Source of the DNA: Anaeromicrobium sp.
GTDB taxonomy: Bacteria > Bacillota > Clostridia > Peptostreptococcales > Thermotaleaceae
Length of the DNA stretch: 64,000 nt
NCBI RefSeq assembly: GCF_025210435.1
Contig: NZ_JAOART010000094.1
Span: forward strand, 29,848 to 93,847
Direction: 5' to 3'
Program-made: the position numbers and the translations under genes
The notes under the pieces: generated by a model
Seen by the model: only the letters and a program-made list of their open reading frames with translations
Told to the model about the DNA's origin: nothing
The model's database searches: none
In this document: positions 1 through 64,000 of the stretch, piece after piece
How the letters are laid out: every line of letters starts with the position of its first letter
Position numbering within the stretch: position 1 is the stretch's first letter

Positions 1-348
1 CAGAAGTTATTAAAACTTCTTCTAGTTCTTCAAATAACTCCTCATCCACTTTTTTATAAGCTTTAAGTACACTGTCAACCTTATCTACGATTCCGTTTCT
101 AGTCTTAGAAAGACCCATCTTTAATTTTTCAAATAGTCCTAACTTAGATGTTGTAACTTCCTCTTTTGTGTCTGATACCATGTCCACAGCCTCTTGTTCC
201 ATATCTATTATTTCTTCTGATTTTTGCTCAACTGATTGTTCCTCTATTTCCTCTGTTTTTTCTTTTATATCCTGAAGTTCTTCAGAATTATTTATTTCTT
301 TTTCTTCTTCATTTCTCTTGAATTTTGAAAAAAGTCCTTTAAGCATTT
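1..348 (-). CDS. ftsY: Signal recognition particle receptor FtsY, N-terminal part (cut by window edge)
   Basis: The first 116 codons of FtsY, the membrane-associated GTPase that docks SRP-ribosome complexes at the Sec translocon. The visible part is the acidic, Glu/Lys-rich A region (about residues 5-65) followed by the start of the N domain, where the stretch KLGLFEKLKMGLSKTRNG and the later DEELFEELEEVLI are characteristic of FtsY. The GTPase domain lies outside the window. Of two candidate starts, the ATG at 348 is preferred because GGAGG lies 7 nt upstream; the ATG at 354 would touch the Shine-Dalgarno. It follows smc by about 13 bp, the usual smc-ftsY operon. Confidence 0.9.
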
Positions 349-361
349 TCATTCCTCCATA

Positions 362-3300
362 CTAGCTAATTTTTTCTTTCATTTCCAGGGAAACTAATTT
401 TGATACACCTTGATCTTCCATGGTAACACCATATAAGGCATCTACAGACTCCATAGTTCCTTTTCTATGGGTAACTACAATAAATTGAGTATCCGTTGAA
501 AACTCCTTTAAAAACTCTGCATATCTATATACATTAGCTTCATCTAATGCAGCCTCTATTTCATCTAGTATACAAAAGGGTGTAGGTTTAACTCTTAATA
601 TGGCAAATAACAAGGATATGGCCGTTAAGGCCTTTTCTCCCCCTGATAATAGGGACAAATTCTGTAATTTTTTTCCTGGTGGTTGAGCTATGATTTCTAT
701 TTTAGTAGATAATATATCTTCCTTATCTACTAAAATAATCTCTGCCTTTCCACCCCCAAATAAAGCCTTAAATATTTCATCAAAGTTTACTCTTATATCA
801 TTGAAAGTTTTAATAAATTGACTTTCCATTGTATTTTCCATATCTTTTATGACCTGCCTTAGAGATTTAATAGAATTAGTTAAATCATCCTTTTGGGTAG
901 TCAAAAATTCATATCTTTCCATAACCCTATCGTATTCACCTATGGAATCCATGTTTATATTTCCTAATCCTTTAATTTTTCTTCTAAGGTTTTTCCCCTC
1001 TTTAGATGCCTCTCCCATGTTTATTTTATCGTTCTTATATTTTTTAGCTTCTTCATATTCTAGTTCATAATCTTCTAAAAGTTTATTTAAAATATTCTGT
1101 TGTTGAATATCTAGTCTAGCAAGTCTTAATTCTACCTTGTGATTACTATCTTGCAATTCACCTACTACTTGTCCATTTTTATGTAAGTCTTCACTTAATC
1201 TATTATATAAACTAGATATATTCTCTTTATTTTCCATTTCTTTCTTCAGATTTATTTCATATTGACTTTTTAATATGGTATTTTCTTTTATATCAGTTTG
1301 AATTTCAAGGAGCAACTCTTCTATAGAAACTTTTTCTAATTTCATTTCGTTAATATTTTTATTTTTTATTTCCATGGTATTTTGGGATTTTATTAATTCA
1401 CCACTTAATTCTTTCCTTGATTTTGTATGATTCTTATCCTTTTCCACAAGGGATGCCATATTTACTTTTAAAGCCGTTATTTCGTAATTTAATTGATCCC
1501 TTTGTACTTTTATCTTGTCATGCTCATCTTTATTCTCATTAGCACCCTTATTTATACTTTCCTCTTTAAATTTCAAGCTTTGTATTTCTTCTTCTCTCAA
1601 TTTTATTTCAATTTCTGTTTCCTTTAAATCCATTTCAATTTGCTTAATTTCATTGTTTACTTTTTCCATTTGAATATTGCTATTCTTAATTTCATACTGA
1701 TTTTTTTCTATTTTGTTATTTATTTTTATAAGTTCTATCTCTTTTACTTTTATAAAATTTTCATTTGTATCTACCAAAATTTCTAATTCATGTACCTTCT
1801 CTTCAATTTCCTTTTTTTCTTTTCTTATTTCTTCTTTTATTTGATTTTCATTATTTAAAGATTCTTCTAGTTCATCTATTTCCCTTTGTCTACTCAAAAT
1901 ATTTAAGGTTTTAGATTTATAGCTCCCCCCTGTAATTGCACCTGTAGTATTAATCACATCCCCTTCTAAGGACACTATTTTGTATTTTTTACTTATTTTC
2001 TTTGATAGTTCTATGCCCGTTTCAATAGTATCTACAATAATAGTTCTTCCTAATAAAAATTTCATAACTCCATCGTATTCATGGGAAAAATCTACTAAGT
2101 CACTTGCATATCCTAGTATACTTTTAGATATACTTATATTGTCTCTTTTTCTTTCCCTATGAGAAGAAAAATTTTCTATTGGTAAAAAGGTCACTCTTCC
2201 AAGCCTATTTTTCTTTAAATAGTCAATTATATCTTTGGCATCTTTAGAAGTATCACATACTATGTTTTGCATGGTAGCCCCTAGTGTAACCTCAACGGCT
2301 ATCTCTAATCCCTTTGGAACTTTTAACAATTCACCTACCACTCCATGAATATTTTTCCCAAGTGGACTGTTTTTACAGAACTTTAAAGTCTCCTTTACAC
2401 TCTTACTAAACCCTTCATAGGCCCTTTGCATTTCTACTAGTAATTTCTTTTTAGTCTCATAATCCCTAATATTTTGAATAGATTTATTCTCTTTTATTAC
2501 AGAAGCCGCATGGGATTTTTTAGTAATTACTAATTCATTACTAAAATTATTATAATCCTTTTTTAAATCACTAAGGTCCCTTTTAATTGTATTTCCTTCT
2601 TCTAGTATAATATTTCCCTCTTTTTTTAATTCCAACTGAATTTTATTTAGTTCTTTCTTTTCTCCATCTATGGTAATATTTCTTTTTTCCAGATTTCTTT
2701 TTAATGTATCTAAACTACTTATTTCACTTTTTTTACTAGCTATTAGATTTAATATTTCAATTAAATCATCCTTATAGGTTTCCATACTCTCCTCATAGGA
2801 AGTTATAGTATCTATAAGTTCCTTTAAAGATTTTTCTTTATTTGAAATTTTAGAACCTTCTTTTTCTAAAATTTGTCTATTATTTTTCTCTTCAATTTCT
2901 ATTCTCTTTATTTCTTCTTCAATATTCCTTCTATTATTTTTAATATGTTGAATTTCTTCATGGATTCTTTCTAAATTATGAATTATATTTATTTTCTTTT
3001 CATTGTTAAGTTTTGTTTCCCCTTCTCTTTTTTCTATTAAGTTACTTATGTTGAATATATTGTTTTTCAAGTTGTTAATTGTATTTTCAGCAGTTTCCAT
3101 TCCGCCTTTTAGTTTTTCAAATTCCGTATTTACTTCTCTTTTTTTGTCTAAGTAAAATTCCAATTGTTCTAAAACAATCCTTTGTTGTTCCTTTAAGGAA
3201 TCTAAATCCCCCTTAACACTTTCAAACTCATTTAAGTATAAGTTAATTTCAATATTCCTTAATTGTTCCTTGTATTTCATATACTCTTTAGCCTTTTTAG

Positions 3301-3931
3301 ATTGTCTTTCTAAGGATGGAATTCTATTTTCAAGTTCACTTACTATATCATCTACCCTGGTTAAGTTCTGCTCTGTATTTTCCAATTTTTTTTCTGATTC
3401 TTGCTTTCTTGTCCTATACTTAACAATTCCTGCTGCCTCTTCAAACAAAAGCCTTCTATCTCCTGTTTTGTTACTTAATATTTCATCTATTTTTCCTTGG
3501 CCAATAATGGAATATCCATCAATTCCAACACCTGTATCCATAAAAATTTCTTTAATATCCTTTAGTCTGCATAGAGACTTATTTATATAATACTCGCTAT
3601 CTCCTGATCTATAGACTCTCCTAGTTATTGTAACCTCTGAATAATCCACATCTAGCTTATTACTCTCATTATCTAATGTTAATGAAACCTCTGCCATGCC
3701 AAGAGGTTTTCTTTCAGTGGTTCCTGCAAAAATAATATCTTCCATTTTACTTCCCCTAAGGGTTTTGGCACTTTGTTCTCCTAATACCCATCTAACTGCA
3801 TCAGAAATATTACTTTTGCCACTTCCATTAGGTCCTACTATAGCTGTTATTCCATCTTTAAATTCTATATTTGTCTTATCTGCAAAGGATTTAAATCCTC
3901 TTAATTCTATTTTCCTTAGATGCAATTTCAA
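362..3931 (-). CDS. smc: Chromosome segregation ATPase SMC
   Basis: SMC, 1189 residues, the normal family length. It is the DNA-loop-extruding ATPase that works with ScpA and ScpB in chromosome condensation and segregation. Visible parts: Walker A GPNGSGKS at residues 33-40, long Glu/Lys-rich coiled coils on both sides of a hinge at about 515-680, the LSGGEK signature near 1095 and the Walker B segment CILDEIEAALDE near 1120. The start is TTG at 3931 with GAGGTG just upstream; a second in-frame TTG two codons later is also possible. It lies between a radical SAM gene and ftsY on the same strand, an arrangement common in Clostridia. scpA and scpB are not in the window. Confidence 0.97.
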   Translation of the reverse strand: MKLHLRKIELRGFKSFADKTNIEFKDGITAIVGPNGSGKSNISDAVRWVLGEQSAKTLRGSKMEDIIFAGTTERKPLGMAEVSLTLDNESNKLDVDYSEVTITRRVYRSGDSEYYINKSLCRLKDIKEIFMDTGVGIDGYSIIGQGKIDEILSNKTGDRRLLFEEAAGIVKYRTRKQESEKKLENTEQNLTRVDDIVSELENRIPSLERQSKKAKEYMKYKEQLRNIEINLYLNEFESVKGDLDSLKEQQRIVLEQLEFYLDKKREVNTEFEKLKGGMETAENTINNLKNNIFNISNLIEKREGETKLNNEKKINIIHNLERIHEEIQHIKNNRRNIEEEIKRIEIEEKNNRQILEKEGSKISNKEKSLKELIDTITSYEESMETYKDDLIEILNLIASKKSEISSLDTLKRNLEKRNITIDGEKKELNKIQLELKKEGNIILEEGNTIKRDLSDLKKDYNNFSNELVITKKSHAASVIKENKSIQNIRDYETKKKLLVEMQRAYEGFSKSVKETLKFCKNSPLGKNIHGVVGELLKVPKGLEIAVEVTLGATMQNIVCDTSKDAKDIIDYLKKNRLGRVTFLPIENFSSHRERKRDNISISKSILGYASDLVDFSHEYDGVMKFLLGRTIIVDTIETGIELSKKISKKYKIVSLEGDVINTTGAITGGSYKSKTLNILSRQREIDELEESLNNENQIKEEIRKEKKEIEEKVHELEILVDTNENFIKVKEIELIKINNKIEKNQYEIKNSNIQMEKVNNEIKQIEMDLKETEIEIKLREEEIQSLKFKEESINKGANENKDEHDKIKVQRDQLNYEITALKVNMASLVEKDKNHTKSRKELSGELIKSQNTMEIKNKNINEMKLEKVSIEELLLEIQTDIKENTILKSQYEINLKKEMENKENISSLYNRLSEDLHKNGQVVGELQDSNHKVELRLARLDIQQQNILNKLLEDYELEYEEAKKYKNDKINMGEASKEGKNLRRKIKGLGNINMDSIGEYDRVMERYEFLTTQKDDLTNSIKSLRQVIKDMENTMESQFIKTFNDIRVNFDEIFKALFGGGKAEIILVDKEDILSTKIEIIAQPPGKKLQNLSLLSGGEKALTAISLLFAILRVKPTPFCILDEIEAALDEANVYRYAEFLKEFSTDTQFIVVTHRKGTMESVDALYGVTMEDQGVSKLVSLEMKEKIS

Positions 3932-3966
3932 AACACCTCTTTAATATGCAAAAGTTACAAATTATA

Positions 3967-4017
3967 ATGCAATTTAAAATTTATCTTTAAATAATTTAGA
4001 TAGATTTTAAATTGCAT
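3967..4017. repeat. Inverted repeat at the smc/radical SAM gene boundary
   Basis: The arms ATGCAATTTAAAAT (3967-3980) and ATTTTAAATTGCAT (4004-4017) are perfect reverse complements and overlap the stop codon of the radical SAM gene. No strong T run follows on either strand, so this is more likely an RNA processing or stability hairpin, or a weak terminator, than a full terminator. Confidence 0.5.
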
Positions 4018-5083
4018 CATTTATGTACTGTGTTATATTATAAACTATCCTACTTCTATTCGTAAATAATTTCACATTCCTATCTGTAAGTGAATTATTT
4101 CTCATTATCTTTATTTTTCCAATATTATATTTTTCTTTCAAAAACTTAATGTTAGATTTGTTGTGACCTGCCACGCTAGATATATTTTTATCATTTGTCT
4201 CTATGATTACTTCCTTTTCATTTTCTAATTTGGAATTATAAAATATATAATTTAAAAAGTCATTAAATAGCTTATCTTCCACTAGCTGCCTAATAGATGG
4301 GTGAAAAGGTCCTGCAATTATATCTTTTCCCTTAGCTATATTTTCTGTAGGCTGTAATCCTATTCGAATTACTTCTATATGGTTTTTTATAAACTTAATT
4401 AATAAATCTTTGCAAATATCTATGGTATTCTCTAAAGAAAAGGGAATATATTTAGAGTTAATATACATTTGTTCTAGTTCAGTATCCTTTACAACTAGAG
4501 TTGGATATATCCTAACAAAATCAGGTTTCAACTTTATTATTTCATCAGCAGTATAATTAACCGAATCTTCCCTGTCTCCAGGAAGGCCTACCATCATCTG
4601 TAGTCCCACTTTAACAGGATACTTTTTCATAATATTAACTGCTTTCTTCACATGTTCTGGTGTATGGCCCCTTCCACTCATATTAAGGATTCTTTCATCC
4701 ATAGATTGAACCCCTAACTCAATTATTGAAACACCATATTTCACTAAAAAATCCATTATTTCCTCATTAATATAGTCAGGACGTGTGGATAACCTAATAT
4801 GGTTGACTATTCCCTTAGATTTCCACTCATACGCTACTTTAAGTAAATTCTCTTGTAACTCCCTTTCTATGCCTGTGAAACTTCCTCCAAAGAAGGCTAT
4901 TTCAATATTTTTATTCTCATAATCTTTAATAGTACTTATATAATCCCCTATTTGATTTCTTACTTTGTCTATTGATATATCTTCAAGATTTCCAGTAATT
5001 CTTTTTTGATTACAAAAAACACAATCAAAGGGACAGCCCTTATGTGGAACAAATACGGGAATTATGTAATTAGTCTTTGCCAT
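4007..5083 (-). CDS. Elp3-like radical SAM protein
   Basis: A 358-residue radical SAM protein. The [4Fe-4S]-binding motif CPFDCVFC places cysteines at 17, 21 and 24 in CX3CX2C spacing, near the N-terminus as in the Elp3/HemN-like group. GGSFTG follows at about residue 65 and GLPGD near 170. The C-terminal third lacks the acetyltransferase domain of true Elp3. Members of this family sit between rnc and smc in many Clostridia; the substrate is not known to me. The gene starts 1 bp after the rnc stop, so it is probably translationally coupled. A role in tRNA or RNA modification is a guess from the fold and from neighbouring rnc. Confidence 0.85.
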   Translation of the reverse strand: MAKTNYIIPVFVPHKGCPFDCVFCNQKRITGNLEDISIDKVRNQIGDYISTIKDYENKNIEIAFFGGSFTGIERELQENLLKVAYEWKSKGIVNHIRLSTRPDYINEEIMDFLVKYGVSIIELGVQSMDERILNMSGRGHTPEHVKKAVNIMKKYPVKVGLQMMVGLPGDREDSVNYTADEIIKLKPDFVRIYPTLVVKDTELEQMYINSKYIPFSLENTIDICKDLLIKFIKNHIEVIRIGLQPTENIAKGKDIIAGPFHPSIRQLVEDKLFNDFLNYIFYNSKLENEKEVIIETNDKNISSVAGHNKSNIKFLKEKYNIGKIKIMRNNSLTDRNVKLFTNRSRIVYNITQYINDAI

Positions 5084-5084
5084 A

Positions 5085-5795
5085 CTATACCACCTTCTTG
5101 AGTGCCTCTTTTGCAGCCTTTTGTTCTGCTTCCTTTTTACTCTTTCCTAATCCTTTCCCTATTACTTGTCCAGCAATTTTAACTTGTACATAAAAGATTT
5201 TATTATGGTCTGGACCCTTTTCATCTATTACTTCATATTCAATTTTGTCATTTCCCTTACCTTGAATAATTTCTTGTAAATGGGTTTTATAATCTTGGAA
5301 TATTCTTCCTTCTATCGCGTCCTTAATAGTATTCTTTAAGTTATACAGTATAAACTTCTTAGCATTTTCCAATCCACCATCTAAATATATGGCTCCTATA
5401 ACAGCTTCAAAGGTATCTGCCAAAATTGATATCCTTTCTCTTCCACCGGTTACCTCTTCACCCTTTCCCAGCATTAAATATTTACCCATACTAAGTTCCA
5501 TGGATGAATTAGCTAAAGAAGGTTCACATACAATGCTTGCCCTAATTTTAGTCAATTCCCCCTCTTGAGAAGTAGACAAATTTTTGTATAAATAATCACT
5601 TATAACAATTCCCAATACAGAATCTCCTAAAAACTCTAATCTTTCATTGTACTGTATATTTCTTTTTTTATTCTCATTAGCATATGAACTATGAGTTAAA
5701 GCTTCATTTAATAGACTTATATTATTGAATTCATAAGATATTTTTTTAGATATTTCATCCAATAAATCATGTCTATTAGGATCAATATTACTCAT
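5085..5795 (-). CDS. rnc: Ribonuclease III
   Basis: RNase III, 236 residues, which cleaves double-stranded RNA in rRNA precursors and mRNA hairpins. The catalytic domain carries the family signature ERLEFLGDS at residues 51-59 with its metal-binding acidic residues. A double-stranded-RNA-binding domain occupies about residues 160-236 and ends in KSKKEAEQKAAKEAL. The ATG follows AAGGAGG with good spacing. It is the first gene after the fab cluster on the minus strand; a hairpin separates it from fabF, and it may be partly co-transcribed with the lipid genes. Confidence 0.96.
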   Translation of the reverse strand: MSNIDPNRHDLLDEISKKISYEFNNISLLNEALTHSSYANENKKRNIQYNERLEFLGDSVLGIVISDYLYKNLSTSQEGELTKIRASIVCEPSLANSSMELSMGKYLMLGKGEEVTGGRERISILADTFEAVIGAIYLDGGLENAKKFILYNLKNTIKDAIEGRIFQDYKTHLQEIIQGKGNDKIEYEVIDEKGPDHNKIFYVQVKIAGQVIGKGLGKSKKEAEQKAAKEALKKVV

Positions 5796-5888
5796 TAATG
5801 TCCTCCTTATATTCTTTTTTCTCTAATATATTTTACACTTTTTTCACATAATTTAAAAGTTATTATATTAAAATCCCTCTTAAATTTT

Positions 5889-5927
5889 AATCGGGAGTTT
5901 AGGCATATGCCTTAGTCACTCCCGATT
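5889..5927. terminator. Hairpin between fabF and rnc
   Basis: A 10-bp perfect stem (AATCGGGAGT / ACTCCCGATT) encloses the small palindrome AGGCATATGCCT. A T-rich tract follows on the plus side (TTATTTTATT) and none on the minus side, so termination of the minus-strand fab operon here is probably incomplete. The AGGCATAT motif is shared with other intergenic hairpins in the window. Confidence 0.55.
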
Positions 5928-5946
5928 ATTTTATTAAAATAATTGA

Positions 5947-7182
5947 TTATTTATATTTTTTTAATAATATGGTTGCATTATGTCCACCAAAACCTAGAGA
6001 ATTAGATAATGCATAACTTACTTCCATCTCTCTTCCCACATTTGGAACGTAATCTAAATCACATTCTTCATCAGGAGTTGTATAGTTAATAGTTGGTGGT
6101 ACAAAATTTTCATCAATGGCAAGGGCACATACAATGGCTTCTACTCCACCAGCTGCTCCTAATAAATGACCTGTCATAGATTTTGAAGAACTAATGGCTA
6201 TATCTTTAGCATGATCTTTAAATACAGTCTTTATAGCTGCTGTCTCATTTTTGTCATTCATTGGGGTTGAAGTTCCATGGGCATTTATATAATTTAATTC
6301 ATTAGGATCCACATTTCCATCCTTTAATGCATTCATCATTGATCTTGCAGCACCTTCTCCTCCTGGAGCTGGAGCTGTAATATGATATGCATCTGCACTC
6401 ATTCCATATCCTACTATCTCTGCATATATATGGGCACCTCTTTTAATAGCATGTTCTAATTCTTCTATTACAAGCATTCCAGCCCCTTCACCCATTATAA
6501 ATCCATTTCTATCTTTATCAAATGGTCTGCTAGCCTTTTGTGGTTCATCATTTCTAGTAGATAAAGCTTTCATATTAGTAAATCCTGCTATACTAAGGGG
6601 AGTTATTGAAGCCTCTGTTCCCCCTGTGATCATAATGTCTGCATCATTTCTTTGGATTGCTTTAAAGGCATCTCCAACGGCATTTGTAGATGATGCACAC
6701 GCCGTTACAACTGTTGTATTTGGTCCCTTTGCCCCTAAGGCCATAGATATATGTCCAGAAGCAATATTAGTTATCATCATAGGTATGAAAAATGGACTTA
6801 CCCTTGAAGGACCCTTCTTAGACATTTTTTCAAATTCTCTTTCGAAAGTTTGAATTCCACCTATACCTGATCCTATTATCACTCCAAATTTTTCCTTTTC
6901 CACTTTATCTAAATCTAATTTAGCATCTTTAACTGCAAGCTTTGAAGCAGCAATCCCAAATTGAGTAAATTTATCCATTCTCTTTGCTTCTTTTTTATCA
7001 ATAAATTGTAGGGGATCAAAATCTTTAACTTCTCCAGCAATTTTTACTGAATGGTTTTCCGTATCAAAATTAGTAATTAGTCCAATTCCACTTTTACCTT
7101 CTTTAATATTTTTCCAGAATTCTTCTTTCCCAATTCCTACAGGTGTAACCGCACCTATTCCAGTAATTACAACTCTACGCAT
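5947..7182 (-). CDS. fabF: Beta-ketoacyl-ACP synthase II (FabF)
   Basis: FabF, 411 residues, the elongating condensing enzyme of type II fatty acid synthesis (acyl-ACP plus malonyl-ACP). The active cysteine is C162 in TACASST. The two catalytic histidines are in NAHGTSTP (about 302) and [10 protein letters not shown] (about 338), and the glycine-rich end [10 protein letters not shown] is present. It is the last fab gene of the FapR operon, 28 bp after fabG. In most Firmicutes acpP lies between fabG and fabF; here the gap is far too short to hold it. Confidence 0.97.
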
Positions 7183-7210
7183 AAAAAATAACCTCCCATA
7201 TGTCTTTTCA

Positions 7211-7954
7211 TTACATTACCATTCCACCATCTACATTGATTACTTGACCTGTAATATAGTTAGCTCTTTCTGAAGCCAAGAAAGCTACTGTATCTGCCAC
7301 TTCTTCTGGCATACCTGCTCTACCAACTGGAATTTTAGCTAACATTTGTTCCTTTATAGTATCACTTAGGCCGTCAGTCATGTCTGATTTTATAAGGCCT
7401 GGTGCCACTGCATTGACAGTTATCCCTCTAGTGGCTAATTCCTTTGCTATAGACTTGGTAAATCCAATTAATCCAGCCTTTGAAGCAGCATAATTTGCTT
7501 GACCAATATTTCCTGTAATACCTACTACTGATGCTATATTTATTATTTTTCCACTTCTTTTTCTCATCATTTTTCTACCAATTATTTTAGTACAATTAAA
7601 AGCTCCCTTTAAGTTTACTTCCATTACTTTATCCCAATCTTCTTCAGACATTTTAATTAGAAGTTTATCCTTTTCAATTCCGGCATTATTTACTAATATA
7701 TCTATATTGCCAAACTCTTCCTCTGCCTTTTTAACAAGTTCTTCTATTTGACCAAGCTCTGCCACATTGGCTTGTAGGGCGATGGCATCTTTTCCCATTT
7801 CCTTTATTTCATTTACTGTTTCTTCTGCCTTTTGAGAATTACTTGTATAATTAACCACTATATTGGCCCCAAATTGGGCTAACTTTAAGGCAATAGCCTT
7901 TCCAATTCCCCTAGAACCGCCTGTGACCAAAGCCGTCTTTCCATTTAAATTCAT
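7211..7954 (-). CDS. fabG: 3-oxoacyl-ACP reductase (FabG)
   Basis: FabG, 247 residues, the NADPH-dependent short-chain dehydrogenase that reduces beta-ketoacyl-ACP. Visible motifs: cofactor loop TGGSRGIGK at residues 11-19, NNAG near 90, and the Ser-Tyr-Lys catalytic set (S about 141, then YAASK with Y about 154 and K about 158). The C-terminal [14 protein letters not shown] is typical of FabG. AGGAGG precedes the ATG. It lies 11 bp after fabD and is co-transcribed with it. Confidence 0.97.
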
Positions 7955-7965
7955 AAACTTACCTC

Positions 7966-8910
7966 CTACCCTTTTAACACATGAATTGTATCATTTAATG
8001 TTTTCATGTCAGAAATATTGTATGTATTTACTTTTTTCCCAAGCTTCTTAGCTATTTTCTTTATAAATCCACTTAAAGATTTCCCTGGACCTATCTCTAC
8101 AAAAGTATCTACTCCATCATTGATCATCTTTTCCACATTGTCAACCCATAAAACAGACTTGCTTACCTGCTGCACTAGGAAATCTCTAGTAGCATCTAAT
8201 GTGTAATATTTGTTCTGTGCATTACTAAGAACTGGTATATTCCCTTCTCTTAATTGTACATTTTCTAATTCACCACTTAACTTTTCTCCTGCAGGAATTA
8301 ACATAGAACAGTGAAAAGGTGCACTTACTGGTAATATAACTGCCTTCTTTGCTCCCTTTTCCTTGGCGATTTCACAAGCTTTTTCCACAGCTTTTACTTC
8401 ACCTGATATTACAATTTGACCTGGTGAGTTAAAGTTTGCTGCTTCTACCACACCAAATTCTTTAGATAACTCTAGGACTTCTTCTAGTATGTCCTTATCC
8501 ATACCTAATATAGCTGCCATAGTTCCTACTCCAAGGGCAACGGCCTCTTGCATATATTTACCTCTCTTTTTAACTAAAGCCACTGAATCTTTAAAATCCA
8601 TCATATTAGCTATAACCAAAGATGCATATTCTCCTAAACTAAGACCTGCACTTACATGAGGTTTAATTCCTTCCTTCTCTAAAATCTTACTTATAGCAAT
8701 ACAAGTAGTTAATATTGCCGGTTGAGTATTTTCTGTCTTTCTTAACTCTTCCTCTGGTCCTTCAAAACAAAGCTTCTTCATATCATATCCAACAGCTTCA
8801 CTAGCTTGTTCAAAAATTTCACTTGCCATTTCATAGTTTTCACATATTTCTTTTCCCATTCCCACGTATTGTGCTCCTTGTCCTGGGAATACAAATGCCA
8901 TTTTACCCAT
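7966..8910 (-). CDS. fabD: Malonyl-CoA:ACP transacylase (FabD)
   Basis: FabD, 314 residues, which loads malonyl groups from CoA onto acyl carrier protein. The N-terminal FPGQGAQYVGMG and the nucleophile motif GLSLGE (S91) are present; the usual GHSLGE histidine position is Leu, a substitution common in Firmicutes, while the catalytic His lies further on in the SAPFHCSML segment. It is 13 bp downstream of fabH in the FapR operon. Malonyl-CoA, its substrate, is also the ligand that releases FapR, so the operon senses its own precursor. Confidence 0.96.
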   Translation of the reverse strand: MGKMAFVFPGQGAQYVGMGKEICENYEMASEIFEQASEAVGYDMKKLCFEGPEEELRKTENTQPAILTTCIAISKILEKEGIKPHVSAGLSLGEYASLVIANMMDFKDSVALVKKRGKYMQEAVALGVGTMAAILGMDKDILEEVLELSKEFGVVEAANFNSPGQIVISGEVKAVEKACEIAKEKGAKKAVILPVSAPFHCSMLIPAGEKLSGELENVQLREGNIPVLSNAQNKYYTLDATRDFLVQQVSKSVLWVDNVEKMINDGVDTFVEIGPGKSLSGFIKKIAKKLGKKVNTYNISDMKTLNDTIHVLKG

Positions 8911-8923
8911 ATTTAAGTCCCCC

Positions 8924-9922
8924 TTACTTATTCCACTTAATTAAGCATGAACCCCACGTTAGGCCTGCTCCAAATCCTACAAGTACTACTAAATCATCTT
9001 TCTTTATCTTTCCAAGTTTAACAGCTTCATCTAGTGCCACAGGTACAGATGCAGCTGACATATTTCCATATTTATTTAAATTAACATAAACTTTATCATC
9101 ACTTAATTTTAATTTCTTAGCAGCAGAATTAATAATTCTAGTATTAGCTTGATGTGGAACTAAGAAATCTATATCTTCCACTTTGTATCCAGCCTTTTCT
9201 ATAACTTCAATAGAAGCCCTCCCCATAGTTCTAACGGCAAATTTAAACACTTCACTTCCATCCATTCGAATATAATGAAGTCTATCTGCAATTGTTTGTT
9301 CGCTAGCAGGCTGAGTCGCACCTCCAGCTGGAATTAATAGAAATTTACCACCATCTCCATTAGCTCCCATAGTCATAGAAAGAATTCCCTTTCCATCTTC
9401 CACAGGACCTACTACAGCAGCTCCAGCTCCATCACCAAATAGTATACAAGTATTTCTATCTTCCCAATCTACCATTCTTGATAAAATTTCAGCTCCAATT
9501 ACTAATACTTTCTTATACATGCCAGTAGCTATAAACTGTCTAGCTACCGTAAGCCCATACACAAATCCTGAACAACCTGCTTCTAAGTCAAAGGCAGCAG
9601 CATTTTTTGCTCCTATTTTACTTTGAACTAAACACGCTGTAGATGGTATTAACATATCTGGTGTTAATGTGGCTAATATTATCAAATCTATATCCTCTGG
9701 ATTTAAATTTGCATCCTCTAAAGCCCTTTTAGCTGCTATAGCCGATATATCCGATGTACTTTGATCCTCACTTGCCACTCTACGTTCTTCTATCCCTGTT
9801 CTTGAAACTATCCAATCATGGGAAGTATCTACCATCTTTGCTATGTGATCATTAGTAACTATCTTTTCTGGAACATAACTTCCTAATCCTAATATACCTG
9901 CTGATATTAATTTATTTTCCAT
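8924..9922 (-). CDS. fabH: Beta-ketoacyl-ACP synthase III (FabH)
   Basis: FabH, 332 residues from the preferred start, the initiating condensing enzyme using acyl-CoA plus malonyl-ACP. Catalytic Cys117 is in EAGCSGF, His in PHQANTRI and Asn in NKYGNMSAAS. The longer reading would begin at a TTG at 9931 directly abutting the AGGAG; the ATG at 9922 lies 9 nt after AGGAG and gives MENKL, so I chose it. It overlaps the end of plsX by about 11 bp, indicating translational coupling. Confidence 0.95.
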   Translation of the reverse strand: MENKLISAGILGLGSYVPEKIVTNDHIAKMVDTSHDWIVSRTGIEERRVASEDQSTSDISAIAAKRALEDANLNPEDIDLIILATLTPDMLIPSTACLVQSKIGAKNAAAFDLEAGCSGFVYGLTVARQFIATGMYKKVLVIGAEILSRMVDWEDRNTCILFGDGAGAAVVGPVEDGKGILSMTMGANGDGGKFLLIPAGGATQPASEQTIADRLHYIRMDGSEVFKFAVRTMGRASIEVIEKAGYKVEDIDFLVPHQANTRIINSAAKKLKLSDDKVYVNLNKYGNMSAASVPVALDEAVKLGKIKKDDLVVLVGFGAGLTWGSCLIKWNK

Positions 9923-10922
9923 CTCGTTCAACTCCTATTCTTTTGATTTCCTTTCCTATTGTATCTATTACACCACTTTGGGCAAAGACTTTAGCCTTTT
10001 TAACGGCATTCTTTATAGCCTTTGCATTAGAACTTCCATGTGCTTTGATAACAGGTTTTTTCACACCTAAAAATGGAGCCCCACCATATTCTGTATAATC
10101 TAATCTCTTTTTAAATGATTTTAATGCAGGTAGTAAAAATAGTGATCCTACTTTAGAAAATATACTACTACTAAGTTCATTTTTTAGAGTATCGGTTATG
10201 GTTTTAGCAACACCTTCTGTTAATTTTAATATGACATTGCCAACAAAACCATCACATACTATTATATCTACTACTCCTTCTGGCAATTCTCGTCCTTCCA
10301 CGTTACCATAAAAATTTATATGACTATCTTTAAGGACTTCATAGGTTTCCTTAATCATACTAGTTCCTTTAGATGATTCTTCACCAATATTTACTAGCCC
10401 CACAGATGGATTATCATTACCTAATACGTACTTAGAATAAGCAGATGCCATAATACTAAATTCTAATAAATTTCTAGGCTTACATTCTGAATTAGCTCCT
10501 GCATCTACTAATAATGACACACCCTTTTTCGTGGGATATACAGTAGTAATAGCAGGCCTGTCTACACCTTCTATTCTGCCCACTTTCAATAAACTTCCTG
10601 CCAATATGGCACCTGTATTCCCTGCTGAAATGAAGGCGTCTACCTTATTATCATTTAGCATGTCAAACCCTACAACCATAGAAGCATTTTTTTTCCTCTT
10701 AATGGCCCTAACGGGTTTATCTGTATTTTCTATAACTTCATCTGCATTTATTACATTTATTCTATTTTCATCGAAAGTATATTTTTCTAATTCCTTTTTC
10801 AATATTTCTGATTTACCAATTAAATCTATTTTAAATCCACTGTCCTCTAAAGCTTCCACACAACCCTTTACAATTTCATGGGGTGCATTATCGCCGCCCA
10901 TTGCGTCTATAGCTATACGCAT
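9912..10922 (-). CDS. plsX: Phosphate acyltransferase PlsX
   Basis: PlsX, 336 residues, converts acyl-ACP to acyl-phosphate, the acyl donor for PlsY in phosphatidic acid synthesis. The N-terminal MRIAIDAMGGDNAPHEIVKG is diagnostic of the family and DAGANSECK lies near 145. It follows fapR by about 13 bp, the order seen in FapR-regulated operons of Bacilli. It ties fatty acid elongation to phospholipid synthesis in one transcript. Confidence 0.97.
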   Translation of the reverse strand: MRIAIDAMGGDNAPHEIVKGCVEALEDSGFKIDLIGKSEILKKELEKYTFDENRINVINADEVIENTDKPVRAIKRKKNASMVVGFDMLNDNKVDAFISAGNTGAILAGSLLKVGRIEGVDRPAITTVYPTKKGVSLLVDAGANSECKPRNLLEFSIMASAYSKYVLGNDNPSVGLVNIGEESSKGTSMIKETYEVLKDSHINFYGNVEGRELPEGVVDIIVCDGFVGNVILKLTEGVAKTITDTLKNELSSSIFSKVGSLFLLPALKSFKKRLDYTEYGGAPFLGVKKPVIKAHGSSNAKAIKNAVKKAKVFAQSGVIDTIGKEIKRIGVERDGK

Positions 10923-10935
10923 ATTTTCACCTCTT

Positions 10936-11502
10936 TTACTCTTCTATAGAAACTAATATAAACTTTCCCCTAAAGACTTGATTGTCTTTTACATTTATCT
11001 TTACATGGACAAAATATTTATTTCCTCTTACTTTTACTACTTCCCCTCTTGCTATTAACTTTTGTCCTGCTATGACGGGAACTATGTACTTCATATTAGC
11101 CACTCCAGTAAGAGCTACCTTTGCATCTATTATGGCCATAGCTAAAGACTCTGCCATGGAAAAAATATGATGACCTCTCACTACCTTGGTTTTTTCAAAT
11201 CCTAATTCTTTATTTGTTTCTAATAGGGATATACCTCTTTCATTTGGTTTTATTTCTATTAGCTCTCCAATTATTTCTTTTTCTCCTAAACTTTTAACTT
11301 TAGAATGATTCTTCTGTGCCACATTCTTTATTCGTTCTCTAAGTTCTGGTATTCTCAATTCTAGTCTATCTAAACGTATAGTTTGTATGCTAACTCCAAA
11401 ATATTCACTTAATTCTTCATCCGTAACAAAGGGTTGTTTTTTTATCATCTCTATTAATTCCTTTTGTCTTAGGGATTTTGGCTTTCTCCCTGCCATTTTC
11501 AT
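10936..11502 (-). CDS. fapR: Transcriptional repressor of lipid synthesis FapR
   Basis: FapR, 188 residues, a repressor of fatty acid and phospholipid genes released from DNA by malonyl-CoA. The N-terminal DeoR-like helix-turn-helix includes TDEELSEYFGVSIQTIRLDR at residues 26-45. The C-terminal half is the hot-dog effector-binding domain, with the family-typical VRGHHIFSMAESLAMAIID and GVANMKY. A near-perfect operator lies in its own promoter, so it is autoregulated. Two ATGs two codons apart (11502 and 11496) are both plausible starts. Confidence 0.96.
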   Translation of the reverse strand: MKMAGRKPKSLRQKELIEMIKKQPFVTDEELSEYFGVSIQTIRLDRLELRIPELRERIKNVAQKNHSKVKSLGEKEIIGELIEIKPNERGISLLETNKELGFEKTKVVRGHHIFSMAESLAMAIIDAKVALTGVANMKYIVPVIAGQKLIARGEVVKVRGNKYFVHVKINVKDNQVFRGKFILVSIEE

Positions 11503-11511
11503 TTCACCTCT

Positions 11512-11541
11512 TTAGTACCTCGAATTAGTACCTGCTACTAA
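11512..11541 (-). promoter_or_regulatory. FapR operator: full palindrome plus an extra half-site
   Basis: TTAGTACCTGCTACTAA at 11525-11541 matches the known FapR box (TTAGTACCTGNTACTAA type). Four bases away, 11512-11520 repeats the half-site TTAGTACCT in tandem. The box begins just downstream of the -10 element, so bound FapR would cover the transcription start. Confidence 0.9.
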
Positions 11542-11546
11542 TATTT

Positions 11547-11575
11547 ACTATACAATATTTTTATTCAGAAATCAA
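11547..11575 (-). promoter_or_regulatory. Sigma-A-type promoter of the fapR operon
   Basis: On the minus strand, -35 TTGATT (11570-11575) and -10 TATAGT (11547-11552) are separated by exactly 17 bp. The FapR operator follows immediately. Confidence 0.8.
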
Positions 11576-11640
11576 CTTCTATTATTATGCCTTTTAAAAA
11601 AAATTAAAATCCATTATTAATATAACCATATATAAATAAA

Positions 11641-11682
11641 TTGTAGCCTATTTTTTAATTTCATATAAAAAATAGGCTACAA
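11641..11682. terminator. Long perfect hairpin between rpmF and fapR
   Basis: TTGTAGCCTATTTTTT pairs with AAAAAATAGGCTACAA around a short loop. T-rich sequence follows on both sides, and the plus side continues as TTATTTTTTGAATATGCCTT, the same end as the 158-bp repeat family. It probably insulates the fapR promoter from rpmF read-through. Confidence 0.7.
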
Positions 11683-11715
11683 TTTATTTTTTGAATATGC
11701 CTTAATCTATATAAC

Positions 11716-11751
11716 GAAAAAAGTAGTAATGATAAAATCATTACTACTTTA
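11716..11751 (-). terminator. Intrinsic terminator of DUF177-rpmF
   Basis: A 14-bp perfect stem (AAAGTAGTAATGAT / ATCATTACTACTTT) with an AAA loop, followed on the minus strand by a T run, begins a few bases after the rpmF stop. Confidence 0.85.
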
Positions 11752-11755
11752 ATTA

Positions 11756-11935
11756 CTATTGTACTGCAACAACCTCTTTATTCTTGTAGTGTCCACACTT
11801 TTTGCATACTCTGTGTTGTAGCTTTGGCTCATGACATTGTGGACATTCAACAACATTTGTTGCTGTCATTTTTATGTTAGATGCTCTTCTTTTATCTCTT
11901 CTTGCTTTAGAAGTTTTACGCTTAGGTACTGCCAT
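11756..11935 (-). CDS. rpmF: 50S ribosomal protein L32
   Basis: L32, 59 residues from the chosen start. The ATG at 11935 gives [18 protein letters not shown] and follows AAGGAGGTGG by 6-7 nt; an upstream ATG at 11956 overlaps the end of the DUF177 gene and has no such site. Four cysteines (31, 34, 44, 47) form the zinc-ribbon version of L32, as opposed to the cysteine-free paralogue made under zinc limitation. It is co-transcribed with the DUF177 gene, the widespread yceD-rpmF pair. Confidence 0.95.
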
Positions 11936-11948
11936 TATTTCCACCTCC

Positions 11949-12446
11949 TTAATCATTAAGTAACAAATCTTTTAATTTAGCTAATCTGGGGTCAATTTGA
12001 TCTTCTTCACAATCACATTGTTCTTCGTTCAAATTCACACCACATGCTAAACATAATCCTTGACAATTTTCGTCACAAACAAGTTTCATAGGCATATTTA
12101 AAACCAATGCATTATCAACGATTTCAGCTATATCAAGACTATTTTTATCAATGTAATAGTAGTCTTGCATCTCTTCTTCATTGATAGTTAATTTTTCATG
12201 AATAGAATTTTCAATATCCACTTGAAACTTTTGTAGACATCTGTGGCAAATACATTCTGCCTTAGTTTTTATATGTGCCTCTAAGTATATAGAGTCATCT
12301 TCATAGAATATTTTTCCCTTTAAAGAAACAGGACTTAGAATCTCTATTTCCTTATTAATCATTCCTATATGGCTCATAGGAATAATTATATCCAAATCTA
12401 CAGACTCTTTTCTTTTTTCTATCAACTCATTTAAGGTAATTTTCAT
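11949..12446 (-). CDS. DUF177 (YceD-like) protein, probable 23S rRNA accumulation factor
   Basis: A 165-residue DUF177/YceD protein. In bacteria and plastids the family is linked to 23S rRNA accumulation and it is nearly always next to rpmF, as here. The second half holds paired cysteines (CICHRC at about 81-86; [13 protein letters not shown] and CDC after about 134), suggesting a metal site in this lineage. It ends within the leader of rpmF. A strong promoter lies about 30-60 bp upstream. Confidence 0.88.
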
Positions 12447-12477
12447 ATAATCTCACCTCGTCACATTAACAGATTTA

Positions 12478-12506
12478 ATTATACAAACGTAGAAAAGATT
12501 TGTCAA
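12478..12506 (-). promoter_or_regulatory. Strong sigma-A-type promoter of DUF177-rpmF
   Basis: Minus-strand TTGACA (12501-12506) and TATAAT (12478-12483) are both perfect consensus hexamers 17 bp apart, fitting a highly expressed ribosomal protein unit. Confidence 0.9.
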
Positions 12507-12545
12507 GTAAAAATACTTGATAGTTCATAATACTTTTCTGTTACA

Positions 12546-12570
12546 AAAAGGTGGGCTATACCCACCTTTT
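12546..12570 (-). terminator. Intrinsic terminator of ackA
   Basis: The hairpin AAAAGGTGGG / CCCACCTTTT with a 5-nt loop is followed by TTTTTG on the minus strand, downstream of ackA and just before the DUF177 promoter. Confidence 0.85.
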
Positions 12571-12640
12571 AAATTATTTTAATGAACTAATGTTAGTATA
12601 ATCCTAGTCACCTTATAAAAATCAAATTTTTAGTTGATTT

Positions 12641-13837
12641 TTATTTCAATAGTTCTTGAGTATCTTTAGCTATCATAAGTTCTTCATTAGTAGGTATAAC
12701 TAATACTTTAACCTTTGACTCATCTGTACTTACTACAGCTTCTTTACCTCTCATATTGTTCTTATCAGAATCAACTTTGATTCCCATGAATTCTAATCCT
12801 TGGCAGATTTCTTCTCTGTTTGAAGCTGAATTTTCACCAAGACCTGCTGTAAATACGATAGCATCTACTCCACCCATTATAGCAGCATATGATGCTATAT
12901 ATTTCTTAACTCTTCTGTTGAAAATCTTAAGGGCAAGATCCGCTCTTTCATTTCCATCAGCAGCAGCTCCTTCTATATCTCTAAAGTCACTACTTACTCC
13001 AGATATACCAAGTACTCCAGACTTTTTGTTTAACACATTGTTTATTCCTTTAGTATCTAATCCTTCTTTATCCATTACAAAAGGTATTATAGCAGGATCT
13101 ATATCTCCACAACGAGTTCCCATTACTAACCCTTCAAGTGGAGTTAATCCCATACTAGTATCTACACACTTACCTCCATCTATAGCAGCTAAACTAGCTC
13201 CATTTCCTAAGTGGCAAGTAATTACCTTTAATTCTTTTAAGTCTTTTTCTAACATGGCACTTACTCTCTCAGATACGTATCTATGACTAGTTCCATGGAA
13301 TCCATATCTTCTTACTCCATATTTTTCATATAATTCATAAGGTAGTGCATATAAGTATGCATCCTTTGGCATTGTTTGATGGAATGCAGTATCAAATACA
13401 CCCACATTAGGTACCTGTGGCATTAACTCTTTAATAGCGTTAATTCCCATTATATTGGCAGGGTTATGTAGTGGCGCTAATTCAACACATTCTTCCATAG
13501 CATCCATTACTTCATCAGTAATAACTACAGAACCATTGAATTTTTCTCCTCCATGAACTACTCTATGTCCTACAGCAGAGATCTCACTTAATTCTTTAAC
13601 AGCTCCATGCTTTTCGTCTACTAAAGCATCTAATACTAATCCTAGAGCTACTTTGTGATCTTTCATTTCTTGCTCTATTACAACTTTTCCTTCAACACCT
13701 TTAGCTTCGTGCTTTAATACGGAACCTTCGATTCCAATTCTTTCCACCAAACCTTTTCCTAATACTTCTTCATTTTCCATGTTTATTAATTGATACTTTA
13801 AAGATGAACTTCCACAGTTAATAACTAATACTTTCAT
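12641..13837 (-). CDS. ackA: Acetate kinase
   Basis: AckA, 398 residues, interconverts acetyl phosphate plus ADP with acetate plus ATP, the substrate-level phosphorylation step of acetate-forming fermentation. The N-terminal [14 protein letters not shown] carries the family motif with N7, GERRV-type phosphate contacts appear as HRVVHGG near 93, and [10 protein letters not shown] lies near 176. It has its own promoter and terminator, so it is monocistronic. No pta is adjacent. Confidence 0.97.
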
Positions 13838-13904
13838 TGTTTCCTTCCTCCTCCTTATGTGAATTTTCCTAAAATCCTCACAAAAAATTCATTATACCAT
13901 TTTT

Positions 13905-13932
13905 ATTATAATCTACTGGTGAATTTTTTCAA
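13905..13932 (-). promoter_or_regulatory. Putative ackA promoter
   Basis: Minus-strand TTGAAA (13927-13932) and TATAAT (13905-13910) with 16-bp spacing lie about 70 bp upstream of the ackA start. A second TATAAT-like element lies closer to the gene. Confidence 0.65.
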
Positions 13933-14070
13933 GTATTTATAGAAATTTATTTACTTTCTTTGATAATATTAGACAATTTTAGTAATATTATATATGAGAA
14001 CTTAAATAAATATTTCATTTAAACATTATGACTAATTATTATAATTTCTATTCATGGAGGTAATTTAATA

Positions 14071-15300
14071 ATGAATGTAGTTGGAATTGTGGCCGAATAT
14101 AATCCCTTTCATAATGGCCATAAATATCATTTAATAGAATCTTTAAAAAATACTAAAGCAACTCACTCTATAGTAGTTATGAGTGGTAATTTCCTTCAAA
14201 GGGGAGAACCTGCCATATTAGACAAATGGACTCGAGCTCAAATGGCCATCGATGAAGGTGTAGACCTTGTTATAGAACTGCCCTTTGCATATGCTTGTAA
14301 TAGTGCTGAATACTTTGCCTTTGGTGCTGTTTCTCTCTTAAACAATATGAATATTGTAGATTACGTAAGTTTTGGAAGCGAACTAGGAAATATAGATGAT
14401 TTAACAAAAATTAGTAAAGTATTAAATGAAGAACCTAGTGAATACACGGATGATTTGAAGAAATTTTTAAAGGAGGGTATCTCATATCCAGCAGCTAGAG
14501 AAAAGGCTTTATTTAAATACTTTAACCACGGAAATTTATCCCATATTATAGGTTCTCCTAATAATATATTAGGAATTGAATATATAAAATCTCTATTAAA
14601 ATTAGGTAGCCCTATTAAACCCTCTACAGTAAAAAGATATAAGGCTCATTACCATTCTAAGGAATTATATGGCAATATATCTAGTGCTACTGCCATAAGA
14701 AAAGTCTTATTTCATAATCCATTAGACAAAACTTTAGAAAGTGTAATGCCCAGTGAAAGTTACAAAATATTACAAGAATCCTTAATAAAATATAATAAGC
14801 CAGTTTTTTATAATGATTTTAGCCAAATGATTATCCAAACTTTAAGAAAATCTTCCCCAGAGTATTTAAAAAGCCTTGTGGATGTGGGTGAGGGCTTAGA
14901 AAATAGACTTAAATCTAGTGCTACTAAAGCTATTCATATTGATTCATTATTAGATAATATAAAAACTAAAAGATATGCACTCACTAGAATCCAAAGGATT
15001 TTGATTCATTCTTTAATGGGATATACAAAGGATACCTTAAACCATTTTAGGGATACAGGCCCCCTTTATGCTCGTGTACTTGGTTTTTCTCCTAAAGGTA
15101 CAGAATTACTTAAGGTTATGAAAGAAAGATCTTTGGTCCCAATACTTACTAATATAAATAGACAATCTGTTGATTCTAAGGCCCTATCCATGCTTTCTTT
15201 AGATATTTTAGCTACAGATCTGTACACCTTATCCATTACAAATGAAAATTTACGTCATGGAGGTTATGATTACTATAATAAACCTTATATTAAAAGATAA
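14071..15300 (+). CDS. tmcAL: tRNA(Met) cytidine acetate ligase TmcAL (YlbM)
   Basis: A 409-residue TmcAL/YlbM protein. In Bacillus this enzyme acetylates the wobble cytidine of elongator tRNA(Met) using free acetate and ATP. The N-terminal nucleotidyltransferase-like domain shows AEYNPFHNGHKYH, with the HxGH motif at 14-17, and VVMSGNFLQRGEPAI near 40. GGAGG precedes the ATG. It is divergent from ackA, across 233 bp containing the ackA promoter; the two enzymes share acetate as a metabolite. No clear terminator separates it from ylbJ. Confidence 0.93.
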   Translation: MNVVGIVAEYNPFHNGHKYHLIESLKNTKATHSIVVMSGNFLQRGEPAILDKWTRAQMAIDEGVDLVIELPFAYACNSAEYFAFGAVSLLNNMNIVDYVSFGSELGNIDDLTKISKVLNEEPSEYTDDLKKFLKEGISYPAAREKALFKYFNHGNLSHIIGSPNNILGIEYIKSLLKLGSPIKPSTVKRYKAHYHSKELYGNISSATAIRKVLFHNPLDKTLESVMPSESYKILQESLIKYNKPVFYNDFSQMIIQTLRKSSPEYLKSLVDVGEGLENRLKSSATKAIHIDSLLDNIKTKRYALTRIQRILIHSLMGYTKDTLNHFRDTGPLYARVLGFSPKGTELLKVMKERSLVPILTNINRQSVDSKALSMLSLDILATDLYTLSITNENLRHGGYDYYNKPYIKR

Positions 15301-15328
15301 TTTTTATAAAAAGTACTAATTCAATTTT

Positions 15329-15390
15329 TCCCACAATAAAATATTATAGGTATTTTAAATTTTACCTATATATCATAAAATATTGTGGGA
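15329..15390 (+). promoter_or_regulatory. Inverted repeat overlapping the ylbJ Shine-Dalgarno region
   Basis: TCCCACAATA near 15329 pairs with the segment ending TATTGTGGGA at 15390, and an inner pair (ATAGGTA / TACCTAT) extends the hairpin. The 3' arm ends inside the GGGAGGA ribosome-binding site of ylbJ, so folding could limit its translation. It could instead be a terminator for tmcAL or an operator. Confidence 0.55.
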
Positions 15391-15397
15391 GGAATTT

Positions 15398-16651
15398 ATG
15401 TTCTTTTTTATAATTATTATTCTTATATTTTTCTTATTTATATACTATCCCCTTATAATTAGAAAAACCTTATTACTTTTACTCATACTATCCTTTGTAG
15501 GGTCTATTGCTCTAAATCCTAATGTATCATATGAAGGGGCAAAACTTGGCGTATCCACCTGGATTAATGTGGTGCTTCCCGCCTTACTTCCGTTTTTCAT
15601 AGGAACAGAGATGCTCATAGAACTGGGCTTTGTTCGTTTTATAGGAACCTTATTAGAGCCTATAGTAAAGCCTGTATTTAATGTTCCTGGAGAAGGATCT
15701 TTTATATTTTTAATGAGTACAGCCTCTGGCTATCCTATGGGAGTAAAATTAACTTCTCAGTTACGAGAAGAGGGTCTTATCTCACAAGAAGATGGTCAAA
15801 GGTTACTCTCATTTTGCAGTACTTCTGGACCCCTTTTCATCCTTGGAGCAGTGGCTATAGGTATGTTTCAAAACAAATCCTTAGGCTTATTAATTTTAGT
15901 TTCCCATTACCTTGGAGCTTTAATTACAGGTTTTTCATTTAGATTTTATAAAAAATCTAAATCTAGTAATTTTTCATCAAACAAAGTCACCTATTCTAAA
16001 AAAATTAGAGCTTCCCTTTCACACATGAAAAATACCAATAATTCATTTGGCCAAATATTTTCTGAGTCTGTGAAAAGGGGAATGGAAGTTTTATTTATTA
16101 TAGGTGGTTATATCATTTTATTTTCAGTTCTAATCCAAATAATAAAGCATGGCAATATAATAGAACCACTTACTGTAAAAATACGTACTATTCCCCTTCT
16201 AAGCTCTTTAGACAAAAAAATATATACAGCCCTATTAAGCGGCCTTATTGAAATAACTGTAGGATGTAGAGAATTATCCTCAATAGAATCTTTAACCTTT
16301 AAAAGCCAAGCTATCTTTACATCTTTTATAATTTCATGGAGTGGTTTATCTATACATGCTCAATCACTCAGTATTATATCTAAAACTGATTTAAATTGTG
16401 GTATATATATTTTTAGTAAAATCATACATAGTTTTTATTCTGCTTTTTTAGCTTTTATCTTATGCTCATTTTATCCAAATGGTCTATTTACTTCAAAGGG
16501 CGTATTTAAAAGCTTATACGAACCTATTTTTAGTTTAAATCTTATGGAAAAATTCAAATATTCATTTTTATTATTTTTACATTTTAATTTAATTTTATTA
16601 TTTCTAGGCTTATTCTTTTTGATTATCTCTAAAAGAATAAAAAGGGTATGA
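15398..16651 (+). CDS. ylbJ: Sporulation integral membrane protein YlbJ
   Basis: A 417-residue polytopic membrane protein of the YlbJ family, needed for spore cortex formation in Bacillus and made in the mother cell. About eight or more hydrophobic segments are visible. The conserved STASGYPMGVKLTSQLRE lies near 110 and matches the nucleoside-recognition gate-type core. The start is the ATG at 15398, 5 nt after GGAGG; the TTG at 15383 lies upstream of that site and is not used. It converges with the coiled-coil gene at 16654. Confidence 0.92.
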   Translation: MFFFIIIILIFFLFIYYPLIIRKTLLLLLILSFVGSIALNPNVSYEGAKLGVSTWINVVLPALLPFFIGTEMLIELGFVRFIGTLLEPIVKPVFNVPGEGSFIFLMSTASGYPMGVKLTSQLREEGLISQEDGQRLLSFCSTSGPLFILGAVAIGMFQNKSLGLLILVSHYLGALITGFSFRFYKKSKSSNFSSNKVTYSKKIRASLSHMKNTNNSFGQIFSESVKRGMEVLFIIGGYIILFSVLIQIIKHGNIIEPLTVKIRTIPLLSSLDKKIYTALLSGLIEITVGCRELSSIESLTFKSQAIFTSFIISWSGLSIHAQSLSIISKTDLNCGIYIFSKIIHSFYSAFLAFILCSFYPNGLFTSKGVFKSLYEPIFSLNLMEKFKYSFLLFLHFNLILLFLGLFFLIISKRIKRV

Positions 16652-16669
16652 GATCATCTCATACCCTTT
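16641..16669. terminator. Bidirectional terminator between ylbJ and the coiled-coil gene
   Basis: The near-perfect palindrome AAAGGGTATGAGAT / ATCTCATACCCTTT overlaps the last codons of both convergent genes, an economical shared terminator. Confidence 0.8.
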
Positions 16670-17100
16670 AATTCATTTCTATTTTCTTTAATAACTCCTA
16701 GCATACTCTCTAATTGACTCTCCATATTGTGTAAAAGTTCGTCTGTATATTGTCTAGCACCAATTCTCATTTCTTTGGCACTTTCTTGAGCCTGTGCAAT
16801 TATTTCTTCAGCTCTTTTTTGAGCTTCCTTTGTGACCTCATCCTTTTCCACCATTTGCTCTATATGATCCTTTGCATCATCAATTATATTGTCAGCTTCA
16901 TGCTGTGCCTCTATAAGAATTTTTTGTCTTTCTTCTTTAATCCACACGGCCTGTTTTACTTCATCTGGCAATTGTAGCCTTATTTCCTTAATTATTTCTA
17001 ATATTTCATCCTTATCCACAAAGGTCTTTCCTGCAAAAGGAATAGATGAACTACTGTCTATTATGTCCTCTAACTCATCTAATAGCTTTAAAACATTCAT
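16654..17100 (-). CDS. Coiled-coil protein conserved next to coaD
   Basis: A 148-residue protein that is almost entirely predicted amphipathic helix, with runs such as EAQHEADNIIDDAKDHIEQM and AQKRAEEIIAQAQESAKEM resembling V-ATPase subunit H/E or DivIVA-like stalks. Homologues sit beside coaD in many Clostridia and are often named only ATPase-like; I know no proven function. The ATG at 17100 follows AAGGGGGTG by about 6 nt; the GTG at 17109 lies inside that site and is rejected. It is 18 bp after coaD in the same operon. Confidence 0.75.
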   Translation of the reverse strand: MNVLKLLDELEDIIDSSSSIPFAGKTFVDKDEILEIIKEIRLQLPDEVKQAVWIKEERQKILIEAQHEADNIIDDAKDHIEQMVEKDEVTKEAQKRAEEIIAQAQESAKEMRIGARQYTDELLHNMESQLESMLGVIKENRNELKGMR

Positions 17101-17118
17101 AAATTGCACCCCCTTTAA

Positions 17119-17604
17119 CTATAATACCTCTTTAAACTTTTTCCTCATGGCATCAATCACATGATCTGGTACTAAACCTTCAATACATCCATTTAATTTA
17201 AAAGTTTCTTTTACTATACTAGAACTTAGGTAGGAATATTCACTGCTAGTCATCATAAACATAGTTTCAACATTTTTGTTTAACTTCTTATTCATTAAAG
17301 CCATTTGAAACTCATATTCAAAATCAGATACAGCCCTTAATCCTTTTATAATTACGTCTGCATTTTTCATATTAACATAATCTACTAGCAAACCACTAAA
17401 TGAATCTATTTCCACATTAGGAATTTCCTTTGTGGCTTCTTTTAAAATGTTAATTCTCTCTTCTATAGTAAACAGCGGATTTTTAAAAGGGTTATTTAGT
17501 ACTGCCACCACAACTTTATCTACCACATGGGAAGCTCTTTTAATAATATCTAAATGTCCATTAGTAACTGGATCAAAGCTACCTGGGCATATGCCTATTT
17601 TCAC
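17119..17604 (-). CDS. coaD: Phosphopantetheine adenylyltransferase (CoaD)
   Basis: CoaD, 161 residues, adenylates 4'-phosphopantetheine to dephospho-CoA. [16 protein letters not shown] at 6-21 contains the TNGH nucleotidyltransferase motif (14-17), and [20 protein letters not shown] near 84-103 is typical. The start is GTG at 17604 with AAGGAGGAG upstream. It lies 2 bp after rsmD; this pair is conserved across bacteria. Confidence 0.97.
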
Positions 17605-17606
17605 CG

Positions 17607-18161
17607 TTACTCCTCCTTCTTATATATGGATATTAAAGTATTTCCATACTTCTTCTCTTTATATTTATAAAATCCTGCTATATTTTCACTCAAAATATCT
17701 TTTAAATCATGTTCTATTAAAACAATCCCGTCATCACTTAAAATATTACTATCATATATTTTTTCTAGGGATGGTTCAATAAACCCCTTTAGATATGGTG
17801 GGTCCATAAATATAATATGAAACACCTCACCTTTAGAGCTTAAATTGCTTATAGCAGCATCTACATCACAGTATAACACACTACTTTCCCTTTGAAACCC
17901 TAGGTTTTCTAAATTTTCTTTTATAACTTCAATACTATTTTTATCATTATCTACAAAAACTCCATATTCTGCCCCTCTACTGATGGCCTCAATGCCCAGG
18001 GCTCCCGTTCCTGCAAATAAATCTAATACTTTACTATCTCGTATGTAAAAATTTATAATACTAAATACAGATTCCTTTACCCTATCTGTTGTAGGTCTCG
18101 TATTTGTTCCTTTAGGAGAATTTAATCTTCTTCCTTTAGCTCTTCCTGAAATGACTCTCAA
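17607..18161 (-). CDS. rsmD: 16S rRNA (guanine966-N2)-methyltransferase RsmD
   Basis: RsmD, 184 residues from the chosen start, methylates G966 of 16S rRNA in the P-site region. It shows the SAM motif [18 protein letters not shown] and the catalytic motif DPPY. Family members begin (M)RVISGxAKG; here that corresponds to a TTG at 18161 preceded by AGAGGAGAG, whereas the upstream ATG at 18179 lies before the Shine-Dalgarno. I therefore place the start at the TTG. Confidence 0.92.
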
Positions 18162-18185
18162 CTCTCTCTCTCCTCTCATTATTAT

Positions 18186-18214
18186 ATTTTAGCATATATG
18201 TAAAAGATAGACAA
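18186..18214 (-). promoter_or_regulatory. Promoter of rsmD-coaD-coiled-coil operon
   Basis: Minus-strand TTGTCT (18209-18214) and TAAAAT (18186-18191) are 17 bp apart and end about 25 bp before the TTG start of rsmD. Confidence 0.65.
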
Positions 18215-18271
18215 AATTTAATTATTATAAACTAGAATATTTAATCCCAGTTTTACACATAAATAATATTG

Positions 18272-18357
18272 AAAAGCTTTTAAATCAAATTCCCCTTGAA
18301 GCTTTTTTCTTCATTTCTCCTCTCCCAATACTGGTGATTTTCACCAGTATTTTTTTT
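18272..18357 (+). terminator. Two stacked hairpins with a plus-strand T run and no plus-strand gene
   Basis: AAAAGCTT / AAGCTTTTTT (about 18272-18308) and AATACTGGTGA / TCACCAGTATT (18328-18351) followed by eight T on the plus strand. The second is a classic intrinsic terminator, but no plus-strand gene lies upstream; only the rsmD promoter region does. A small plus-strand RNA is one possible reading. Confidence 0.6.
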
Positions 18358-18370
18358 AGGCATATGACTT

Positions 18371-18528
18371 AGGCATATGAAAGAAATAAACTAGTCAGTT
18401 CTCTGAGGAATTTGGATTATTTTCAAGACATGGTAAGCGAGCATATTAAACATATGTGAGCGATTCCATAACGAAGAAAATAATTCGAATAACCAGTGAA
18501 ATGACTAATTTATTTTTTGAATATGCCT
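18371..18528. repeat. 158-bp palindromic interspersed repeat, copy 1
   Basis: Begins AGGCATATGAAAGAAATAAA and ends ATTTTTTGAATATGCCT, so the outer 25-30 bp form an imperfect terminal inverted repeat. It is nearly identical over its whole length to the reverse complement of 37776-37933. There is no open reading frame. It sits in the 430-bp gene-free stretch between the spore protein gene and rsmD. Confidence 0.8.
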
Positions 18529-18543
18529 TGTGCCCTTAATCTA

Positions 18544-18576
18544 AATAAGGGAAGAGGCTTAGCCTCTTCCCTTATT
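18544..18576. terminator. Terminator after the SASP gene
   Basis: A 16-bp perfect stem (AATAAGGGAAGAGGCT / AGCCTCTTCCCTTATT) lies 17 bp after the stop codon. The T tract is modest on both strands. Confidence 0.75.
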
Positions 18577-18592
18577 ATTTAATCCTTATTTC

Positions 18593-18796
18593 CTATTTTC
18601 CTGATAATTGGTGCTCAGCCATTTCAACTAAACGCTTAGTCATATATCCACCAACATAACCGTTTTGTCTTGCTGTTAAATTACCCTTATCCATTCCTTG
18701 ATAATCGCTTAATCCTAATTCATTAGCGATTTCATACTTCATTTGATTTAATGCTGCCTTAGCTTCTGGTACAGCTTTTGGATTACTATTATTCAT
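18593..18796 (-). CDS. Alpha/beta-type small acid-soluble spore protein
   Basis: A 67-residue SASP of the alpha/beta type, which coats spore DNA in an A-like form and protects it from UV and heat. The core EIANELGLSDYQGMDKGNLT contains the GPR protease-sensitive segment, and ARQNGYVGGYMTKRLVEMAE is the second conserved block. TAGGAGGTG precedes the ATG. It is a single-gene unit with its own terminator, fitting forespore-specific expression; I could not identify a convincing sigma-G promoter. It is direct evidence of endospore formation. Confidence 0.96.
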   Translation of the reverse strand: MNNSNPKAVPEAKAALNQMKYEIANELGLSDYQGMDKGNLTARQNGYVGGYMTKRLVEMAEHQLSGK

Positions 18797-18978
18797 TAAA
18801 TTTCACCTCCTATTGCCTTGTACTATTAATTTAACCATTGTTAGACAAATTATATCTAGTAGTTTTTTACTTTTCTACCAGCCCTAGGAGGAGGTTTTAT
18901 AGTTTAATCTCTCATATGAAAATTCTATGAAAATTAATATCCATATACAGTTTTCATTAATTCAAGAGTTTCTATACA

Positions 18979-21030
18979 TTATAAACTAATATTTTCTATA
19001 AACTTTCCAAATTCATTTGTTATTTTCTTTTTCAATCCTTCATATTTTTTAGATTCTAAAAATGAATCTTCCTTAACTATCATCTCAGCTTTCTTTTGAA
19101 CTAACTTTAATATCTTCATATGTCTAAACAAATTTGCCATTTTAAGTTGAGGAATACCATGCTGTATAGTTCCAAAAAACTCTCCTGGACCTCTAATTTT
19201 CAAATCTTCCTCTGCTATTATAAATCCATCGTTAGTTTTAGTCATTATTTCCACCCGTTCCCTGGCCACAGGACTTTTTCCATTATTAATAAGAATACAA
19301 TAGGATTGATATTCACCTCTCCCAACTCTACCTCTTAATTGATGCAATTGAGCTAGTCCAAACCGTTCACTATTTTCTATAACCATTATGGACGCATTAG
19401 GTACATTAACCCCAACCTCAATAACCGTAGTGGCTACTAAAACATGAGTTTCTCCATTTTTAAATTTATTCATCACTTCTTCTTTATCTTTATTTTTCAT
19501 CTTACCATGTACTAGGCCTACATTATAATCTTTAAAATAATCTTCCTTTATGCTATCATAAATTTCAGTGGCAGAATTCATATCTAAAGTTTCTGATTCC
19601 TCCACTAAGGGAGCCACCACATATGCTTGTCTACCCTTTTGTATCTCTTTTTTAATAAATTCATATACTTTTGCCTTATCTTTTTCTACACTTCCATAAG
19701 TCTTTATTTCTTTTCTTCCCGGTGGAAGTTCATCTATAATAGATACATCTAAATCCCCATATAAAATAAGAGCTAAGGTTCTTGGAATAGGTGTGGCAGT
19801 CATGACTAAAATATTTGGATTAATTCCCTTTTTTGCAAATACATTTCTTTGATTTACTCCAAATCTATGTTGCTCGTCAGTTATTACTAGTGCCAAGTTT
19901 TTAAATTCCACCTTATCTTGTATTAATGAGTGAGTTCCGATTACAATATCCACATTGCCCTTTTTCAAATCATCTAATATTCGTTCTTTATTTTTAGGCC
20001 TGGTACTTCCCGTTAACAACTCAACCTTAACATTTAACCCTTCATATAATTTTATACAGCCTTCATAATGCTGCTGAGCTAATATTTCAGTAGGAGCCAT
20101 AAGAGCTCCCTGATATCCATTAAAGACAGCTTCTAACAAAGAGATTAATGCCACAACAGTTTTACCAGACCCCACATCTCCCTGTACAAGCCTATTCATT
20201 GGTTTATCCGATTCCAAATCTTTTTTTATTTCTTCCACCACATTCTTTTGGGCCTTTGTTAATGAAAAAGGAAGGGAGTCTATAAAATTATCCACTTGTT
20301 TTTCATGTTTAAATACTACACCCTTTCCCTGTGAAATTTGATTTTTCACCATAAAAAGGGCTAATTGAAGTAATAATAATTCTTCAAATACCAAACGATA
20401 CTTAGATATTTTCATCTTTTCAATGGACTCTGGAAAATGTATGTTTTTCAAAGCGTATTTAATATCACATATTCTATATTCTTTTCTGATACATTCAGGA
20501 ATATATTCATCTACACAGTTTATATGCTCTTGTATGACCTTATATGTTAATTTAGTCAAATCATTTTGATTAAGACCCCTAGTTAAATTATATATAGGCA
20601 TTATATGATTTGTATATTCTGCTTCGTTAAACTTATATTCAGGATGGGTAATTTCCAATCCAGAAAAGCTTTTTTTAACTTCACCATACAGATAGACTTC
20701 TCTATCCTTATGAAATATGTTCTTAAGAAATGGAGAATTAAAAAATGAAATACGAATTTTACCTGTAGGATCTTCTCCTATACACTTATATACCTTTAAT
20801 CCCTTTCTTACTTTGTTCTCTTCCATGTTAGATTTTATTATGACCTTTATCAAATATTTTCCTGATTTATTAATTTTATTTAAAGATACTAAATTTTTTC
20901 TCATTTCATAATCCCTTGGAAAATAATAAAGAAGATCTTTAACAGTATGTATCTGAATATTATTTAAAAGATTTGCCCTCTTGGGTCCAACCCCTTTTAT
21001 ATATTGTATAGACTCTTTTAATATATCCAT
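18979..21030 (-). CDS. recG: ATP-dependent DNA helicase RecG
   Basis: RecG, 683 residues, remodels stalled replication forks and Holliday junctions. An N-terminal OB-fold wedge domain (about 60-150) is followed by SF2 helicase motifs: QGDVGSGKT (about 283-291), DEQHRFG, MTATPIPRT, and motif VI QLRGRVGRG. The length is normal. The coding sequence ends in a short gene-free gap before the SASP gene, and its start is separated from the FakA-like gene by a repeat-derived terminator. Confidence 0.97.
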   Translation of the reverse strand: MDILKESIQYIKGVGPKRANLLNNIQIHTVKDLLYYFPRDYEMRKNLVSLNKINKSGKYLIKVIIKSNMEENKVRKGLKVYKCIGEDPTGKIRISFFNSPFLKNIFHKDREVYLYGEVKKSFSGLEITHPEYKFNEAEYTNHIMPIYNLTRGLNQNDLTKLTYKVIQEHINCVDEYIPECIRKEYRICDIKYALKNIHFPESIEKMKISKYRLVFEELLLLQLALFMVKNQISQGKGVVFKHEKQVDNFIDSLPFSLTKAQKNVVEEIKKDLESDKPMNRLVQGDVGSGKTVVALISLLEAVFNGYQGALMAPTEILAQQHYEGCIKLYEGLNVKVELLTGSTRPKNKERILDDLKKGNVDIVIGTHSLIQDKVEFKNLALVITDEQHRFGVNQRNVFAKKGINPNILVMTATPIPRTLALILYGDLDVSIIDELPPGRKEIKTYGSVEKDKAKVYEFIKKEIQKGRQAYVVAPLVEESETLDMNSATEIYDSIKEDYFKDYNVGLVHGKMKNKDKEEVMNKFKNGETHVLVATTVIEVGVNVPNASIMVIENSERFGLAQLHQLRGRVGRGEYQSYCILINNGKSPVARERVEIMTKTNDGFIIAEEDLKIRGPGEFFGTIQHGIPQLKMANLFRHMKILKLVQKKAEMIVKEDSFLESKKYEGLKKKITNEFGKFIENISL

Positions 21031-21088
21031 TCCTTATTCCCTCCAATCTATAACAACCTTATAAAATATAAAAGGAAATAATGCTTAA

Positions 21089-21147
21089 AGCATACGAAAA
21101 AAATAAACTAGTCAGGGACTTGACTAATTTATTTTTCCAATATGCCT
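21089..21147 (-). terminator. Terminator of the asp23-fakA unit, short member of the AGGCATAT repeat family
   Basis: On the minus strand AATAAATTAGTCA pairs with TGACTAGTTTATT around a short loop and is followed by TTTTTTT, just after the FakA-like stop. The outer bases (AGGCATATTGG... and ...CGTATGCT) are those of the 158-bp repeat with its centre removed. Confidence 0.75.
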
Positions 21148-21158
21148 AAGCTCATTTC

Positions 21159-22751
21159 CTATTCTACAGAAAATATATAATAATACAGAGGTTGTCCACC
21201 ATAATACACTTCCACATCACAGTCCTCAAATTCCTGTTCTATTTCTTCTGCTAACCTCTGTGCTCTTTCTTTTTCTATATCAGAACCATAAAATAATGTT
21301 ATTATTTCACTATCTTCATCAACTATATTTTTTAATAAATTATAACATTCATTTTCAATTTCAGTACCTACTGTTATAATTTCTCCATCAGATATGCCTA
21401 ATATATCTCCTTTTTTAATATCTCTATCTTTAAATGTGGTCTCCCTCACAGAAAAAGTTACTTGTCCCGTTTTAATATCTTTCATGGCCAAATTCATATT
21501 TTTCTCATTTACATCCACTTCATTTTCTGGATTATATGCCACTACAGCTCCTATTCCTTGGGGAATTGTTTTTGTAGGTATAACTATTACATTTTTTTCA
21601 CTTAAAGTTTTAGCCTGGTTTGCAGCTAAAATGATGTTGCTATTATTAGGTAATATAAATATATTCTCTGCATTGATACTGTCTATAGCTTCTTTTATGT
21701 CTTGAGTACTAGGATTCATGGTCTGTCCACCAGCAATAATTTTATCCACATTTATGTCTTTAAATATATTTTCTATTCCCTCTCCCATGGCAACTGCAAT
21801 TATACCATATTTTTTTAATTGTTCATTTTCCAATCGATTTTCATGTTGATACCTCATGTTGTCTATTTTTATATCCACAAGTTGACCTAATTTTAGCCCT
21901 TCTTCTATTACAACCCCTGGATTATTTGTGTGTATATGAACCTTTACAAGGTTTTCATCTCCAACTACTAGCATGGAGTCTCCTAGGTTCATTATTCTCT
22001 TCTTTAAATTTTCCACACTAGGATTAACTCCTTTTATTATAAACTCTGTACAATACCCAAATTGAATAGATTCACCTTCATGGACTTTAATGTTATGTTT
22101 CTTTTCTTTTTTAACAGTCTCTTCTACTATAACCTTTCCAGTTAATGCCTCGTAAAAACCGTTTAAAATACACATTAATCCCTTTCCACCTGCATCTACC
22201 ACACCAGCTTCTTTTAAAACCTTTAACATATCAGGTGTTTTTAATAAAACCCCTTCTCCATGTTCTATGACCTTCTCTAGGATTCTACATAAATCCGTTT
22301 CTATCTCCTGAATTTCCGTTGCCTTTTCGCTGACACTTCTTATTATAGTAAGTATAGTCCCTTCTATAGGTTTCATAACAGCACCATAAGCTGTATCTGA
22401 CGCCAATTTAAGTGCTTTAGCAAAATCTTGTGCACTTAAGGTTTCTTTGCCCTTACAAGCCTTTGAAAACCCTCTAAAGATTTGTGATAGTATAACACCA
22501 GAATTACCTCTAGCTCCCATTAATGATCCATTAGCAAGAGCCTTTGCTATATCCTCTACGTTTCCATCAATTATCCTTTCCACTTCTTCCTTTGCAGAAT
22601 TCATGGTTAAGGACATATTAATTCCTGTATCACCATCAGGCACAGGAAACACATTCAAATCATCTATAACCTGTTTGTTTTCCTCTAGACATTGGCATCC
22701 CCTAACAACCATATTCTTTAGCTGCAATCCATCTATGTAATTAACTTTCAA
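21159..22751 (-). CDS. DAK/DhaL-domain protein, fatty acid kinase-like (FakA/YloV)
   Basis: A 530-residue YloV/FakA family protein. FakA phosphorylates fatty acids held by a FakB carrier for phospholipid synthesis. The N-terminal DhaL-type ATP domain shows NVFPVPDGDTGINM with the Mg-binding aspartates at about 36-46 and GARGNSGVILSQIFRG near 78. The middle and C-terminal DegV-related regions match YloV architecture. It is preceded at 18 bp by asp23, the conserved asp23-yloV pair. No fakB is adjacent, so the kinase role is inferred from family membership. Confidence 0.88.
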   Translation of the reverse strand: MKVNYIDGLQLKNMVVRGCQCLEENKQVIDDLNVFPVPDGDTGINMSLTMNSAKEEVERIIDGNVEDIAKALANGSLMGARGNSGVILSQIFRGFSKACKGKETLSAQDFAKALKLASDTAYGAVMKPIEGTILTIIRSVSEKATEIQEIETDLCRILEKVIEHGEGVLLKTPDMLKVLKEAGVVDAGGKGLMCILNGFYEALTGKVIVEETVKKEKKHNIKVHEGESIQFGYCTEFIIKGVNPSVENLKKRIMNLGDSMLVVGDENLVKVHIHTNNPGVVIEEGLKLGQLVDIKIDNMRYQHENRLENEQLKKYGIIAVAMGEGIENIFKDINVDKIIAGGQTMNPSTQDIKEAIDSINAENIFILPNNSNIILAANQAKTLSEKNVIVIPTKTIPQGIGAVVAYNPENEVDVNEKNMNLAMKDIKTGQVTFSVRETTFKDRDIKKGDILGISDGEIITVGTEIENECYNLLKNIVDEDSEIITLFYGSDIEKERAQRLAEEIEQEFEDCDVEVYYGGQPLYYYIFSVE

Positions 22752-22769
22752 AATTAGTACCTCCCTAAA

Positions 22770-23126
22770 TTACTTTTGTACTCTCACATCTTTTACGTTT
22801 ATATTTACTTTTTCTACCTTTAATCCTGTTATAGTTTCTACATTATATTTTACCTTGTCTATTACATTTTGTGCAACAATAGATATCCTAGTACCAAATT
22901 GAATAACTATATATAAATCTATAGCTAACTTATCACCATCTGATTCTATTCTTACTCCTTTACTCATATTTCCTTTTCTTAAAAGTTCTGTTAATCCACT
23001 GGTGGCTGATTTAGAAGCCATGCCAACTAAACCATAGCATTCCATGGCAGACATTCCTATTATTTCTGAAATAACATGTTCATCTATGTGGATATTACCT
23101 AAATCATTTCTTAACTTAGCACCCAT
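22770..23126 (-). CDS. Asp23/Gls24 family envelope protein (YloU-like)
   Basis: A 118-residue Asp23/Gls24 family protein. The pattern GNIHIDEHVISEIIGMSAME near the start and VEKVNINVKDVRV at the end are typical of YloU. Members associate with the envelope and stress in Gram-positive bacteria; the exact role is unsettled. AAAGGAGG precedes the ATG. It is the first gene of the asp23-fakA-like unit and is divergent from rpmB. Confidence 0.9.
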   Translation of the reverse strand: MGAKLRNDLGNIHIDEHVISEIIGMSAMECYGLVGMASKSATSGLTELLRKGNMSKGVRIESDGDKLAIDLYIVIQFGTRISIVAQNVIDKVKYNVETITGLKVEKVNINVKDVRVQK

Positions 23127-23261
23127 AAAAATCCTCCTTTTACAATATATATATATAAATAGTATATGTTTAAATCATATATATATAGTTTATTTTATCT
23201 TAAACAAAAAACCTATTCAACAATTAAAAATATTTTTATAAAAATATTTTCATCTTATACC

Positions 23262-23291
23262 TTGCATACACCCGGCATAGTGTGGTAAAAT
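23262..23291 (+). promoter_or_regulatory. Putative rpmB promoter
   Basis: TTGCAT (23262-23267) and TAAAAT (23286-23291) with an 18-bp spacer lie about 50 bp upstream of rpmB on the plus strand. Confidence 0.6.
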
Positions 23292-23340
23292 TATGATGTT
23301 TGCTATTAAGCTACGATCACTTTAAGGAGGTGTTATATAG

Positions 23341-23532
23341 ATGTCAAAAGCATGTGAAGTATGTGGAAAGGGAAGAATTTCCGGGAACGCTGTAAGTCAC
23401 TCAAACCGTCATTCTAGGAGAGTTTGGGGTGCTAACATAAAGAAGGTAAAAGCTATCGTTAATGGATCACCAAAAAGAGTTAGCGTGTGTACTAGATGCC
23501 TTCGTTCTAACAAAGTAGAAAGAGCTATATAG
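23341..23532 (+). CDS. rpmB: 50S ribosomal protein L28
   Basis: L28, 63 residues. This is the zinc-binding form: CEVC (5, 8) and CTRC (50, 53) give four cysteines. The body NAVSHSNRHSRRVWGANI is diagnostic. AAGGAGGTG precedes the ATG. It is a single-gene unit on the plus strand between two minus-strand blocks, with a promoter before and a terminator after, the usual setting of rpmB beside asp23 in Firmicutes. Confidence 0.97.
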   Translation: MSKACEVCGKGRISGNAVSHSNRHSRRVWGANIKKVKAIVNGSPKRVSVCTRCLRSNKVERAI

Positions 23533-23537
23533 TTCGT

Positions 23538-23566
23538 AAAGTCTGCCATATGGTAGGCTTTTTTTA
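23538..23566 (+). terminator. rpmB terminator
   Basis: AAAGTCTGCC / GGTAGGCTTT with an ATAT loop, followed by TTTTTTT on the plus strand, starts six bases after the rpmB stop. Confidence 0.88.
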
Positions 23567-23570
23567 CTAC

Positions 23571-23750
23571 CTAATAATTACAAAACAGTTTGTATCCTAA
23601 GAAAATTAAAACTATTCCTATTAAAGCTATCCATCCAGTGACTGGTAAAAACATATAGGCTAATGTGGCTATTCCTACAGCAATTAATACACTACCTAAA
23701 AATCTCTTATCTAGTCGTCTCCACAAAGAGGTATATGGTTTTCTTTTCAT
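23571..23750 (-). CDS. Small membrane protein (59 aa), not in common annotations
   Basis: A 59-codon reading frame from ATG 23750 to TAG 23571, with GGGGGAAG about 7 nt upstream. A basic N-terminus (MKRKPYTSLWRRLDKRF) is followed by two short hydrophobic segments, LIAVGIATLAYMF and WIALIGIVLIFLGY, separated by LPVTG-W. The LPVTG is internal and is not followed by a sorting tail, so it is not a sortase signal. Positive-inside topology suggests a hairpin in the membrane. It is paired with another tiny membrane frame upstream. I do not recognise the family. Confidence 0.6.
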   Translation of the reverse strand: MKRKPYTSLWRRLDKRFLGSVLIAVGIATLAYMFLPVTGWIALIGIVLIFLGYKLFCNY

Positions 23751-23763
23751 TATTACTTCCCCC

Positions 23764-23901
23764 TTATATGATTTTCAAAACCAAAAGCATCAATACTATA
23801 AATAAAACTCCTAAAATTCCATACCAAATTCCTAAAGGTATGAATTTGATCAACAATATACTTCCAGACATTGCCAACACTATTCCCAGAAGCCTTTTCA
23901 A
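23764..23901 (-). CDS. Tiny membrane protein (45 aa), TTG start
   Basis: A 45-codon frame from TTG 23901 (AGGA 5 nt upstream) to TAA 23764. After LKRLLG it is nearly all hydrophobic: IVLAMSGSILLIKF and GILGVLFIVLMLLVLK form two likely membrane segments. It lies 13 bp upstream of the 59-residue frame on the same strand, so the two probably form a small operon. The start is uncertain because stops lie just upstream in frame. No family recognised. Confidence 0.5.
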   Translation of the reverse strand: MKRLLGIVLAMSGSILLIKFIPLGIWYGILGVLFIVLMLLVLKII

Positions 23902-23993
23902 TAGAATCCTATTCCCAATTTATCACCCCATTTTGTGCATATATTCATTATATTATTCAATACCTTTCGTGAATGTGAAGAATTTTAAAATTA

Positions 23994-24035
23994 TTAAAAA
24001 AGTGTAACTAAAGCTTTTATCCTTAGTTACACTTT
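23994..24035 (-). terminator. Terminator of the prpC-prkC-rsgA-rpe-thiN operon
   Basis: AAAGTGTAACTA / TAGTTACACTTT, followed by TTTTTT on the minus strand, lies directly after the thiN stop. Confidence 0.88.
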
Positions 24036-24039
24036 CATT

Positions 24040-24675
24040 TTAATCTTCTGATATTGTAAGTAGCAAATGGCCCTTTTCTATGGTTATGATTCCACTAGAG
24101 TCTTTTAACTTATTGCTCACCCCTCTAGATGATCCCATTAATATATCCTCTTTGTATAAAGGGTATTCAAAGCCCTTTAATGTTATTCCTTCAACTTTTT
24201 TAGTAAGGGGAATTAAAGATATATTCTTATTTTTGTCACAATTAATAACTTCCCTATTTAAAACAACCATAATTTCATTTTTTTCATTAACTATTTTAGC
24301 TTTTATACCTTTTTTAGCCAAGGGCAATAGTAAGGTCACATTAGCAATAGTATGATCCATTCTAGTACCAATACCACCTGTTATAATCATTTCCTTTGCC
24401 CCCTTATTGAGGGCATAACTTATTGCTAGTTCCATATCTGTGAAATCTTTTTTAGGAGGAAATTTGAAAAACTTAACACCCTTTTTTTCAAACTCAATTC
24501 TGCTTTTTTCATCAATAGAATCTAAATCTCCCACAATTACGTTTGGGATCTTAAAGATTTTACTAAGATATCTTGCTCCCCCATCAGCACATATTACAAA
24601 ATCACTTTCATCCATAAGATCTTTCAAAAAGTTTAAATCATCAATAGTTCCATTTGCAATTATTAAAAATCTCAT
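24040..24675 (-). CDS. thiN: Thiamine pyrophosphokinase
   Basis: ThiN, 211 residues, transfers pyrophosphate from ATP to thiamine, giving thiamine diphosphate. The acidic metal and substrate motifs are CADGGARYL (about 29-37), VVGDLDSI-like VIVGDLDSID (about 46-55), DFTDMELAI (about 77-85) and GGIGTRMDH (about 99-107). It is the last gene of a long operon starting at prpC or further upstream; it lies 8 bp after rpe, the usual Firmicutes order rsgA-rpe-thiN. Confidence 0.95.
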   Translation of the reverse strand: MRFLIIANGTIDDLNFLKDLMDESDFVICADGGARYLSKIFKIPNVIVGDLDSIDEKSRIEFEKKGVKFFKFPPKKDFTDMELAISYALNKGAKEMIITGGIGTRMDHTIANVTLLLPLAKKGIKAKIVNEKNEIMVVLNREVINCDKNKNISLIPLTKKVEGITLKGFEYPLYKEDILMGSSRGVSNKLKDSSGIITIEKGHLLLTISED

Positions 24676-24683
24676 TTTTTCAC

Positions 24684-25334
24684 CTATATATTTTTTCTAA
24701 AGTCCATTACGGCCTCTTCTATATTATGTGCTCCAAATATGGCAGAACCTGCCACAATCACATTTGCTCCTGCCTCTACAACTTCCTTCACATTATCTAC
24801 TTTTATTCCTCCATCAACTTCTATATCTATATTAAGACCTTTATCCCCTATCATTTTCTTTAGTTTTATTATTTTATCTTTAACTATTGGGATAAATTTT
24901 TGTCCTCCAAAACCTGGATTAACAGACATTAAAAGAACCATATCCACATGATCTAATATATATTCAAGTTCATTTAGAGGAGTTCCTGGATTTAGGGATA
25001 CCCCCGCTTTTACACCATAGGATTTTATCAATTGAATAGTTCTATGTATATGTGTACATGCCTCCATATGCACTGTAATAATATGAGCCCCAGCATCTAC
25101 AAATTCCTTTATATATCTATCTGGTTCTTCTATCATAAGATGTACATCTAAGACAAGATTTGTAATCTTACTTACACTTTTAAGAACTACTGGCCCTATA
25201 CTTATATTAGGTACAAATTGTCCATCCATTACATCTATATGTAACATGTCTACTCCTGCTTTTTCTACCTTCTCTATATCCTCTTTAAGATTTGCAAAGT
25301 TTGCTGATAAAATTGATGGTGAAAGTTTTACCAT
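24684..25334 (-). CDS. rpe: Ribulose-phosphate 3-epimerase
   Basis: Rpe, 216 residues, a TIM-barrel metal enzyme of the pentose phosphate pathway interconverting ribulose-5-P and xylulose-5-P. Motifs: [13 protein letters not shown] at the start, [17 protein letters not shown] (His and Asp metal ligands, about 33-49), [24 protein letters not shown] and EVDGGI. TAGGAGG precedes the ATG. It lies 2 bp after rsgA. Confidence 0.97.
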
Positions 25335-25336
25335 TT

Positions 25337-26209
25337 TTAATACCTCCTATTTTTCTCTATTTCATCTAAAAGATTTACATAATTATTATACCTAGATTCA
25401 CTTATTTTCCCATTTTTAATTGCTTCTTTTATTGCACACTCAGGTTCATTTATATGCTTACATCCTGTGTATTTGCAAGAACCTATTAAGGGCTCGAATT
25501 CCTTAAAATAGTATTGTAGATCTAATTCTTCAACAAAATCTAAGTCTAGAGAACTAAATCCTGGTGTATCTAAAACCCATCCTCCAAAGTCAAGTTTCAA
25601 TAACTCAACGTGCCTAGTAGTATGTTTCCCCCTTTTATTCTTCAAGCTAATTTCCCCTGTTTTTAGTTGCAAATTAGGTTGTGTTGCGTTTAAAAGAGAG
25701 GATTTTCCTACTCCTGATGGGCCTGCAAAAACAGTAATTTTATCCTTTAATATATGTTTAAACTCCTCTACACCAGAATTAAGCTTAGTACTGGTTTCCA
25801 ACAGTTTATATCCTGTTTTATCATAGATTTCCTTTAAGTTATTTAATTCCTCTTCACTTAAATCTACTTTATTAAAACATATTACTATATCTAGGTTTTC
25901 TCGCTCTGCCATTACTAAAAATCTATCTAATAGCAAAATATTAGGGTTAGGTCGTTTTACTGCAAATACTATAACTGCTTGGTCAACATTTGCAACAGGA
26001 GGTCTTATTAATTTAGTTTCTCTATTTTCTATTTTTTCAATCATGCCCTTATCATCATAGGATATGGATATGCTTACCCTATCTCCTACTAAAGGGGTTA
26101 TTTTTTCCTTTCTAAACTTGCCCCTAGCCCTACATTCATACATTTTACCATCTTCATCCTGTATATAGTAAAATCCTCCGATCCCCTTTGTAATAATACC
26201 TTTAATCAT
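25337..26209 (-). CDS. rsgA: Ribosome small subunit-dependent GTPase RsgA
   Basis: RsgA, 290 residues, a circularly permuted GTPase that checks maturation of the 30S decoding centre. An N-terminal OB fold is followed by G4 CFNKVDL (about 116), G1 [12 protein letters not shown] (about 167-178) and G3 DTPGF, in permuted order. The C-terminal zinc site is C-x5-H type within [15 protein letters not shown]. The ATG overlaps the prkC stop by 8 bp, indicating coupling in the prkC-rsgA-rpe-thiN operon. Confidence 0.96.
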
Positions 26210-28121
26210 CTATATTCCCCGTTTCAAAATCTATTTGTTTATCTGCTATTAGAACATCGTCAAAGTATATATCTATAGAGGCTTTTCCTCTTCCTTCAAT
26301 GGTAATTTTCTCTTTACCGCTCATGGATTTGTTGTGGATTTTATCATGAACCACATTTTGTATGCCATTTTGAGTTTTAACTATTTTCAATCTAAAATCT
26401 TCATTGTTAGCTTGGTCATAAAATAATCTAAATGAAATTGACTTCATCTTAAACTCATCCTCTTCTGATGGTTGGGTTACAGGACTACCTTCACTAACAC
26501 TCAAATTAACAACTTGATTTTCTTCTACTTCCGTACCGCCCTTAAGATTTTGCCATATGACCATATCCTTTTCTTCTTCACTTTCCTTATATTCAACCTT
26601 ACCTAATACAAGACCAGATGCTTCTATAGTCTTTTTAGCCTCTTTAAGAAACTTTCCTGTCAATGTAGGCATTAATATGGTCTTTGTCTGAACGCCCTGG
26701 CTTACTACTAGGTTAACAGGAGAATCAATTTCAACCATTTGTCCTCCTCTAGGATCTTGATCCATTATTATACCTACGGGCATAGAGCTATACTTATACT
26801 TTACTTTACCCTCTTGTAATTTTGCATTTTCCAGAGTTATATCAATATTTTCAAGTTTTTTATTAATCAAGTTAGGGGTCTGTACTAATTCCTTTCCCTT
26901 ACTAACTATTAAAGATACAGGATATCCTTCTTTTCTCTTAATGCCTTCTTTTGGGTCTTGTTCTATTACATAGCCCTTTTCATATTCATTACTAAATCTT
27001 TCATTAGTTATCTCTGCTTTTAAACCCAGTTTTAATAATTCCTTCTTAGCACTATCTTCACTTGTTCCTACTACCTTGGGTACATTCACTTCTTTTACAA
27101 ATAATATATCCTTTAAATATAGGCCTCCTACCGTTACCATAAGTGCACTTATAAAGGCTAATAATAGGGCTGACCATATTATTAATCTATTATTTTCTTT
27201 TTTACTTTTTTTATCTTTACTTTTAATTTGTTTTTCATCTATGGCAGGAATAACCATGGTAGGAGAATCTCCCTTGTCCATGAAATCTACAAAATTTCCC
27301 ATTGGCTTTTCTTGAGCTTTATCCAAATCCTTATATAATTCCATGGCATTTTCATATCTTTTACTTTGTTCCCTTTGGGTTGCCTTCAATATTATATCTG
27401 CTAAAGCTTTTGGAATATTTTTATTAATTTTTCTTGGATCTTGTACCTCTTCATTTATGTGTTTTAAAGCTATACTAAGAGGTTTCTCCCCTTCAAAGGG
27501 TAATTTACCCGTTGCCATTTCATAAAGAACTATTCCCAAGGAATAAATATCTGATTTTTCTGAAACATACCCTCCTCTAGCCTGCTCTGGAGAAAAATAA
27601 TGAACTGATCCAATAACATTCGCTGCATTTGTTATTGTAGATGAAGTTACAGCCCTAGCTATTCCAAAATCCGTCACCTTTGCTGTATCCTGTGAAGTTA
27701 CTAAAATATTATGGGGTTTAATATCCCTATGAATAATATGATTACCATGGGCATGTTCAAGGGCTAAGGCTATTTGTTTTCCTATTTTAATTACTCTGTT
27801 AGAATTTAATGGACCTTCACTTTTAATAATTTGCTTTAAAGTCTTATTTTCCACATATTCCATAACTATATAATCAGTATCATTTTCTTTTCCTACGTCA
27901 TATATATTTACAATATTATGATGTGACAAACTAGCAGCTGATTGGGATTCTTGTCTAAAAGATTTGATGAATTCTTCGTCACTTTTAAATTCTGGTCTTA
28001 ATATCTTTACAGCAACATATCTATTTAAAAGGTTACATTTGGCCTTATAAACTAAAGCCATTCCACCGCCACCTATTCTTTCTATTAATTCATATCTATC
28101 TCCTAAAACTTTTCCTATCAT
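26202..28121 (-). CDS. prkC: PASTA-domain Ser/Thr protein kinase PrkC
   Basis: PrkC/Stk1-type kinase, 639 residues, which senses peptidoglycan fragments and controls wall metabolism and spore germination. The kinase domain shows GGGGMALVYKA (18-28), catalytic Lys39, IHRDIKPHN near 135 and DFGIA near 153. A membrane segment (about 315-337) leads to three extracellular PASTA repeats (about 345-545). A further beta-rich domain of about 90 residues follows the last PASTA repeat and is not a PASTA unit. The gene directly follows prpC, its phosphatase. Confidence 0.95.
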   Translation of the reverse strand: MIGKVLGDRYELIERIGGGGMALVYKAKCNLLNRYVAVKILRPEFKSDEEFIKSFRQESQSAASLSHHNIVNIYDVGKENDTDYIVMEYVENKTLKQIIKSEGPLNSNRVIKIGKQIALALEHAHGNHIIHRDIKPHNILVTSQDTAKVTDFGIARAVTSSTITNAANVIGSVHYFSPEQARGGYVSEKSDIYSLGIVLYEMATGKLPFEGEKPLSIALKHINEEVQDPRKINKNIPKALADIILKATQREQSKRYENAMELYKDLDKAQEKPMGNFVDFMDKGDSPTMVIPAIDEKQIKSKDKKSKKENNRLIIWSALLLAFISALMVTVGGLYLKDILFVKEVNVPKVVGTSEDSAKKELLKLGLKAEITNERFSNEYEKGYVIEQDPKEGIKRKEGYPVSLIVSKGKELVQTPNLINKKLENIDITLENAKLQEGKVKYKYSSMPVGIIMDQDPRGGQMVEIDSPVNLVVSQGVQTKTILMPTLTGKFLKEAKKTIEASGLVLGKVEYKESEEEKDMVIWQNLKGGTEVEENQVVNLSVSEGSPVTQPSEEDEFKMKSISFRLFYDQANNEDFRLKIVKTQNGIQNVVHDKIHNKSMSGKEKITIEGRGKASIDIYFDDVLIADKQIDFETGNIDD

Positions 28122-28139
28122 TTTTTCACCTCTCTTTTA

Positions 28140-28862
28140 CTATATCTGTACAGCTATTACAGTTATATTATCTAATCCACCTCTATTATTGGCCAACTGA
28201 ACTAATTGGTTGCAGGCAAGATCAATGGAAGGACTTTTTAAGAAAGTGTCCCTAATCTCCCCATCTTCTATTAAATTGGACAAGCCATCTGTACATAAAA
28301 CTAGTATGTCCCCTTTTTTAGCCGAACTAGAATAAAGATCTATCTTCACCTTTTTGTCAGTTCCAATGGCACGAGTTATCATATTCTTTTGGGGGTGAAC
28401 CTTGGCTTCATCCTCTGTGATAGTTCCATTTTTTACCAATTCAGCCACTAATGAATGGTCATCTGTTATTTGACTAATTTTTTTTTCTTCTATAAGATAT
28501 GCTCGACTATCTCCCACATGGGCTAAATATATCTTAGTTAACAAAAGGGCAACAGTCAAAGTAGTACCCATACCCTTATATCCTGTATTTTTTTGTGCTT
28601 TATCATAAACATGTTCATTTGCCCTTTGTACTGCTTCTTTTAATAGGGCTAATATACTTTCTTTAGAATCAATTTTCTCTTTATTTTTATTCATATACTC
28701 AGCTATAGTATGTATAGCTAACTCACTGGCCACTTCTCCTGCATTATGACCACCCATGCCATCTGCCACGGCAAAGAGCTTTATATCATTCTCGGTTACA
28801 TAAAAAGCATCCTCATTTAAGTCCCTTACTTTACCCTTATGAGTACAAGCTCCTAATCTCAT
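28140..28862 (-). CDS. prpC: PP2C-family protein phosphatase PrpC
   Basis: PrpC/Stp1, 240 residues, a metal-dependent Ser/Thr phosphatase opposing PrkC. Motifs: early RDLNEDAF, ADGMGGHNAGEVAS (about 33-46), HVGDSRAYL (about 115), DDHSLVAELV, and LCTDGLSNLI with the second metal aspartate. It lies 18 bp upstream of prkC, the universal Firmicutes pair. It probably forms one operon with rsmB upstream across 65 bp. Confidence 0.96.
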   Translation of the reverse strand: MRLGACTHKGKVRDLNEDAFYVTENDIKLFAVADGMGGHNAGEVASELAIHTIAEYMNKNKEKIDSKESILALLKEAVQRANEHVYDKAQKNTGYKGMGTTLTVALLLTKIYLAHVGDSRAYLIEEKKISQITDDHSLVAELVKNGTITEDEAKVHPQKNMITRAIGTDKKVKIDLYSSSAKKGDILVLCTDGLSNLIEDGEIRDTFLKSPSIDLACNQLVQLANNRGGLDNITVIAVQI

Positions 28863-28927
28863 TTGCTCACCTCACATGTATACTGAAATATGTTTAATAT
28901 TGCAAATTTATTATATCACATATTTAG

Positions 28928-30268
28928 CTACGTTATTTTTTTTAATTTTGCAATGAAAAAACCATCTGTTTTTCCCATATTAGGATATAAATTTATAAAT
29001 CCCTTTTTTCCTACTAACTCTAGTATCATTTCATCTTTAATTTTTTCTACTATAAAATTCTTATTTGAACCTAAAAATTCTTCCACAACTAAATCATTTT
29101 CCATCTTCTCAATGGTACATGTGCTATATACTAATGTACCTCCTGCCTTTACATACTTTGAGGCTATGTTTAAAATTTCAAGTTGTAATTCACATATATT
29201 CTCAATATCTTCACTAGTTTTATTATATTTTAGTTCAGGTTTTCGTCTTATTATTCCAAAGCCACTACAAGGAGCGTCCACTAAAACTTTATCGTACTTG
29301 TTTACTTGAGATTCATCTAATTTTGTGGCATCCCACTTCTGGGTCTTTATTATATTAATTCCTAGTCTGTTGGCATTCTCATGTATAAGTTTCAATTTAT
29401 GTTCATGAATGTCCCTAGCTACAATTAGTCCCCTATTATTCATTATTTGGGCCATATGTGTAGCCTTACCACCAGGGGCTGAGCATATATCTAAAATTTT
29501 ATCTCCTGCCTTTGGATTTAAAATTTTACTTACTAACATGGAACTTTCATCTTGTACTTGAAATTTCCCCTCTTTAAAAGCCTTTAATTTATCTAAATTA
29601 GAAACGCCTTCTAGTACTAATCCTTCATTTACATGGGTACATTCTGTCACCCTTATTTTTTCATCTTTTAGCTCATTTATTAGGTTATTTCTTTCTACTT
29701 TTAATGTATTAGTTCTTATGGTTAATTTTGGTGTCTCATTGTTAGCCTTAAGTAAATCTTTAGTAAAGTCCTTTTCAAATTCCTTTAACCATCTTTCTAC
29801 TATCCAACGGGGATGTGAGTATTTTACAGATAAATATTCTATTTCATCATTTTTAATCTTATCTAAATTTATTTTTAAATCATTTCTTATAAAGTTCCTA
29901 AGAAGGGCATTAACAAAACCCTTTGTTCTAAAATTTATTTTTTTGCTCATATTTACAGCTTCATCTACCACAGCAAATTTTGGAATTTTATCTAAATATA
30001 TAAGTTGATAAAAGGACATTCTAAGTACATTTAAAATAGATTTATCTATTTTTTTTAATCTTATCTTTGAGTAGGATCTTATACCATAATCTAAATATAT
30101 CTTATTTTCTAATACGCCATATACTAATTCCCTAATTAAATTTTTATCTACTTTAGATATATTTTTATCCCTTAGGTGTTTTCTTATGGATATATTAGAA
30201 TAGGCTTTATTGTCCTCAATGTCATTTAAAATATCTAATGCTATTTTTCTAGCGTTTACCTTATCCAT
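28928..30268 (-). CDS. rsmB: 16S rRNA (cytosine967-C5)-methyltransferase RsmB
   Basis: RsmB (Sun), 446 residues. An N-terminal NusB-like RNA-binding domain (about 1-140) precedes a SAM methyltransferase domain. The SAM motif is DICSAPGGKATHMAQI (about 259-274); VDAPCSGFG holds one active-site cysteine and VYSTCTIEK the nucleophile. AGGGAGG precedes the ATG. Its position before prpC-prkC is the common Firmicutes order. Confidence 0.96.
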   Translation of the reverse strand: MDKVNARKIALDILNDIEDNKAYSNISIRKHLRDKNISKVDKNLIRELVYGVLENKIYLDYGIRSYSKIRLKKIDKSILNVLRMSFYQLIYLDKIPKFAVVDEAVNMSKKINFRTKGFVNALLRNFIRNDLKINLDKIKNDEIEYLSVKYSHPRWIVERWLKEFEKDFTKDLLKANNETPKLTIRTNTLKVERNNLINELKDEKIRVTECTHVNEGLVLEGVSNLDKLKAFKEGKFQVQDESSMLVSKILNPKAGDKILDICSAPGGKATHMAQIMNNRGLIVARDIHEHKLKLIHENANRLGINIIKTQKWDATKLDESQVNKYDKVLVDAPCSGFGIIRRKPELKYNKTSEDIENICELQLEILNIASKYVKAGGTLVYSTCTIEKMENDLVVEEFLGSNKNFIVEKIKDEMILELVGKKGFINLYPNMGKTDGFFIAKLKKIT

Positions 30269-30291
30269 TACGGCCTCCCTTTAATCTATTT

Positions 30292-30329
30292 AACAATTTA
30301 ATGCACCCCTAAGGGTGCATTAAATTGTT
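30292..30329. terminator. Perfect inverted repeat between YugP-like gene and rsmB
   Basis: AACAATTTAATGCACCCCT pairs with AGGGTGCATTAAATTGTT across an almost loop-free centre. It reaches the stop codon of the YugP-like gene. There is no pronounced T run, so it may act as a weak or bidirectional terminator. Confidence 0.65.
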
Positions 30330-31023
30330 AATCACGTTGATTTCTAAGTAGAATCAATCTAAATAATTGTGCAATTGCCACAGCCATAGCACCTATGTAT
30401 GTTAGGGCTGCCGCTCTTAAAACCTTTTTACAAGGTTCAATTTCATTTACCGTTATAACTCCATTCATATCCATTTGCTCAATGGCTCTGCTACTGGCAT
30501 TTAACTCTACTGGAAGAGTAATAATTTGAAATATAACTGATGCCAGGTAAAATAAAATCCCCAAATCTATAAGACCTGTAGCTCCAAATACAAAACCTGC
30601 CATAACTAATATCCAAACAAATCGAGATCCAAAATTAGCTATAGGTGCAATGGCATTTCTTAAGGTCAGAGGAAAATACCCATTTCCATGTTGTATGGCA
30701 TGGCCACATTCATGGGCTGCCACACTTATGGATGCAATAGTATTTCCCTTATATACATGTGGTGATAATCTTACAACTTTAGTCCTTGGATCATAATGGT
30801 CTGTAAGTTGACCTGGTGTGATTTCTACAGGCACATCCCTAAGGCCATTTCTGTCTAAAATTTTTCTAGCCACCTCATATCCTGTGAAACCTATCTTATT
30901 ATTCACTTGTAAATACCTATTAAATGTGGTTTTAACCTTCATCTGAGCATAAGTAACAAATACCATGGCTATTAAAAGAAATCCCATTCCCGGTCCAAAT
31001 CCATAATATGGGCTATAAAACAT
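30328..31023 (-). CDS. YugP-type membrane zinc metallopeptidase
   Basis: A 231-residue integral membrane zinc peptidase of the YugP family. The HExxH motif occurs in AAHECGHAIQHG at about 107-118, flanked by membrane segments at about 10-25, 145-185 and 200-225. The substrate is unknown. In Clostridia this gene regularly lies between rsmB and fmt, as here. GGGAAGGAG precedes the ATG, and the DUF116 stop is only 5 bp upstream. Confidence 0.88.
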   Translation of the reverse strand: MFYSPYYGFGPGMGFLLIAMVFVTYAQMKVKTTFNRYLQVNNKIGFTGYEVARKILDRNGLRDVPVEITPGQLTDHYDPRTKVVRLSPHVYKGNTIASISVAAHECGHAIQHGNGYFPLTLRNAIAPIANFGSRFVWILVMAGFVFGATGLIDLGILFYLASVIFQIITLPVELNASSRAIEQMDMNGVITVNEIEPCKKVLRAAALTYIGAMAVAIAQLFRLILLRNQRD

Positions 31024-31028
31024 ATTAT

Positions 31029-31781
31029 CTACTCCTTCCCAAGTAAATACCTTATGCTATCTTCTATTTTATCAACACTTACCCTTGTATTGATACAAGG
31101 TCCCTGTGGCCTTTCATTCAATACTCCTACTACAGGAATTTTTCTCACATCCATTATTCCTGCACTTAAGTCCCTTTCACAAGCAACTGCTATTATACCT
31201 TTAGGATTGTTCTCTTTTATTATTTTCCTAGCCAAAGTACCACCAGTAGATACAAATACATTCACATTATATTTTTCCTTTAATTTAAGTATATTATCAA
31301 TATTACATTGTCCACATTTTTTGCAATTTTCTATGTTAGTAGTAACTTTATGGGGACAACTAGACTTTTGAATACAGTGGGGTAATAAAACTAATATATA
31401 CTCTGGTTCTATTTTTACTCTTGTAGATAATACAACCCTATTATTTATTTGAGCAAATACCCCTCTTATTTTATTTTTATCTATATTTAACAGATTTGCT
31501 AAATTCAATATACCTAAATAAACATATCTTATACTCTTATTTAAATAAACTTTTTCAAAATTACCTATATCTTTTTTCTTAAACACATGAATAAGAACAA
31601 TAGCTGTTATTAAGATAAATATACCAAGGCAAAATGAAATTATTAGTATTATACTCAAAATAATCTTGTATAATACTAGGTTACTAGAATTAATTAAATA
31701 TAAAGCTAAGCTCCCTAGAGCAAAAAATATTCCCATAATCAAAAAGATCATCTTTATAAATAATGAGTCATTTTTCTTCAT
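31029..31781 (-). CDS. DUF116 membrane protein with cysteine cluster
   Basis: A 250-residue DUF116 protein. Two membrane segments occupy the first 70 residues. The cytoplasmic part has a cysteine-rich block CIQKSSCP...CKKCGQCN (about 135-160) suggesting an iron-sulfur or zinc site, then STGGTLARKII and AVACERDLSAGI. The function is unknown. It starts one base after the fmt stop and its neighbours are translation-maturation genes, so a role linked to formylmethionine or tRNA metabolism is possible but unproven. Confidence 0.85.
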   Translation of the reverse strand: MKKNDSLFIKMIFLIMGIFFALGSLALYLINSSNLVLYKIILSIILIISFCLGIFILITAIVLIHVFKKKDIGNFEKVYLNKSIRYVYLGILNLANLLNIDKNKIRGVFAQINNRVVLSTRVKIEPEYILVLLPHCIQKSSCPHKVTTNIENCKKCGQCNIDNILKLKEKYNVNVFVSTGGTLARKIIKENNPKGIIAVACERDLSAGIMDVRKIPVVGVLNERPQGPCINTRVSVDKIEDSIRYLLGKE

Positions 31782-31782
31782 A

Positions 31783-32712
31783 TTACTCTCCTAGAATAAT
31801 TCCCTGTTTTAAATCATTTCCCCTTAAATATGCATCTACTCTCATTCTTTTACTATTTGGAAATTGTATTTCATTTACTAAAAGGGCACCTTTAGCAGTT
31901 TTTACTAAAATCCCCTCTTCACTTACATTTAAGATTTCTCCATTTTTCCCTTTTTCATTATCTAAATCTTGAAGTTCACCATTCCAAATTTTAAACTTAA
32001 TTCCATCATAAGTACTATATGCACTTGGCCAAGGATTAACTCCCCTTATTAGGTTTCTTATATGCTCATTGGTTTTATTCCAATCTATTTCACCTAATTT
32101 TTTATCCATAATAGGTGCATAAGAACTTTCTTCATCCCTTTGTTTTTCCCTAGGAGCTTTCTTTTCACTAATCTCCTTTAAAGTGGATCTTAAAAGAGTT
32201 GCCCCTTTCACCATTAAAACATCATGTAACTGACCAGCAGTCATATTTCCTATTTCCACTTCACTTTTTAAAATCATATCTCCCGTATCTAGGCCCACAT
32301 CCATATACATGGTAGTTACACCTGTAGTTTTTTCTCCATTAATTATAGCCCAGTTTATAGGAGCTGCTCCCCTATACTTAGGCAATAGGGATGCATGTAC
32401 ATTAATACACCCAAACTTTGGTATGTCTAATAACTCTTTTGGTAAGATTTGACCAAAGGCTACTACTACAATACAATCAGGATTATATTCTTTAATTATG
32501 TTTATAAACTCTTCATTTCTTACCCTCTCTGGTTGGTATACTTGAGCCCCATACTCTAGAGCCCTTTCCTTCACAGGAGGTGATGCAAGTTTTTTACCCC
32601 TTCCTTTAGGTCTATCTGGCTGAGTTACCACAGCTAATAGTTCGTGTTCCTTTCCTACCACATCTAGACTGGGGACTGCAAAATCGGGTGTTCCCATAAA
32701 TATAATTCTCAT
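31783..32712 (-). CDS. fmt: Methionyl-tRNA formyltransferase
   Basis: Fmt, 309 residues, formylates initiator Met-tRNA with 10-formyl-THF. Motifs: MRIIFMGTPDFAVPSL at the start, the catalytic N-x-H segment NVHASLLPKYRGAAPINWAI (about 108-127), and GVTTMYMDVGLDTGD with the catalytic aspartate. The C-terminal tRNA-binding OB domain begins near 205. It lies 16 bp after def, in the order priA-def-fmt. Confidence 0.97.
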   Translation of the reverse strand: MRIIFMGTPDFAVPSLDVVGKEHELLAVVTQPDRPKGRGKKLASPPVKERALEYGAQVYQPERVRNEEFINIIKEYNPDCIVVVAFGQILPKELLDIPKFGCINVHASLLPKYRGAAPINWAIINGEKTTGVTTMYMDVGLDTGDMILKSEVEIGNMTAGQLHDVLMVKGATLLRSTLKEISEKKAPREKQRDEESSYAPIMDKKLGEIDWNKTNEHIRNLIRGVNPWPSAYSTYDGIKFKIWNGELQDLDNEKGKNGEILNVSEEGILVKTAKGALLVNEIQFPNSKRMRVDAYLRGNDLKQGIILGE

Positions 32713-32728
32713 CTATATTCAATTCCTC

Positions 32729-33169
32729 CTACTTAATCACTTTATCTATAAATAATATTCCTTCTAAGTGGTCAATTTCATGGCAAATTGCCCTTGCCAT
32801 TAAGTCTTCTCCTTCAACCTCTATAAGTTCGCCAAATCTATTTAGTCCTCTTGCTATCACCTTCTTAGGCCTCTTTACTTCACCTGTAACACCTGGCACA
32901 CTTAAGCAACCTTCCTGGTCAATTTGTTCTTCTTCCCTATGGATAATCTCTGGATTTATAAGCTCTATTAATCCATCACCTATATCTATTACTATAATTC
33001 TTTTTAATACTCCTACCTGAGGTGCTGCCAAACCTACTCCATTGGCATCATACATAGTATCTATCATATCTTCTATTAAGGTAATTTCTCTTTTACCTAT
33101 TTTTTGTACAACTCTAGATTTTTTTCTTAAAGTTGGGTCTCCATCTTTTAAAATATTTCTTATTGCCAT
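32729..33169 (-). CDS. def: Peptide deformylase
   Basis: Def, 146 residues, removes the N-formyl group from nascent chains. All three metal motifs are present: [10 protein letters not shown] (about 45-54), EGCLSVPG (about 86-93, Cys ligand) and HEIDHLEG (about 129-136, HExxH). This is the short type 1 form. AAGGAGG precedes the ATG. Confidence 0.97.
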
Positions 33170-33180
33170 TTTTATCCTCC

Positions 33181-35628
33181 TTAAAGCATACTATATGGGT
33201 TTATATCAATACTAATTAGCACTCTACCTCTTTCATCTCGCCTAAAATTAGTATCTACATAATTTATTATACCCCTAATTAGGTTTTGGTCAACAGTTTT
33301 AATGATTAGCTGCCATCTATGTTTTAGCTTCACTTTAGATATTAATGCAGGATTAGGTCCATAGATTTCATTTTCACTAGACATATTTTTATTATTCATA
33401 TTGAATTTAATTTTATTTGCAAAATCCTGTGCTACTTCTATTATCTCCCTTTCATCAATGCCAGAAAATATTATATTTACAATATTACAATAGGGAGGAT
33501 AATTAGTAACTTTCCTCATTAATATCTCTTCATTATAAAAACTTATATAATCATGGTTTTTAGAATTTTGTAGGGCAAAATGCTCTGGGGAATAGGTCTG
33601 TACTATAACACGCCCCACCTCATGACCTCGTCCTGCTCTTCCTGCCACCTGAGTTATTAATTGAAAAGTTCTTTCAGATGCTCTAAAATCAGGAATATTT
33701 AAGCTCATGTCTGCCGCTATGACTCCTACTAGGGTCACATTAGGAAAGTCTAGTCCCTTAGCAATCATTTGGGTACCTATTAATATGTCTATTTGGCCAT
33801 TTCCAAAATCATCTAGTATCTTGTCCATGTGGCCCTTTTTAGATGTGGTATCTAAATCTAGCCTAGCTATTTTAGCCGTTGGGAAAAATTTTCTAGTCAT
33901 ATTTTCTATTTTTTCAGTTCCGGCTCCAAAATATTTTATATATTTACTTGTACATTTTGGGCATATCTTAGGAGGATTAGTTTTAAATCCACAATAATGA
34001 CAAGTAACCCCACCTATTTTTGAATGGTATGTAAGGGATACGTCACACTTGGGACATTTAAGTACATAACCACAACTTCTACAGGATATAAATGTAGAGT
34101 GTCCTCTTCTATTTAAAAACAGAATACTTTGCTTTTTATTTTTTATATTGGTTTTTAATTCCTCATATAAATATTTACTAAATATATTTTTATTCCCCAT
34201 TTTCAGTTCTTCTCTCATGTCCACCACTGTAACTTTTGGTAATGGATTTTTATTATATCTGCTAATTAATTCTATTTTTTCATACTCCCTATTAACAGCC
34301 TTATGATAAGCTTCTATAGATGGGGTAGCTGAACCTAAAATCAAGGGACATTGGTTTTTTATAGCTCTAAACTTAGCCACTTCTATGGCATGATATCTAG
34401 GTCTATTTTCTGATTTGTAGCTATATTCATGTTCTTCATCTATTATTATTATTCCTAAGTTTTTAAATGGACTAAATATGGCACTTCTTGCTCCAATTAC
34501 AATCTTCACATGACCTTTTCTTATTTTCTCCCACTCATCAAATCTTTCCCCTAAAGACAATTTACTATGTAGTATACCTACTATATTTCCAAATACACCC
34601 TTTATCCTTCTTATCATCTGAGTAGCTAGGGATATTTCAGGAACTAAAATAATAGCCTCTTTACCTTCTTTTAGGACCCGGTTTATTAAATCTACATAAA
34701 CTTCTGTCTTGCCACTTCCAGTAACTCCATGAATTAAAAAGGTTTTGTATTCTTCTTTATTCAAAAAAGGCTCTATTCTATTAATAGCTCTATTTTGTTC
34801 TTCTGTTAAATTTACCTGCCTTTTAACCTTATCTATGTGACCATAAGTGCTTCTAAAGGTCCGTTCTTCGTATATTCTTATTAATTTTTTTTCAATCAAA
34901 CTATTTATGGGCCCATTACTAGATAGATCTAAGGATTTTCTTAAATTACTTAATGTATCCCTTTTATGGACCTTTAGATAGTCCATTATTTCTATTTGCT
35001 TTTTGGCCCTTTTATTTAAATTTTCATAGTTTATATCTTGTATTTCCACAATTTTAGTACTTAGTTCTTTCACTTCTCTTATTAACTTTTCTGTTATGGT
35101 TATTATTTTTCTATTTTCCAATCTCTTTAATGGCTCATATATACTCTTGTATTTTATATTTTTAATTAAATTAGCATATGTACTCTTACCCTTTTCTTTA
35201 AGGTAATGAATAATATGTTCCTCAATTTTAGAATTTGTATTATATTCAATATAATTTTGCCCATTTAGTTCAATTTCTTTTTTTGTCTTAAAAGAAGACC
35301 CCCTTGGAATTACACATCCTATAGCTTCCATATGAGTGCATAAATACTTTTCTTTCATCCATTTACAAAGATCTATTAATTCCTTTGTCAAAATACTATC
35401 TTCTTGTACTAAATCTTTTATTTTCTTAGTATTTTCAAAGGGTGCTTCTTTACTTTCATATGTATTAATTACATATGCCTCTATAATATTATTTCTTTTT
35501 CCAAAGGGAACTATTACCTTAGAACCCCTTTGTACTATATGAGCTAGATGGTCTGGTATTTCATAAGTATATTCCATATCTGTATTCTTGCTTTTATTAT
35601 TAACTATTAAATTTGCAAATAACTTCAT
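33181..35628 (-). CDS. priA: Primosomal replication restart helicase PriA
   Basis: PriA, 815 residues, reloads the replisome at repaired forks. An N-terminal DNA-binding region is followed by helicase motifs [11 protein letters not shown] (about 300), DEEHEYSYK, and LGSATPS. A zinc region with paired cysteines ([13 protein letters not shown] and later CHYC, CPKC) lies near 520-565, and QVAGRAGRG is motif VI. In many Firmicutes coaBC lies between rpoZ and priA; it is absent here, and a terminator separates the two genes. Confidence 0.96.
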
Positions 35629-35670
35629 ATTAGATCACCCTCTTTCACATATTTTCTTTAATCTAAAAAT

Positions 35671-35697
35671 AAAGGAGTAGAAATTCTACTCCTTTAC
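35671..35697 (-). terminator. Terminator of yicC-remA-gmk-rpoZ
   Basis: AAAGGAGTAGAA / ATTCTACTCCTTT followed by TTTATTTTT on the minus strand overlaps the end of rpoZ. Confidence 0.8.
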
Positions 35698-35897
35698 AGG
35701 TCACTCTCGTCTCTTTCATAGTGAACTTTATCTTGTGCAATCTCATGAGTTGCTATGGTAACAGGCTTATTAGAATCTACCCTAATTAAGCTTTCTTCAC
35801 CTTCTATTATTTCTCTAGCTCTTTTAGATGCAGCTACCACTAATGTATATCTGCTGTCTACCTTTGACATTAGGTCATTTATTGATGGATTTAACAT
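35694..35897 (-). CDS. rpoZ: RNA polymerase omega subunit
   Basis: RpoZ, 67 residues, the small polymerase subunit that helps fold and assemble beta prime. The SRYTLVVAASKRAREI segment (about 15-30) and KPVTIATHEIAQDKV are characteristic. The ATG overlaps the gmk stop by 7 bp, with AGGGAGG inside gmk, indicating coupled translation in the conserved yicC-remA-gmk-rpoZ unit. Confidence 0.94.
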   Translation of the reverse strand: MLNPSINDLMSKVDSRYTLVVAASKRAREIIEGEESLIRVDSNKPVTIATHEIAQDKVHYERDESDL

Positions 35898-36508
35898 ATG
35901 TATTCCTCCCTAAATTTATCTATAATTTCTTCTATATCATGCTTAACCTTACAAGTTTCTGCAGTAACTATAGCCTTTATTCTTTCAACTGCCAACTCTA
36001 CTTCATCGTTTATTACACAATAGTCATATTTTTCAACATACTGAATTTCTTCATAGGCGCTTTTAAATCTCTTTTCTATGGCTTCTGCCGTTTCAGTTCC
36101 CCTACCAACTATTCTGTTTTTTAATTCTTGCATAGAAGGTGGCAATATGAATATAAATACTCCCTCTGGATATTTTTCTTTCACCTGCAAGGCACCTTGT
36201 ATATCAATCTCTAATAATACATTGTTGCCCTTTTGGGTTTCTTTCATTACATATTCCCTAGGAGTTCCATAATAATTATCATATACTTTTGCATGTTCTA
36301 AAAATTTATCTTCCTCTATTTCCTTTAAGAATACTTCTTTTTTAGTAAAATGATAATTTATACCATCTACTTCTCCTTCACGAGGATTTCTCGTAGTTGC
36401 AGAAACAGATATTTTCAAATTTTCTATTTCAGTTAATAGTTTCTTACATACCGTACCTTTTCCCGCGCCAGAGGGTCCCGATATGACTATTAGTTGTCCC
36501 GTTCTCAT
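35891..36508 (-). CDS. gmk: Guanylate kinase
   Basis: Gmk, 205 residues, phosphorylates GMP to GDP. The P-loop SGPSGAGKGTV lies at 10-20, the GMP-binding segment SATTRNPREGEVDGINYHF at about 36-54, and VLLEIDIQGA near 96. AAGGAG precedes the ATG. It also feeds (p)ppGpp precursor pools and sits with rpoZ in the standard arrangement. Confidence 0.97.
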   Translation of the reverse strand: MRTGQLIVISGPSGAGKGTVCKKLLTEIENLKISVSATTRNPREGEVDGINYHFTKKEVFLKEIEEDKFLEHAKVYDNYYGTPREYVMKETQKGNNVLLEIDIQGALQVKEKYPEGVFIFILPPSMQELKNRIVGRGTETAEAIEKRFKSAYEEIQYVEKYDYCVINDEVELAVERIKAIVTAETCKVKHDIEEIIDKFREEYIC

Positions 36509-36532
36509 GTTTCATCTCCTTTTAACTACTTT

Positions 36533-36802
36533 CTAGTCTGTGCAATCCTTTGAATGTTCTTCTTTGTTTACTAATCTATGGGCCACAGTTTCTGGTTGAA
36601 CAGCAGACAATATTATGTGGTCACTATCTGTTATTATGACAGCCCTTGTCCTTCTTCCATAGGTGGCATCTATAAGCATACCTCTATCTCTTGCCTCTTG
36701 AATAACTCGTTTTATTGGTGCTGATTCAGGGCTTACAATGGCTATTATTCTATTTGCAGATACTATATTTCCAAATCCAATATTAATAAGCTTAATATTC
36801 AT
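36533..36802 (-). CDS. RemA-like DNA-binding regulator (DUF370)
   Basis: An 89-residue DUF370 protein. In Bacillus subtilis RemA activates biofilm matrix and osmoprotectant operons as a ring-shaped DNA-binding oligomer. [20 protein letters not shown] (about 6-25) and [16 protein letters not shown] are the conserved blocks. Family members lie between yicC and gmk in many Firmicutes, as here. The targets in this organism are unknown. Confidence 0.9.
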
Positions 36803-36813
36803 ATGTACCCCCC

Positions 36814-37695
36814 TTATTCAATATTTTGCACTTGTTCTCTTATCTTTTCAAGTTCACTTTTAACATCTACAACATAGTTTGTAACTTCTAAATCATTAGT
36901 TTTAGAACCTATAGTATTAATTTCACGATTCATCTCTTGAATAAGAAAATCTAATTTTCTACCTATAGAACCAGTTGATTTTAGTGAATTATTTAATTGT
37001 TCTATATGACTTTTCAATCTTACAATCTCTTCTGTTATATTACTCTTATCTGCCATATAAGCCACTTCAACAGCTAATCTCTGTTCATCTATTTCATAGT
37101 TTTCCCCTAGCATATCTTCTATTCTTTGTCTCAATTTGTCTCTGTGTTCTTCTACAATTTTTGGTGAACGTGATTTTATTTCTTCTACCACATTATTAAT
37201 AGTATAACATCTTTTTTCAATATCTAGTGCTAATTTTTCACCTTCTTTTAGTCTCATGTTCACTAGTTGATCCAGCGCACCTATTACACTTACCTTTAGA
37301 CAATTCCAAATTTCTTCTTGATCTTCTTCCTTATCTTCAATTTTAACCACTTCTGGAAATTTAGATACAAAAGTAGCCGATATATCATCTATTATTTCAA
37401 ATTCCTTTGATAAGGTCCTTAATACTTCTATGTATCCTCCTGCTAATTCCTTATTTAAACTTATGTTCACTTCTGATTGTCCTACATTTTCAAGGGACAC
37501 GTATATTTCTACCCTACCCCTATTAATTTTTTCCTTTACTAATTTCTTTATATTCTCTTCTAGATAATTTAACTTTTTAGGCATACGTACTACAATATCA
37601 TTATATCTGTGATTTACAGTTTTTATCTCAACAGTGAATTGCCTATTATTATCTGCATTTTCACCTCTTCCAAATCCGGTCATACTTTTAATCAT
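36814..37695 (-). CDS. YicC/YloC family endoribonuclease
   Basis: A 293-residue YicC/YloC protein. The N-terminal [12 protein letters not shown] and the C-terminal [16 protein letters not shown] are the defining motifs. Recent work describes YicC/YloC proteins as endoribonucleases acting in RNA decay. AAGGATG precedes the ATG. It starts the rpoZ operon and is divergent from rqcH across 381 bp that contain a 158-bp palindromic repeat. Confidence 0.92.
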
Positions 37696-37775
37696 AGTTT
37701 ATTCATCCTTCCATAAGGTACTTGTATAATACTTCTCACAATACTACATTATATCATTTTTACCTTTAAAATATA

Positions 37776-37933
37776 AGGCATATTCAAAAAATAAATTAGT
37801 CATTTCACTGGTTATTTGAATTATTTTCTTCGTTATGGAGTCGTTTACATATGTTTAATACGCTCACTTACCATGCCTTGAAAATAATCCAAATCCCTCA
37901 GATCTCTGGCTAATTTATTTTTTTCATATACCT
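37776..37933. repeat. 158-bp palindromic interspersed repeat, copy 2
   Basis: Begins AGGCATATTCAAAAAATAAA and ends TTTTTTTCATATACCT. Its sequence follows the reverse complement of 18371-18528 with scattered substitutions and no visible length change. It lies in the divergent yicC/rqcH intergenic region and contains no reading frame. Confidence 0.8.
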
Positions 37934-38076
37934 AATGTATATTTACTATATTCTTCTTTACACTAATTATACCATTAATATATTTTTCTAATAATTGAAA
38001 TTTCATATACAATCTTTTAATATTTTGAAAAAAGTGTTATACTTTATGGATAAATTATGAAAATGGAGGTTACATT

Positions 38077-39843
38077 ATGCCCTTTGACGGTATTACAGTT
38101 TCTGCAATATGTAGTGAATTGAAATCTGCTTTAATAAATTCAAGAATAGATAAAATATATCAACCAGAGGCAGATGAAATAATTCTTAATATAAGAGCTT
38201 TTAAGAATAAATATAAATTATTAATATCCGCCACAAGTAAATACCCTCGATTACATTTTACTAATATACAAAAGGAAAATCCAAAATCTCCTCCCATGTT
38301 TTGTATGCTCATGAGAAAGCATCTACAAGGTAGTAAAATCCTTCATATTAGCCAAAAGGATATGGAGAGAATTGTATATATAGATTTTGAATCCTATGAC
38401 GAACTAGGTGATATGAAAATCAAAAGACTCATAATAGAAATTATGGGTAGACACAGTAATATTATCTTAATAGATAAGGAAAGTAACATAATAATAGATA
38501 GTATTAAGAGAATCCCATCTGATATAAACAGACATAGGGAAGTTTTACCAGCAAAAGAATATATTCTTCCTCCTTCTCAAGATAAAACTAATCTTTTAAA
38601 TAATTTAGTTATAAGAATTAATAGGAAAGATGAAGAGTTAGATTTACCCCTATTCAAATATATCTATACTCATTTTCAGGGAATAAGTCCTAGTTCTGCT
38701 AAGGGTATATGTCATATGGCTAATTTAGATTATAACAAAAATGTCACTGACTTAAATAATGAGGAAATAGATTTATTAACAAATACACTTATTAAACTTA
38801 AGAATATTATTAGTAATGAAAATTTCATTCCCCATATAATAAGATCCTTTCATGAAAAAGAAATTATTGATTTTAATGTGATTAGTGAGTTTATGGACGA
38901 AAAATCCTATAGGATAGATAAACTACATAGTATTAGCTCCATGTTAGAATATTTTTATTCCCAAAAGGATATATTAGATAGATTAAAACAAAAATCTAGT
39001 AGTATGAGAAAAGTTGTAAATACTAATTTAAGCAAACTTATTAAAAAGGAAAAAAAATTAAATAAAGAATTTAATACTGCTGTAGATTCGGAAAAATATA
39101 AAATCTATGGAGAGCTCCTTACTGCAAACTTATATCAGATAAAAGAAGGGGAAAAGCAGGTTCATCTTTTAAACTATTATAGCCCAGATGGAGAATATAT
39201 GACCATTGATTTAGATAAGAAATTATCTCCTTCTCAAAATGCTCAGAAATATTATAAAAAATATAATAAATCTAAAACGGCTAAGAGGGAAATTCTCAAT
39301 CAATTAGAAGAAACTCAACATGAAATAAAATACTTTGAACAAGTTAGTCATTCCTTAGAAATAATTAGATCTATGAATGAATTAGAAGAATTAAGATTAG
39401 AACTAATGGAAGAAGGATACCTTAAAAGAAGAAATATTCCTAAGAAAAAAAAGGAACATAAAATGGAATTTCTTAGCTTTCTATCTTCTGATGGTTTCAC
39501 TATATATGTGGGAAAAAATAATAAGCAAAATGACTATTTAACTTTAAAGTTTTCTTCTAAGAAGGATCTATGGTTCCACACAAAGGATATTCCCGGGTCC
39601 CATGTAATAATAAGTACTAAGGGTAGGGAAGTTCCTGAAAGTACCATAAAGGAAGCTGCAGAGCTTGCTGCCTTTCATAGTAAAGGTAAGTTATCTAGCA
39701 AAGTTCCTGTAGATTATACTTTAATTAAGAATGTAAAAAAGCCTAGTGGAGCTAAACTGGGCATGGTTATATACGATGATTATAACACCTTATATATAAC
39801 TCCTCGAGAGGATTTATATGAAATATTAGAAAAAAACAAATAA
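38077..39843 (+). CDS. rqcH: Ribosome quality control protein RqcH (NFACT family, FbpA)
   Basis: A 588-residue NFACT protein, the bacterial Rqc2 homologue that recruits tRNA(Ala) to obstructed 50S subunits and directs alanine tailing. NFACT-N (MPFDGITVSAICSEL...) covers about 1-260, a coiled coil spans about 280-450, and the NFACT-R domain (about 460-570) shows SSKKDLWFHTKDIPGSHVII. AATGGAGG precedes the ATG. It was formerly annotated as fibronectin-binding protein FbpA. It is a single-gene unit ending at a terminator shared with pyrR. Confidence 0.95.
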   Translation: MPFDGITVSAICSELKSALINSRIDKIYQPEADEIILNIRAFKNKYKLLISATSKYPRLHFTNIQKENPKSPPMFCMLMRKHLQGSKILHISQKDMERIVYIDFESYDELGDMKIKRLIIEIMGRHSNIILIDKESNIIIDSIKRIPSDINRHREVLPAKEYILPPSQDKTNLLNNLVIRINRKDEELDLPLFKYIYTHFQGISPSSAKGICHMANLDYNKNVTDLNNEEIDLLTNTLIKLKNIISNENFIPHIIRSFHEKEIIDFNVISEFMDEKSYRIDKLHSISSMLEYFYSQKDILDRLKQKSSSMRKVVNTNLSKLIKKEKKLNKEFNTAVDSEKYKIYGELLTANLYQIKEGEKQVHLLNYYSPDGEYMTIDLDKKLSPSQNAQKYYKKYNKSKTAKREILNQLEETQHEIKYFEQVSHSLEIIRSMNELEELRLELMEEGYLKRRNIPKKKKEHKMEFLSFLSSDGFTIYVGKNNKQNDYLTLKFSSKKDLWFHTKDIPGSHVIISTKGREVPESTIKEAAELAAFHSKGKLSSKVPVDYTLIKNVKKPSGAKLGMVIYDDYNTLYITPREDLYEILEKNK

Positions 39844-39849
39844 AAACAT

Positions 39850-41350
<1,501 letters not shown>

Positions 41351-41364
41351 ATATATCTTCCTTT

Positions 41365-41802
41365 CTAATGTTCTTCATCATACTTTATTAAATAATAGGA
41401 TAATAATATGGCTCCCACTACTATACTAATATCTGCTATATTAAATACGGGCCATATTCTAAAGTCAAAAAAATCAATTACATAATCTAACCTTACCCTA
41501 TCTATGAAATTTCCTATAGCTCCAGCTACTATTAAACTTAAACTTACATTCATAATCTTATGCATATTCTTGTGTTTTACAGAATATATAAACACTCCAC
41601 CTAAAACTACAATAGTTACTACTACAAAAAACCATTTCTGATTTCTAAGTATTCCAAAGGCTGCACCTGGATTTTGTACATAGGTTAGATGAAATATATT
41701 ATTGATAATCGGTATGGTCTCATTTACACTCATATTGGCTTGAGTTAAATATTTAGTAAACTGGTCTATTAAAATTATTCCTATTATAATTATATAGTTC
41801 AT
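41365..41802 (-). CDS. lspA: Lipoprotein signal peptidase II
   Basis: LspA, 145 residues, an aspartic membrane protease that cleaves prolipoprotein signal peptides after lipid attachment. Four membrane helices are visible. Conserved motifs: DQFTKYL (about 12), NPGAAFGIL (about 46-54), and the catalytic aspartates in GNFIDRV (about 105) and FNIADISI (about 125). AAGGAGG precedes the ATG. Confidence 0.96.
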   Translation of the reverse strand: MNYIIIIGIILIDQFTKYLTQANMSVNETIPIINNIFHLTYVQNPGAAFGILRNQKWFFVVVTIVVLGGVFIYSVKHKNMHKIMNVSLSLIVAGAIGNFIDRVRLDYVIDFFDFRIWPVFNIADISIVVGAILLSYYLIKYDEEH

Positions 41803-41871
41803 AAGCTACCTCCTTAAAATGCCATCTCTCTGATTATATCACAATTTCAACTGTTTTAGGCATATTCAAAT

Positions 41872-41899
41872 AAAAAAGTGAAGCACAGGCTTCACTTTT
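41872..41899 (-). terminator. Terminator of the DksA/TraR gene
   Basis: AAAAGTGAAGC / GCTTCACTTTT is followed by TTTTTATTTGAATATGCCT on the minus strand, again ending with the AGGCATAT repeat motif. It overlaps the stop codon. Confidence 0.8.
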
Positions 41900-42509
41900 G
41901 CTCTTCATAGTAGGATTCACTTATTTTATCTACTTCTTCAACTACTCCAGATATAGTCCTATCATAATTATTATCATACCAATCTAGGGATTCATGCTTA
42001 GTCCGGTTGTTTCTATTAACTTCTTGAAGGGCATCTTCTCCATCAAAGCCATTAATGTTAGCCTTTTCTAAAGAACTTTCACCAAAGGGTACTCCTAATA
42101 CATCCTCTTCCACAGGGCGAGTTTGCAAAATTTCATTAAGTTCTAACCCTTCTTCCTTTTCACAATTTATACAATTTATAGCCGTTGGCATAAATTCTAA
42201 TCTTTCTTTTTCAATCGGTTTATTACACATAAAACAAGTTCCATAAGTGCCCTTTTCTATTCTTTCTAGTGCATTATTAATATCCCTTATATATAGCTTT
42301 TCATCATCTTTTAAACACATATTCATTTCCATTTGAAAGGTTTCTGTACCCATATCTGCAGGATGATTGTCATAGGATGATAATTCATAATTATAATCCT
42401 TTAGGCCCTCATTGTTTTCATTTTTATTAGACAATTCTACAGTATTTATAGCATTTTCCCTTTCTTTTATGAGTTTCTTCTTAAAATAAGATAATTTATC
42501 TCTGTCCAT
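41892..42509 (-). CDS. DksA/TraR zinc-finger protein, YteA-like
   Basis: A 205-residue DksA/TraR C4-type zinc-finger protein resembling Bacillus YteA, which is associated with sporulation. The zinc finger is CFMCNKPIEKERLEFMPT...CINCE, about residues 92-118. The N-terminal half is helical with the DNHPADMGTETFQ motif (about 47-59) typical of the YteA group. AAGGAG precedes the ATG. It is followed by lspA across about 90 bp and a terminator. A link to sporulation is inferred from the family. Confidence 0.85.
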   Translation of the reverse strand: MDRDKLSYFKKKLIKERENAINTVELSNKNENNEGLKDYNYELSSYDNHPADMGTETFQMEMNMCLKDDEKLYIRDINNALERIEKGTYGTCFMCNKPIEKERLEFMPTAINCINCEKEEGLELNEILQTRPVEEDVLGVPFGESSLEKANINGFDGEDALQEVNRNNRTKHESLDWYDNNYDRTISGVVEEVDKISESYYEEQK

Positions 42510-42519
42510 TTTTATCTCC

Positions 42520-42798
42520 TTATTTATAATTTTCTATTATTTCTATCAACTTAGCTATGTAACTTCCTATCAATGGCAAATCCACAAATTGATACAAGAT
42601 ATAGAGGGTTAGAGCTGCTAAAACTGTCAATCCTATGGCTGTTCCAAGTCCCCTTGCCAAGCCAATCATAAAATTTATATACAAAATTCGCCTAGGATTT
42701 TCCATCATTTCAACATATTTTCCAATTTTAGCCTTTTCCATATCATTAGATAGCTTTGAGACCTTTTCATTAATTTCGGCCAAAAGTTCATCTTTCAT
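42520..42798 (-). CDS. DUF5665 family membrane protein
   Basis: A 92-residue protein with an N-terminal helical segment and a hydrophobic C-terminal half (GLGTAIGLTVLAALTLYILYQF plus a second weaker segment), matching DUF5665. The start is ATG 42798, 7 nt after AGGAG; a longer frame to a TTG at 42864 has no ribosome-binding site. It lies 10 bp upstream of the DksA/TraR gene. The function is unknown. Confidence 0.75.
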   Translation of the reverse strand: MKDELLAEINEKVSKLSNDMEKAKIGKYVEMMENPRRILYINFMIGLARGLGTAIGLTVLAALTLYILYQFVDLPLIGSYIAKLIEIIENYK

Positions 42799-42955
42799 AA
42801 AAGTTCTCCTAACATATTCTACTATTTTATTATTTCCATTTAGCTTATTTTTATAATTTTTCAAGTTAATATTTTAGATTTTATTATTTATTCTATTTTC
42901 ATTTAGGTATAGATTTTGTGGTTTTAAAATTGTTTTATATAGTAACTTTCCTATA

Positions 42956-43103
42956 AGGGAAAATATATTGAAAATTTTTGGGATTGAGGAACGTCACAAC
43001 ATCCTATGATACTTGAACATGACTCATGAACCTATCTACGAAGATTCACACTTTCCCTTGTGACAAGGACTTGGGTGGAAAAGATTTTCAATATATTTTT
43101 CTG
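42956..43103. repeat. 148-bp imperfect palindrome in the gene-free stretch 42799-43202
   Basis: The arms GGGAAAATATATTGAAAATTTTT and AAAAGATTTTCAATATATTTTTCT are inverted repeats about 90 bp apart, with a second nested pair GTCACAA (near 42994) and TTGTGAC (near 43058). No reading frame. It differs in sequence from the 158-bp repeats but has the same long-hairpin design. Confidence 0.6.
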
Positions 43104-43165
43104 AAATAGGCACACATAAAACTGGTTTATAAAAAATAAATCAGAGAAAATTAACTATTAAAATA

Positions 43166-43193
43166 AAAACTGCTAATAGTCATTAGCAGTTTT
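43166..43193 (-). terminator. Terminator of the B12-controlled four-gene operon
   Basis: AAAACTGCTAAT / ATTAGCAGTTTT followed by TTTATTTTA on the minus strand, 10 bp after the stop of the SLH gene. Confidence 0.85.
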
Positions 43194-43202
43194 CATCTTT
43201 CT

Positions 43203-45599
43203 TTATTTTACAACCAAATTATGTAATTTGTAAAGTATTACAGCAGCTTGAGCTCTATTTGCATTTTCCTTTGGAGCAAACAATCCATCTCCCATACCAC
43301 TTATGATTTTTTCTTTTGCACATAGGCTTACAGAGTCCTTTGCCCATGGTGATACACTTTCAATATCTTTAAATATACTTAGTTTATCTAAACTTACCCT
43401 TTTATATCCTTTTTTCTCAAGGACTTTTGCAACAATTACTGCCATTTCTTGTCTTGTAATCTTTCCATTTGGATCAAATGAGATTTCACTTCTACCATTG
43501 ATTAAACCATGTTTATATGCTGCACCTACATAATTATAGTACCAAGCTTCTTTAGCTACATCTTCAAATGGTACATTCATATTTTCAGTAGAATATGCCA
43601 TCATCTTAGTAACTAATGTGGCAAATTCTGCCCTTGTAATATTTGCAGCAGGATCAAACCTTTTGTCTGTACGACCATTTATAACCCCTTCAGATGCCAT
43701 AGTCTCAATGGCTTCCTTTGCCCAAGGGTAGCCTTTAAGGTCAGTAAATACCTTTTTAGTTAATTTATCTACTTGTTTAGCAAAGTATTTACTAAAGTGA
43801 CTTGTTCTAAATCTTATCGTTTTTGTTACAGAGTCATATTTTCCTCCAACTTCTTCTATCTTACCATTATCATTTAAGAAGAATACCTTTACTTCCTTTT
43901 CCTCTTCTACTTTTTCTTCATATGGAATCCTAATTTCTATTGGTTCTTCAAAATTAGATACTTTTTTTTGTCCAACTCTTGCATTTAAATCTACTATTGG
44001 ACTACCCTTTGGAACTTTGTACCTTGCAAGGGCAGATAGGTCATTTCTATCTATTTTTTTTGCACTAAGAGATATTTCTTTATCCATTCCTTTGTCTCCA
44101 AAAGTTTTCTCTGTTACATTAAATTCTGCTACCTCTGTTTTAATGGTTACTTTTTTAATTCCATTTTCTCTTAAAGTTTCCATCACATTTGAAGGTAGAT
44201 TTGTTTCTATTTCTTCTTTTCCCATATTAACTACTTCTATTGTTAATTTTGCTTCAAATTCTTTAGGGCTTTCAATATTGTTATTCTTTAGTTTTTCTTT
44301 CATATCTTTTACTGTATTTACTGCTGCCTTTCCTAAATCTTTCACCTTATTTCCATCAATTTTTGCAATTACTTTCTTTTCAGCTATCTTTAATTGATCT
44401 TTTTCAATTTTTTGCGTACTAGCCTTTTCTACTGCTTTTTGCGCCGTCTGTACTGCTTTTTCTTTTATTTCTTTAGCATTTTCTTTCCCTAATTTGTTTA
44501 TTAGGCTTCCTGCAGATTCAATAACATCTCCTGCAACTTTACTTACGTCTTTACCCTTGATTTTATCCATTGCTTTAAGGGTTATTTCCATATTTTCTAC
44601 TACTGCCTCACTAAGCTGTTTTTTATCACTATCTTTCTTTAATTTCTCAGCAGATTTTATTAATGTCTTCACTACATTTATATTTTCACTTGCTAAATCC
44701 TTTGCACCTTTTTCTGTCTTAATTTTATCTACAGCCTTCTTCATTACTTGTGACATATTTTTCACATCTTTTACAAAATCTTTAGCATCCTTTTCTGAAT
44801 TGACCTTTTGTGCCTTTTCATTCAATTTAGAAGATACATCTTTTATTGCCTTTGCAATATCCTTTTCATTTGCATTTTTATTATCTAAAATATTTTTTGC
44901 TACATCAATTTGATTTTGTACTTCATCTTTTATTCCAACATTTGCTTTATGTTTATTTCTCTTATCTGTCCTATAGTCTAATGTGTAGAACCAGTATATT
45001 CTTTCTCCACCTTTTAAATCATAATTTTCTGCTGCCGTGCCAATTTGCTTATTATTAACATGAACCATCCAACCGCTGTACGGCCCTTTATCCCGTGTTC
45101 CTTGTCCATATATACTATCTACAAAACCATCTGGTTTCTTATGGATTTTACCACCAACAGCTCTCTTTGTGACAGCATATAAATTATCGCCCTCCTTTAT
45201 TTCTATTACTTTATCTGATAATATAGTTCCTTTGTATCCTTCTATTGTAATAGTAACAGTTGGTTTATTTTCAGGACCTATAGGGTCTACTTCTTTATTC
45301 TTAATAACTAGAGAAAATTCTTCTTTCTCTTCATTAATATTAATAGTTCCCTTATATTCTGCTCCTTGATTTAACGAAAAAGAAACCCTAAATTTTCCAT
45401 CTTTATCTGTATTTCCTTGATTGATATAACTAACTTTATCGCTATTAAACACTTGTATTGAAACAGGTACTTCTTTATAATTACACATTCCATCTATTGT
45501 AACAGATTCTCCTTCAACTGTACTTTTTATTTCTATTTGTGCAAAAGAAGGTATTGTCATTGCAATAACAAGCAAAATTGCCAATAGTACTTTTTTCAT
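43203..45599 (-). CDS. Secreted DUF4430 (transcobalamin C-terminal-like) S-layer-homology anchor protein
   Basis: A 798-residue exported protein, the last gene of the riboswitch operon. Signal peptide: MKKVLLAILLVIAMTIPSFA. A small beta domain (about 20-112) is shared with the neighbouring 574-residue protein. A DUF4430 domain (about 115-215) shows SGWMVHVNNKQIG and LKGGERIYWFYT. A long Lys/Glu-rich helical stalk (about 220-455) and a beta region (about 460-615) lead to three SLH repeats (about 618-798) that should bind pyruvylated wall polymer. The stalk-to-SLH part is nearly the same as in the 1824-residue protein. I infer a cell-surface anchor and possibly corrinoid-binding role. Confidence 0.88.
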   Translation of the reverse strand: MKKVLLAILLVIAMTIPSFAQIEIKSTVEGESVTIDGMCNYKEVPVSIQVFNSDKVSYINQGNTDKDGKFRVSFSLNQGAEYKGTININEEKEEFSLVIKNKEVDPIGPENKPTVTITIEGYKGTILSDKVIEIKEGDNLYAVTKRAVGGKIHKKPDGFVDSIYGQGTRDKGPYSGWMVHVNNKQIGTAAENYDLKGGERIYWFYTLDYRTDKRNKHKANVGIKDEVQNQIDVAKNILDNKNANEKDIAKAIKDVSSKLNEKAQKVNSEKDAKDFVKDVKNMSQVMKKAVDKIKTEKGAKDLASENINVVKTLIKSAEKLKKDSDKKQLSEAVVENMEITLKAMDKIKGKDVSKVAGDVIESAGSLINKLGKENAKEIKEKAVQTAQKAVEKASTQKIEKDQLKIAEKKVIAKIDGNKVKDLGKAAVNTVKDMKEKLKNNNIESPKEFEAKLTIEVVNMGKEEIETNLPSNVMETLRENGIKKVTIKTEVAEFNVTEKTFGDKGMDKEISLSAKKIDRNDLSALARYKVPKGSPIVDLNARVGQKKVSNFEEPIEIRIPYEEKVEEEKEVKVFFLNDNGKIEEVGGKYDSVTKTIRFRTSHFSKYFAKQVDKLTKKVFTDLKGYPWAKEAIETMASEGVINGRTDKRFDPAANITRAEFATLVTKMMAYSTENMNVPFEDVAKEAWYYNYVGAAYKHGLINGRSEISFDPNGKITRQEMAVIVAKVLEKKGYKRVSLDKLSIFKDIESVSPWAKDSVSLCAKEKIISGMGDGLFAPKENANRAQAAVILYKLHNLVVK

Positions 45600-45639
45600 A
45601 GTGTCCCTCCTTTTAAATTAAATGTTATATTCGAATTTG

Positions 45640-45669
45640 ACAGCTTCTCTATTAAATCAGAGAAGCTGT
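45640..45669 (-). other. Intra-operon hairpin
   Basis: ACAGCTTCTCT / AGAGAAGCTGT with an 8-nt loop lies in the 76-bp gap between the 574- and 798-residue genes. No T run follows on the minus strand, so it is more likely an mRNA stability or processing element than a terminator. Confidence 0.55.
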
Positions 45670-45675
45670 ATATTA

Positions 45676-47400
45676 CTATTTTCTAACCTTTGCACTAACA
45701 GGATCTTTTAAGAGAACATTTTGTTTCTCTAAAGTATCCCATACAAAAGCTTTTAACTCATAGGTTCCATCCACTGGAATATGTAAACTCTCACTTATAT
45801 CCCTATTTTCTCCTGCTTTAAGTTCTTCCTCTACAGCCTTATAATTGATCATCTTACCATTCGTTTTATTGTATAAAGCCAGAATTAATGTTGCTTTTTT
45901 CATTTCTCCACTTATGTTTTTCACTCTTACAATGACTTTTGCTGTATCTCCATTCTTAAAGACTTGTTCTTTCATCTTCTGTATTTCAAAATTCTTCATA
46001 AGCATTTGTTCTATATTTAACTCAATTGTATCTTGTACACTTTCATTACCTACTACTTTTGCTGTAATCATAACCTTTCCAGCTTTCTTTCCTATGACGC
46101 CTCCATCTGTATCGATACTGGCAATATTTTCATCTGAACTTTCCCAAAGTATACCCTGTGTCATAATCTCTTTATTATTTTTATCAAAAACTTTAGCTGA
46201 AAGATCTATCATTGTATTTTCTTTGATTATTTTACTTGCTAATTCTTGTATTTGAATTTTACTTGCCTTTATTGGATCTACATACTCGATTCTAAGGGCA
46301 TTATACATGGATCTTCCTTTGTATAGATCTGCTAATGCCATAAATGCTTGTTCTGTTGATTTTTCATCTCCAAATCCATTATCTTCTTTGAAATCAAGTA
46401 ATCTATCTAATATATTTTTTTCATTTTTTTCATACTCCTTAGATAAAGGATCTATTCCTACTGCTACAAGTCCTTGTATCACAGCAGAAATTGTACACGC
46501 ATTTTCTTTTCCACTCAATGTATTTTTAATATATTCAACTCCATCATTAATGGAATCATTTACACCTTGTATTTCTCTATGTTTGCCAAGTGCCATAATG
46601 GACATGGCTGTGTAATCCATATCTCCAAAGCTACCATTTTCCTTCTGGTAACTCCTTAATGCTTTTGTTGCTTTATTCACATCATAGTCTGCATCTGCCA
46701 TATCTAGTGCTAATATACTAAAGGCAACTGTTGTTGCACTATCATCCCCTTGATGAAGAATAAACTTACCTTGTTCATCTTGAGAATCTGCTAATACTTT
46801 TACATAATTTTTGCCCTTATAATCTCTTGGATTTTCTTTTGCTCCAATCAATCCTATAATGTTTCCTGCATAATCGCTGGCTTTCATATCTTCTTCAGCC
46901 ATTTGTGTTATTTTATATTTTTTCTTTATTATATCTATATCTTTTTCATTCTTACTTGCATATCTATATCCTATTGCTTCTCTAAATGTAAATTCATCAT
47001 CTTTAGAATAATAACTTCTTAATTCATTTATTGCCTCTTTAATCTTTTCTTCATTCGTCTTTTCTTCTATAATTGGTCCTTCTTCTTTTTCCGTCTTTAA
47101 TATGAAATTTTGTTTTTCTCCCTCTGTTAAAAAATATCCATTATAATCTTTATTTGATTCTAACTGGGTTTGGAATTTAAAATTGCCATTATCATCTGTT
47201 AATCCTTGATCAAAATAAACTTTTTTCTTCCCATCGTTTATTTGTACCACAACAGGTTCTTTGTTACAATCTGTTGTTCCATTGATTTTTATATTTCCTT
47301 CATTTACATTAATCTTGAAATCAATTTGTGCAAAGGAAGTCAATGTAAAGGATAATACGAATAACAGCGATAATAAAATACTACCTATTTTTCTTTTCAT
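45676..47400 (-). CDS. Secreted single alpha/alpha-toroid protein with Big_2 domain
   Basis: A 574-residue exported protein. Signal peptide: MKRKIGSILLSLLFVLSFTLTSFA. A small N-terminal beta domain (about 25-110) resembles that of the 798-residue protein. One alpha/alpha-toroid of the prenyltransferase/squalene-cyclase repeat type spans about 118-375, with the local signatures ENPRDYKGKNYV, VGIDPLSKEY and ALADLYKGRSMY. A Big_2 Ig domain (about 385-465) and a C-terminal beta domain of about 105 residues, shared with the two upstream gene products, complete it. It has no anchor of its own. It is third in the riboswitch operon and probably one half of a corrinoid-binding pair. Confidence 0.82.
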   Translation of the reverse strand: MKRKIGSILLSLLFVLSFTLTSFAQIDFKINVNEGNIKINGTTDCNKEPVVVQINDGKKKVYFDQGLTDDNGNFKFQTQLESNKDYNGYFLTEGEKQNFILKTEKEEGPIIEEKTNEEKIKEAINELRSYYSKDDEFTFREAIGYRYASKNEKDIDIIKKKYKITQMAEEDMKASDYAGNIIGLIGAKENPRDYKGKNYVKVLADSQDEQGKFILHQGDDSATTVAFSILALDMADADYDVNKATKALRSYQKENGSFGDMDYTAMSIMALGKHREIQGVNDSINDGVEYIKNTLSGKENACTISAVIQGLVAVGIDPLSKEYEKNEKNILDRLLDFKEDNGFGDEKSTEQAFMALADLYKGRSMYNALRIEYVDPIKASKIQIQELASKIIKENTMIDLSAKVFDKNNKEIMTQGILWESSDENIASIDTDGGVIGKKAGKVMITAKVVGNESVQDTIELNIEQMLMKNFEIQKMKEQVFKNGDTAKVIVRVKNISGEMKKATLILALYNKTNGKMINYKAVEEELKAGENRDISESLHIPVDGTYELKAFVWDTLEKQNVLLKDPVSAKVRK

Positions 47401-47416
47401 AATATTCTAATCTCCT

Positions 47417-49024
47417 CTACTGTATATTCAACTCTATAGGATCTTTCATATAAGAAATACCATTATCTGAATCATCCCATACAAATCCTCTTACTGTATA
47501 TTTACCTGTCTCTGGTACTAATACAGAAGCGGATAATTTTATTTCTTTTGTTGGTTTTATTTCTTCATTCATATAGCTGTGATTTATCATTTTATTGTTT
47601 TCATCATATAAACCAACCATTAGGGCAATCTTTTGTCCTTTGCTTCCTTCATTTTTTATGTTTACTTTTACAAAAGCCTCTTCTCCATTGGAAAAGTTTT
47701 GTTTTTCTATCTGCTCTATTTTTAAATCATTTTCTTTTAGAATTATTTTTTCACTCTTTGTAAATGCCTTTAAACAAACATTAGTATTTTGTTCATACTT
47801 AGTTAAATCTGTCCATTGTTCTCCATTACTACTAATAAAACTTTGGTTTTTCTTTGCCTTTGCTTTACTTGCATACTTTCCCTTTGGACTTTCAATGGCA
47901 ACAGGATTTTTACTTCCTCTTGTAGTTATCTTTACCATGACAGCAAATTTTTCCTTTGGATTTAAATCAATTTCATCTAACTCTACCGTATGATATCCCA
48001 TGTGATGAATTTTTCCACTCTTTACTTTTTCCTTATTTTTAAATGAATCTATATTATTAAAATCCCTAGAAATCCATATTTCATAAGTTGAATCTTCTCC
48101 AGTTGTATAAAAACTTACTCCACTTAATTTTTCATTTCCCTCACATTGAAAAACATTAGAAAACCAAGCCGTATCCAATGAAAATCCATATTCATTTGTT
48201 TGTCCTAGTTCATCATATTGATAGATATTATCATACTCTTGATGCTCATTACTTAAAAACACTCCATTTTCCGTCTTTCCCATATTGAAGTCATAATAAG
48301 AAATATAAAAATATCCATTTTCTGCCCATTGATTACCCCAACTGTTCTTGCAAATGAAAGCTCCATTTCCAATATGATCCTTGTTTTTAAAATTGTCTTT
48401 TGAATAATCATCGTCCCATCCTACAATAGCCACTGTATGATCGTAACCTCTTAAAGTATTGTTATTATAGGATTTTTTCTCGGAGCTGTAATGGGCATCA
48501 TCCCATTTTAAATTAGTATACACTCCACCATAATCCATAACAGCCTTTTTAATCTTATGATTATCTTTAAAATCACTTCTTTTAGGTATAAATATTACAT
48601 CTTGAACATGATAATCGGCTTTCATTATTCCTCTATTTATGGGATTTCCATAGGATGGATAGGGATCTTTTTTTTCTAGTACTGGGCCTTTGTGGCTAGC
48701 TAAATAAGCCGTTGCCATATATATATTTCCTCCATCTGTGGATTTTAAATCAAATCCATGGTGAGTTAGCATATTATTTTCTGAAAAATCTACATTTTTA
48801 TTTTCCCTAGTCTTTATACTAGATTCAAGGGAAGAAAGGGCTGCAAAAGCCCAACATCCATTAATCTTTCCTTGATCTTTAACTTCTGTTACTCTATTTT
48901 CTTTTCTTAAATCATATTTTATTGGTAAGGATTTATCTGCATAAGCTATGTTTAGTGGAGCTGTCATAAGCAAAACGAAGCTTAATACAATACTAGAGCA
49001 CCTACCTCTTTTTCTGATTTTCAT
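47417..49024 (-). CDS. Secreted papain-family (C1) cysteine protease
   Basis: A 535-residue exported protease. The signal peptide ends near AYA (about 29) and there is no long propeptide. The catalytic set is complete: Gln51 and Cys57 in QGKINGCWAF, His196 in YDHTVAIVGWD and Asn227 in CKNSWGNQWAENGYF. A lectin-like beta domain (about 255-420), as in clostridial surface C1 proteases, is followed by the C-terminal domain shared with the 574- and 2738-residue proteins. It lies 14 bp after the giant gene and 16 bp before the next, so it is under the cobalamin riboswitch. Possible substrates are the surface proteins of this operon or external B12-carrier proteins; neither is shown. Confidence 0.9.
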   Translation of the reverse strand: MKIRKRGRCSSIVLSFVLLMTAPLNIAYADKSLPIKYDLRKENRVTEVKDQGKINGCWAFAALSSLESSIKTRENKNVDFSENNMLTHHGFDLKSTDGGNIYMATAYLASHKGPVLEKKDPYPSYGNPINRGIMKADYHVQDVIFIPKRSDFKDNHKIKKAVMDYGGVYTNLKWDDAHYSSEKKSYNNNTLRGYDHTVAIVGWDDDYSKDNFKNKDHIGNGAFICKNSWGNQWAENGYFYISYYDFNMGKTENGVFLSNEHQEYDNIYQYDELGQTNEYGFSLDTAWFSNVFQCEGNEKLSGVSFYTTGEDSTYEIWISRDFNNIDSFKNKEKVKSGKIHHMGYHTVELDEIDLNPKEKFAVMVKITTRGSKNPVAIESPKGKYASKAKAKKNQSFISSNGEQWTDLTKYEQNTNVCLKAFTKSEKIILKENDLKIEQIEKQNFSNGEEAFVKVNIKNEGSKGQKIALMVGLYDENNKMINHSYMNEEIKPTKEIKLSASVLVPETGKYTVRGFVWDDSDNGISYMKDPIELNIQ

Positions 49025-49037
49025 ACGATTCTCCCCT

Positions 49038-52000
49038 TTAGTCTATATTAATAATACGAGTTGGTTTGAATAAATCTATTTCTTCTCTACTTGATAAGAA
49101 TATTTTAATCTTATATGCTCCATCTTTAGGTACTGCAAATCCTGGAGATAAAATTATCAATTCCTTACCTTCTAAAATCCTTTGTGCACTAGCTGTTTTT
49201 AATACTTTATTGTTTTCATCACATAATTGAATTTTACAAAGCATATTGCTAGATTGTTCTGTTTTATTTTTCACTTGAATTTGTAATCTTGTTTCTTCTC
49301 CCTTTGACAAATCATTATCATTTAGTATATTCATTTCAAATAAATTACTGGCTATATTATTAGTGACCTTTACCTTACAATAGGGTCTACTAATATTGAT
49401 AACTCCTTCTTTGCTTCTTGTGGCACTTATGACATATTCTCCTTCTTTTTCAAAATTTAGAGTGACCTTTCCTTCAGCATTTGTCATTTTATTTAAATCT
49501 TTTTTAAATACTTTTTCATTTACTTCTTTATACTCAATACTTGCTTTTTCTATATTTGTATCGGAACCAGAACTTGATCTACCTTTTAGTTGCAATGTAA
49601 AATTCTCATTTGGTTTAACAATGATTTCATTTTTATCAAAGTAGGAATATGTAAAATTTTCATAGTCTTCTACATAATATACACAGATATGATCACCATC
49701 ATTAATTGCGGTATTAATAAAATAATCATTTACATAATGATCATTTAGATAATACATCCAACCACTATTTGCTCCTGCACCAAATTCCTTTAATCCATTG
49801 ATATTTTTTAGCCTTGATAATTCACTTCCTGCATCAAATTTTTCTTTGTCCGTACAGTCTATGTTATTTTTTTGTAGTGCTGCAATCAATGCATTCATAG
49901 CTGTTGGATTTTCTTTTACAAGGCATCTTCCATCTCCATATATACCCATATCAAAGTTATCTACTTCTAACTCAATCTCTGGTATAATGTTATTTTTACT
50001 TCCTTCTACCCTTACCTTTACTTTCACTGATTTTTTCTCTATAACCTCTAGTGCTATCTCATGTTTCATATTGGGATTGTCTTTTAATGTTGCTTTTAAA
50101 ACTACCTTTCCTTTAGATAGAGGTTGAAGGTAGGTTTTCCCTTCTTCCTTATGTACCTTTGCAACACTCTCATGGTCCACTTCCCAATTAAAGATTAACC
50201 CTTCAATTGGATTATTTATTTTATTAAAACCTTGGGCTTTTAATTCTAGTAAATCTCCCACTCTAATTTTATCTTTATTGCACTTAATTTCTATATTTTT
50301 AATTTCTGAATCTTCTATAGTGATTTTTGTACTGGCTTTAATATCCGTATCTTTAATAGTAGCTGTAATAATTACTTCTCCTGCCTTTTTAGTTGTAATC
50401 AGTCCAGCTTCCACACTTCCTATAGTTTCATCAGAAGATGTCCATATGATAGAAGGCTTTTCTATCCAATTATATTGGTTATCAAATACAGCTACTTGCA
50501 GTTTAAGTGATTGTCCTATCAATAACTTGTTCATTTCTGGCTTTAGTATTAAAATTTTTGACATATCTCCTATATTCGTATTTCCCTCATATTTGATTGC
50601 CAGTTTTTCAAACATGGATTCATTGGAATACATATCAGCAAAAGCTGCAAAGGCATGATAAGTGGCCGTATAGTCAAACCCTCCTCCTTCAGACTTAGCA
50701 AAAGCTTTTTCATTCTCACCGATATATTTACTTTTTAGTATGCTATCTAAAACAGTTTTTCTATTTTTTATCCATTCTTTTGAATAAAGAGGGTTTACAC
50801 CATTGGCAACAAGAGCTTGAATAACCGTTCCTGTGGCAATTGGACTGTTTTTAAAATATCCTCCACCTAATTCAAAACCGCCATCATCATTTTGTTTGTT
50901 CTTTAAATAAGCTATAATCTCATTTATTTTTTCATTGACCCCTTGTATATTCTTATGATTTGCAAAAGCTGTTAAAGCTACTGCTTCCGATTTCACTTCA
51001 TCATATCCTGGCATATTCTTTTTCTTATATGGTGTCTCAATTAATTTTATTAATGCTTTTACTGCACTTTCTTTATCATATGATGCATCCGCCATATCAA
51101 GGGCAATAATTGCATAGGATAGTGATTCAATGTTATTTTTATCACTGTCACTTATAATAAATTGACCTTTATATGACCCTTCTTTCATTTGATGTGCTCT
51201 TACAATATCCACATAATTTTTTGTTTGACCTTTAAATATATCCTTCCTTGGATCGATTCCAGAACCAATTAATGCAATAATCATTTTTGTATAATGAACC
51301 GCTGTAGTTTGATGTGAATATCTTAATATACGGGCTTTCACATCTTCTTTATTCATTCCTAAAGCCACAGCTGCAGGTGATGCTAAAAATTCATATGAAT
51401 TATAACTTTCATAATGAGTTTTTAAAAATTCTATTTGAGTTTTTAATTTTTCTTTTAAAATTTCATCAGAAATGCCAGACTTAACCTTTATAGTAATTTC
51501 ATCGTATATGTCTTTATCATTTTTCAAATATACTTTTATTTTTACTGTGCCTTCTTCTAAAGTCTTCACCAATCCATTTTCCACTTTAGCTTTTTCTAAG
51601 TCACTACTTTCCCATACAAGACTTTGATTTTTTACTATATGATTGTCTTCATCGTATATAGTCGTTTTAATCTGAACTGTATCTCCTGCTACTACTTCTA
51701 TAGGCTCTTGGTTGGTGATTTCTATTCTTGCAGGTGCTCCTGCTTTTACGTATTTTATTTCATGATACATAGATGTATTATTTTTTAAATCTGCTAAAGC
51801 ACAAATTGCGTATGCAGTATGATCATAACCACCAATACCTTCTGACTGATCCGATTTAAACCCTTTTTTTCCTTTGCATTTTAACAGAGCATCTAGCAAT
51901 GTAATTTCATTTCCGTATGAATCATATTTTACCCATTCTCCTGAAAGTGGGTCTTCTCCAAGAGCTATAATCCCTTGAATCGTCAAGGATGTATTCATAC

Positions 52001-55000
52001 AACTTTCTATAAAAGCATTTTCATCTTGTTTTTCTTTTAAATACTTTTTCATCCCATTAATGGCATCCACAACACCCGTTACTTTTTGGTGCTTTGAAAG
52101 AGCTATGAGCACCCATTGTGTTCCCTCTATATCTTCTTTTTCTTCATCTTTTGTTATAGCATATATTTTCCCTGAATCTCTTTTTAATTTATTTATCAAA
52201 GCAGTAATAGCAGCTGTTTCATCGTATTTTTCCTGTGCCATATCTAATGCGATAATCGCTTTTGCTACCCACTCAGTTTCTGGATTGTCATAAAATTTAG
52301 GTTGTGCGTTAATTATTTTTTCAATATAATTTTTTCCTCTATATTCCTTTGGATTTTCACAAGCTGCTATAAGATTGATTGTATTTCTTCCTTGGCAATC
52401 TAGATTGTCTAGATCATAAATATTAAGCTTAGAAGCTATATCCTCTATATTTACCTGAATACTTCTAAGTGCCATAGAATGGATATACGCATATTCATCT
52501 TTTGTGACTAAATATTCTTTGGCAAAATTGATCCCATCATTTAGCTTTTCTTCTTTTGTTTTTCCTTGAGTAATCTCTAAGGCAATACTTCCTTCTACGT
52601 TACCAACTTCTTTACTAACAGTTGCTTTTATTGTTATCTTTCCTGCCTTTACTCCTGTCAAAATATTGTTTTCATCTATTGTTGCAGAGCCTGTTGGTTC
52701 TATAGCCCATGTTATGGATGGCTTTTGAATCACTTCTCCATCTCTATCAAGTACCTTTGCATTGATTTTTACTTTTTTTCCTGTTTGTATCGTATCAATA
52801 TTCTGTTCTACCGTTACTTGAACTATATTAGGTACAGCAGGAATAACCTTTATACTCATAGTATTTTTCACAGCATTATTGTCTTTTAGCATAGCTGTAA
52901 CCACAACAGTTCCTGCACCTATAGCTGTAAGCTCTCCTGTTTTTTCATTGATTGTCCCAATAGCTGGCTGATCTACAGACCAAACAAGCTCTTGATCTGG
53001 TATAAAATTATGATCCTTGTCAAAAACTTTTGCTGTTAAGGATAAGGTATGCCCTACCTTTAATTCTTTTTGATCATTTTCTGCATGAATCACTACTTCT
53101 GTAGCTGCTCCTTGCGTCTTTGTTGGTTTGTACATAGATTTACCCATTTTAATATCGGTAAGAGCTGCAAAAGCAAATGCTGTTGCTTTTTCTTTACTTA
53201 AAGACCCTCGTCCCTTTTTAAAGCCATTCTCTTCCTTTAGCTTTAAAAGTGCATCTAGCATGGTTGTTTTATTTCCTGCTGCATCTGTTTTTATATATTC
53301 TTGAGATAAGGGATTTTCACCTATTGCTGTAATTGTTTGAATCGTTTGTCCAATCTCTTGACAATTTGTGTCCTCATCCCAACCATTATACTGTTCTTTT
53401 AGATATGCTTTTACTTTGTTGATAATATCATCTACACCATTTATATCCTTATGATTAGAAAGAGCAATAACCGCCAAAGCAGTTTTTTCTAAATCAGGGG
53501 TATCTGACCAACTACTTCTTTTTATATATGCTTTATCCACAGATATTTTAAATTTATTTTTCAAAGCTTCTATTGCTTTATTCTCATTATAAGATGCTCC
53601 TACCATGTCTAATGCAATCATAGAATGAGCAATACAATCTGCCTCATCATCAGAAGACCACTTATAACCTCTAGCATCAAAGTGTCCTTCTTCTGTTTGT
53701 GAAGTTGCTAAAAAGCTTACATAATCATGACCTTGATAAGCTTTAGGATCTAATCCTGCTGATAGGAGTACCATAATAGCTTTTGCATATTGATCCGATG
53801 TTTTTCCTGAATAACCCTTTTCAAAATTCACATCAGGTAAATCTAATTTGGCTTGAATACTAGATGCATCTACTCCAGCTCTCCTTAATGCTAAAGCTTC
53901 AAGGTAATCATATTTTGTATCTTTTTCATAATAAAGCTTTAACTCATCTATTACTCTTTGGGCTTTTTGTTCATTGGTTTGTACAGGGATTACCTTTAAA
54001 TCAAAAGTCTTTGATAGTTCAAAGCCCTTTGTTTTTGCAGTAATTGTAATGTTTTTTTCGCTATCTACTGACTTTGCTGTAATCAGTCCTGCTTGGTCTA
54101 TACTAGCTATATGCTCATAAGAGCTTGTCCATTCTATTGCTTGTCCCTTCATCCATGTATCATCTTCTTCATACGCCTTTGCCATGAGGCTAAGCTTCTG
54201 ACCTACTTCTAATGTGGCTTTTTGAGCTTCCTTTTCTCCTATAAATATTTTCATTTTCTTAGGAATAACTGCAATAATCTTTAAAGATATTTCTTTTTTT
54301 ACACTCGGCTTATTTTTTACTATAGCTTTGATCGTAATGGGTTTATCTTCTACTACATCCTTTGCTGTAACAAGTCCTTCTTGATTGATACTAGCAATAT
54401 TTGTATCAGAACTAGACCATATAACCTCTTCCTCTTTTATTTCTTCTCCATCTTCTTCAAGTACTTTTTTAGAAAGCTTTAAAGTAGTTCCTTCTTTTAA
54501 TTCATTCTTTTTCCCAAGGGGAAGGGTAATCTCGATAGTATGTGGTACTCTTGCCTTTACAGCAATAGCTTTTGTAGCTGAAATCTCTGTTTTATCTACC
54601 TTTGCTGTTATTTGAACTGTTGTATCTGCATCTATTGCTTGACCTGTAACCCATCCTGATTCATCTACTACTGCCTTATTGGTAGCTGAGCTTGTCCATT
54701 TTATTTTTTTCCCTACTACTAATTTATTGTTTTCATCTAATACCTTTGCTTTTAGCTTTAGTTTTTGTCCTTCTTTTACGAAATCTTGATCCCCTATGAT
54801 TTCAATACTATGAGGAATGGTTCCTAATTCTACCTTGATTTCTTTATACATAGACTTATTTTTTACTAAATCAGAAAGCGCTGCAAAACCTAAAGCTGTT
54901 GCTTCTTGATCTACACGATATGCTGTTTTTGTTTCTTTAAAACCATTATCTTTTCTAAATGAAATCAATGCATCAAATATTGTTTTATCATTTTTAATCC

Positions 55001-57254
55001 ATTCTGCACCTAATGGATCTTGTCCTATAGCTATAAGTCCTTGAACTACAGCAGCTGTAGCTTTACAATTTTCTTTATCTCTATAATACATATCTTTAGC
55101 CGTGAATGCTGCGTTATCTGTTTGCTTATATTTAAAGTATCTAATATAAGCATCTACTAAATCGCTTATTCCATCTTCATCCATATGCTTAGACATAGTA
55201 ATCATGGCTAAAGCTGTTATCTCTACGGCACCATAGTCTTTGCTTTTGGGGATGCATTTTCCACTCCCTAGCATTTTTGATTTTAACTCTAAAATATCCA
55301 TAGCTTTTGCTACATTATATTCTGCACCTGCCATATCTAAAGCAATCACTGGTAAAATAACATTTTCAGGATCCGAGGAGCTATATCCAATATTAAAGTA
55401 TCCTGATTGCCCCTGTTTATCTACAAGCTCTTGTACATAATCATGTCCATTATAATTTCTAGGATCTAATCCTGCTGCAATCAATGCGATAATATTTTTT
55501 GCATAATTTTCTGCACTTGATAAATCCGTCTCTATTCTTATTTTTTGTTGAATACTACCTGCATGTCTTAGGCCTAGAGCTTCTATATAATTGTATGAAG
55601 CTTTGTTATTATAATAAGGCTTTACTTCATCTAAAGCATTTTTGAATATACCACTCATAGCTACAACTTCTATATGAAAAATAACTTCTGCCTCTTCACA
55701 TTTTGCTTTCACTTGAGCTGTTCCAACAGCTTTTCCTGTGATTTCTCCATGATCTAAGGTAATATACTCTTGACCAGCTACTACTTCCCAAGTAATACTT
55801 GCATCATTTATTTCTTCATTCCCTTGATCTAAAACCTTCCCAGTTATATTTATATTTTCATCTTTTTTAATAGATATTTGATCTTTTACTTCCTTGTCCT
55901 TTGAATATAATTTAATGGTAGTTGGCTTTCTTTCACTTACTTTTATAGCAATGGTTTGAGTAATAGAACCATTTTCAATACTTGCTGTTATGGTTACATG
56001 CCCTGCTTTAATCCCTGTTACTAATCCATCGTTAACAGTTGCAATACTTTCATCAGAGCTTGTCCAAACAATCCTTTGCCCTGGTACAATTCGATCTTGG
56101 TCGTCTACAACCTTATATTGAAGCTTTAATGTTTTCCCTTTTAGCATTTCATTGGCTTTGCTTTCAAGGATAATCTTTGAAGGAATTTCTCCAACCTGCA
56201 CCCTTAATGCTTCGTACATAGATTCTCCTATCTTTAAATCAGCTAATGCCCTAAATGCAGCTATGGTTGCATATTTATTAAAATATCCATATCCAGCAAC
56301 ATCCTTAAACGTTCCATTATCTAATTTCCCTTTTAATAGCTCTGTATAAAGATTATCTTCTCCTTTACTAAACTCGCTTGACACTGGATCTTTTCCAACT
56401 GCTAAAAGTCCTTGTATGACATTTGCAATAGCTTGTATATCTGGTCGATATTTATCAAATCCTACATTTTCTTTCTGACAATCTTTAATATAATTGACAC
56501 ATTTTTCAATTGTTTCATTAACACCAGCTATTTCTCTATGTTTTGACAATGCTATCATGGCTCTTGCTGTATTTTTTAACTTATCTTTAACAGACCAACC
56601 ATATACATACTTATTTTTACCATCATCTTTTAAGTTGTCTAAAATATATTTTACGGCTCCTTGTTGATTATAGCTTCCATTTGCCATATCCAGGGCAATC
56701 ACACATTCTATATGATATGGCAAATAAGAAGTAGAAGATACAAAACTTCCGTCTGAATTTTGAATTGTAGCTAAGCTTCCTACAAAATCAGCTTTCTGTC
56801 CATTAACTTTTTCAAAATCTCTAGGGTTTTCATCTACCGCTATTGCACCCATAATCCCTTTGATACAATTTGTATACCCTCTAGTACTAGATACTTTATT
56901 TAATTTTGACACCATGCTAGAAGTATCTTCTCCTAGCTGTCTATACGCCATAACCACATCGTAATCTAGCTTTGACTGGCTATTATAATATTCTTTTAAC
57001 TTATTAATCACTTCATCCTCTACAACTACTTTCTTCTCTTCCATAAGCTGTAGCTTTTCTAAAAATAAATTTCCATCCGGATCATATACTTGATTCGAAA
57101 CTGTATACACCTTATCGCTAACTGTATCCTCATTATTTTCTACCTGATCGTTCATGCCTCTTTTTTGACTTGCATAAGCATGTAAAGCTGCTGTTGGCAT
57201 TATGCTAACCAACATGGTAAAAGCTATAATCATGCTCAATATCCTTCTTCTCAT
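49038..57254 (-). CDS. Giant secreted protein with five alpha/alpha-toroids, Big_2 domains and a DUF4430 domain
   Basis: A 2738-residue exported protein, first gene of the riboswitch operon. Signal peptide about 1-29. Five toroid units lie at about 75-350, 540-800, 1085-1375, 1565-1830 and 1925-2218. They are separated and followed by 2, 3, 2, 1 and 2 Big_2-like Ig domains. Each toroid repeats the signatures (D/N)P(R/K)xYxGxxYV, (V/I)GxxPLSxEW and ALADLxxxxSMY. A DUF4430 domain (about 2405-2535) with GAGANSGWMYYLNDHYV follows, then an Ig-like domain and the shared C-terminal domain. No SLH, LPXTG or membrane tail is present. The enzyme motifs of squalene cyclases (DxDD) are not seen, so a binding role is more likely. 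AGAGGAGG precedes the ATG. Confidence 0.88.
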   Translation of the reverse strand: MRRRILSMIIAFTMLVSIMPTAALHAYASQKRGMNDQVENNEDTVSDKVYTVSNQVYDPDGNLFLEKLQLMEEKKVVVEDEVINKLKEYYNSQSKLDYDVVMAYRQLGEDTSSMVSKLNKVSSTRGYTNCIKGIMGAIAVDENPRDFEKVNGQKADFVGSLATIQNSDGSFVSSTSYLPYHIECVIALDMANGSYNQQGAVKYILDNLKDDGKNKYVYGWSVKDKLKNTARAMIALSKHREIAGVNETIEKCVNYIKDCQKENVGFDKYRPDIQAIANVIQGLLAVGKDPVSSEFSKGEDNLYTELLKGKLDNGTFKDVAGYGYFNKYATIAAFRALADLKIGESMYEALRVQVGEIPSKIILESKANEMLKGKTLKLQYKVVDDQDRIVPGQRIVWTSSDESIATVNDGLVTGIKAGHVTITASIENGSITQTIAIKVSERKPTTIKLYSKDKEVKDQISIKKDENINITGKVLDQGNEEINDASITWEVVAGQEYITLDHGEITGKAVGTAQVKAKCEEAEVIFHIEVVAMSGIFKNALDEVKPYYNNKASYNYIEALGLRHAGSIQQKIRIETDLSSAENYAKNIIALIAAGLDPRNYNGHDYVQELVDKQGQSGYFNIGYSSSDPENVILPVIALDMAGAEYNVAKAMDILELKSKMLGSGKCIPKSKDYGAVEITALAMITMSKHMDEDGISDLVDAYIRYFKYKQTDNAAFTAKDMYYRDKENCKATAAVVQGLIAIGQDPLGAEWIKNDKTIFDALISFRKDNGFKETKTAYRVDQEATALGFAALSDLVKNKSMYKEIKVELGTIPHSIEIIGDQDFVKEGQKLKLKAKVLDENNKLVVGKKIKWTSSATNKAVVDESGWVTGQAIDADTTVQITAKVDKTEISATKAIAVKARVPHTIEITLPLGKKNELKEGTTLKLSKKVLEEDGEEIKEEEVIWSSSDTNIASINQEGLVTAKDVVEDKPITIKAIVKNKPSVKKEISLKIIAVIPKKMKIFIGEKEAQKATLEVGQKLSLMAKAYEEDDTWMKGQAIEWTSSYEHIASIDQAGLITAKSVDSEKNITITAKTKGFELSKTFDLKVIPVQTNEQKAQRVIDELKLYYEKDTKYDYLEALALRRAGVDASSIQAKLDLPDVNFEKGYSGKTSDQYAKAIMVLLSAGLDPKAYQGHDYVSFLATSQTEEGHFDARGYKWSSDDEADCIAHSMIALDMVGASYNENKAIEALKNKFKISVDKAYIKRSSWSDTPDLEKTALAVIALSNHKDINGVDDIINKVKAYLKEQYNGWDEDTNCQEIGQTIQTITAIGENPLSQEYIKTDAAGNKTTMLDALLKLKEENGFKKGRGSLSKEKATAFAFAALTDIKMGKSMYKPTKTQGAATEVVIHAENDQKELKVGHTLSLTAKVFDKDHNFIPDQELVWSVDQPAIGTINEKTGELTAIGAGTVVVTAMLKDNNAVKNTMSIKVIPAVPNIVQVTVEQNIDTIQTGKKVKINAKVLDRDGEVIQKPSITWAIEPTGSATIDENNILTGVKAGKITIKATVSKEVGNVEGSIALEITQGKTKEEKLNDGINFAKEYLVTKDEYAYIHSMALRSIQVNIEDIASKLNIYDLDNLDCQGRNTINLIAACENPKEYRGKNYIEKIINAQPKFYDNPETEWVAKAIIALDMAQEKYDETAAITALINKLKRDSGKIYAITKDEEKEDIEGTQWVLIALSKHQKVTGVVDAINGMKKYLKEKQDENAFIESCMNTSLTIQGIIALGEDPLSGEWVKYDSYGNEITLLDALLKCKGKKGFKSDQSEGIGGYDHTAYAICALADLKNNTSMYHEIKYVKAGAPARIEITNQEPIEVVAGDTVQIKTTIYDEDNHIVKNQSLVWESSDLEKAKVENGLVKTLEEGTVKIKVYLKNDKDIYDEITIKVKSGISDEILKEKLKTQIEFLKTHYESYNSYEFLASPAAVALGMNKEDVKARILRYSHQTTAVHYTKMIIALIGSGIDPRKDIFKGQTKNYVDIVRAHQMKEGSYKGQFIISDSDKNNIESLSYAIIALDMADASYDKESAVKALIKLIETPYKKKNMPGYDEVKSEAVALTAFANHKNIQGVNEKINEIIAYLKNKQNDDGGFELGGGYFKNSPIATGTVIQALVANGVNPLYSKEWIKNRKTVLDSILKSKYIGENEKAFAKSEGGGFDYTATYHAFAAFADMYSNESMFEKLAIKYEGNTNIGDMSKILILKPEMNKLLIGQSLKLQVAVFDNQYNWIEKPSIIWTSSDETIGSVEAGLITTKKAGEVIITATIKDTDIKASTKITIEDSEIKNIEIKCNKDKIRVGDLLELKAQGFNKINNPIEGLIFNWEVDHESVAKVHKEEGKTYLQPLSKGKVVLKATLKDNPNMKHEIALEVIEKKSVKVKVRVEGSKNNIIPEIELEVDNFDMGIYGDGRCLVKENPTAMNALIAALQKNNIDCTDKEKFDAGSELSRLKNINGLKEFGAGANSGWMYYLNDHYVNDYFINTAINDGDHICVYYVEDYENFTYSYFDKNEIIVKPNENFTLQLKGRSSSGSDTNIEKASIEYKEVNEKVFKKDLNKMTNAEGKVTLNFEKEGEYVISATRSKEGVINISRPYCKVKVTNNIASNLFEMNILNDNDLSKGEETRLQIQVKNKTEQSSNMLCKIQLCDENNKVLKTASAQRILEGKELIILSPGFAVPKDGAYKIKIFLSSREEIDLFKPTRIINID

Positions 57255-57392
57255 TGTATGCCTCCTCTTACATAAATAAATTTGTTGTCATCCTGCCTTT
57301 ACTAGCTTTTTTTCGTAAATTGATGCCCTCCTTTTCTATTTTCTTTCCTATGTTTTTATTTGCTTCTATATTGAATAAATTTTAAAGTATAT

Positions 57393-57432
57393 AAAAAAGC
57401 CTTAACTCCCATTTGAAAGTCAAGACCCTTTT
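57393..57432 (-). terminator. Leader terminator, expression platform of cobalamin riboswitch 1
   Basis: Minus-strand GTCTTGACT pairs with AGTTAAGGC (with two G-T pairs) and is followed by TTTTTTA. It lies between the riboswitch and the giant gene, so ligand-bound RNA would favour termination. Further small hairpins lie at 57446-57466 and 57494-57510. Confidence 0.78.
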
Positions 57433-57525
57433 TATAATATGCTCAGATATCACTTACATGATATCGGTTACATACTTTACCGCCTTGTATTTTACCTTTC
57501 CTCGGAAGGTTTATACACAAGTACT

Positions 57526-57680
57526 TAGGCAGGTCTCCTGACTTATGGATTAACGTTTGCCTTTCACCTTCCCAGTTTCCCAGTGGCATATTGAAAGGTC
57601 ACTCCCCATTTACAGTGGCCGGACCGTTCGTGATTTTCACACGATTCCCTTTTAATCTTTGATTTGCATCAAAGAACCTA
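57526..57680 (-). promoter_or_regulatory. Cobalamin riboswitch 1
   Basis: On the minus strand the conserved core reads GGTCCGGCCACTGTAA, then GGGGAGTGACC, GCCACTGGGAAACTGGGAAGG and the B12 box GTCAGGAGACCTGCC. The terminal helix is formed by TAGG and CCTA. A small hairpin, TTTGATGCAAATCAAA, follows the 5' side. It lies about 270 nt upstream of the 2738-residue gene and controls the four-gene operon. Confidence 0.95.
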
Positions 57681-57869
57681 AATACATTATTATTTAATTT
57701 TTAACTTTTCTAAACAATAGAAAAACTACAAACCAACTCTTTTTTTAGAGTGTCAGTCTATAGACTATATATTTAATCTATAATTTCTCTAGTTCTCTAC
57801 TCAACTCTAATTAAGTTTTTTAAGCTTCTATCAAAGCATGTACGATGCTAAACTTTTTGCGACCTTTTT

Positions 57870-57898
57870 ATATTACATGATTCTGTATAATATGTCAA
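57870..57898 (-). promoter_or_regulatory. Promoter of the B12-controlled surface operon
   Basis: Minus-strand TTGACA (57893-57898) and TAATAT (57870-57875) with 17-bp spacing. It lies just after the terminator of the upstream gene and about 190 bp before riboswitch 1, leaving an AT-rich leader of about 180 nt with no recognisable gene. Confidence 0.75.
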
Positions 57899-57907
57899 TT
57901 TTTTCAT

Positions 57908-57953
57908 AAAAACAGAAAAATCCCTAGGATTTCCCCAGAAATTTTTCTGTTTG
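57908..57953 (-). terminator. Terminator of the 1824-residue protein gene
   Basis: AAACAGAAAAAT / ATTTTTCTGTTT encloses a short loop and is followed by TTTTTATG on the minus strand, two bases after the stop codon. Confidence 0.82.
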
Positions 57954-57954
57954 C

Positions 57955-60900
57955 TTATTTAATTAATTCATATACCTTATAAAGAATCACTGCGGCTTGT
58001 GCTCTATTTGCATTTTCTTTTGGTGCAAATATACTTTCTCCCATACCACTTATAATATTTTCTTTAACGCATAGACTTACAGAATCCTTTGCCCATAATG
58101 ATATACTTTCAGTGTCTTTAAATACATTAAGGTTATTTAGACTTTCCTTTGTATATTCTTTTTTCTCAAGAACCTTTGCAACAATTACTGTCATTTCTTC
58201 CCTTGTAATATTTCCATTAGGATCAAATATATTGTTGCTTCTGCCACTAATTAGACCCTTATTATGTGCTGCAACTACATAATTGTAATACCAAGCCTCT
58301 TTAGCTACATCTTCAAATGGTACCTTCATATTTTCAGTAGAATATGCCATCATCTTTGTTACTAATGTGGCAAATTCTGCCCTTGTAATATTTGCAGCAG
58401 GATCAAATTTTTTGTCTGTACGACCATTTATAACCCCTTCAGAAGCCATAGTCTCAATGGCTTCCTTTGCCCAAGGGTAGTCTTTAAGATCAGTAAATAC
58501 CTTTTTAGTTAATTTATCCACTTGTTTGACAAAGTATTTACTAAAGTGAATTGTTTTAAATATTATCGTTTTTGTTACAGGGTCATATTCTCCTCCAACT
58601 TTTTCTATCATTCCATTGTCATTTAAGAAAAATACCTTTACTTCTTTTTCCTCTTTTACTTTTTCTTCATATGGAATCCTAATTTCTATTGGGTCTTCAA
58701 ATTTAGATACTTTTTCTTGTCCAACTCTTGCATTTAAATCTACTATTGGACTACCTTCTGGGATTTTATATCTTGCAAGGGCAGATAGGTCATTTCTATC
58801 TATTTTTTTTGCACTAAGAGATATTTCTTTATCATTTCCTTTGTCTCCAAAAGTTTTCAGTGTAACATTAAACTCTGCTACCTCTGTTTTAATTGATAAT
58901 TTTTTAATTCTATTTTCTCTTAAAGTTTCCATCATATTTGAAGGTAGATTTGTTTCTATTTCTTCTTTGCCCGCATCAACTACTTCTATTGTTAATTTTC
59001 TTTCAAATTCTTCATCACTTTCAATATTATTATTCTTTAGCTTTTCTTTCATATCTTTTATTGTATTTACTGCTATTTTTCCTAAATCTTTTACCTTATT
59101 TCTATCAATTTTTGCAATTACTTTCTTTTCATCTACCTTTAATTGATCTTTTTCAATTTTTTGCTTACTAGCCTTTTCTACTGCTTTTCGCGCCGTCTGT
59201 ACTGCTTTTTCTTTTATTTCTTTACAGTTTTCTTTTCCTAATTTCTTTATTAGGCTTCTTGCAGATTCAATAACATCTCCTGCAATTTCACCTACTTCTT
59301 TACCCTTGATTTTATCCATTACTTTAAGGGTTATTTCCATATTTTCTACTATAGTTTCACTAACCTGCTTTTTATCACTATCTTTCTTTAATTTCTCAAC
59401 GGCTTTTTCTAGTGTCTTTACTACATTTATATTTTCAATTGCTAAATCCTTTGCTCCTTCTTCTGTCTTAATTTTATCTATAGCCTTCTTTATTACTTGG
59501 GATATATTTTTCACACATTTTACAAAGTCTTTAGCATCCTTTTCTGAATTGATTTTTTGTGCCTTTTCATTCAATTTAGAAGATACATCTTTTATTGCCT
59601 TTGTAAGATCCTTTTCACTTGCATTTTTATTATTTAAAATATTTTTTACTGCATCAATTTGATTTTGTACTTTATCTTCTGTTGCATACTTTGATCTATC
59701 TGTATTTCTTGAATCTGTCTTATAGTCTGATGTGTAAAACCAGTGTATATTTTCTCCACCCTTTAGTTTATAACTGTCTACTCCTGTTTGTATGTTTTTA
59801 CCATTCACATGAATCATCCATCCACTGTTTATACCTTTATCAAAGGTACTCTGACCATCTATACTATCTACAAATCCATCGGGTTTTACATTGTAAGATT
59901 TACCATTTTCATCAAGTATTCTCTTTGTCACATCCCATAGGCTTTCACCTTTTTTAATTTCTACTTCCTGTTCTGATATAATGATCCCTTTATATCCTTC
60001 TATGAAAATAGTTACCTTATCTCCTTCTTCTATTCCATTATTATCTATATCCCCCTCTTTTAGTGGTATAAATAATTTATCATATCCTTCACTACTTATT
60101 TTAGCTCCCGTATACATGGACTCTTTCTTATGCAAATCAGCTAAAGCTGCGAAAACCTGTTCTGTAGCTAAATCATTTCCGAAAGTATCTCCACTTTTAT
60201 ACTTAAATAAGGAATTTAACATTGTTTTTCCACCAACACTCCATTTACTTACTAATGGATTTTCTCCCACTGATACAAGTCCCTGTATTACCGTTGCAAG
60301 GGTATTAACATTTTTATTCATTATATTTTGCTTTTCATTAGAAAGCTTTTCTACTGCTTTATCGATACATTTGTTTACACCTACTATATCTTTATGCTTA
60401 TAAAGTCCTTTCATAGACATGGCTAGTGTGTCTATATCCTTATATGGTCCAAAAGTTCCATCATCATTTTGATAGTTCATCAATGCTTTTACTGCATCTT
60501 CTACTCTATAATCTGCCTTTGCCCTATCTAGTGCAATAATACTAATAGCAGATACAGTTGGATAATCATCATATTTTCCTAATATAAACTTCCCATCTTT
60601 AGTTTGTAATTGGACTAATCCATCAACAAAATCTTTTCCTTTATAATCCCTTGGATTTTCTCCTAAAGCTATTAAACCAAGTATAGCATTCGCATATTCT
60701 GAAGCAGTTTTTGGAACAGCTACTATTTTATGTTTTTCTTGTATTGTTTTTAAATCCTCTACTAACTCATTACTCGTATGCCTATAACTTAAAGTTTCTG
60801 TAATATCAAATTCCTTGTGATTTTTATAATACTTTCTCAAATTATTTACAGTATTCTCTATAACTTGTTTGTTAGATACATTCTTTTGAATAGTCAATTG

Positions 60901-63429
60901 TAAAGATTCATTTAAATGACTAACCCCTTCAACTTGTGCAGTAATTGTGACTACCCCTTCTTTTATAGTCTTAACTACTCCTGTATTTTCATCTACTGTT
61001 GCAACTTCTTTATTACTTGTATACCACTTTATGGATTTTCCTTTTAATTCCTCGGCTCCATCAAATACCTTTGCCTCAAGCTTTATTGTATCTCCTACTG
61101 GAAATAAATCTGAAGTTTCTAATATTTTTATACTTCCCACGTTGAAATTTTGTGTACACCTTATTAATTCAACAAATTTCCCATCTTTATCTTTTTTATA
61201 TATCTTTCCTATATATTTTCCTAAAGGTACATCAATATATGCTTCCCCATTAGAATCTGTAGTATAAGTTTTATCATTAATTTCAAGAGTTGCCCCTTCT
61301 ACATTTTTAATATTATCTTTGATAGTTGTCTTTACTATAATTTTTTTATTATTTCCATCGTTTTTGTATTCTAATACAGGAAGTGTTGTTCCTTTAATTA
61401 CATGGAATAATACTTCATCTAAATCATGAATCTTAAGAATAGTTACACCTTCAGAGGCTGCTTTTGTTTCTCCATTTTTAGCTATATATATTCCCCAATA
61501 GGCTTTATCCTTATCCCAATTAGGCTCTACCCCTAGTATGGATTTTATCATTCCACCTTCAATTTTTATAGCTTTTTCTCCTACACCAGTTTCTAATAGG
61601 TCTAATGCAGTCTTTTCACCTGTAACCGGCAAATCCTTTTCGTATAAAGTCTTATCTGTTCCTTCTATTCTTAGTTTTATTCTTTTAAATTGTTTTTTTA
61701 CTATTATTTTGCATACATCTACAAAACCGCCATCTTCTGTTGTCATAGTAATGGTAGCTTCTCCAGGATTAACACCTATAACATATCCATCCTTAATGGT
61801 TGCTACTGATTCATTGTTACTCTTCCAAGATACATTTTTATTTGGTGCATTTTCAGGATAATAATTGATTTCTAATTTTGTTTTTTCTCCTACATGCATT
61901 GCTTTTTTGTAATCCTTCAAGCTAGCACTAGTCATTGCATCCACATCTAATTTTGACACCTTAATGGTACAACTATCAGTAAAGCCTCCATCTTCTGTTT
62001 CAACAGTAATAACTGCTTGCCCTTCACTAACACCTCTAACTGTTCCGGTAACATCTACTGTTGCAATATTGTTTTTATTTGATTTCCATATTAGCTTTCT
62101 ATTTGTTGCATTTGCTGGTTTTACTTTTCCACTTAATTTAGCTTCTCTTCCAACATAAAGTTCTAAACTTTTTTGTTCTAATTCAATACCTGTAACACTT
62201 TCTTGTGATCCTGATTCTTCTTTTACTTTTAAAGTAGTATAATAAGTCTGCTTGTCAACAGTTACTTGCTCAATATATATACCCTTTTCTTTAGTACTAG
62301 CTTTAGATCCCCACTGAGCTGATTTTTTTACTTCAGCTCCGTTTGACTGAATCAAAATAACTTCTGTAGGTAGTTTTTCTCCCACAATTACTTCTACATC
62401 TTTCACCTTTACAGATTTTACTCCTGATGAATTCTCTGGTGCAATATCTACTATTCCTCTAACTTCTGTTGATAATTCACCGAAAGTTCCATTTAACTCT
62501 CTATATGCTGTAGAAATCTTTACAAAATCTATTCCATCTAAATTGATATGCTTTCCATCTTCATCTACTGCCCAGTCAATATCAATAGATCCACCACCAT
62601 AACCCTCTACTTCTGGTGTATATGGATTATCTGGATTTTTCGTATAATCGGAAAGTCCACCTTTTATTCCCTTTACATCAGCATATCCATATGCAGGATT
62701 TTTGTCATTTATCTTTATACATTTAACAGTATATTTTTCTTGTGGAATAAATGAAAAATCCTCACCTTTTGGATAATGTATTTTATCAGGTGCTTTACCA
62801 CTTGCTCCTTGATTATCCTCCCATTTTACTTGAGTATCATTATAATAAGTTATTTCATAATCTTTAATGGTATCTTTGTCATAATAGGCAGAACCTGCTA
62901 TATCATACCAAGTATCATCTGCTTTCCCATTGCCATTTTCATCTTTCATGACTGCTATTGCTCCTGGTTCACCATATCCAAAGAAAGCATTTCCCAATAC
63001 ATTAAAATCTACCCCATATGGATTCTTTTGATCATTTTTTATGGTATGATCAAATCCGTATACTACATATCCTCCTAAGGCACCTAAAGAAACCATTTTA
63101 GTACTATAACTATCTGTTTCTATATTTTTTAGAATTTCCTTTGCTTTTTTAATACTTCCATACCCACCACTATACGCATATTGACCTGGTGCAGGCATAA
63201 ATTCTATTAATTTAGTTTGACAGCTGTATACAGCTTCACTTACAACTTCTTCTTTTTCTTCTAATAAATATTTATCTGATGATTCACTCTCAGACTTACC
63301 ATATACAGAATTACCTACAGTTTCTTCTGCATTTACAGTAATTGGTCCAAATGAACCAAATCCTACTGTAGTAAATAACATTGTAAAAATAATAAGTAAA
63401 GATAAAAGCTTATTCCATTTCGTATTCAT
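57955..63429 (-). CDS. S-layer-anchored multidomain protein: B12-locus-type N-terminal domain, toroid, two DUF4430 domains, SLH
   Basis: An 1824-residue exported protein. The chosen ATG at 63429 follows GAGGAG by 7 nt and gives a proper signal peptide (to about VNA-34); the ORF extension to 63483 lacks such a site. Order: a domain with FMPAPGQY, VMKDENGNGKADDTWY and NPDNPYTPEVEGYGGG (about 65-335); two Big_2 (about 410-577); DUF4430 (about 580-683); an Ig-like and a Big_2 domain (about 686-843); one toroid (about 846-1120); DUF4430 (about 1136-1236) with SGWMIHVNGKNIQ; helical stalk and beta region; three SLH (about 1642-1824). It forms its own transcription unit under riboswitch 2. I infer a corrinoid-capturing wall protein. 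Confidence 0.88.
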   Translation of the reverse strand: MNTKWNKLLSLLIIFTMLFTTVGFGSFGPITVNAEETVGNSVYGKSESESSDKYLLEEKEEVVSEAVYSCQTKLIEFMPAPGQYAYSGGYGSIKKAKEILKNIETDSYSTKMVSLGALGGYVVYGFDHTIKNDQKNPYGVDFNVLGNAFFGYGEPGAIAVMKDENGNGKADDTWYDIAGSAYYDKDTIKDYEITYYNDTQVKWEDNQGASGKAPDKIHYPKGEDFSFIPQEKYTVKCIKINDKNPAYGYADVKGIKGGLSDYTKNPDNPYTPEVEGYGGGSIDIDWAVDEDGKHINLDGIDFVKISTAYRELNGTFGELSTEVRGIVDIAPENSSGVKSVKVKDVEVIVGEKLPTEVILIQSNGAEVKKSAQWGSKASTKEKGIYIEQVTVDKQTYYTTLKVKEESGSQESVTGIELEQKSLELYVGREAKLSGKVKPANATNRKLIWKSNKNNIATVDVTGTVRGVSEGQAVITVETEDGGFTDSCTIKVSKLDVDAMTSASLKDYKKAMHVGEKTKLEINYYPENAPNKNVSWKSNNESVATIKDGYVIGVNPGEATITMTTEDGGFVDVCKIIVKKQFKRIKLRIEGTDKTLYEKDLPVTGEKTALDLLETGVGEKAIKIEGGMIKSILGVEPNWDKDKAYWGIYIAKNGETKAASEGVTILKIHDLDEVLFHVIKGTTLPVLEYKNDGNNKKIIVKTTIKDNIKNVEGATLEINDKTYTTDSNGEAYIDVPLGKYIGKIYKKDKDGKFVELIRCTQNFNVGSIKILETSDLFPVGDTIKLEAKVFDGAEELKGKSIKWYTSNKEVATVDENTGVVKTIKEGVVTITAQVEGVSHLNESLQLTIQKNVSNKQVIENTVNNLRKYYKNHKEFDITETLSYRHTSNELVEDLKTIQEKHKIVAVPKTASEYANAILGLIALGENPRDYKGKDFVDGLVQLQTKDGKFILGKYDDYPTVSAISIIALDRAKADYRVEDAVKALMNYQNDDGTFGPYKDIDTLAMSMKGLYKHKDIVGVNKCIDKAVEKLSNEKQNIMNKNVNTLATVIQGLVSVGENPLVSKWSVGGKTMLNSLFKYKSGDTFGNDLATEQVFAALADLHKKESMYTGAKISSEGYDKLFIPLKEGDIDNNGIEEGDKVTIFIEGYKGIIISEQEVEIKKGESLWDVTKRILDENGKSYNVKPDGFVDSIDGQSTFDKGINSGWMIHVNGKNIQTGVDSYKLKGGENIHWFYTSDYKTDSRNTDRSKYATEDKVQNQIDAVKNILNNKNASEKDLTKAIKDVSSKLNEKAQKINSEKDAKDFVKCVKNISQVIKKAIDKIKTEEGAKDLAIENINVVKTLEKAVEKLKKDSDKKQVSETIVENMEITLKVMDKIKGKEVGEIAGDVIESARSLIKKLGKENCKEIKEKAVQTARKAVEKASKQKIEKDQLKVDEKKVIAKIDRNKVKDLGKIAVNTIKDMKEKLKNNNIESDEEFERKLTIEVVDAGKEEIETNLPSNMMETLRENRIKKLSIKTEVAEFNVTLKTFGDKGNDKEISLSAKKIDRNDLSALARYKIPEGSPIVDLNARVGQEKVSKFEDPIEIRIPYEEKVKEEKEVKVFFLNDNGMIEKVGGEYDPVTKTIIFKTIHFSKYFVKQVDKLTKKVFTDLKDYPWAKEAIETMASEGVINGRTDKKFDPAANITRAEFATLVTKMMAYSTENMKVPFEDVAKEAWYYNYVVAAHNKGLISGRSNNIFDPNGNITREEMTVIVAKVLEKKEYTKESLNNLNVFKDTESISLWAKDSVSLCVKENIISGMGESIFAPKENANRAQAAVILYKVYELIK

Positions 63430-63524
63430 ATAAAGTCTCCTCTCTTTTGTGTCTATTTCATTATAGTATTCCTCTAATACCATTTTTATCTATTTACCCA
63501 CCCCCTTTTATTTGTTAAAAAATC

Positions 63525-63560
63525 GAAAAAACCTTGTCTTCTCATTGAAATCAAGGTTTT
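63525..63560 (-). terminator. Leader terminator, expression platform of cobalamin riboswitch 2
   Basis: Minus-strand AAAACCTTG pairs with CAAGGTTTT and is followed by TTCGATTTTTT. It lies between the riboswitch and the 1824-residue gene, matching the layout of the first riboswitch. Confidence 0.8.
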
Positions 63561-63655
63561 AGTTTGTTTTTCATAAAAACATTTATAATTTATTTATAAA
63601 GTAATCATTTAAACTACACTTTCCTTAACCCAAGAAGAATTTATGTGCAACAATT

Positions 63656-63809
63656 TAGGTAGGTCTCCTGACTTATGAATCATTACTTCCTTTCACCTTC
63701 CCAGTTTCCTAGTGGCATATTGAAAGGTCACTCCTCATTTACAGTGGCCGGACCGTTGGAGATTTTAACTCCATTCCCTTTTCATATTTGATTTAAATCA
63801 AATATCCTA
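63656..63809 (-). promoter_or_regulatory. Cobalamin riboswitch 2
   Basis: The minus-strand core GGTCCGGCCACTGTAA, GAGGAGTGACC, GCCACTAGGAAACTGGGAAGG and the B12 box GTCAGGAGACCTACC parallel riboswitch 1 almost base for base. The TAGG/CCTA terminal helix and the palindrome ATATTTGATTTAAATCAAATAT follow the same plan. It lies about 230 nt upstream of the 1824-residue gene. I could not find a convincing promoter between it and the group II intron end. Confidence 0.95.
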
Positions 63810-63861
63810 AATAGCTTATTATGAAATTGTAAACCCATAGTCCTATGTCTAATTTTCACTT

Positions 63862-64000
63862 GTAGAGTAAAATGGTGGATTTGATTTATTCTCTTCCACC
63901 ATCTCCTCATCAAACCGTACGTGAGGTTCTCCCTCATACGGCTTTCCGATGTTCTTCTTCCATCCGCATTACGAGTTTTGAACAATATATTTTAAGCCAA
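63862..64000 (-). mobile_element. Group II intron, 3' end (domains V and VI), continues beyond the window
   Basis: On the minus strand 63945-63912 folds as domain V: AAAGCCGTATGAGG, GNRA-type loop GAGA, then CCTCACGTACGGTTT with a two-base CG bulge and the AGC triad. Domain VI (about 63902-63872) is the hairpin ATGGTGGA / TCCACCAT. The sequence then runs into TTTTACTCTAC, a common 3' end, so the splice site is near 63862. The intron-encoded reverse transcriptase, if present, lies outside the window. Confidence 0.85.

Follow-up and report, generated by a model that had tools for sequence, protein, structure and literature searches.

The locus described here, five genes of Anaeromicrobium sp. 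(Thermotaleaceae), very probably encodes an apparatus of the Gram-positive cell surface that is induced at low B12 and captures corrinoids, because B12 riboswitches precede genes for surface proteins with parts resembling the vertebrate B12 carriers and the Bacteroides protein BtuH. The window, i.e., the whole stretch of DNA that was analysed, comprises 64,000 nt (assembly GCF_025210435.1, contig NZ_JAOART010000094.1, positions 29,848-93,847 of the forward strand). All five open reading frames lie on its minus strand and form two units, each headed by a cobalamin riboswitch (Table 1).

Organisation of the two units and their products

The two cobalamin riboswitches which the preliminary description had placed ahead of the units were recovered with RF00174, both above the gathering score of 31.5 bits; only the end of riboswitch 1 had to be moved, from 63809 to 63825. 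Each is followed by a terminator-like hairpin. The one behind riboswitch 2 was detected in a terminator scan and folds with -19.7 kcal/mol (z -6.4). The hairpin behind riboswitch 1 was recognised by eye and not recovered by the scan; it folds with -11.1 kcal/mol (z -2.45) and 5 of 200 shuffled sequences were equally good. No terminator-like site was found on the minus strand 3' of P0001. A hairpin at 43166-43193, near the end of P0001, was scored on the plus strand only.

Table 1. Features of the locus in window coordinates.
Feature	Position	Strand	Domains or basis
Cobalamin riboswitch 1	63641-63825	-	RF00174, 113.7 bits
Terminator-like hairpin 3' of riboswitch 1	63528-63560	-	by eye, U tract
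P0005, 1842 aa	57955-63483	-	leader peptide, BtuH-like, Big_2, DUF4430, toroid, DUF4430, linker, 3 SLH
BtuH-like cobalamin-binding domain, P0005 aa 88-351	62431-63222	-	phmmer: 8blw_B 1.8e-33, 7biz_A 3.2e-31
DUF4430-like domain 1, P0005 aa 602-697	61393-61680	-	home-made HMM, 55 bits, domain itself a seed
alpha/alpha toroid, P0005 aa 878-1129	60097-60852	-	alignment, home-made HMM, AlphaFold model
DUF4430 domain 2, P0005 aa 1157-1254	59722-60015	-	PF14478 1.2e-15; fold match
SLH motifs of P0005, 3 stretches	57961-58536	-	Pfam SLH 8.4e-35
Cobalamin riboswitch 2	57511-57696	-	RF00174, 121.4 bits
Terminator-like hairpin 3' of riboswitch 2	57393-57432	-	terminator scan, 18 pairs and U tail
P0004, 2738 aa	49038-57254	-	leader peptide, five toroids with Big_2 between, C-terminal DUF4430
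P0004 toroid 1	56199-57014	-	alignment, home-made HMM
P0004 toroid 2	54831-55637	-	alignment, home-made HMM
P0004 toroid 3	53115-53954	-	alignment, home-made HMM
P0004 toroid 4	51750-52535	-	alignment, home-made HMM
P0004 toroid 5	50592-51437	-	alignment, home-made HMM; site of best Pfam Prenyltrans stretch
P0004 DUF4430	49662-49976	-	Pfam 1e-6; home-made HMM
P0003, papain-type (C1) protease	47417-49024	-	leader peptide, lectin-like domain; Peptidase_C1 1.3e-30, Lectin_like 1.7e-52
P0002	45676-47400	-	leader peptide, toroid, Big_2; Pfam, alignment, home-made HMM
P0002 toroid	46288-47037	-	alignment, home-made HMM
P0001	43203-45599	-	leader peptide, DUF4430, linker, 3 SLH; Pfam, home-made HMM
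P0001 DUF4430	44973-45257	-	Pfam 1.2e-9; home-made HMM
SLH motifs of P0001, 3 stretches	43206-43787	-	Pfam SLH 5.2e-42

Pfam matches at or above cut-off were obtained in the five proteins for SLH (two proteins), DUF4430 (three) and Peptidase_C1 (one), and for Prenyltrans in P0004 only. The three proteins in which DUF4430 (PF14478) exceeds its curated cut-off of 23.8 bits are exported, judging by leader peptides seen by eye. P0005 probably starts at the ATG at 63429 rather than at 63483, again by eye, and its first DUF4430-like domain (aa 602-697) gave no Pfam match. A home-made HMM, seeded by the window domains themselves, counts seven toroids and four DUF4430 domains. Except for the DUF4430 domains of P0004 and P0001 and the second one of P0005, all toroids and DUF4430 domains of the window rest on this HMM and on the alignment, in which the seven toroids could be aligned with 19 invariant columns. 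The inventory given in the preliminary description thus holds for the toroids, the DUF4430 domains, the SLH anchors and the protease, but not for their distribution: C-terminal SLH stretches together with a leader peptide (by eye) occur in P0001 and P0005 only, Pfam finds no SLH in P0004, and P0003 carries neither toroid nor DUF4430.

In five other loci, too, a counterpart of this protease gene stands beside a gene with several toroids. Among the six proteases the active-site patterns matched in none for Cys, where the pattern itself was poorly formed, in five for His and in one for Asn; the active-site Cys stretch of P0003 is visible by eye. As P0002 and P0001 together resemble a fused toroid-DUF4430-SLH protein found at the same place in five relatives' loci (G012, G014, G016, L085, L086), an origin by splitting was considered. 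It is disfavoured by the tree, which places the P0002 toroid closest to the last toroid of G012:73217-78853; that protein has a DUF4430-SLH protein of 797 aa as its separate downstream neighbour, as P0002 has P0001.

Riboswitch association in the host genome and in relatives

All four DUF4430 matches of the host genome lie downstream of cobalamin riboswitches within same-strand gene runs, an association beyond chance. Nine stretches, chosen for DUF4430, contain 25 cobalamin riboswitches compared with 1.49 expected; two of them come from the host genome (one being the window), not all are independent, and the expectation uses rounded genome sizes for G012, G014, G020 and G078. G020 and G031 belong to one genus. 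A 5.9 kb stretch of G048, which has no riboswitch, was left out. Single islands of relatives hold up to seven cobalamin riboswitches. Among the matches listed, at least 15, 35 and 54 of 150 DUF4430 domains lie within 5, 10 and 20 kb downstream of a riboswitch, respectively, and none of the 150 has an opposite-strand riboswitch at such distances among the riboswitch matches listed. The pairing was also seen in Lysinibacillus alkalisoli, a Syntrophomonadaceae MAG and UBA1047.

The HMMs applied to these loci took as seeds the domains of the window together with P0007, and were then extended with relatives' loci. An export-like N-terminal stretch is present, by a rough rule, in 109 of 114 ORFs of the kind treated here and in 138 of 344 other ORFs. 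When the proteins of four relatives were searched with Pfam, DUF4430 and SLH passed the cut-off in all four and a toroid family in only one, and therefore the toroids of relatives rest on the home-made HMM.

The host genome has many cobamide-synthesis genes, so scarcity of B12 need not mean auxotrophy. In a rival reading corrinoids would be bound for hoarding, for denial to neighbours or for recovery of the cell's own leaked cobamides rather than mainly for uptake. The cobamide-synthesis operon, whose 12.8 kb stretch is free of cobalamin riboswitches, fits such a purpose, as does the large number of binding modules, seven toroids in the window and 24 by the home-made HMM in the G012 stretch. 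However, the host has 11 cobalamin riboswitches, and three of them precede importer genes, ABC transporters of the BtuF/BtuC type, which suggests uptake as the common purpose. We consider hoarding, denial or recovery unlikely.

The toroid-DUF4430 pair and the BtuH-like domain of P0005

Within the window a toroid is directly followed by DUF4430 in P0005 only, where 28 aa separate the toroid from the start of DUF4430 domain 2. In the whole set of 102 toroids and 106 DUF4430 domains, this order within 60 aa was found 15 times and the reverse twice. A match to the transcobalamin fold had been set beforehand as a test of the proposed likeness, and it was obtained: with an AlphaFold model of aa 865-1260 (pLDDT 90.1, pTM 0.71, 13 aligned sequences), transcobalamin, haptocorrin and intrinsic factor chains fill ranks 1-14 of a Foldseek search against the PDB (E 1.3e-11 to 1.2e-8), and the next match has an E of 5.4e-5. 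The isolated transcobalamin beta domain 5no0 reaches a TMt of 0.70 against the model in Foldseek, and among the 50 matches listed by VIA-align the B12 carriers are the only ones to cover both domains. As modelled, the pair shows the order and the domain folds of transcobalamin.

For DUF4430 the likeness also appears in sequence, as its profile finds transcobalamin-1 over nearly the whole domain (E 0.0071). With an E limit of 1, the toroid profile retrieved no transcobalamin from the PDB sequences; the toroid link therefore rests on fold and domain order. PF01122, which we take to be the Pfam model of the eukaryotic cobalamin-binding protein, gave no match in the five proteins at E up to 0.1, and for this reason P0005 is regarded as probably working like the transcobalamin family and not filed as a member. 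The vertebrate carriers share with P0005 the domain order, both folds and a short linker, but identity in structural alignments is 13-18 % and the modelled angle between the domains is unlike that of transcobalamin. Toroids repeated without a partner domain and the wall anchor further set the window system apart.

Overlooked in the preliminary description, a stretch of 264 residues in P0005 is a homologue of the C-terminal B12-binding domain of BtuH, which spans roughly 270 residues; ligand binding is putative here. The two PDB entries matched, on whose sequences the BtuH link rests, are BtuH2 with cyanocobalamin (PDB 7BIZ) and BtuG1 with its H domain (8BLW) (excerpts of PMC8941943 and PMC10404256). 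Of eight contact residues of BtuH2 four are identical, namely Q333, N399 and F401, at the nucleotide loop and the ligand's lower side, and Y510; His476, Trp511, Trp577 and Leu578 are changed. Bacteroides BtuH likewise belongs to surface proteins from riboswitch-regulated loci with neighbouring Ig-like domains. In contrast, the domain in P0005 is joined to DUF4430 and a toroid within a Gram-positive protein that bears SLH, in a host with no outer membrane or BtuB. According to PMC8941943 (mBio, in excerpt), btuH homologues occur in three Firmicutes species, in one case near a predicted ECF-like transporter.

A survey of 17 BtuH loci of the phylum, of which G414 supplies three and G412 two, found DUF4430 sharing an ORF with BtuH in 12, in the next gene in two, within 5 kb in one, as a weak match in one and not in the remaining one; BtuH matches on G414:C57 and G412:C19 and a second one on G414:C136 were left out. 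A cobalamin riboswitch lies at most 5 kb upstream in 7 of the 17.

The proteins might instead be B12-regulated surface proteins that bind another ligand (a metal, a glycan or another cofactor) when B12-dependent pathways fail, the fold being reused. Ligands of the beta-grasp superfamily are diverse (PMC1796856, in excerpt), the window toroids share only 27-43 % identity with the first copy, and half of the BtuH2 contacts differ. Nevertheless, P0005, encoded behind a riboswitch, combines two folds that are unrelated to each other and for both of which B12 complexes have been solved, and the frequent fusion of BtuH with DUF4430 argues in the same direction. We consider another ligand unlikely, slightly more so than hoarding. 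That the toroids are terpene-cyclase-type enzymes, their best matches in VIA-align, or thioester adhesion domains, as complement proteins lower in the Foldseek ranking might suggest, is set aside as highly improbable, since DxDD, the motif of the former, occurs in none of the seven window toroids (2 of 102 overall), CGEQ, that of the latter, in none of 102, and the two-domain match in Foldseek is to B12 carriers.

Proposed mechanism and relation to known systems

For the favoured reading, corrinoid capture at the wall, the following course is proposed. At low intracellular adenosylcobalamin the terminators would not form, and the proteins would be made and exported. P0005 and P0001 would attach to the wall polymer through their SLH domains. 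The binding sites for corrinoids would be the BtuH pocket and, as known from transcobalamin, the space between toroid and DUF4430; from there the corrinoids would be handed inward to BtuF-type binding proteins. The protease P0003 may act on the large proteins, in processing or turnover, or may release bound B12.

The preliminary description had called the arrangement undescribed. Its principle was predicted earlier: Burroughs et al. (2007; PMC1796856, in excerpt) proposed bacterial transcobalamin-like SLBB proteins of the DUF4430 type as B12 scavengers, likewise exported, Gram-positive, with an alpha/alpha toroid, a transcobalamin-type beta-grasp and Ig-like domains, and with paralogues in one operon. 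In their account these genes are linked with CbiO/CbiQ transporters and occur in species that usually lack key enzymes of B12 synthesis, whereas the host of the window has many. The terms riboswitch, SLH, MoxR and BtuF are absent from that text in a term search, and no mention of BtuH or of such riboswitch islands was found in the excerpt. In the open-access literature, to which the searches were confined so that absence weighs little, we found neither transcobalamin-like bacterial proteins tied to a riboswitch nor a cobalamin riboswitch with an S-layer homology surface protein. As far as these searches go, what is new are the riboswitch islands, anchoring through SLH, fusion to BtuH and linkage with a MoxR/VWA operon.

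A wider reading is tentative, and we hold it possible at somewhat less than even chance. Clostridia and some Bacilli would own a complete, unrecognised Gram-positive machine for cobamide capture, with islands of about 80 kb and up to seven cobalamin riboswitches, SLH-tethered transcobalamin-like arrays merged with BtuH, a protease for maturation, and a MoxR-DUF58-BatA-VWA machine of the membrane, headed by a riboswitch and with DUF4430 and toroid proteins of its own, which moves or releases the cargo; from this system the animal B12 carriers would have branched off.

Cobamide acquisition is less known in Firmicutes than in Bacteroides (PMC8941943, in excerpt), and the idea that intrinsic factor and transcobalamin come from bacteria has, to our knowledge, been based on the 2007 prediction until now. 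P0005 offers a ready test protein, as it combines a carrier-like toroid-DUF4430 model with a domain that has a solved B12-bound homologue, behind a B12 riboswitch. If binding is shown, both questions, acquisition in Firmicutes and the origin of the carriers, would be open to experiment, and a likely function would follow for many 'DUF4430' proteins of Bacillota.

Riboswitch-headed units and their products

The five exported proteins P0001-P0005 are encoded in two units, each with a hairpin and a U tract between the cobalamin riboswitch (RF00174) and the first gene. Promoter-like sites around unit 2 are no commoner than chance (7 found against 4.6 expected). Twenty other ORFs of the window were scanned, and these look like housekeeping genes or contain domains of unknown function.

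Control elements and transcription units in the window
Feature	Position	Strand	Details
Group II intron RNA end (RF00029)	63862-63946	-	52.5 bits; immediately upstream of riboswitch 1
Riboswitch 1 (unit 1)	63641-63825	-	encodes P0005, 1842 aa
Hairpin after riboswitch 1	63528-63560		z -2.45; spotted by eye, missed by terminator scan
Terminator-like site	57913-57937		directly past P0005 gene
Promoter-like site	57898-57870		ahead of unit 2; matches 10/12
Riboswitch 2 (unit 2)	57511-57696	-	encodes P0004 (2738 aa), P0003, P0002, P0001; unit ends at 43203
Hairpin after riboswitch 2	57393-57432		18 pairs, z -6.4

Pfam detects S-layer anchors (SLH) in P0001 and P0005, DUF4430 domains in P0001, P0004 and P0005 and Ig-like Big_2 domains in P0002, P0004 and P0005; its matches in P0003 are to a papain-type protease and a lectin-like domain. 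Alpha/alpha toroids are found five times in P0004 and once each in P0002 and P0005, with 19 invariant columns in their alignment, and the Prenyltrans model exceeds the Pfam cut-off in P0004 only. A home-made HMM gives four DUF4430 domains, one of which is not reported by Pfam and was itself a seed of this HMM. The preliminary description's count of seven toroids and four DUF4430 domains is correct.

Since the window ends with contig C48, close to the Group II intron RNA end, the break in the assembly may fall within a repeated intron. Contig C109 likewise cuts off a toroid gene at its edge (L016:1-1797), and C48 and C109 may therefore be neighbours.

The BtuH-like domain of P0005

Residues 88-351 of P0005, overlooked in the preliminary description, match PDB 8blw_B (1.8e-33) and 7biz_A (3.2e-31). 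According to passages of PMC8941943 and PMC10404256, 7BIZ is Bacteroides thetaiotaomicron BtuH2 with cyanocobalamin, and 8BLW includes BtuG1, in which the BtuH domain is a C-terminal extension. Among the eight cobalamin-contact residues of BtuH2 named in these passages, Q333, N399, F401 and Y510 are identical in P0005, whereas H476, W511, W577 and L578 are changed. Corrinoid binding by the apparatus is predicted and likely.

BtuH was detected in 8 of 99 genomes in a search of relatives and in 8 of 398 across the phylum, the host genome being counted in both. Of 17 BtuH loci examined, 12 have DUF4430 in one ORF with BtuH, 2 have it in the next gene, 1 has it within 5 kb, 1 has a weak match and 1 (genome G206) has none. 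A cobalamin riboswitch lies at most 5 kb upstream in 7 of the 17. Nearby contig ends may conceal some of these features. One BtuH-DUF4430-SLH gene has tandem cobalamin riboswitch matches upstream (L122:11106-11593, minus strand; 33.0 and 40.8 bits). A single genome (G414; loci L112, L113, L121) has six BtuH domain matches over four contigs, some without DUF4430 in the same ORF.

Related loci and gene order

A scan of named genomes gave eight loci, including those of Marinisporobacter sp. McD2.5, 'Lutibacter sp. B2', Tepidibacter, Anaerophilus, Lysinibacillus alkalisoli and a Syntrophomonadaceae MAG. In L. alkalisoli the riboswitch ends less than 100 bases ahead of an ORF in which DUF4430 and SLH accompany three toroid matches. 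In the relatives search DUF4430 is present in 49 of 99 genomes (host included), with up to 12 per genome. Nine stretches together contain 25 cobalamin riboswitches against 1.49 expected; a 100-kb stretch of G012 has seven, with 24 toroids, all on a single strand. In one set of relatives the riboswitch is present at 4 of 7 loci, the ORFs of L086 and L087 being truncated by the locus start; for L089 it lies just beyond the locus boundary, as seen in L118, taken by its length to be the same contig. A toroid is followed by DUF4430 within 60 aa in 15 cases, the reverse order occurring in 2.

The C1-protease gene, located between P0004 and P0002 in the window, has a multi-toroid gene on one side and a gene for a toroid/DUF4430/SLH protein on the other in G012, G014 (from the window's own family), G016, L085 and L086; it was not found in the remaining relatives' stretches compared. 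In these five the toroid and DUF4430-SLH parts are fused, whereas P0002 and P0001 are separate (43203-47400, minus strand). The P0002 toroid is closest in the tree to another gene pair of G012, not to the fused-protein gene. Every P0004 toroid is closest to the toroid at the same position of the G014 counterpart, and by this pairing the array predates both species.

The first riboswitch-headed unit of contig C109 (L016, C109:1-17000) encodes an exported DUF4430 protein, MoxR AAA+, DUF58, BatA, VWA and toroid proteins and three further proteins without Pfam match. This set recurs in G009, G012, G016, G057 and G078, with a cobalamin riboswitch immediately before the first gene in all except G057. 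That an AAA+/VWA machine adjoins these B12-carrier-like proteins suggests energy-driven assembly or the transfer of cargo.

Cobalamin regulon and cobamide synthesis of the host

Eleven cobalamin riboswitches were found in the host genome. Four precede toroid/DUF4430 genes (two in the window, two on C109), three BtuF- or BtuC-type transporter genes, one a DBI_PRT (cobT-type) gene and one (L021, C74:9500-19500) an Asp-Al_Ex-type permease and an acetyl-CoA hydrolase/transferase-type gene; two have no clear target behind them (L018, C55:1-6000; L020, C74:50000-59000). None was found in the stretch of the cobamide-synthesis operon (L109, C114:32000-44776), whereas transporter and surface-protein genes have them.

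The general idea is already in print: passages of Burroughs et al. (PMC1796856) describe bacterial proteins in which the transcobalamin-type domain is fused to toroids, propose B12 scavenging for them and suggest a transfer to animals. A term search of that text returned neither riboswitch, SLH, MoxR nor BtuF, and its consulted passages do not mention BtuH. For the combination of riboswitch, SLH, BtuH and DUF4430 no earlier report was found in the open-access literature searched.

Bacteria with such proteins usually lack key B12-synthesis enzymes, according to the same passages. However, this host appears to be an exception: adjoining its CbiD gene, cbiA, cbiP, cbiB, cobD, cbiE and cbiT score above the NCBIfam cut-off and cbiC slightly under it, in a list bounded by the contig end shortly past cbiT. 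With so many cobamide-synthesis genes in the host, the apparatus may serve to save the cost of synthesis, or to recover or hoard cobamides.
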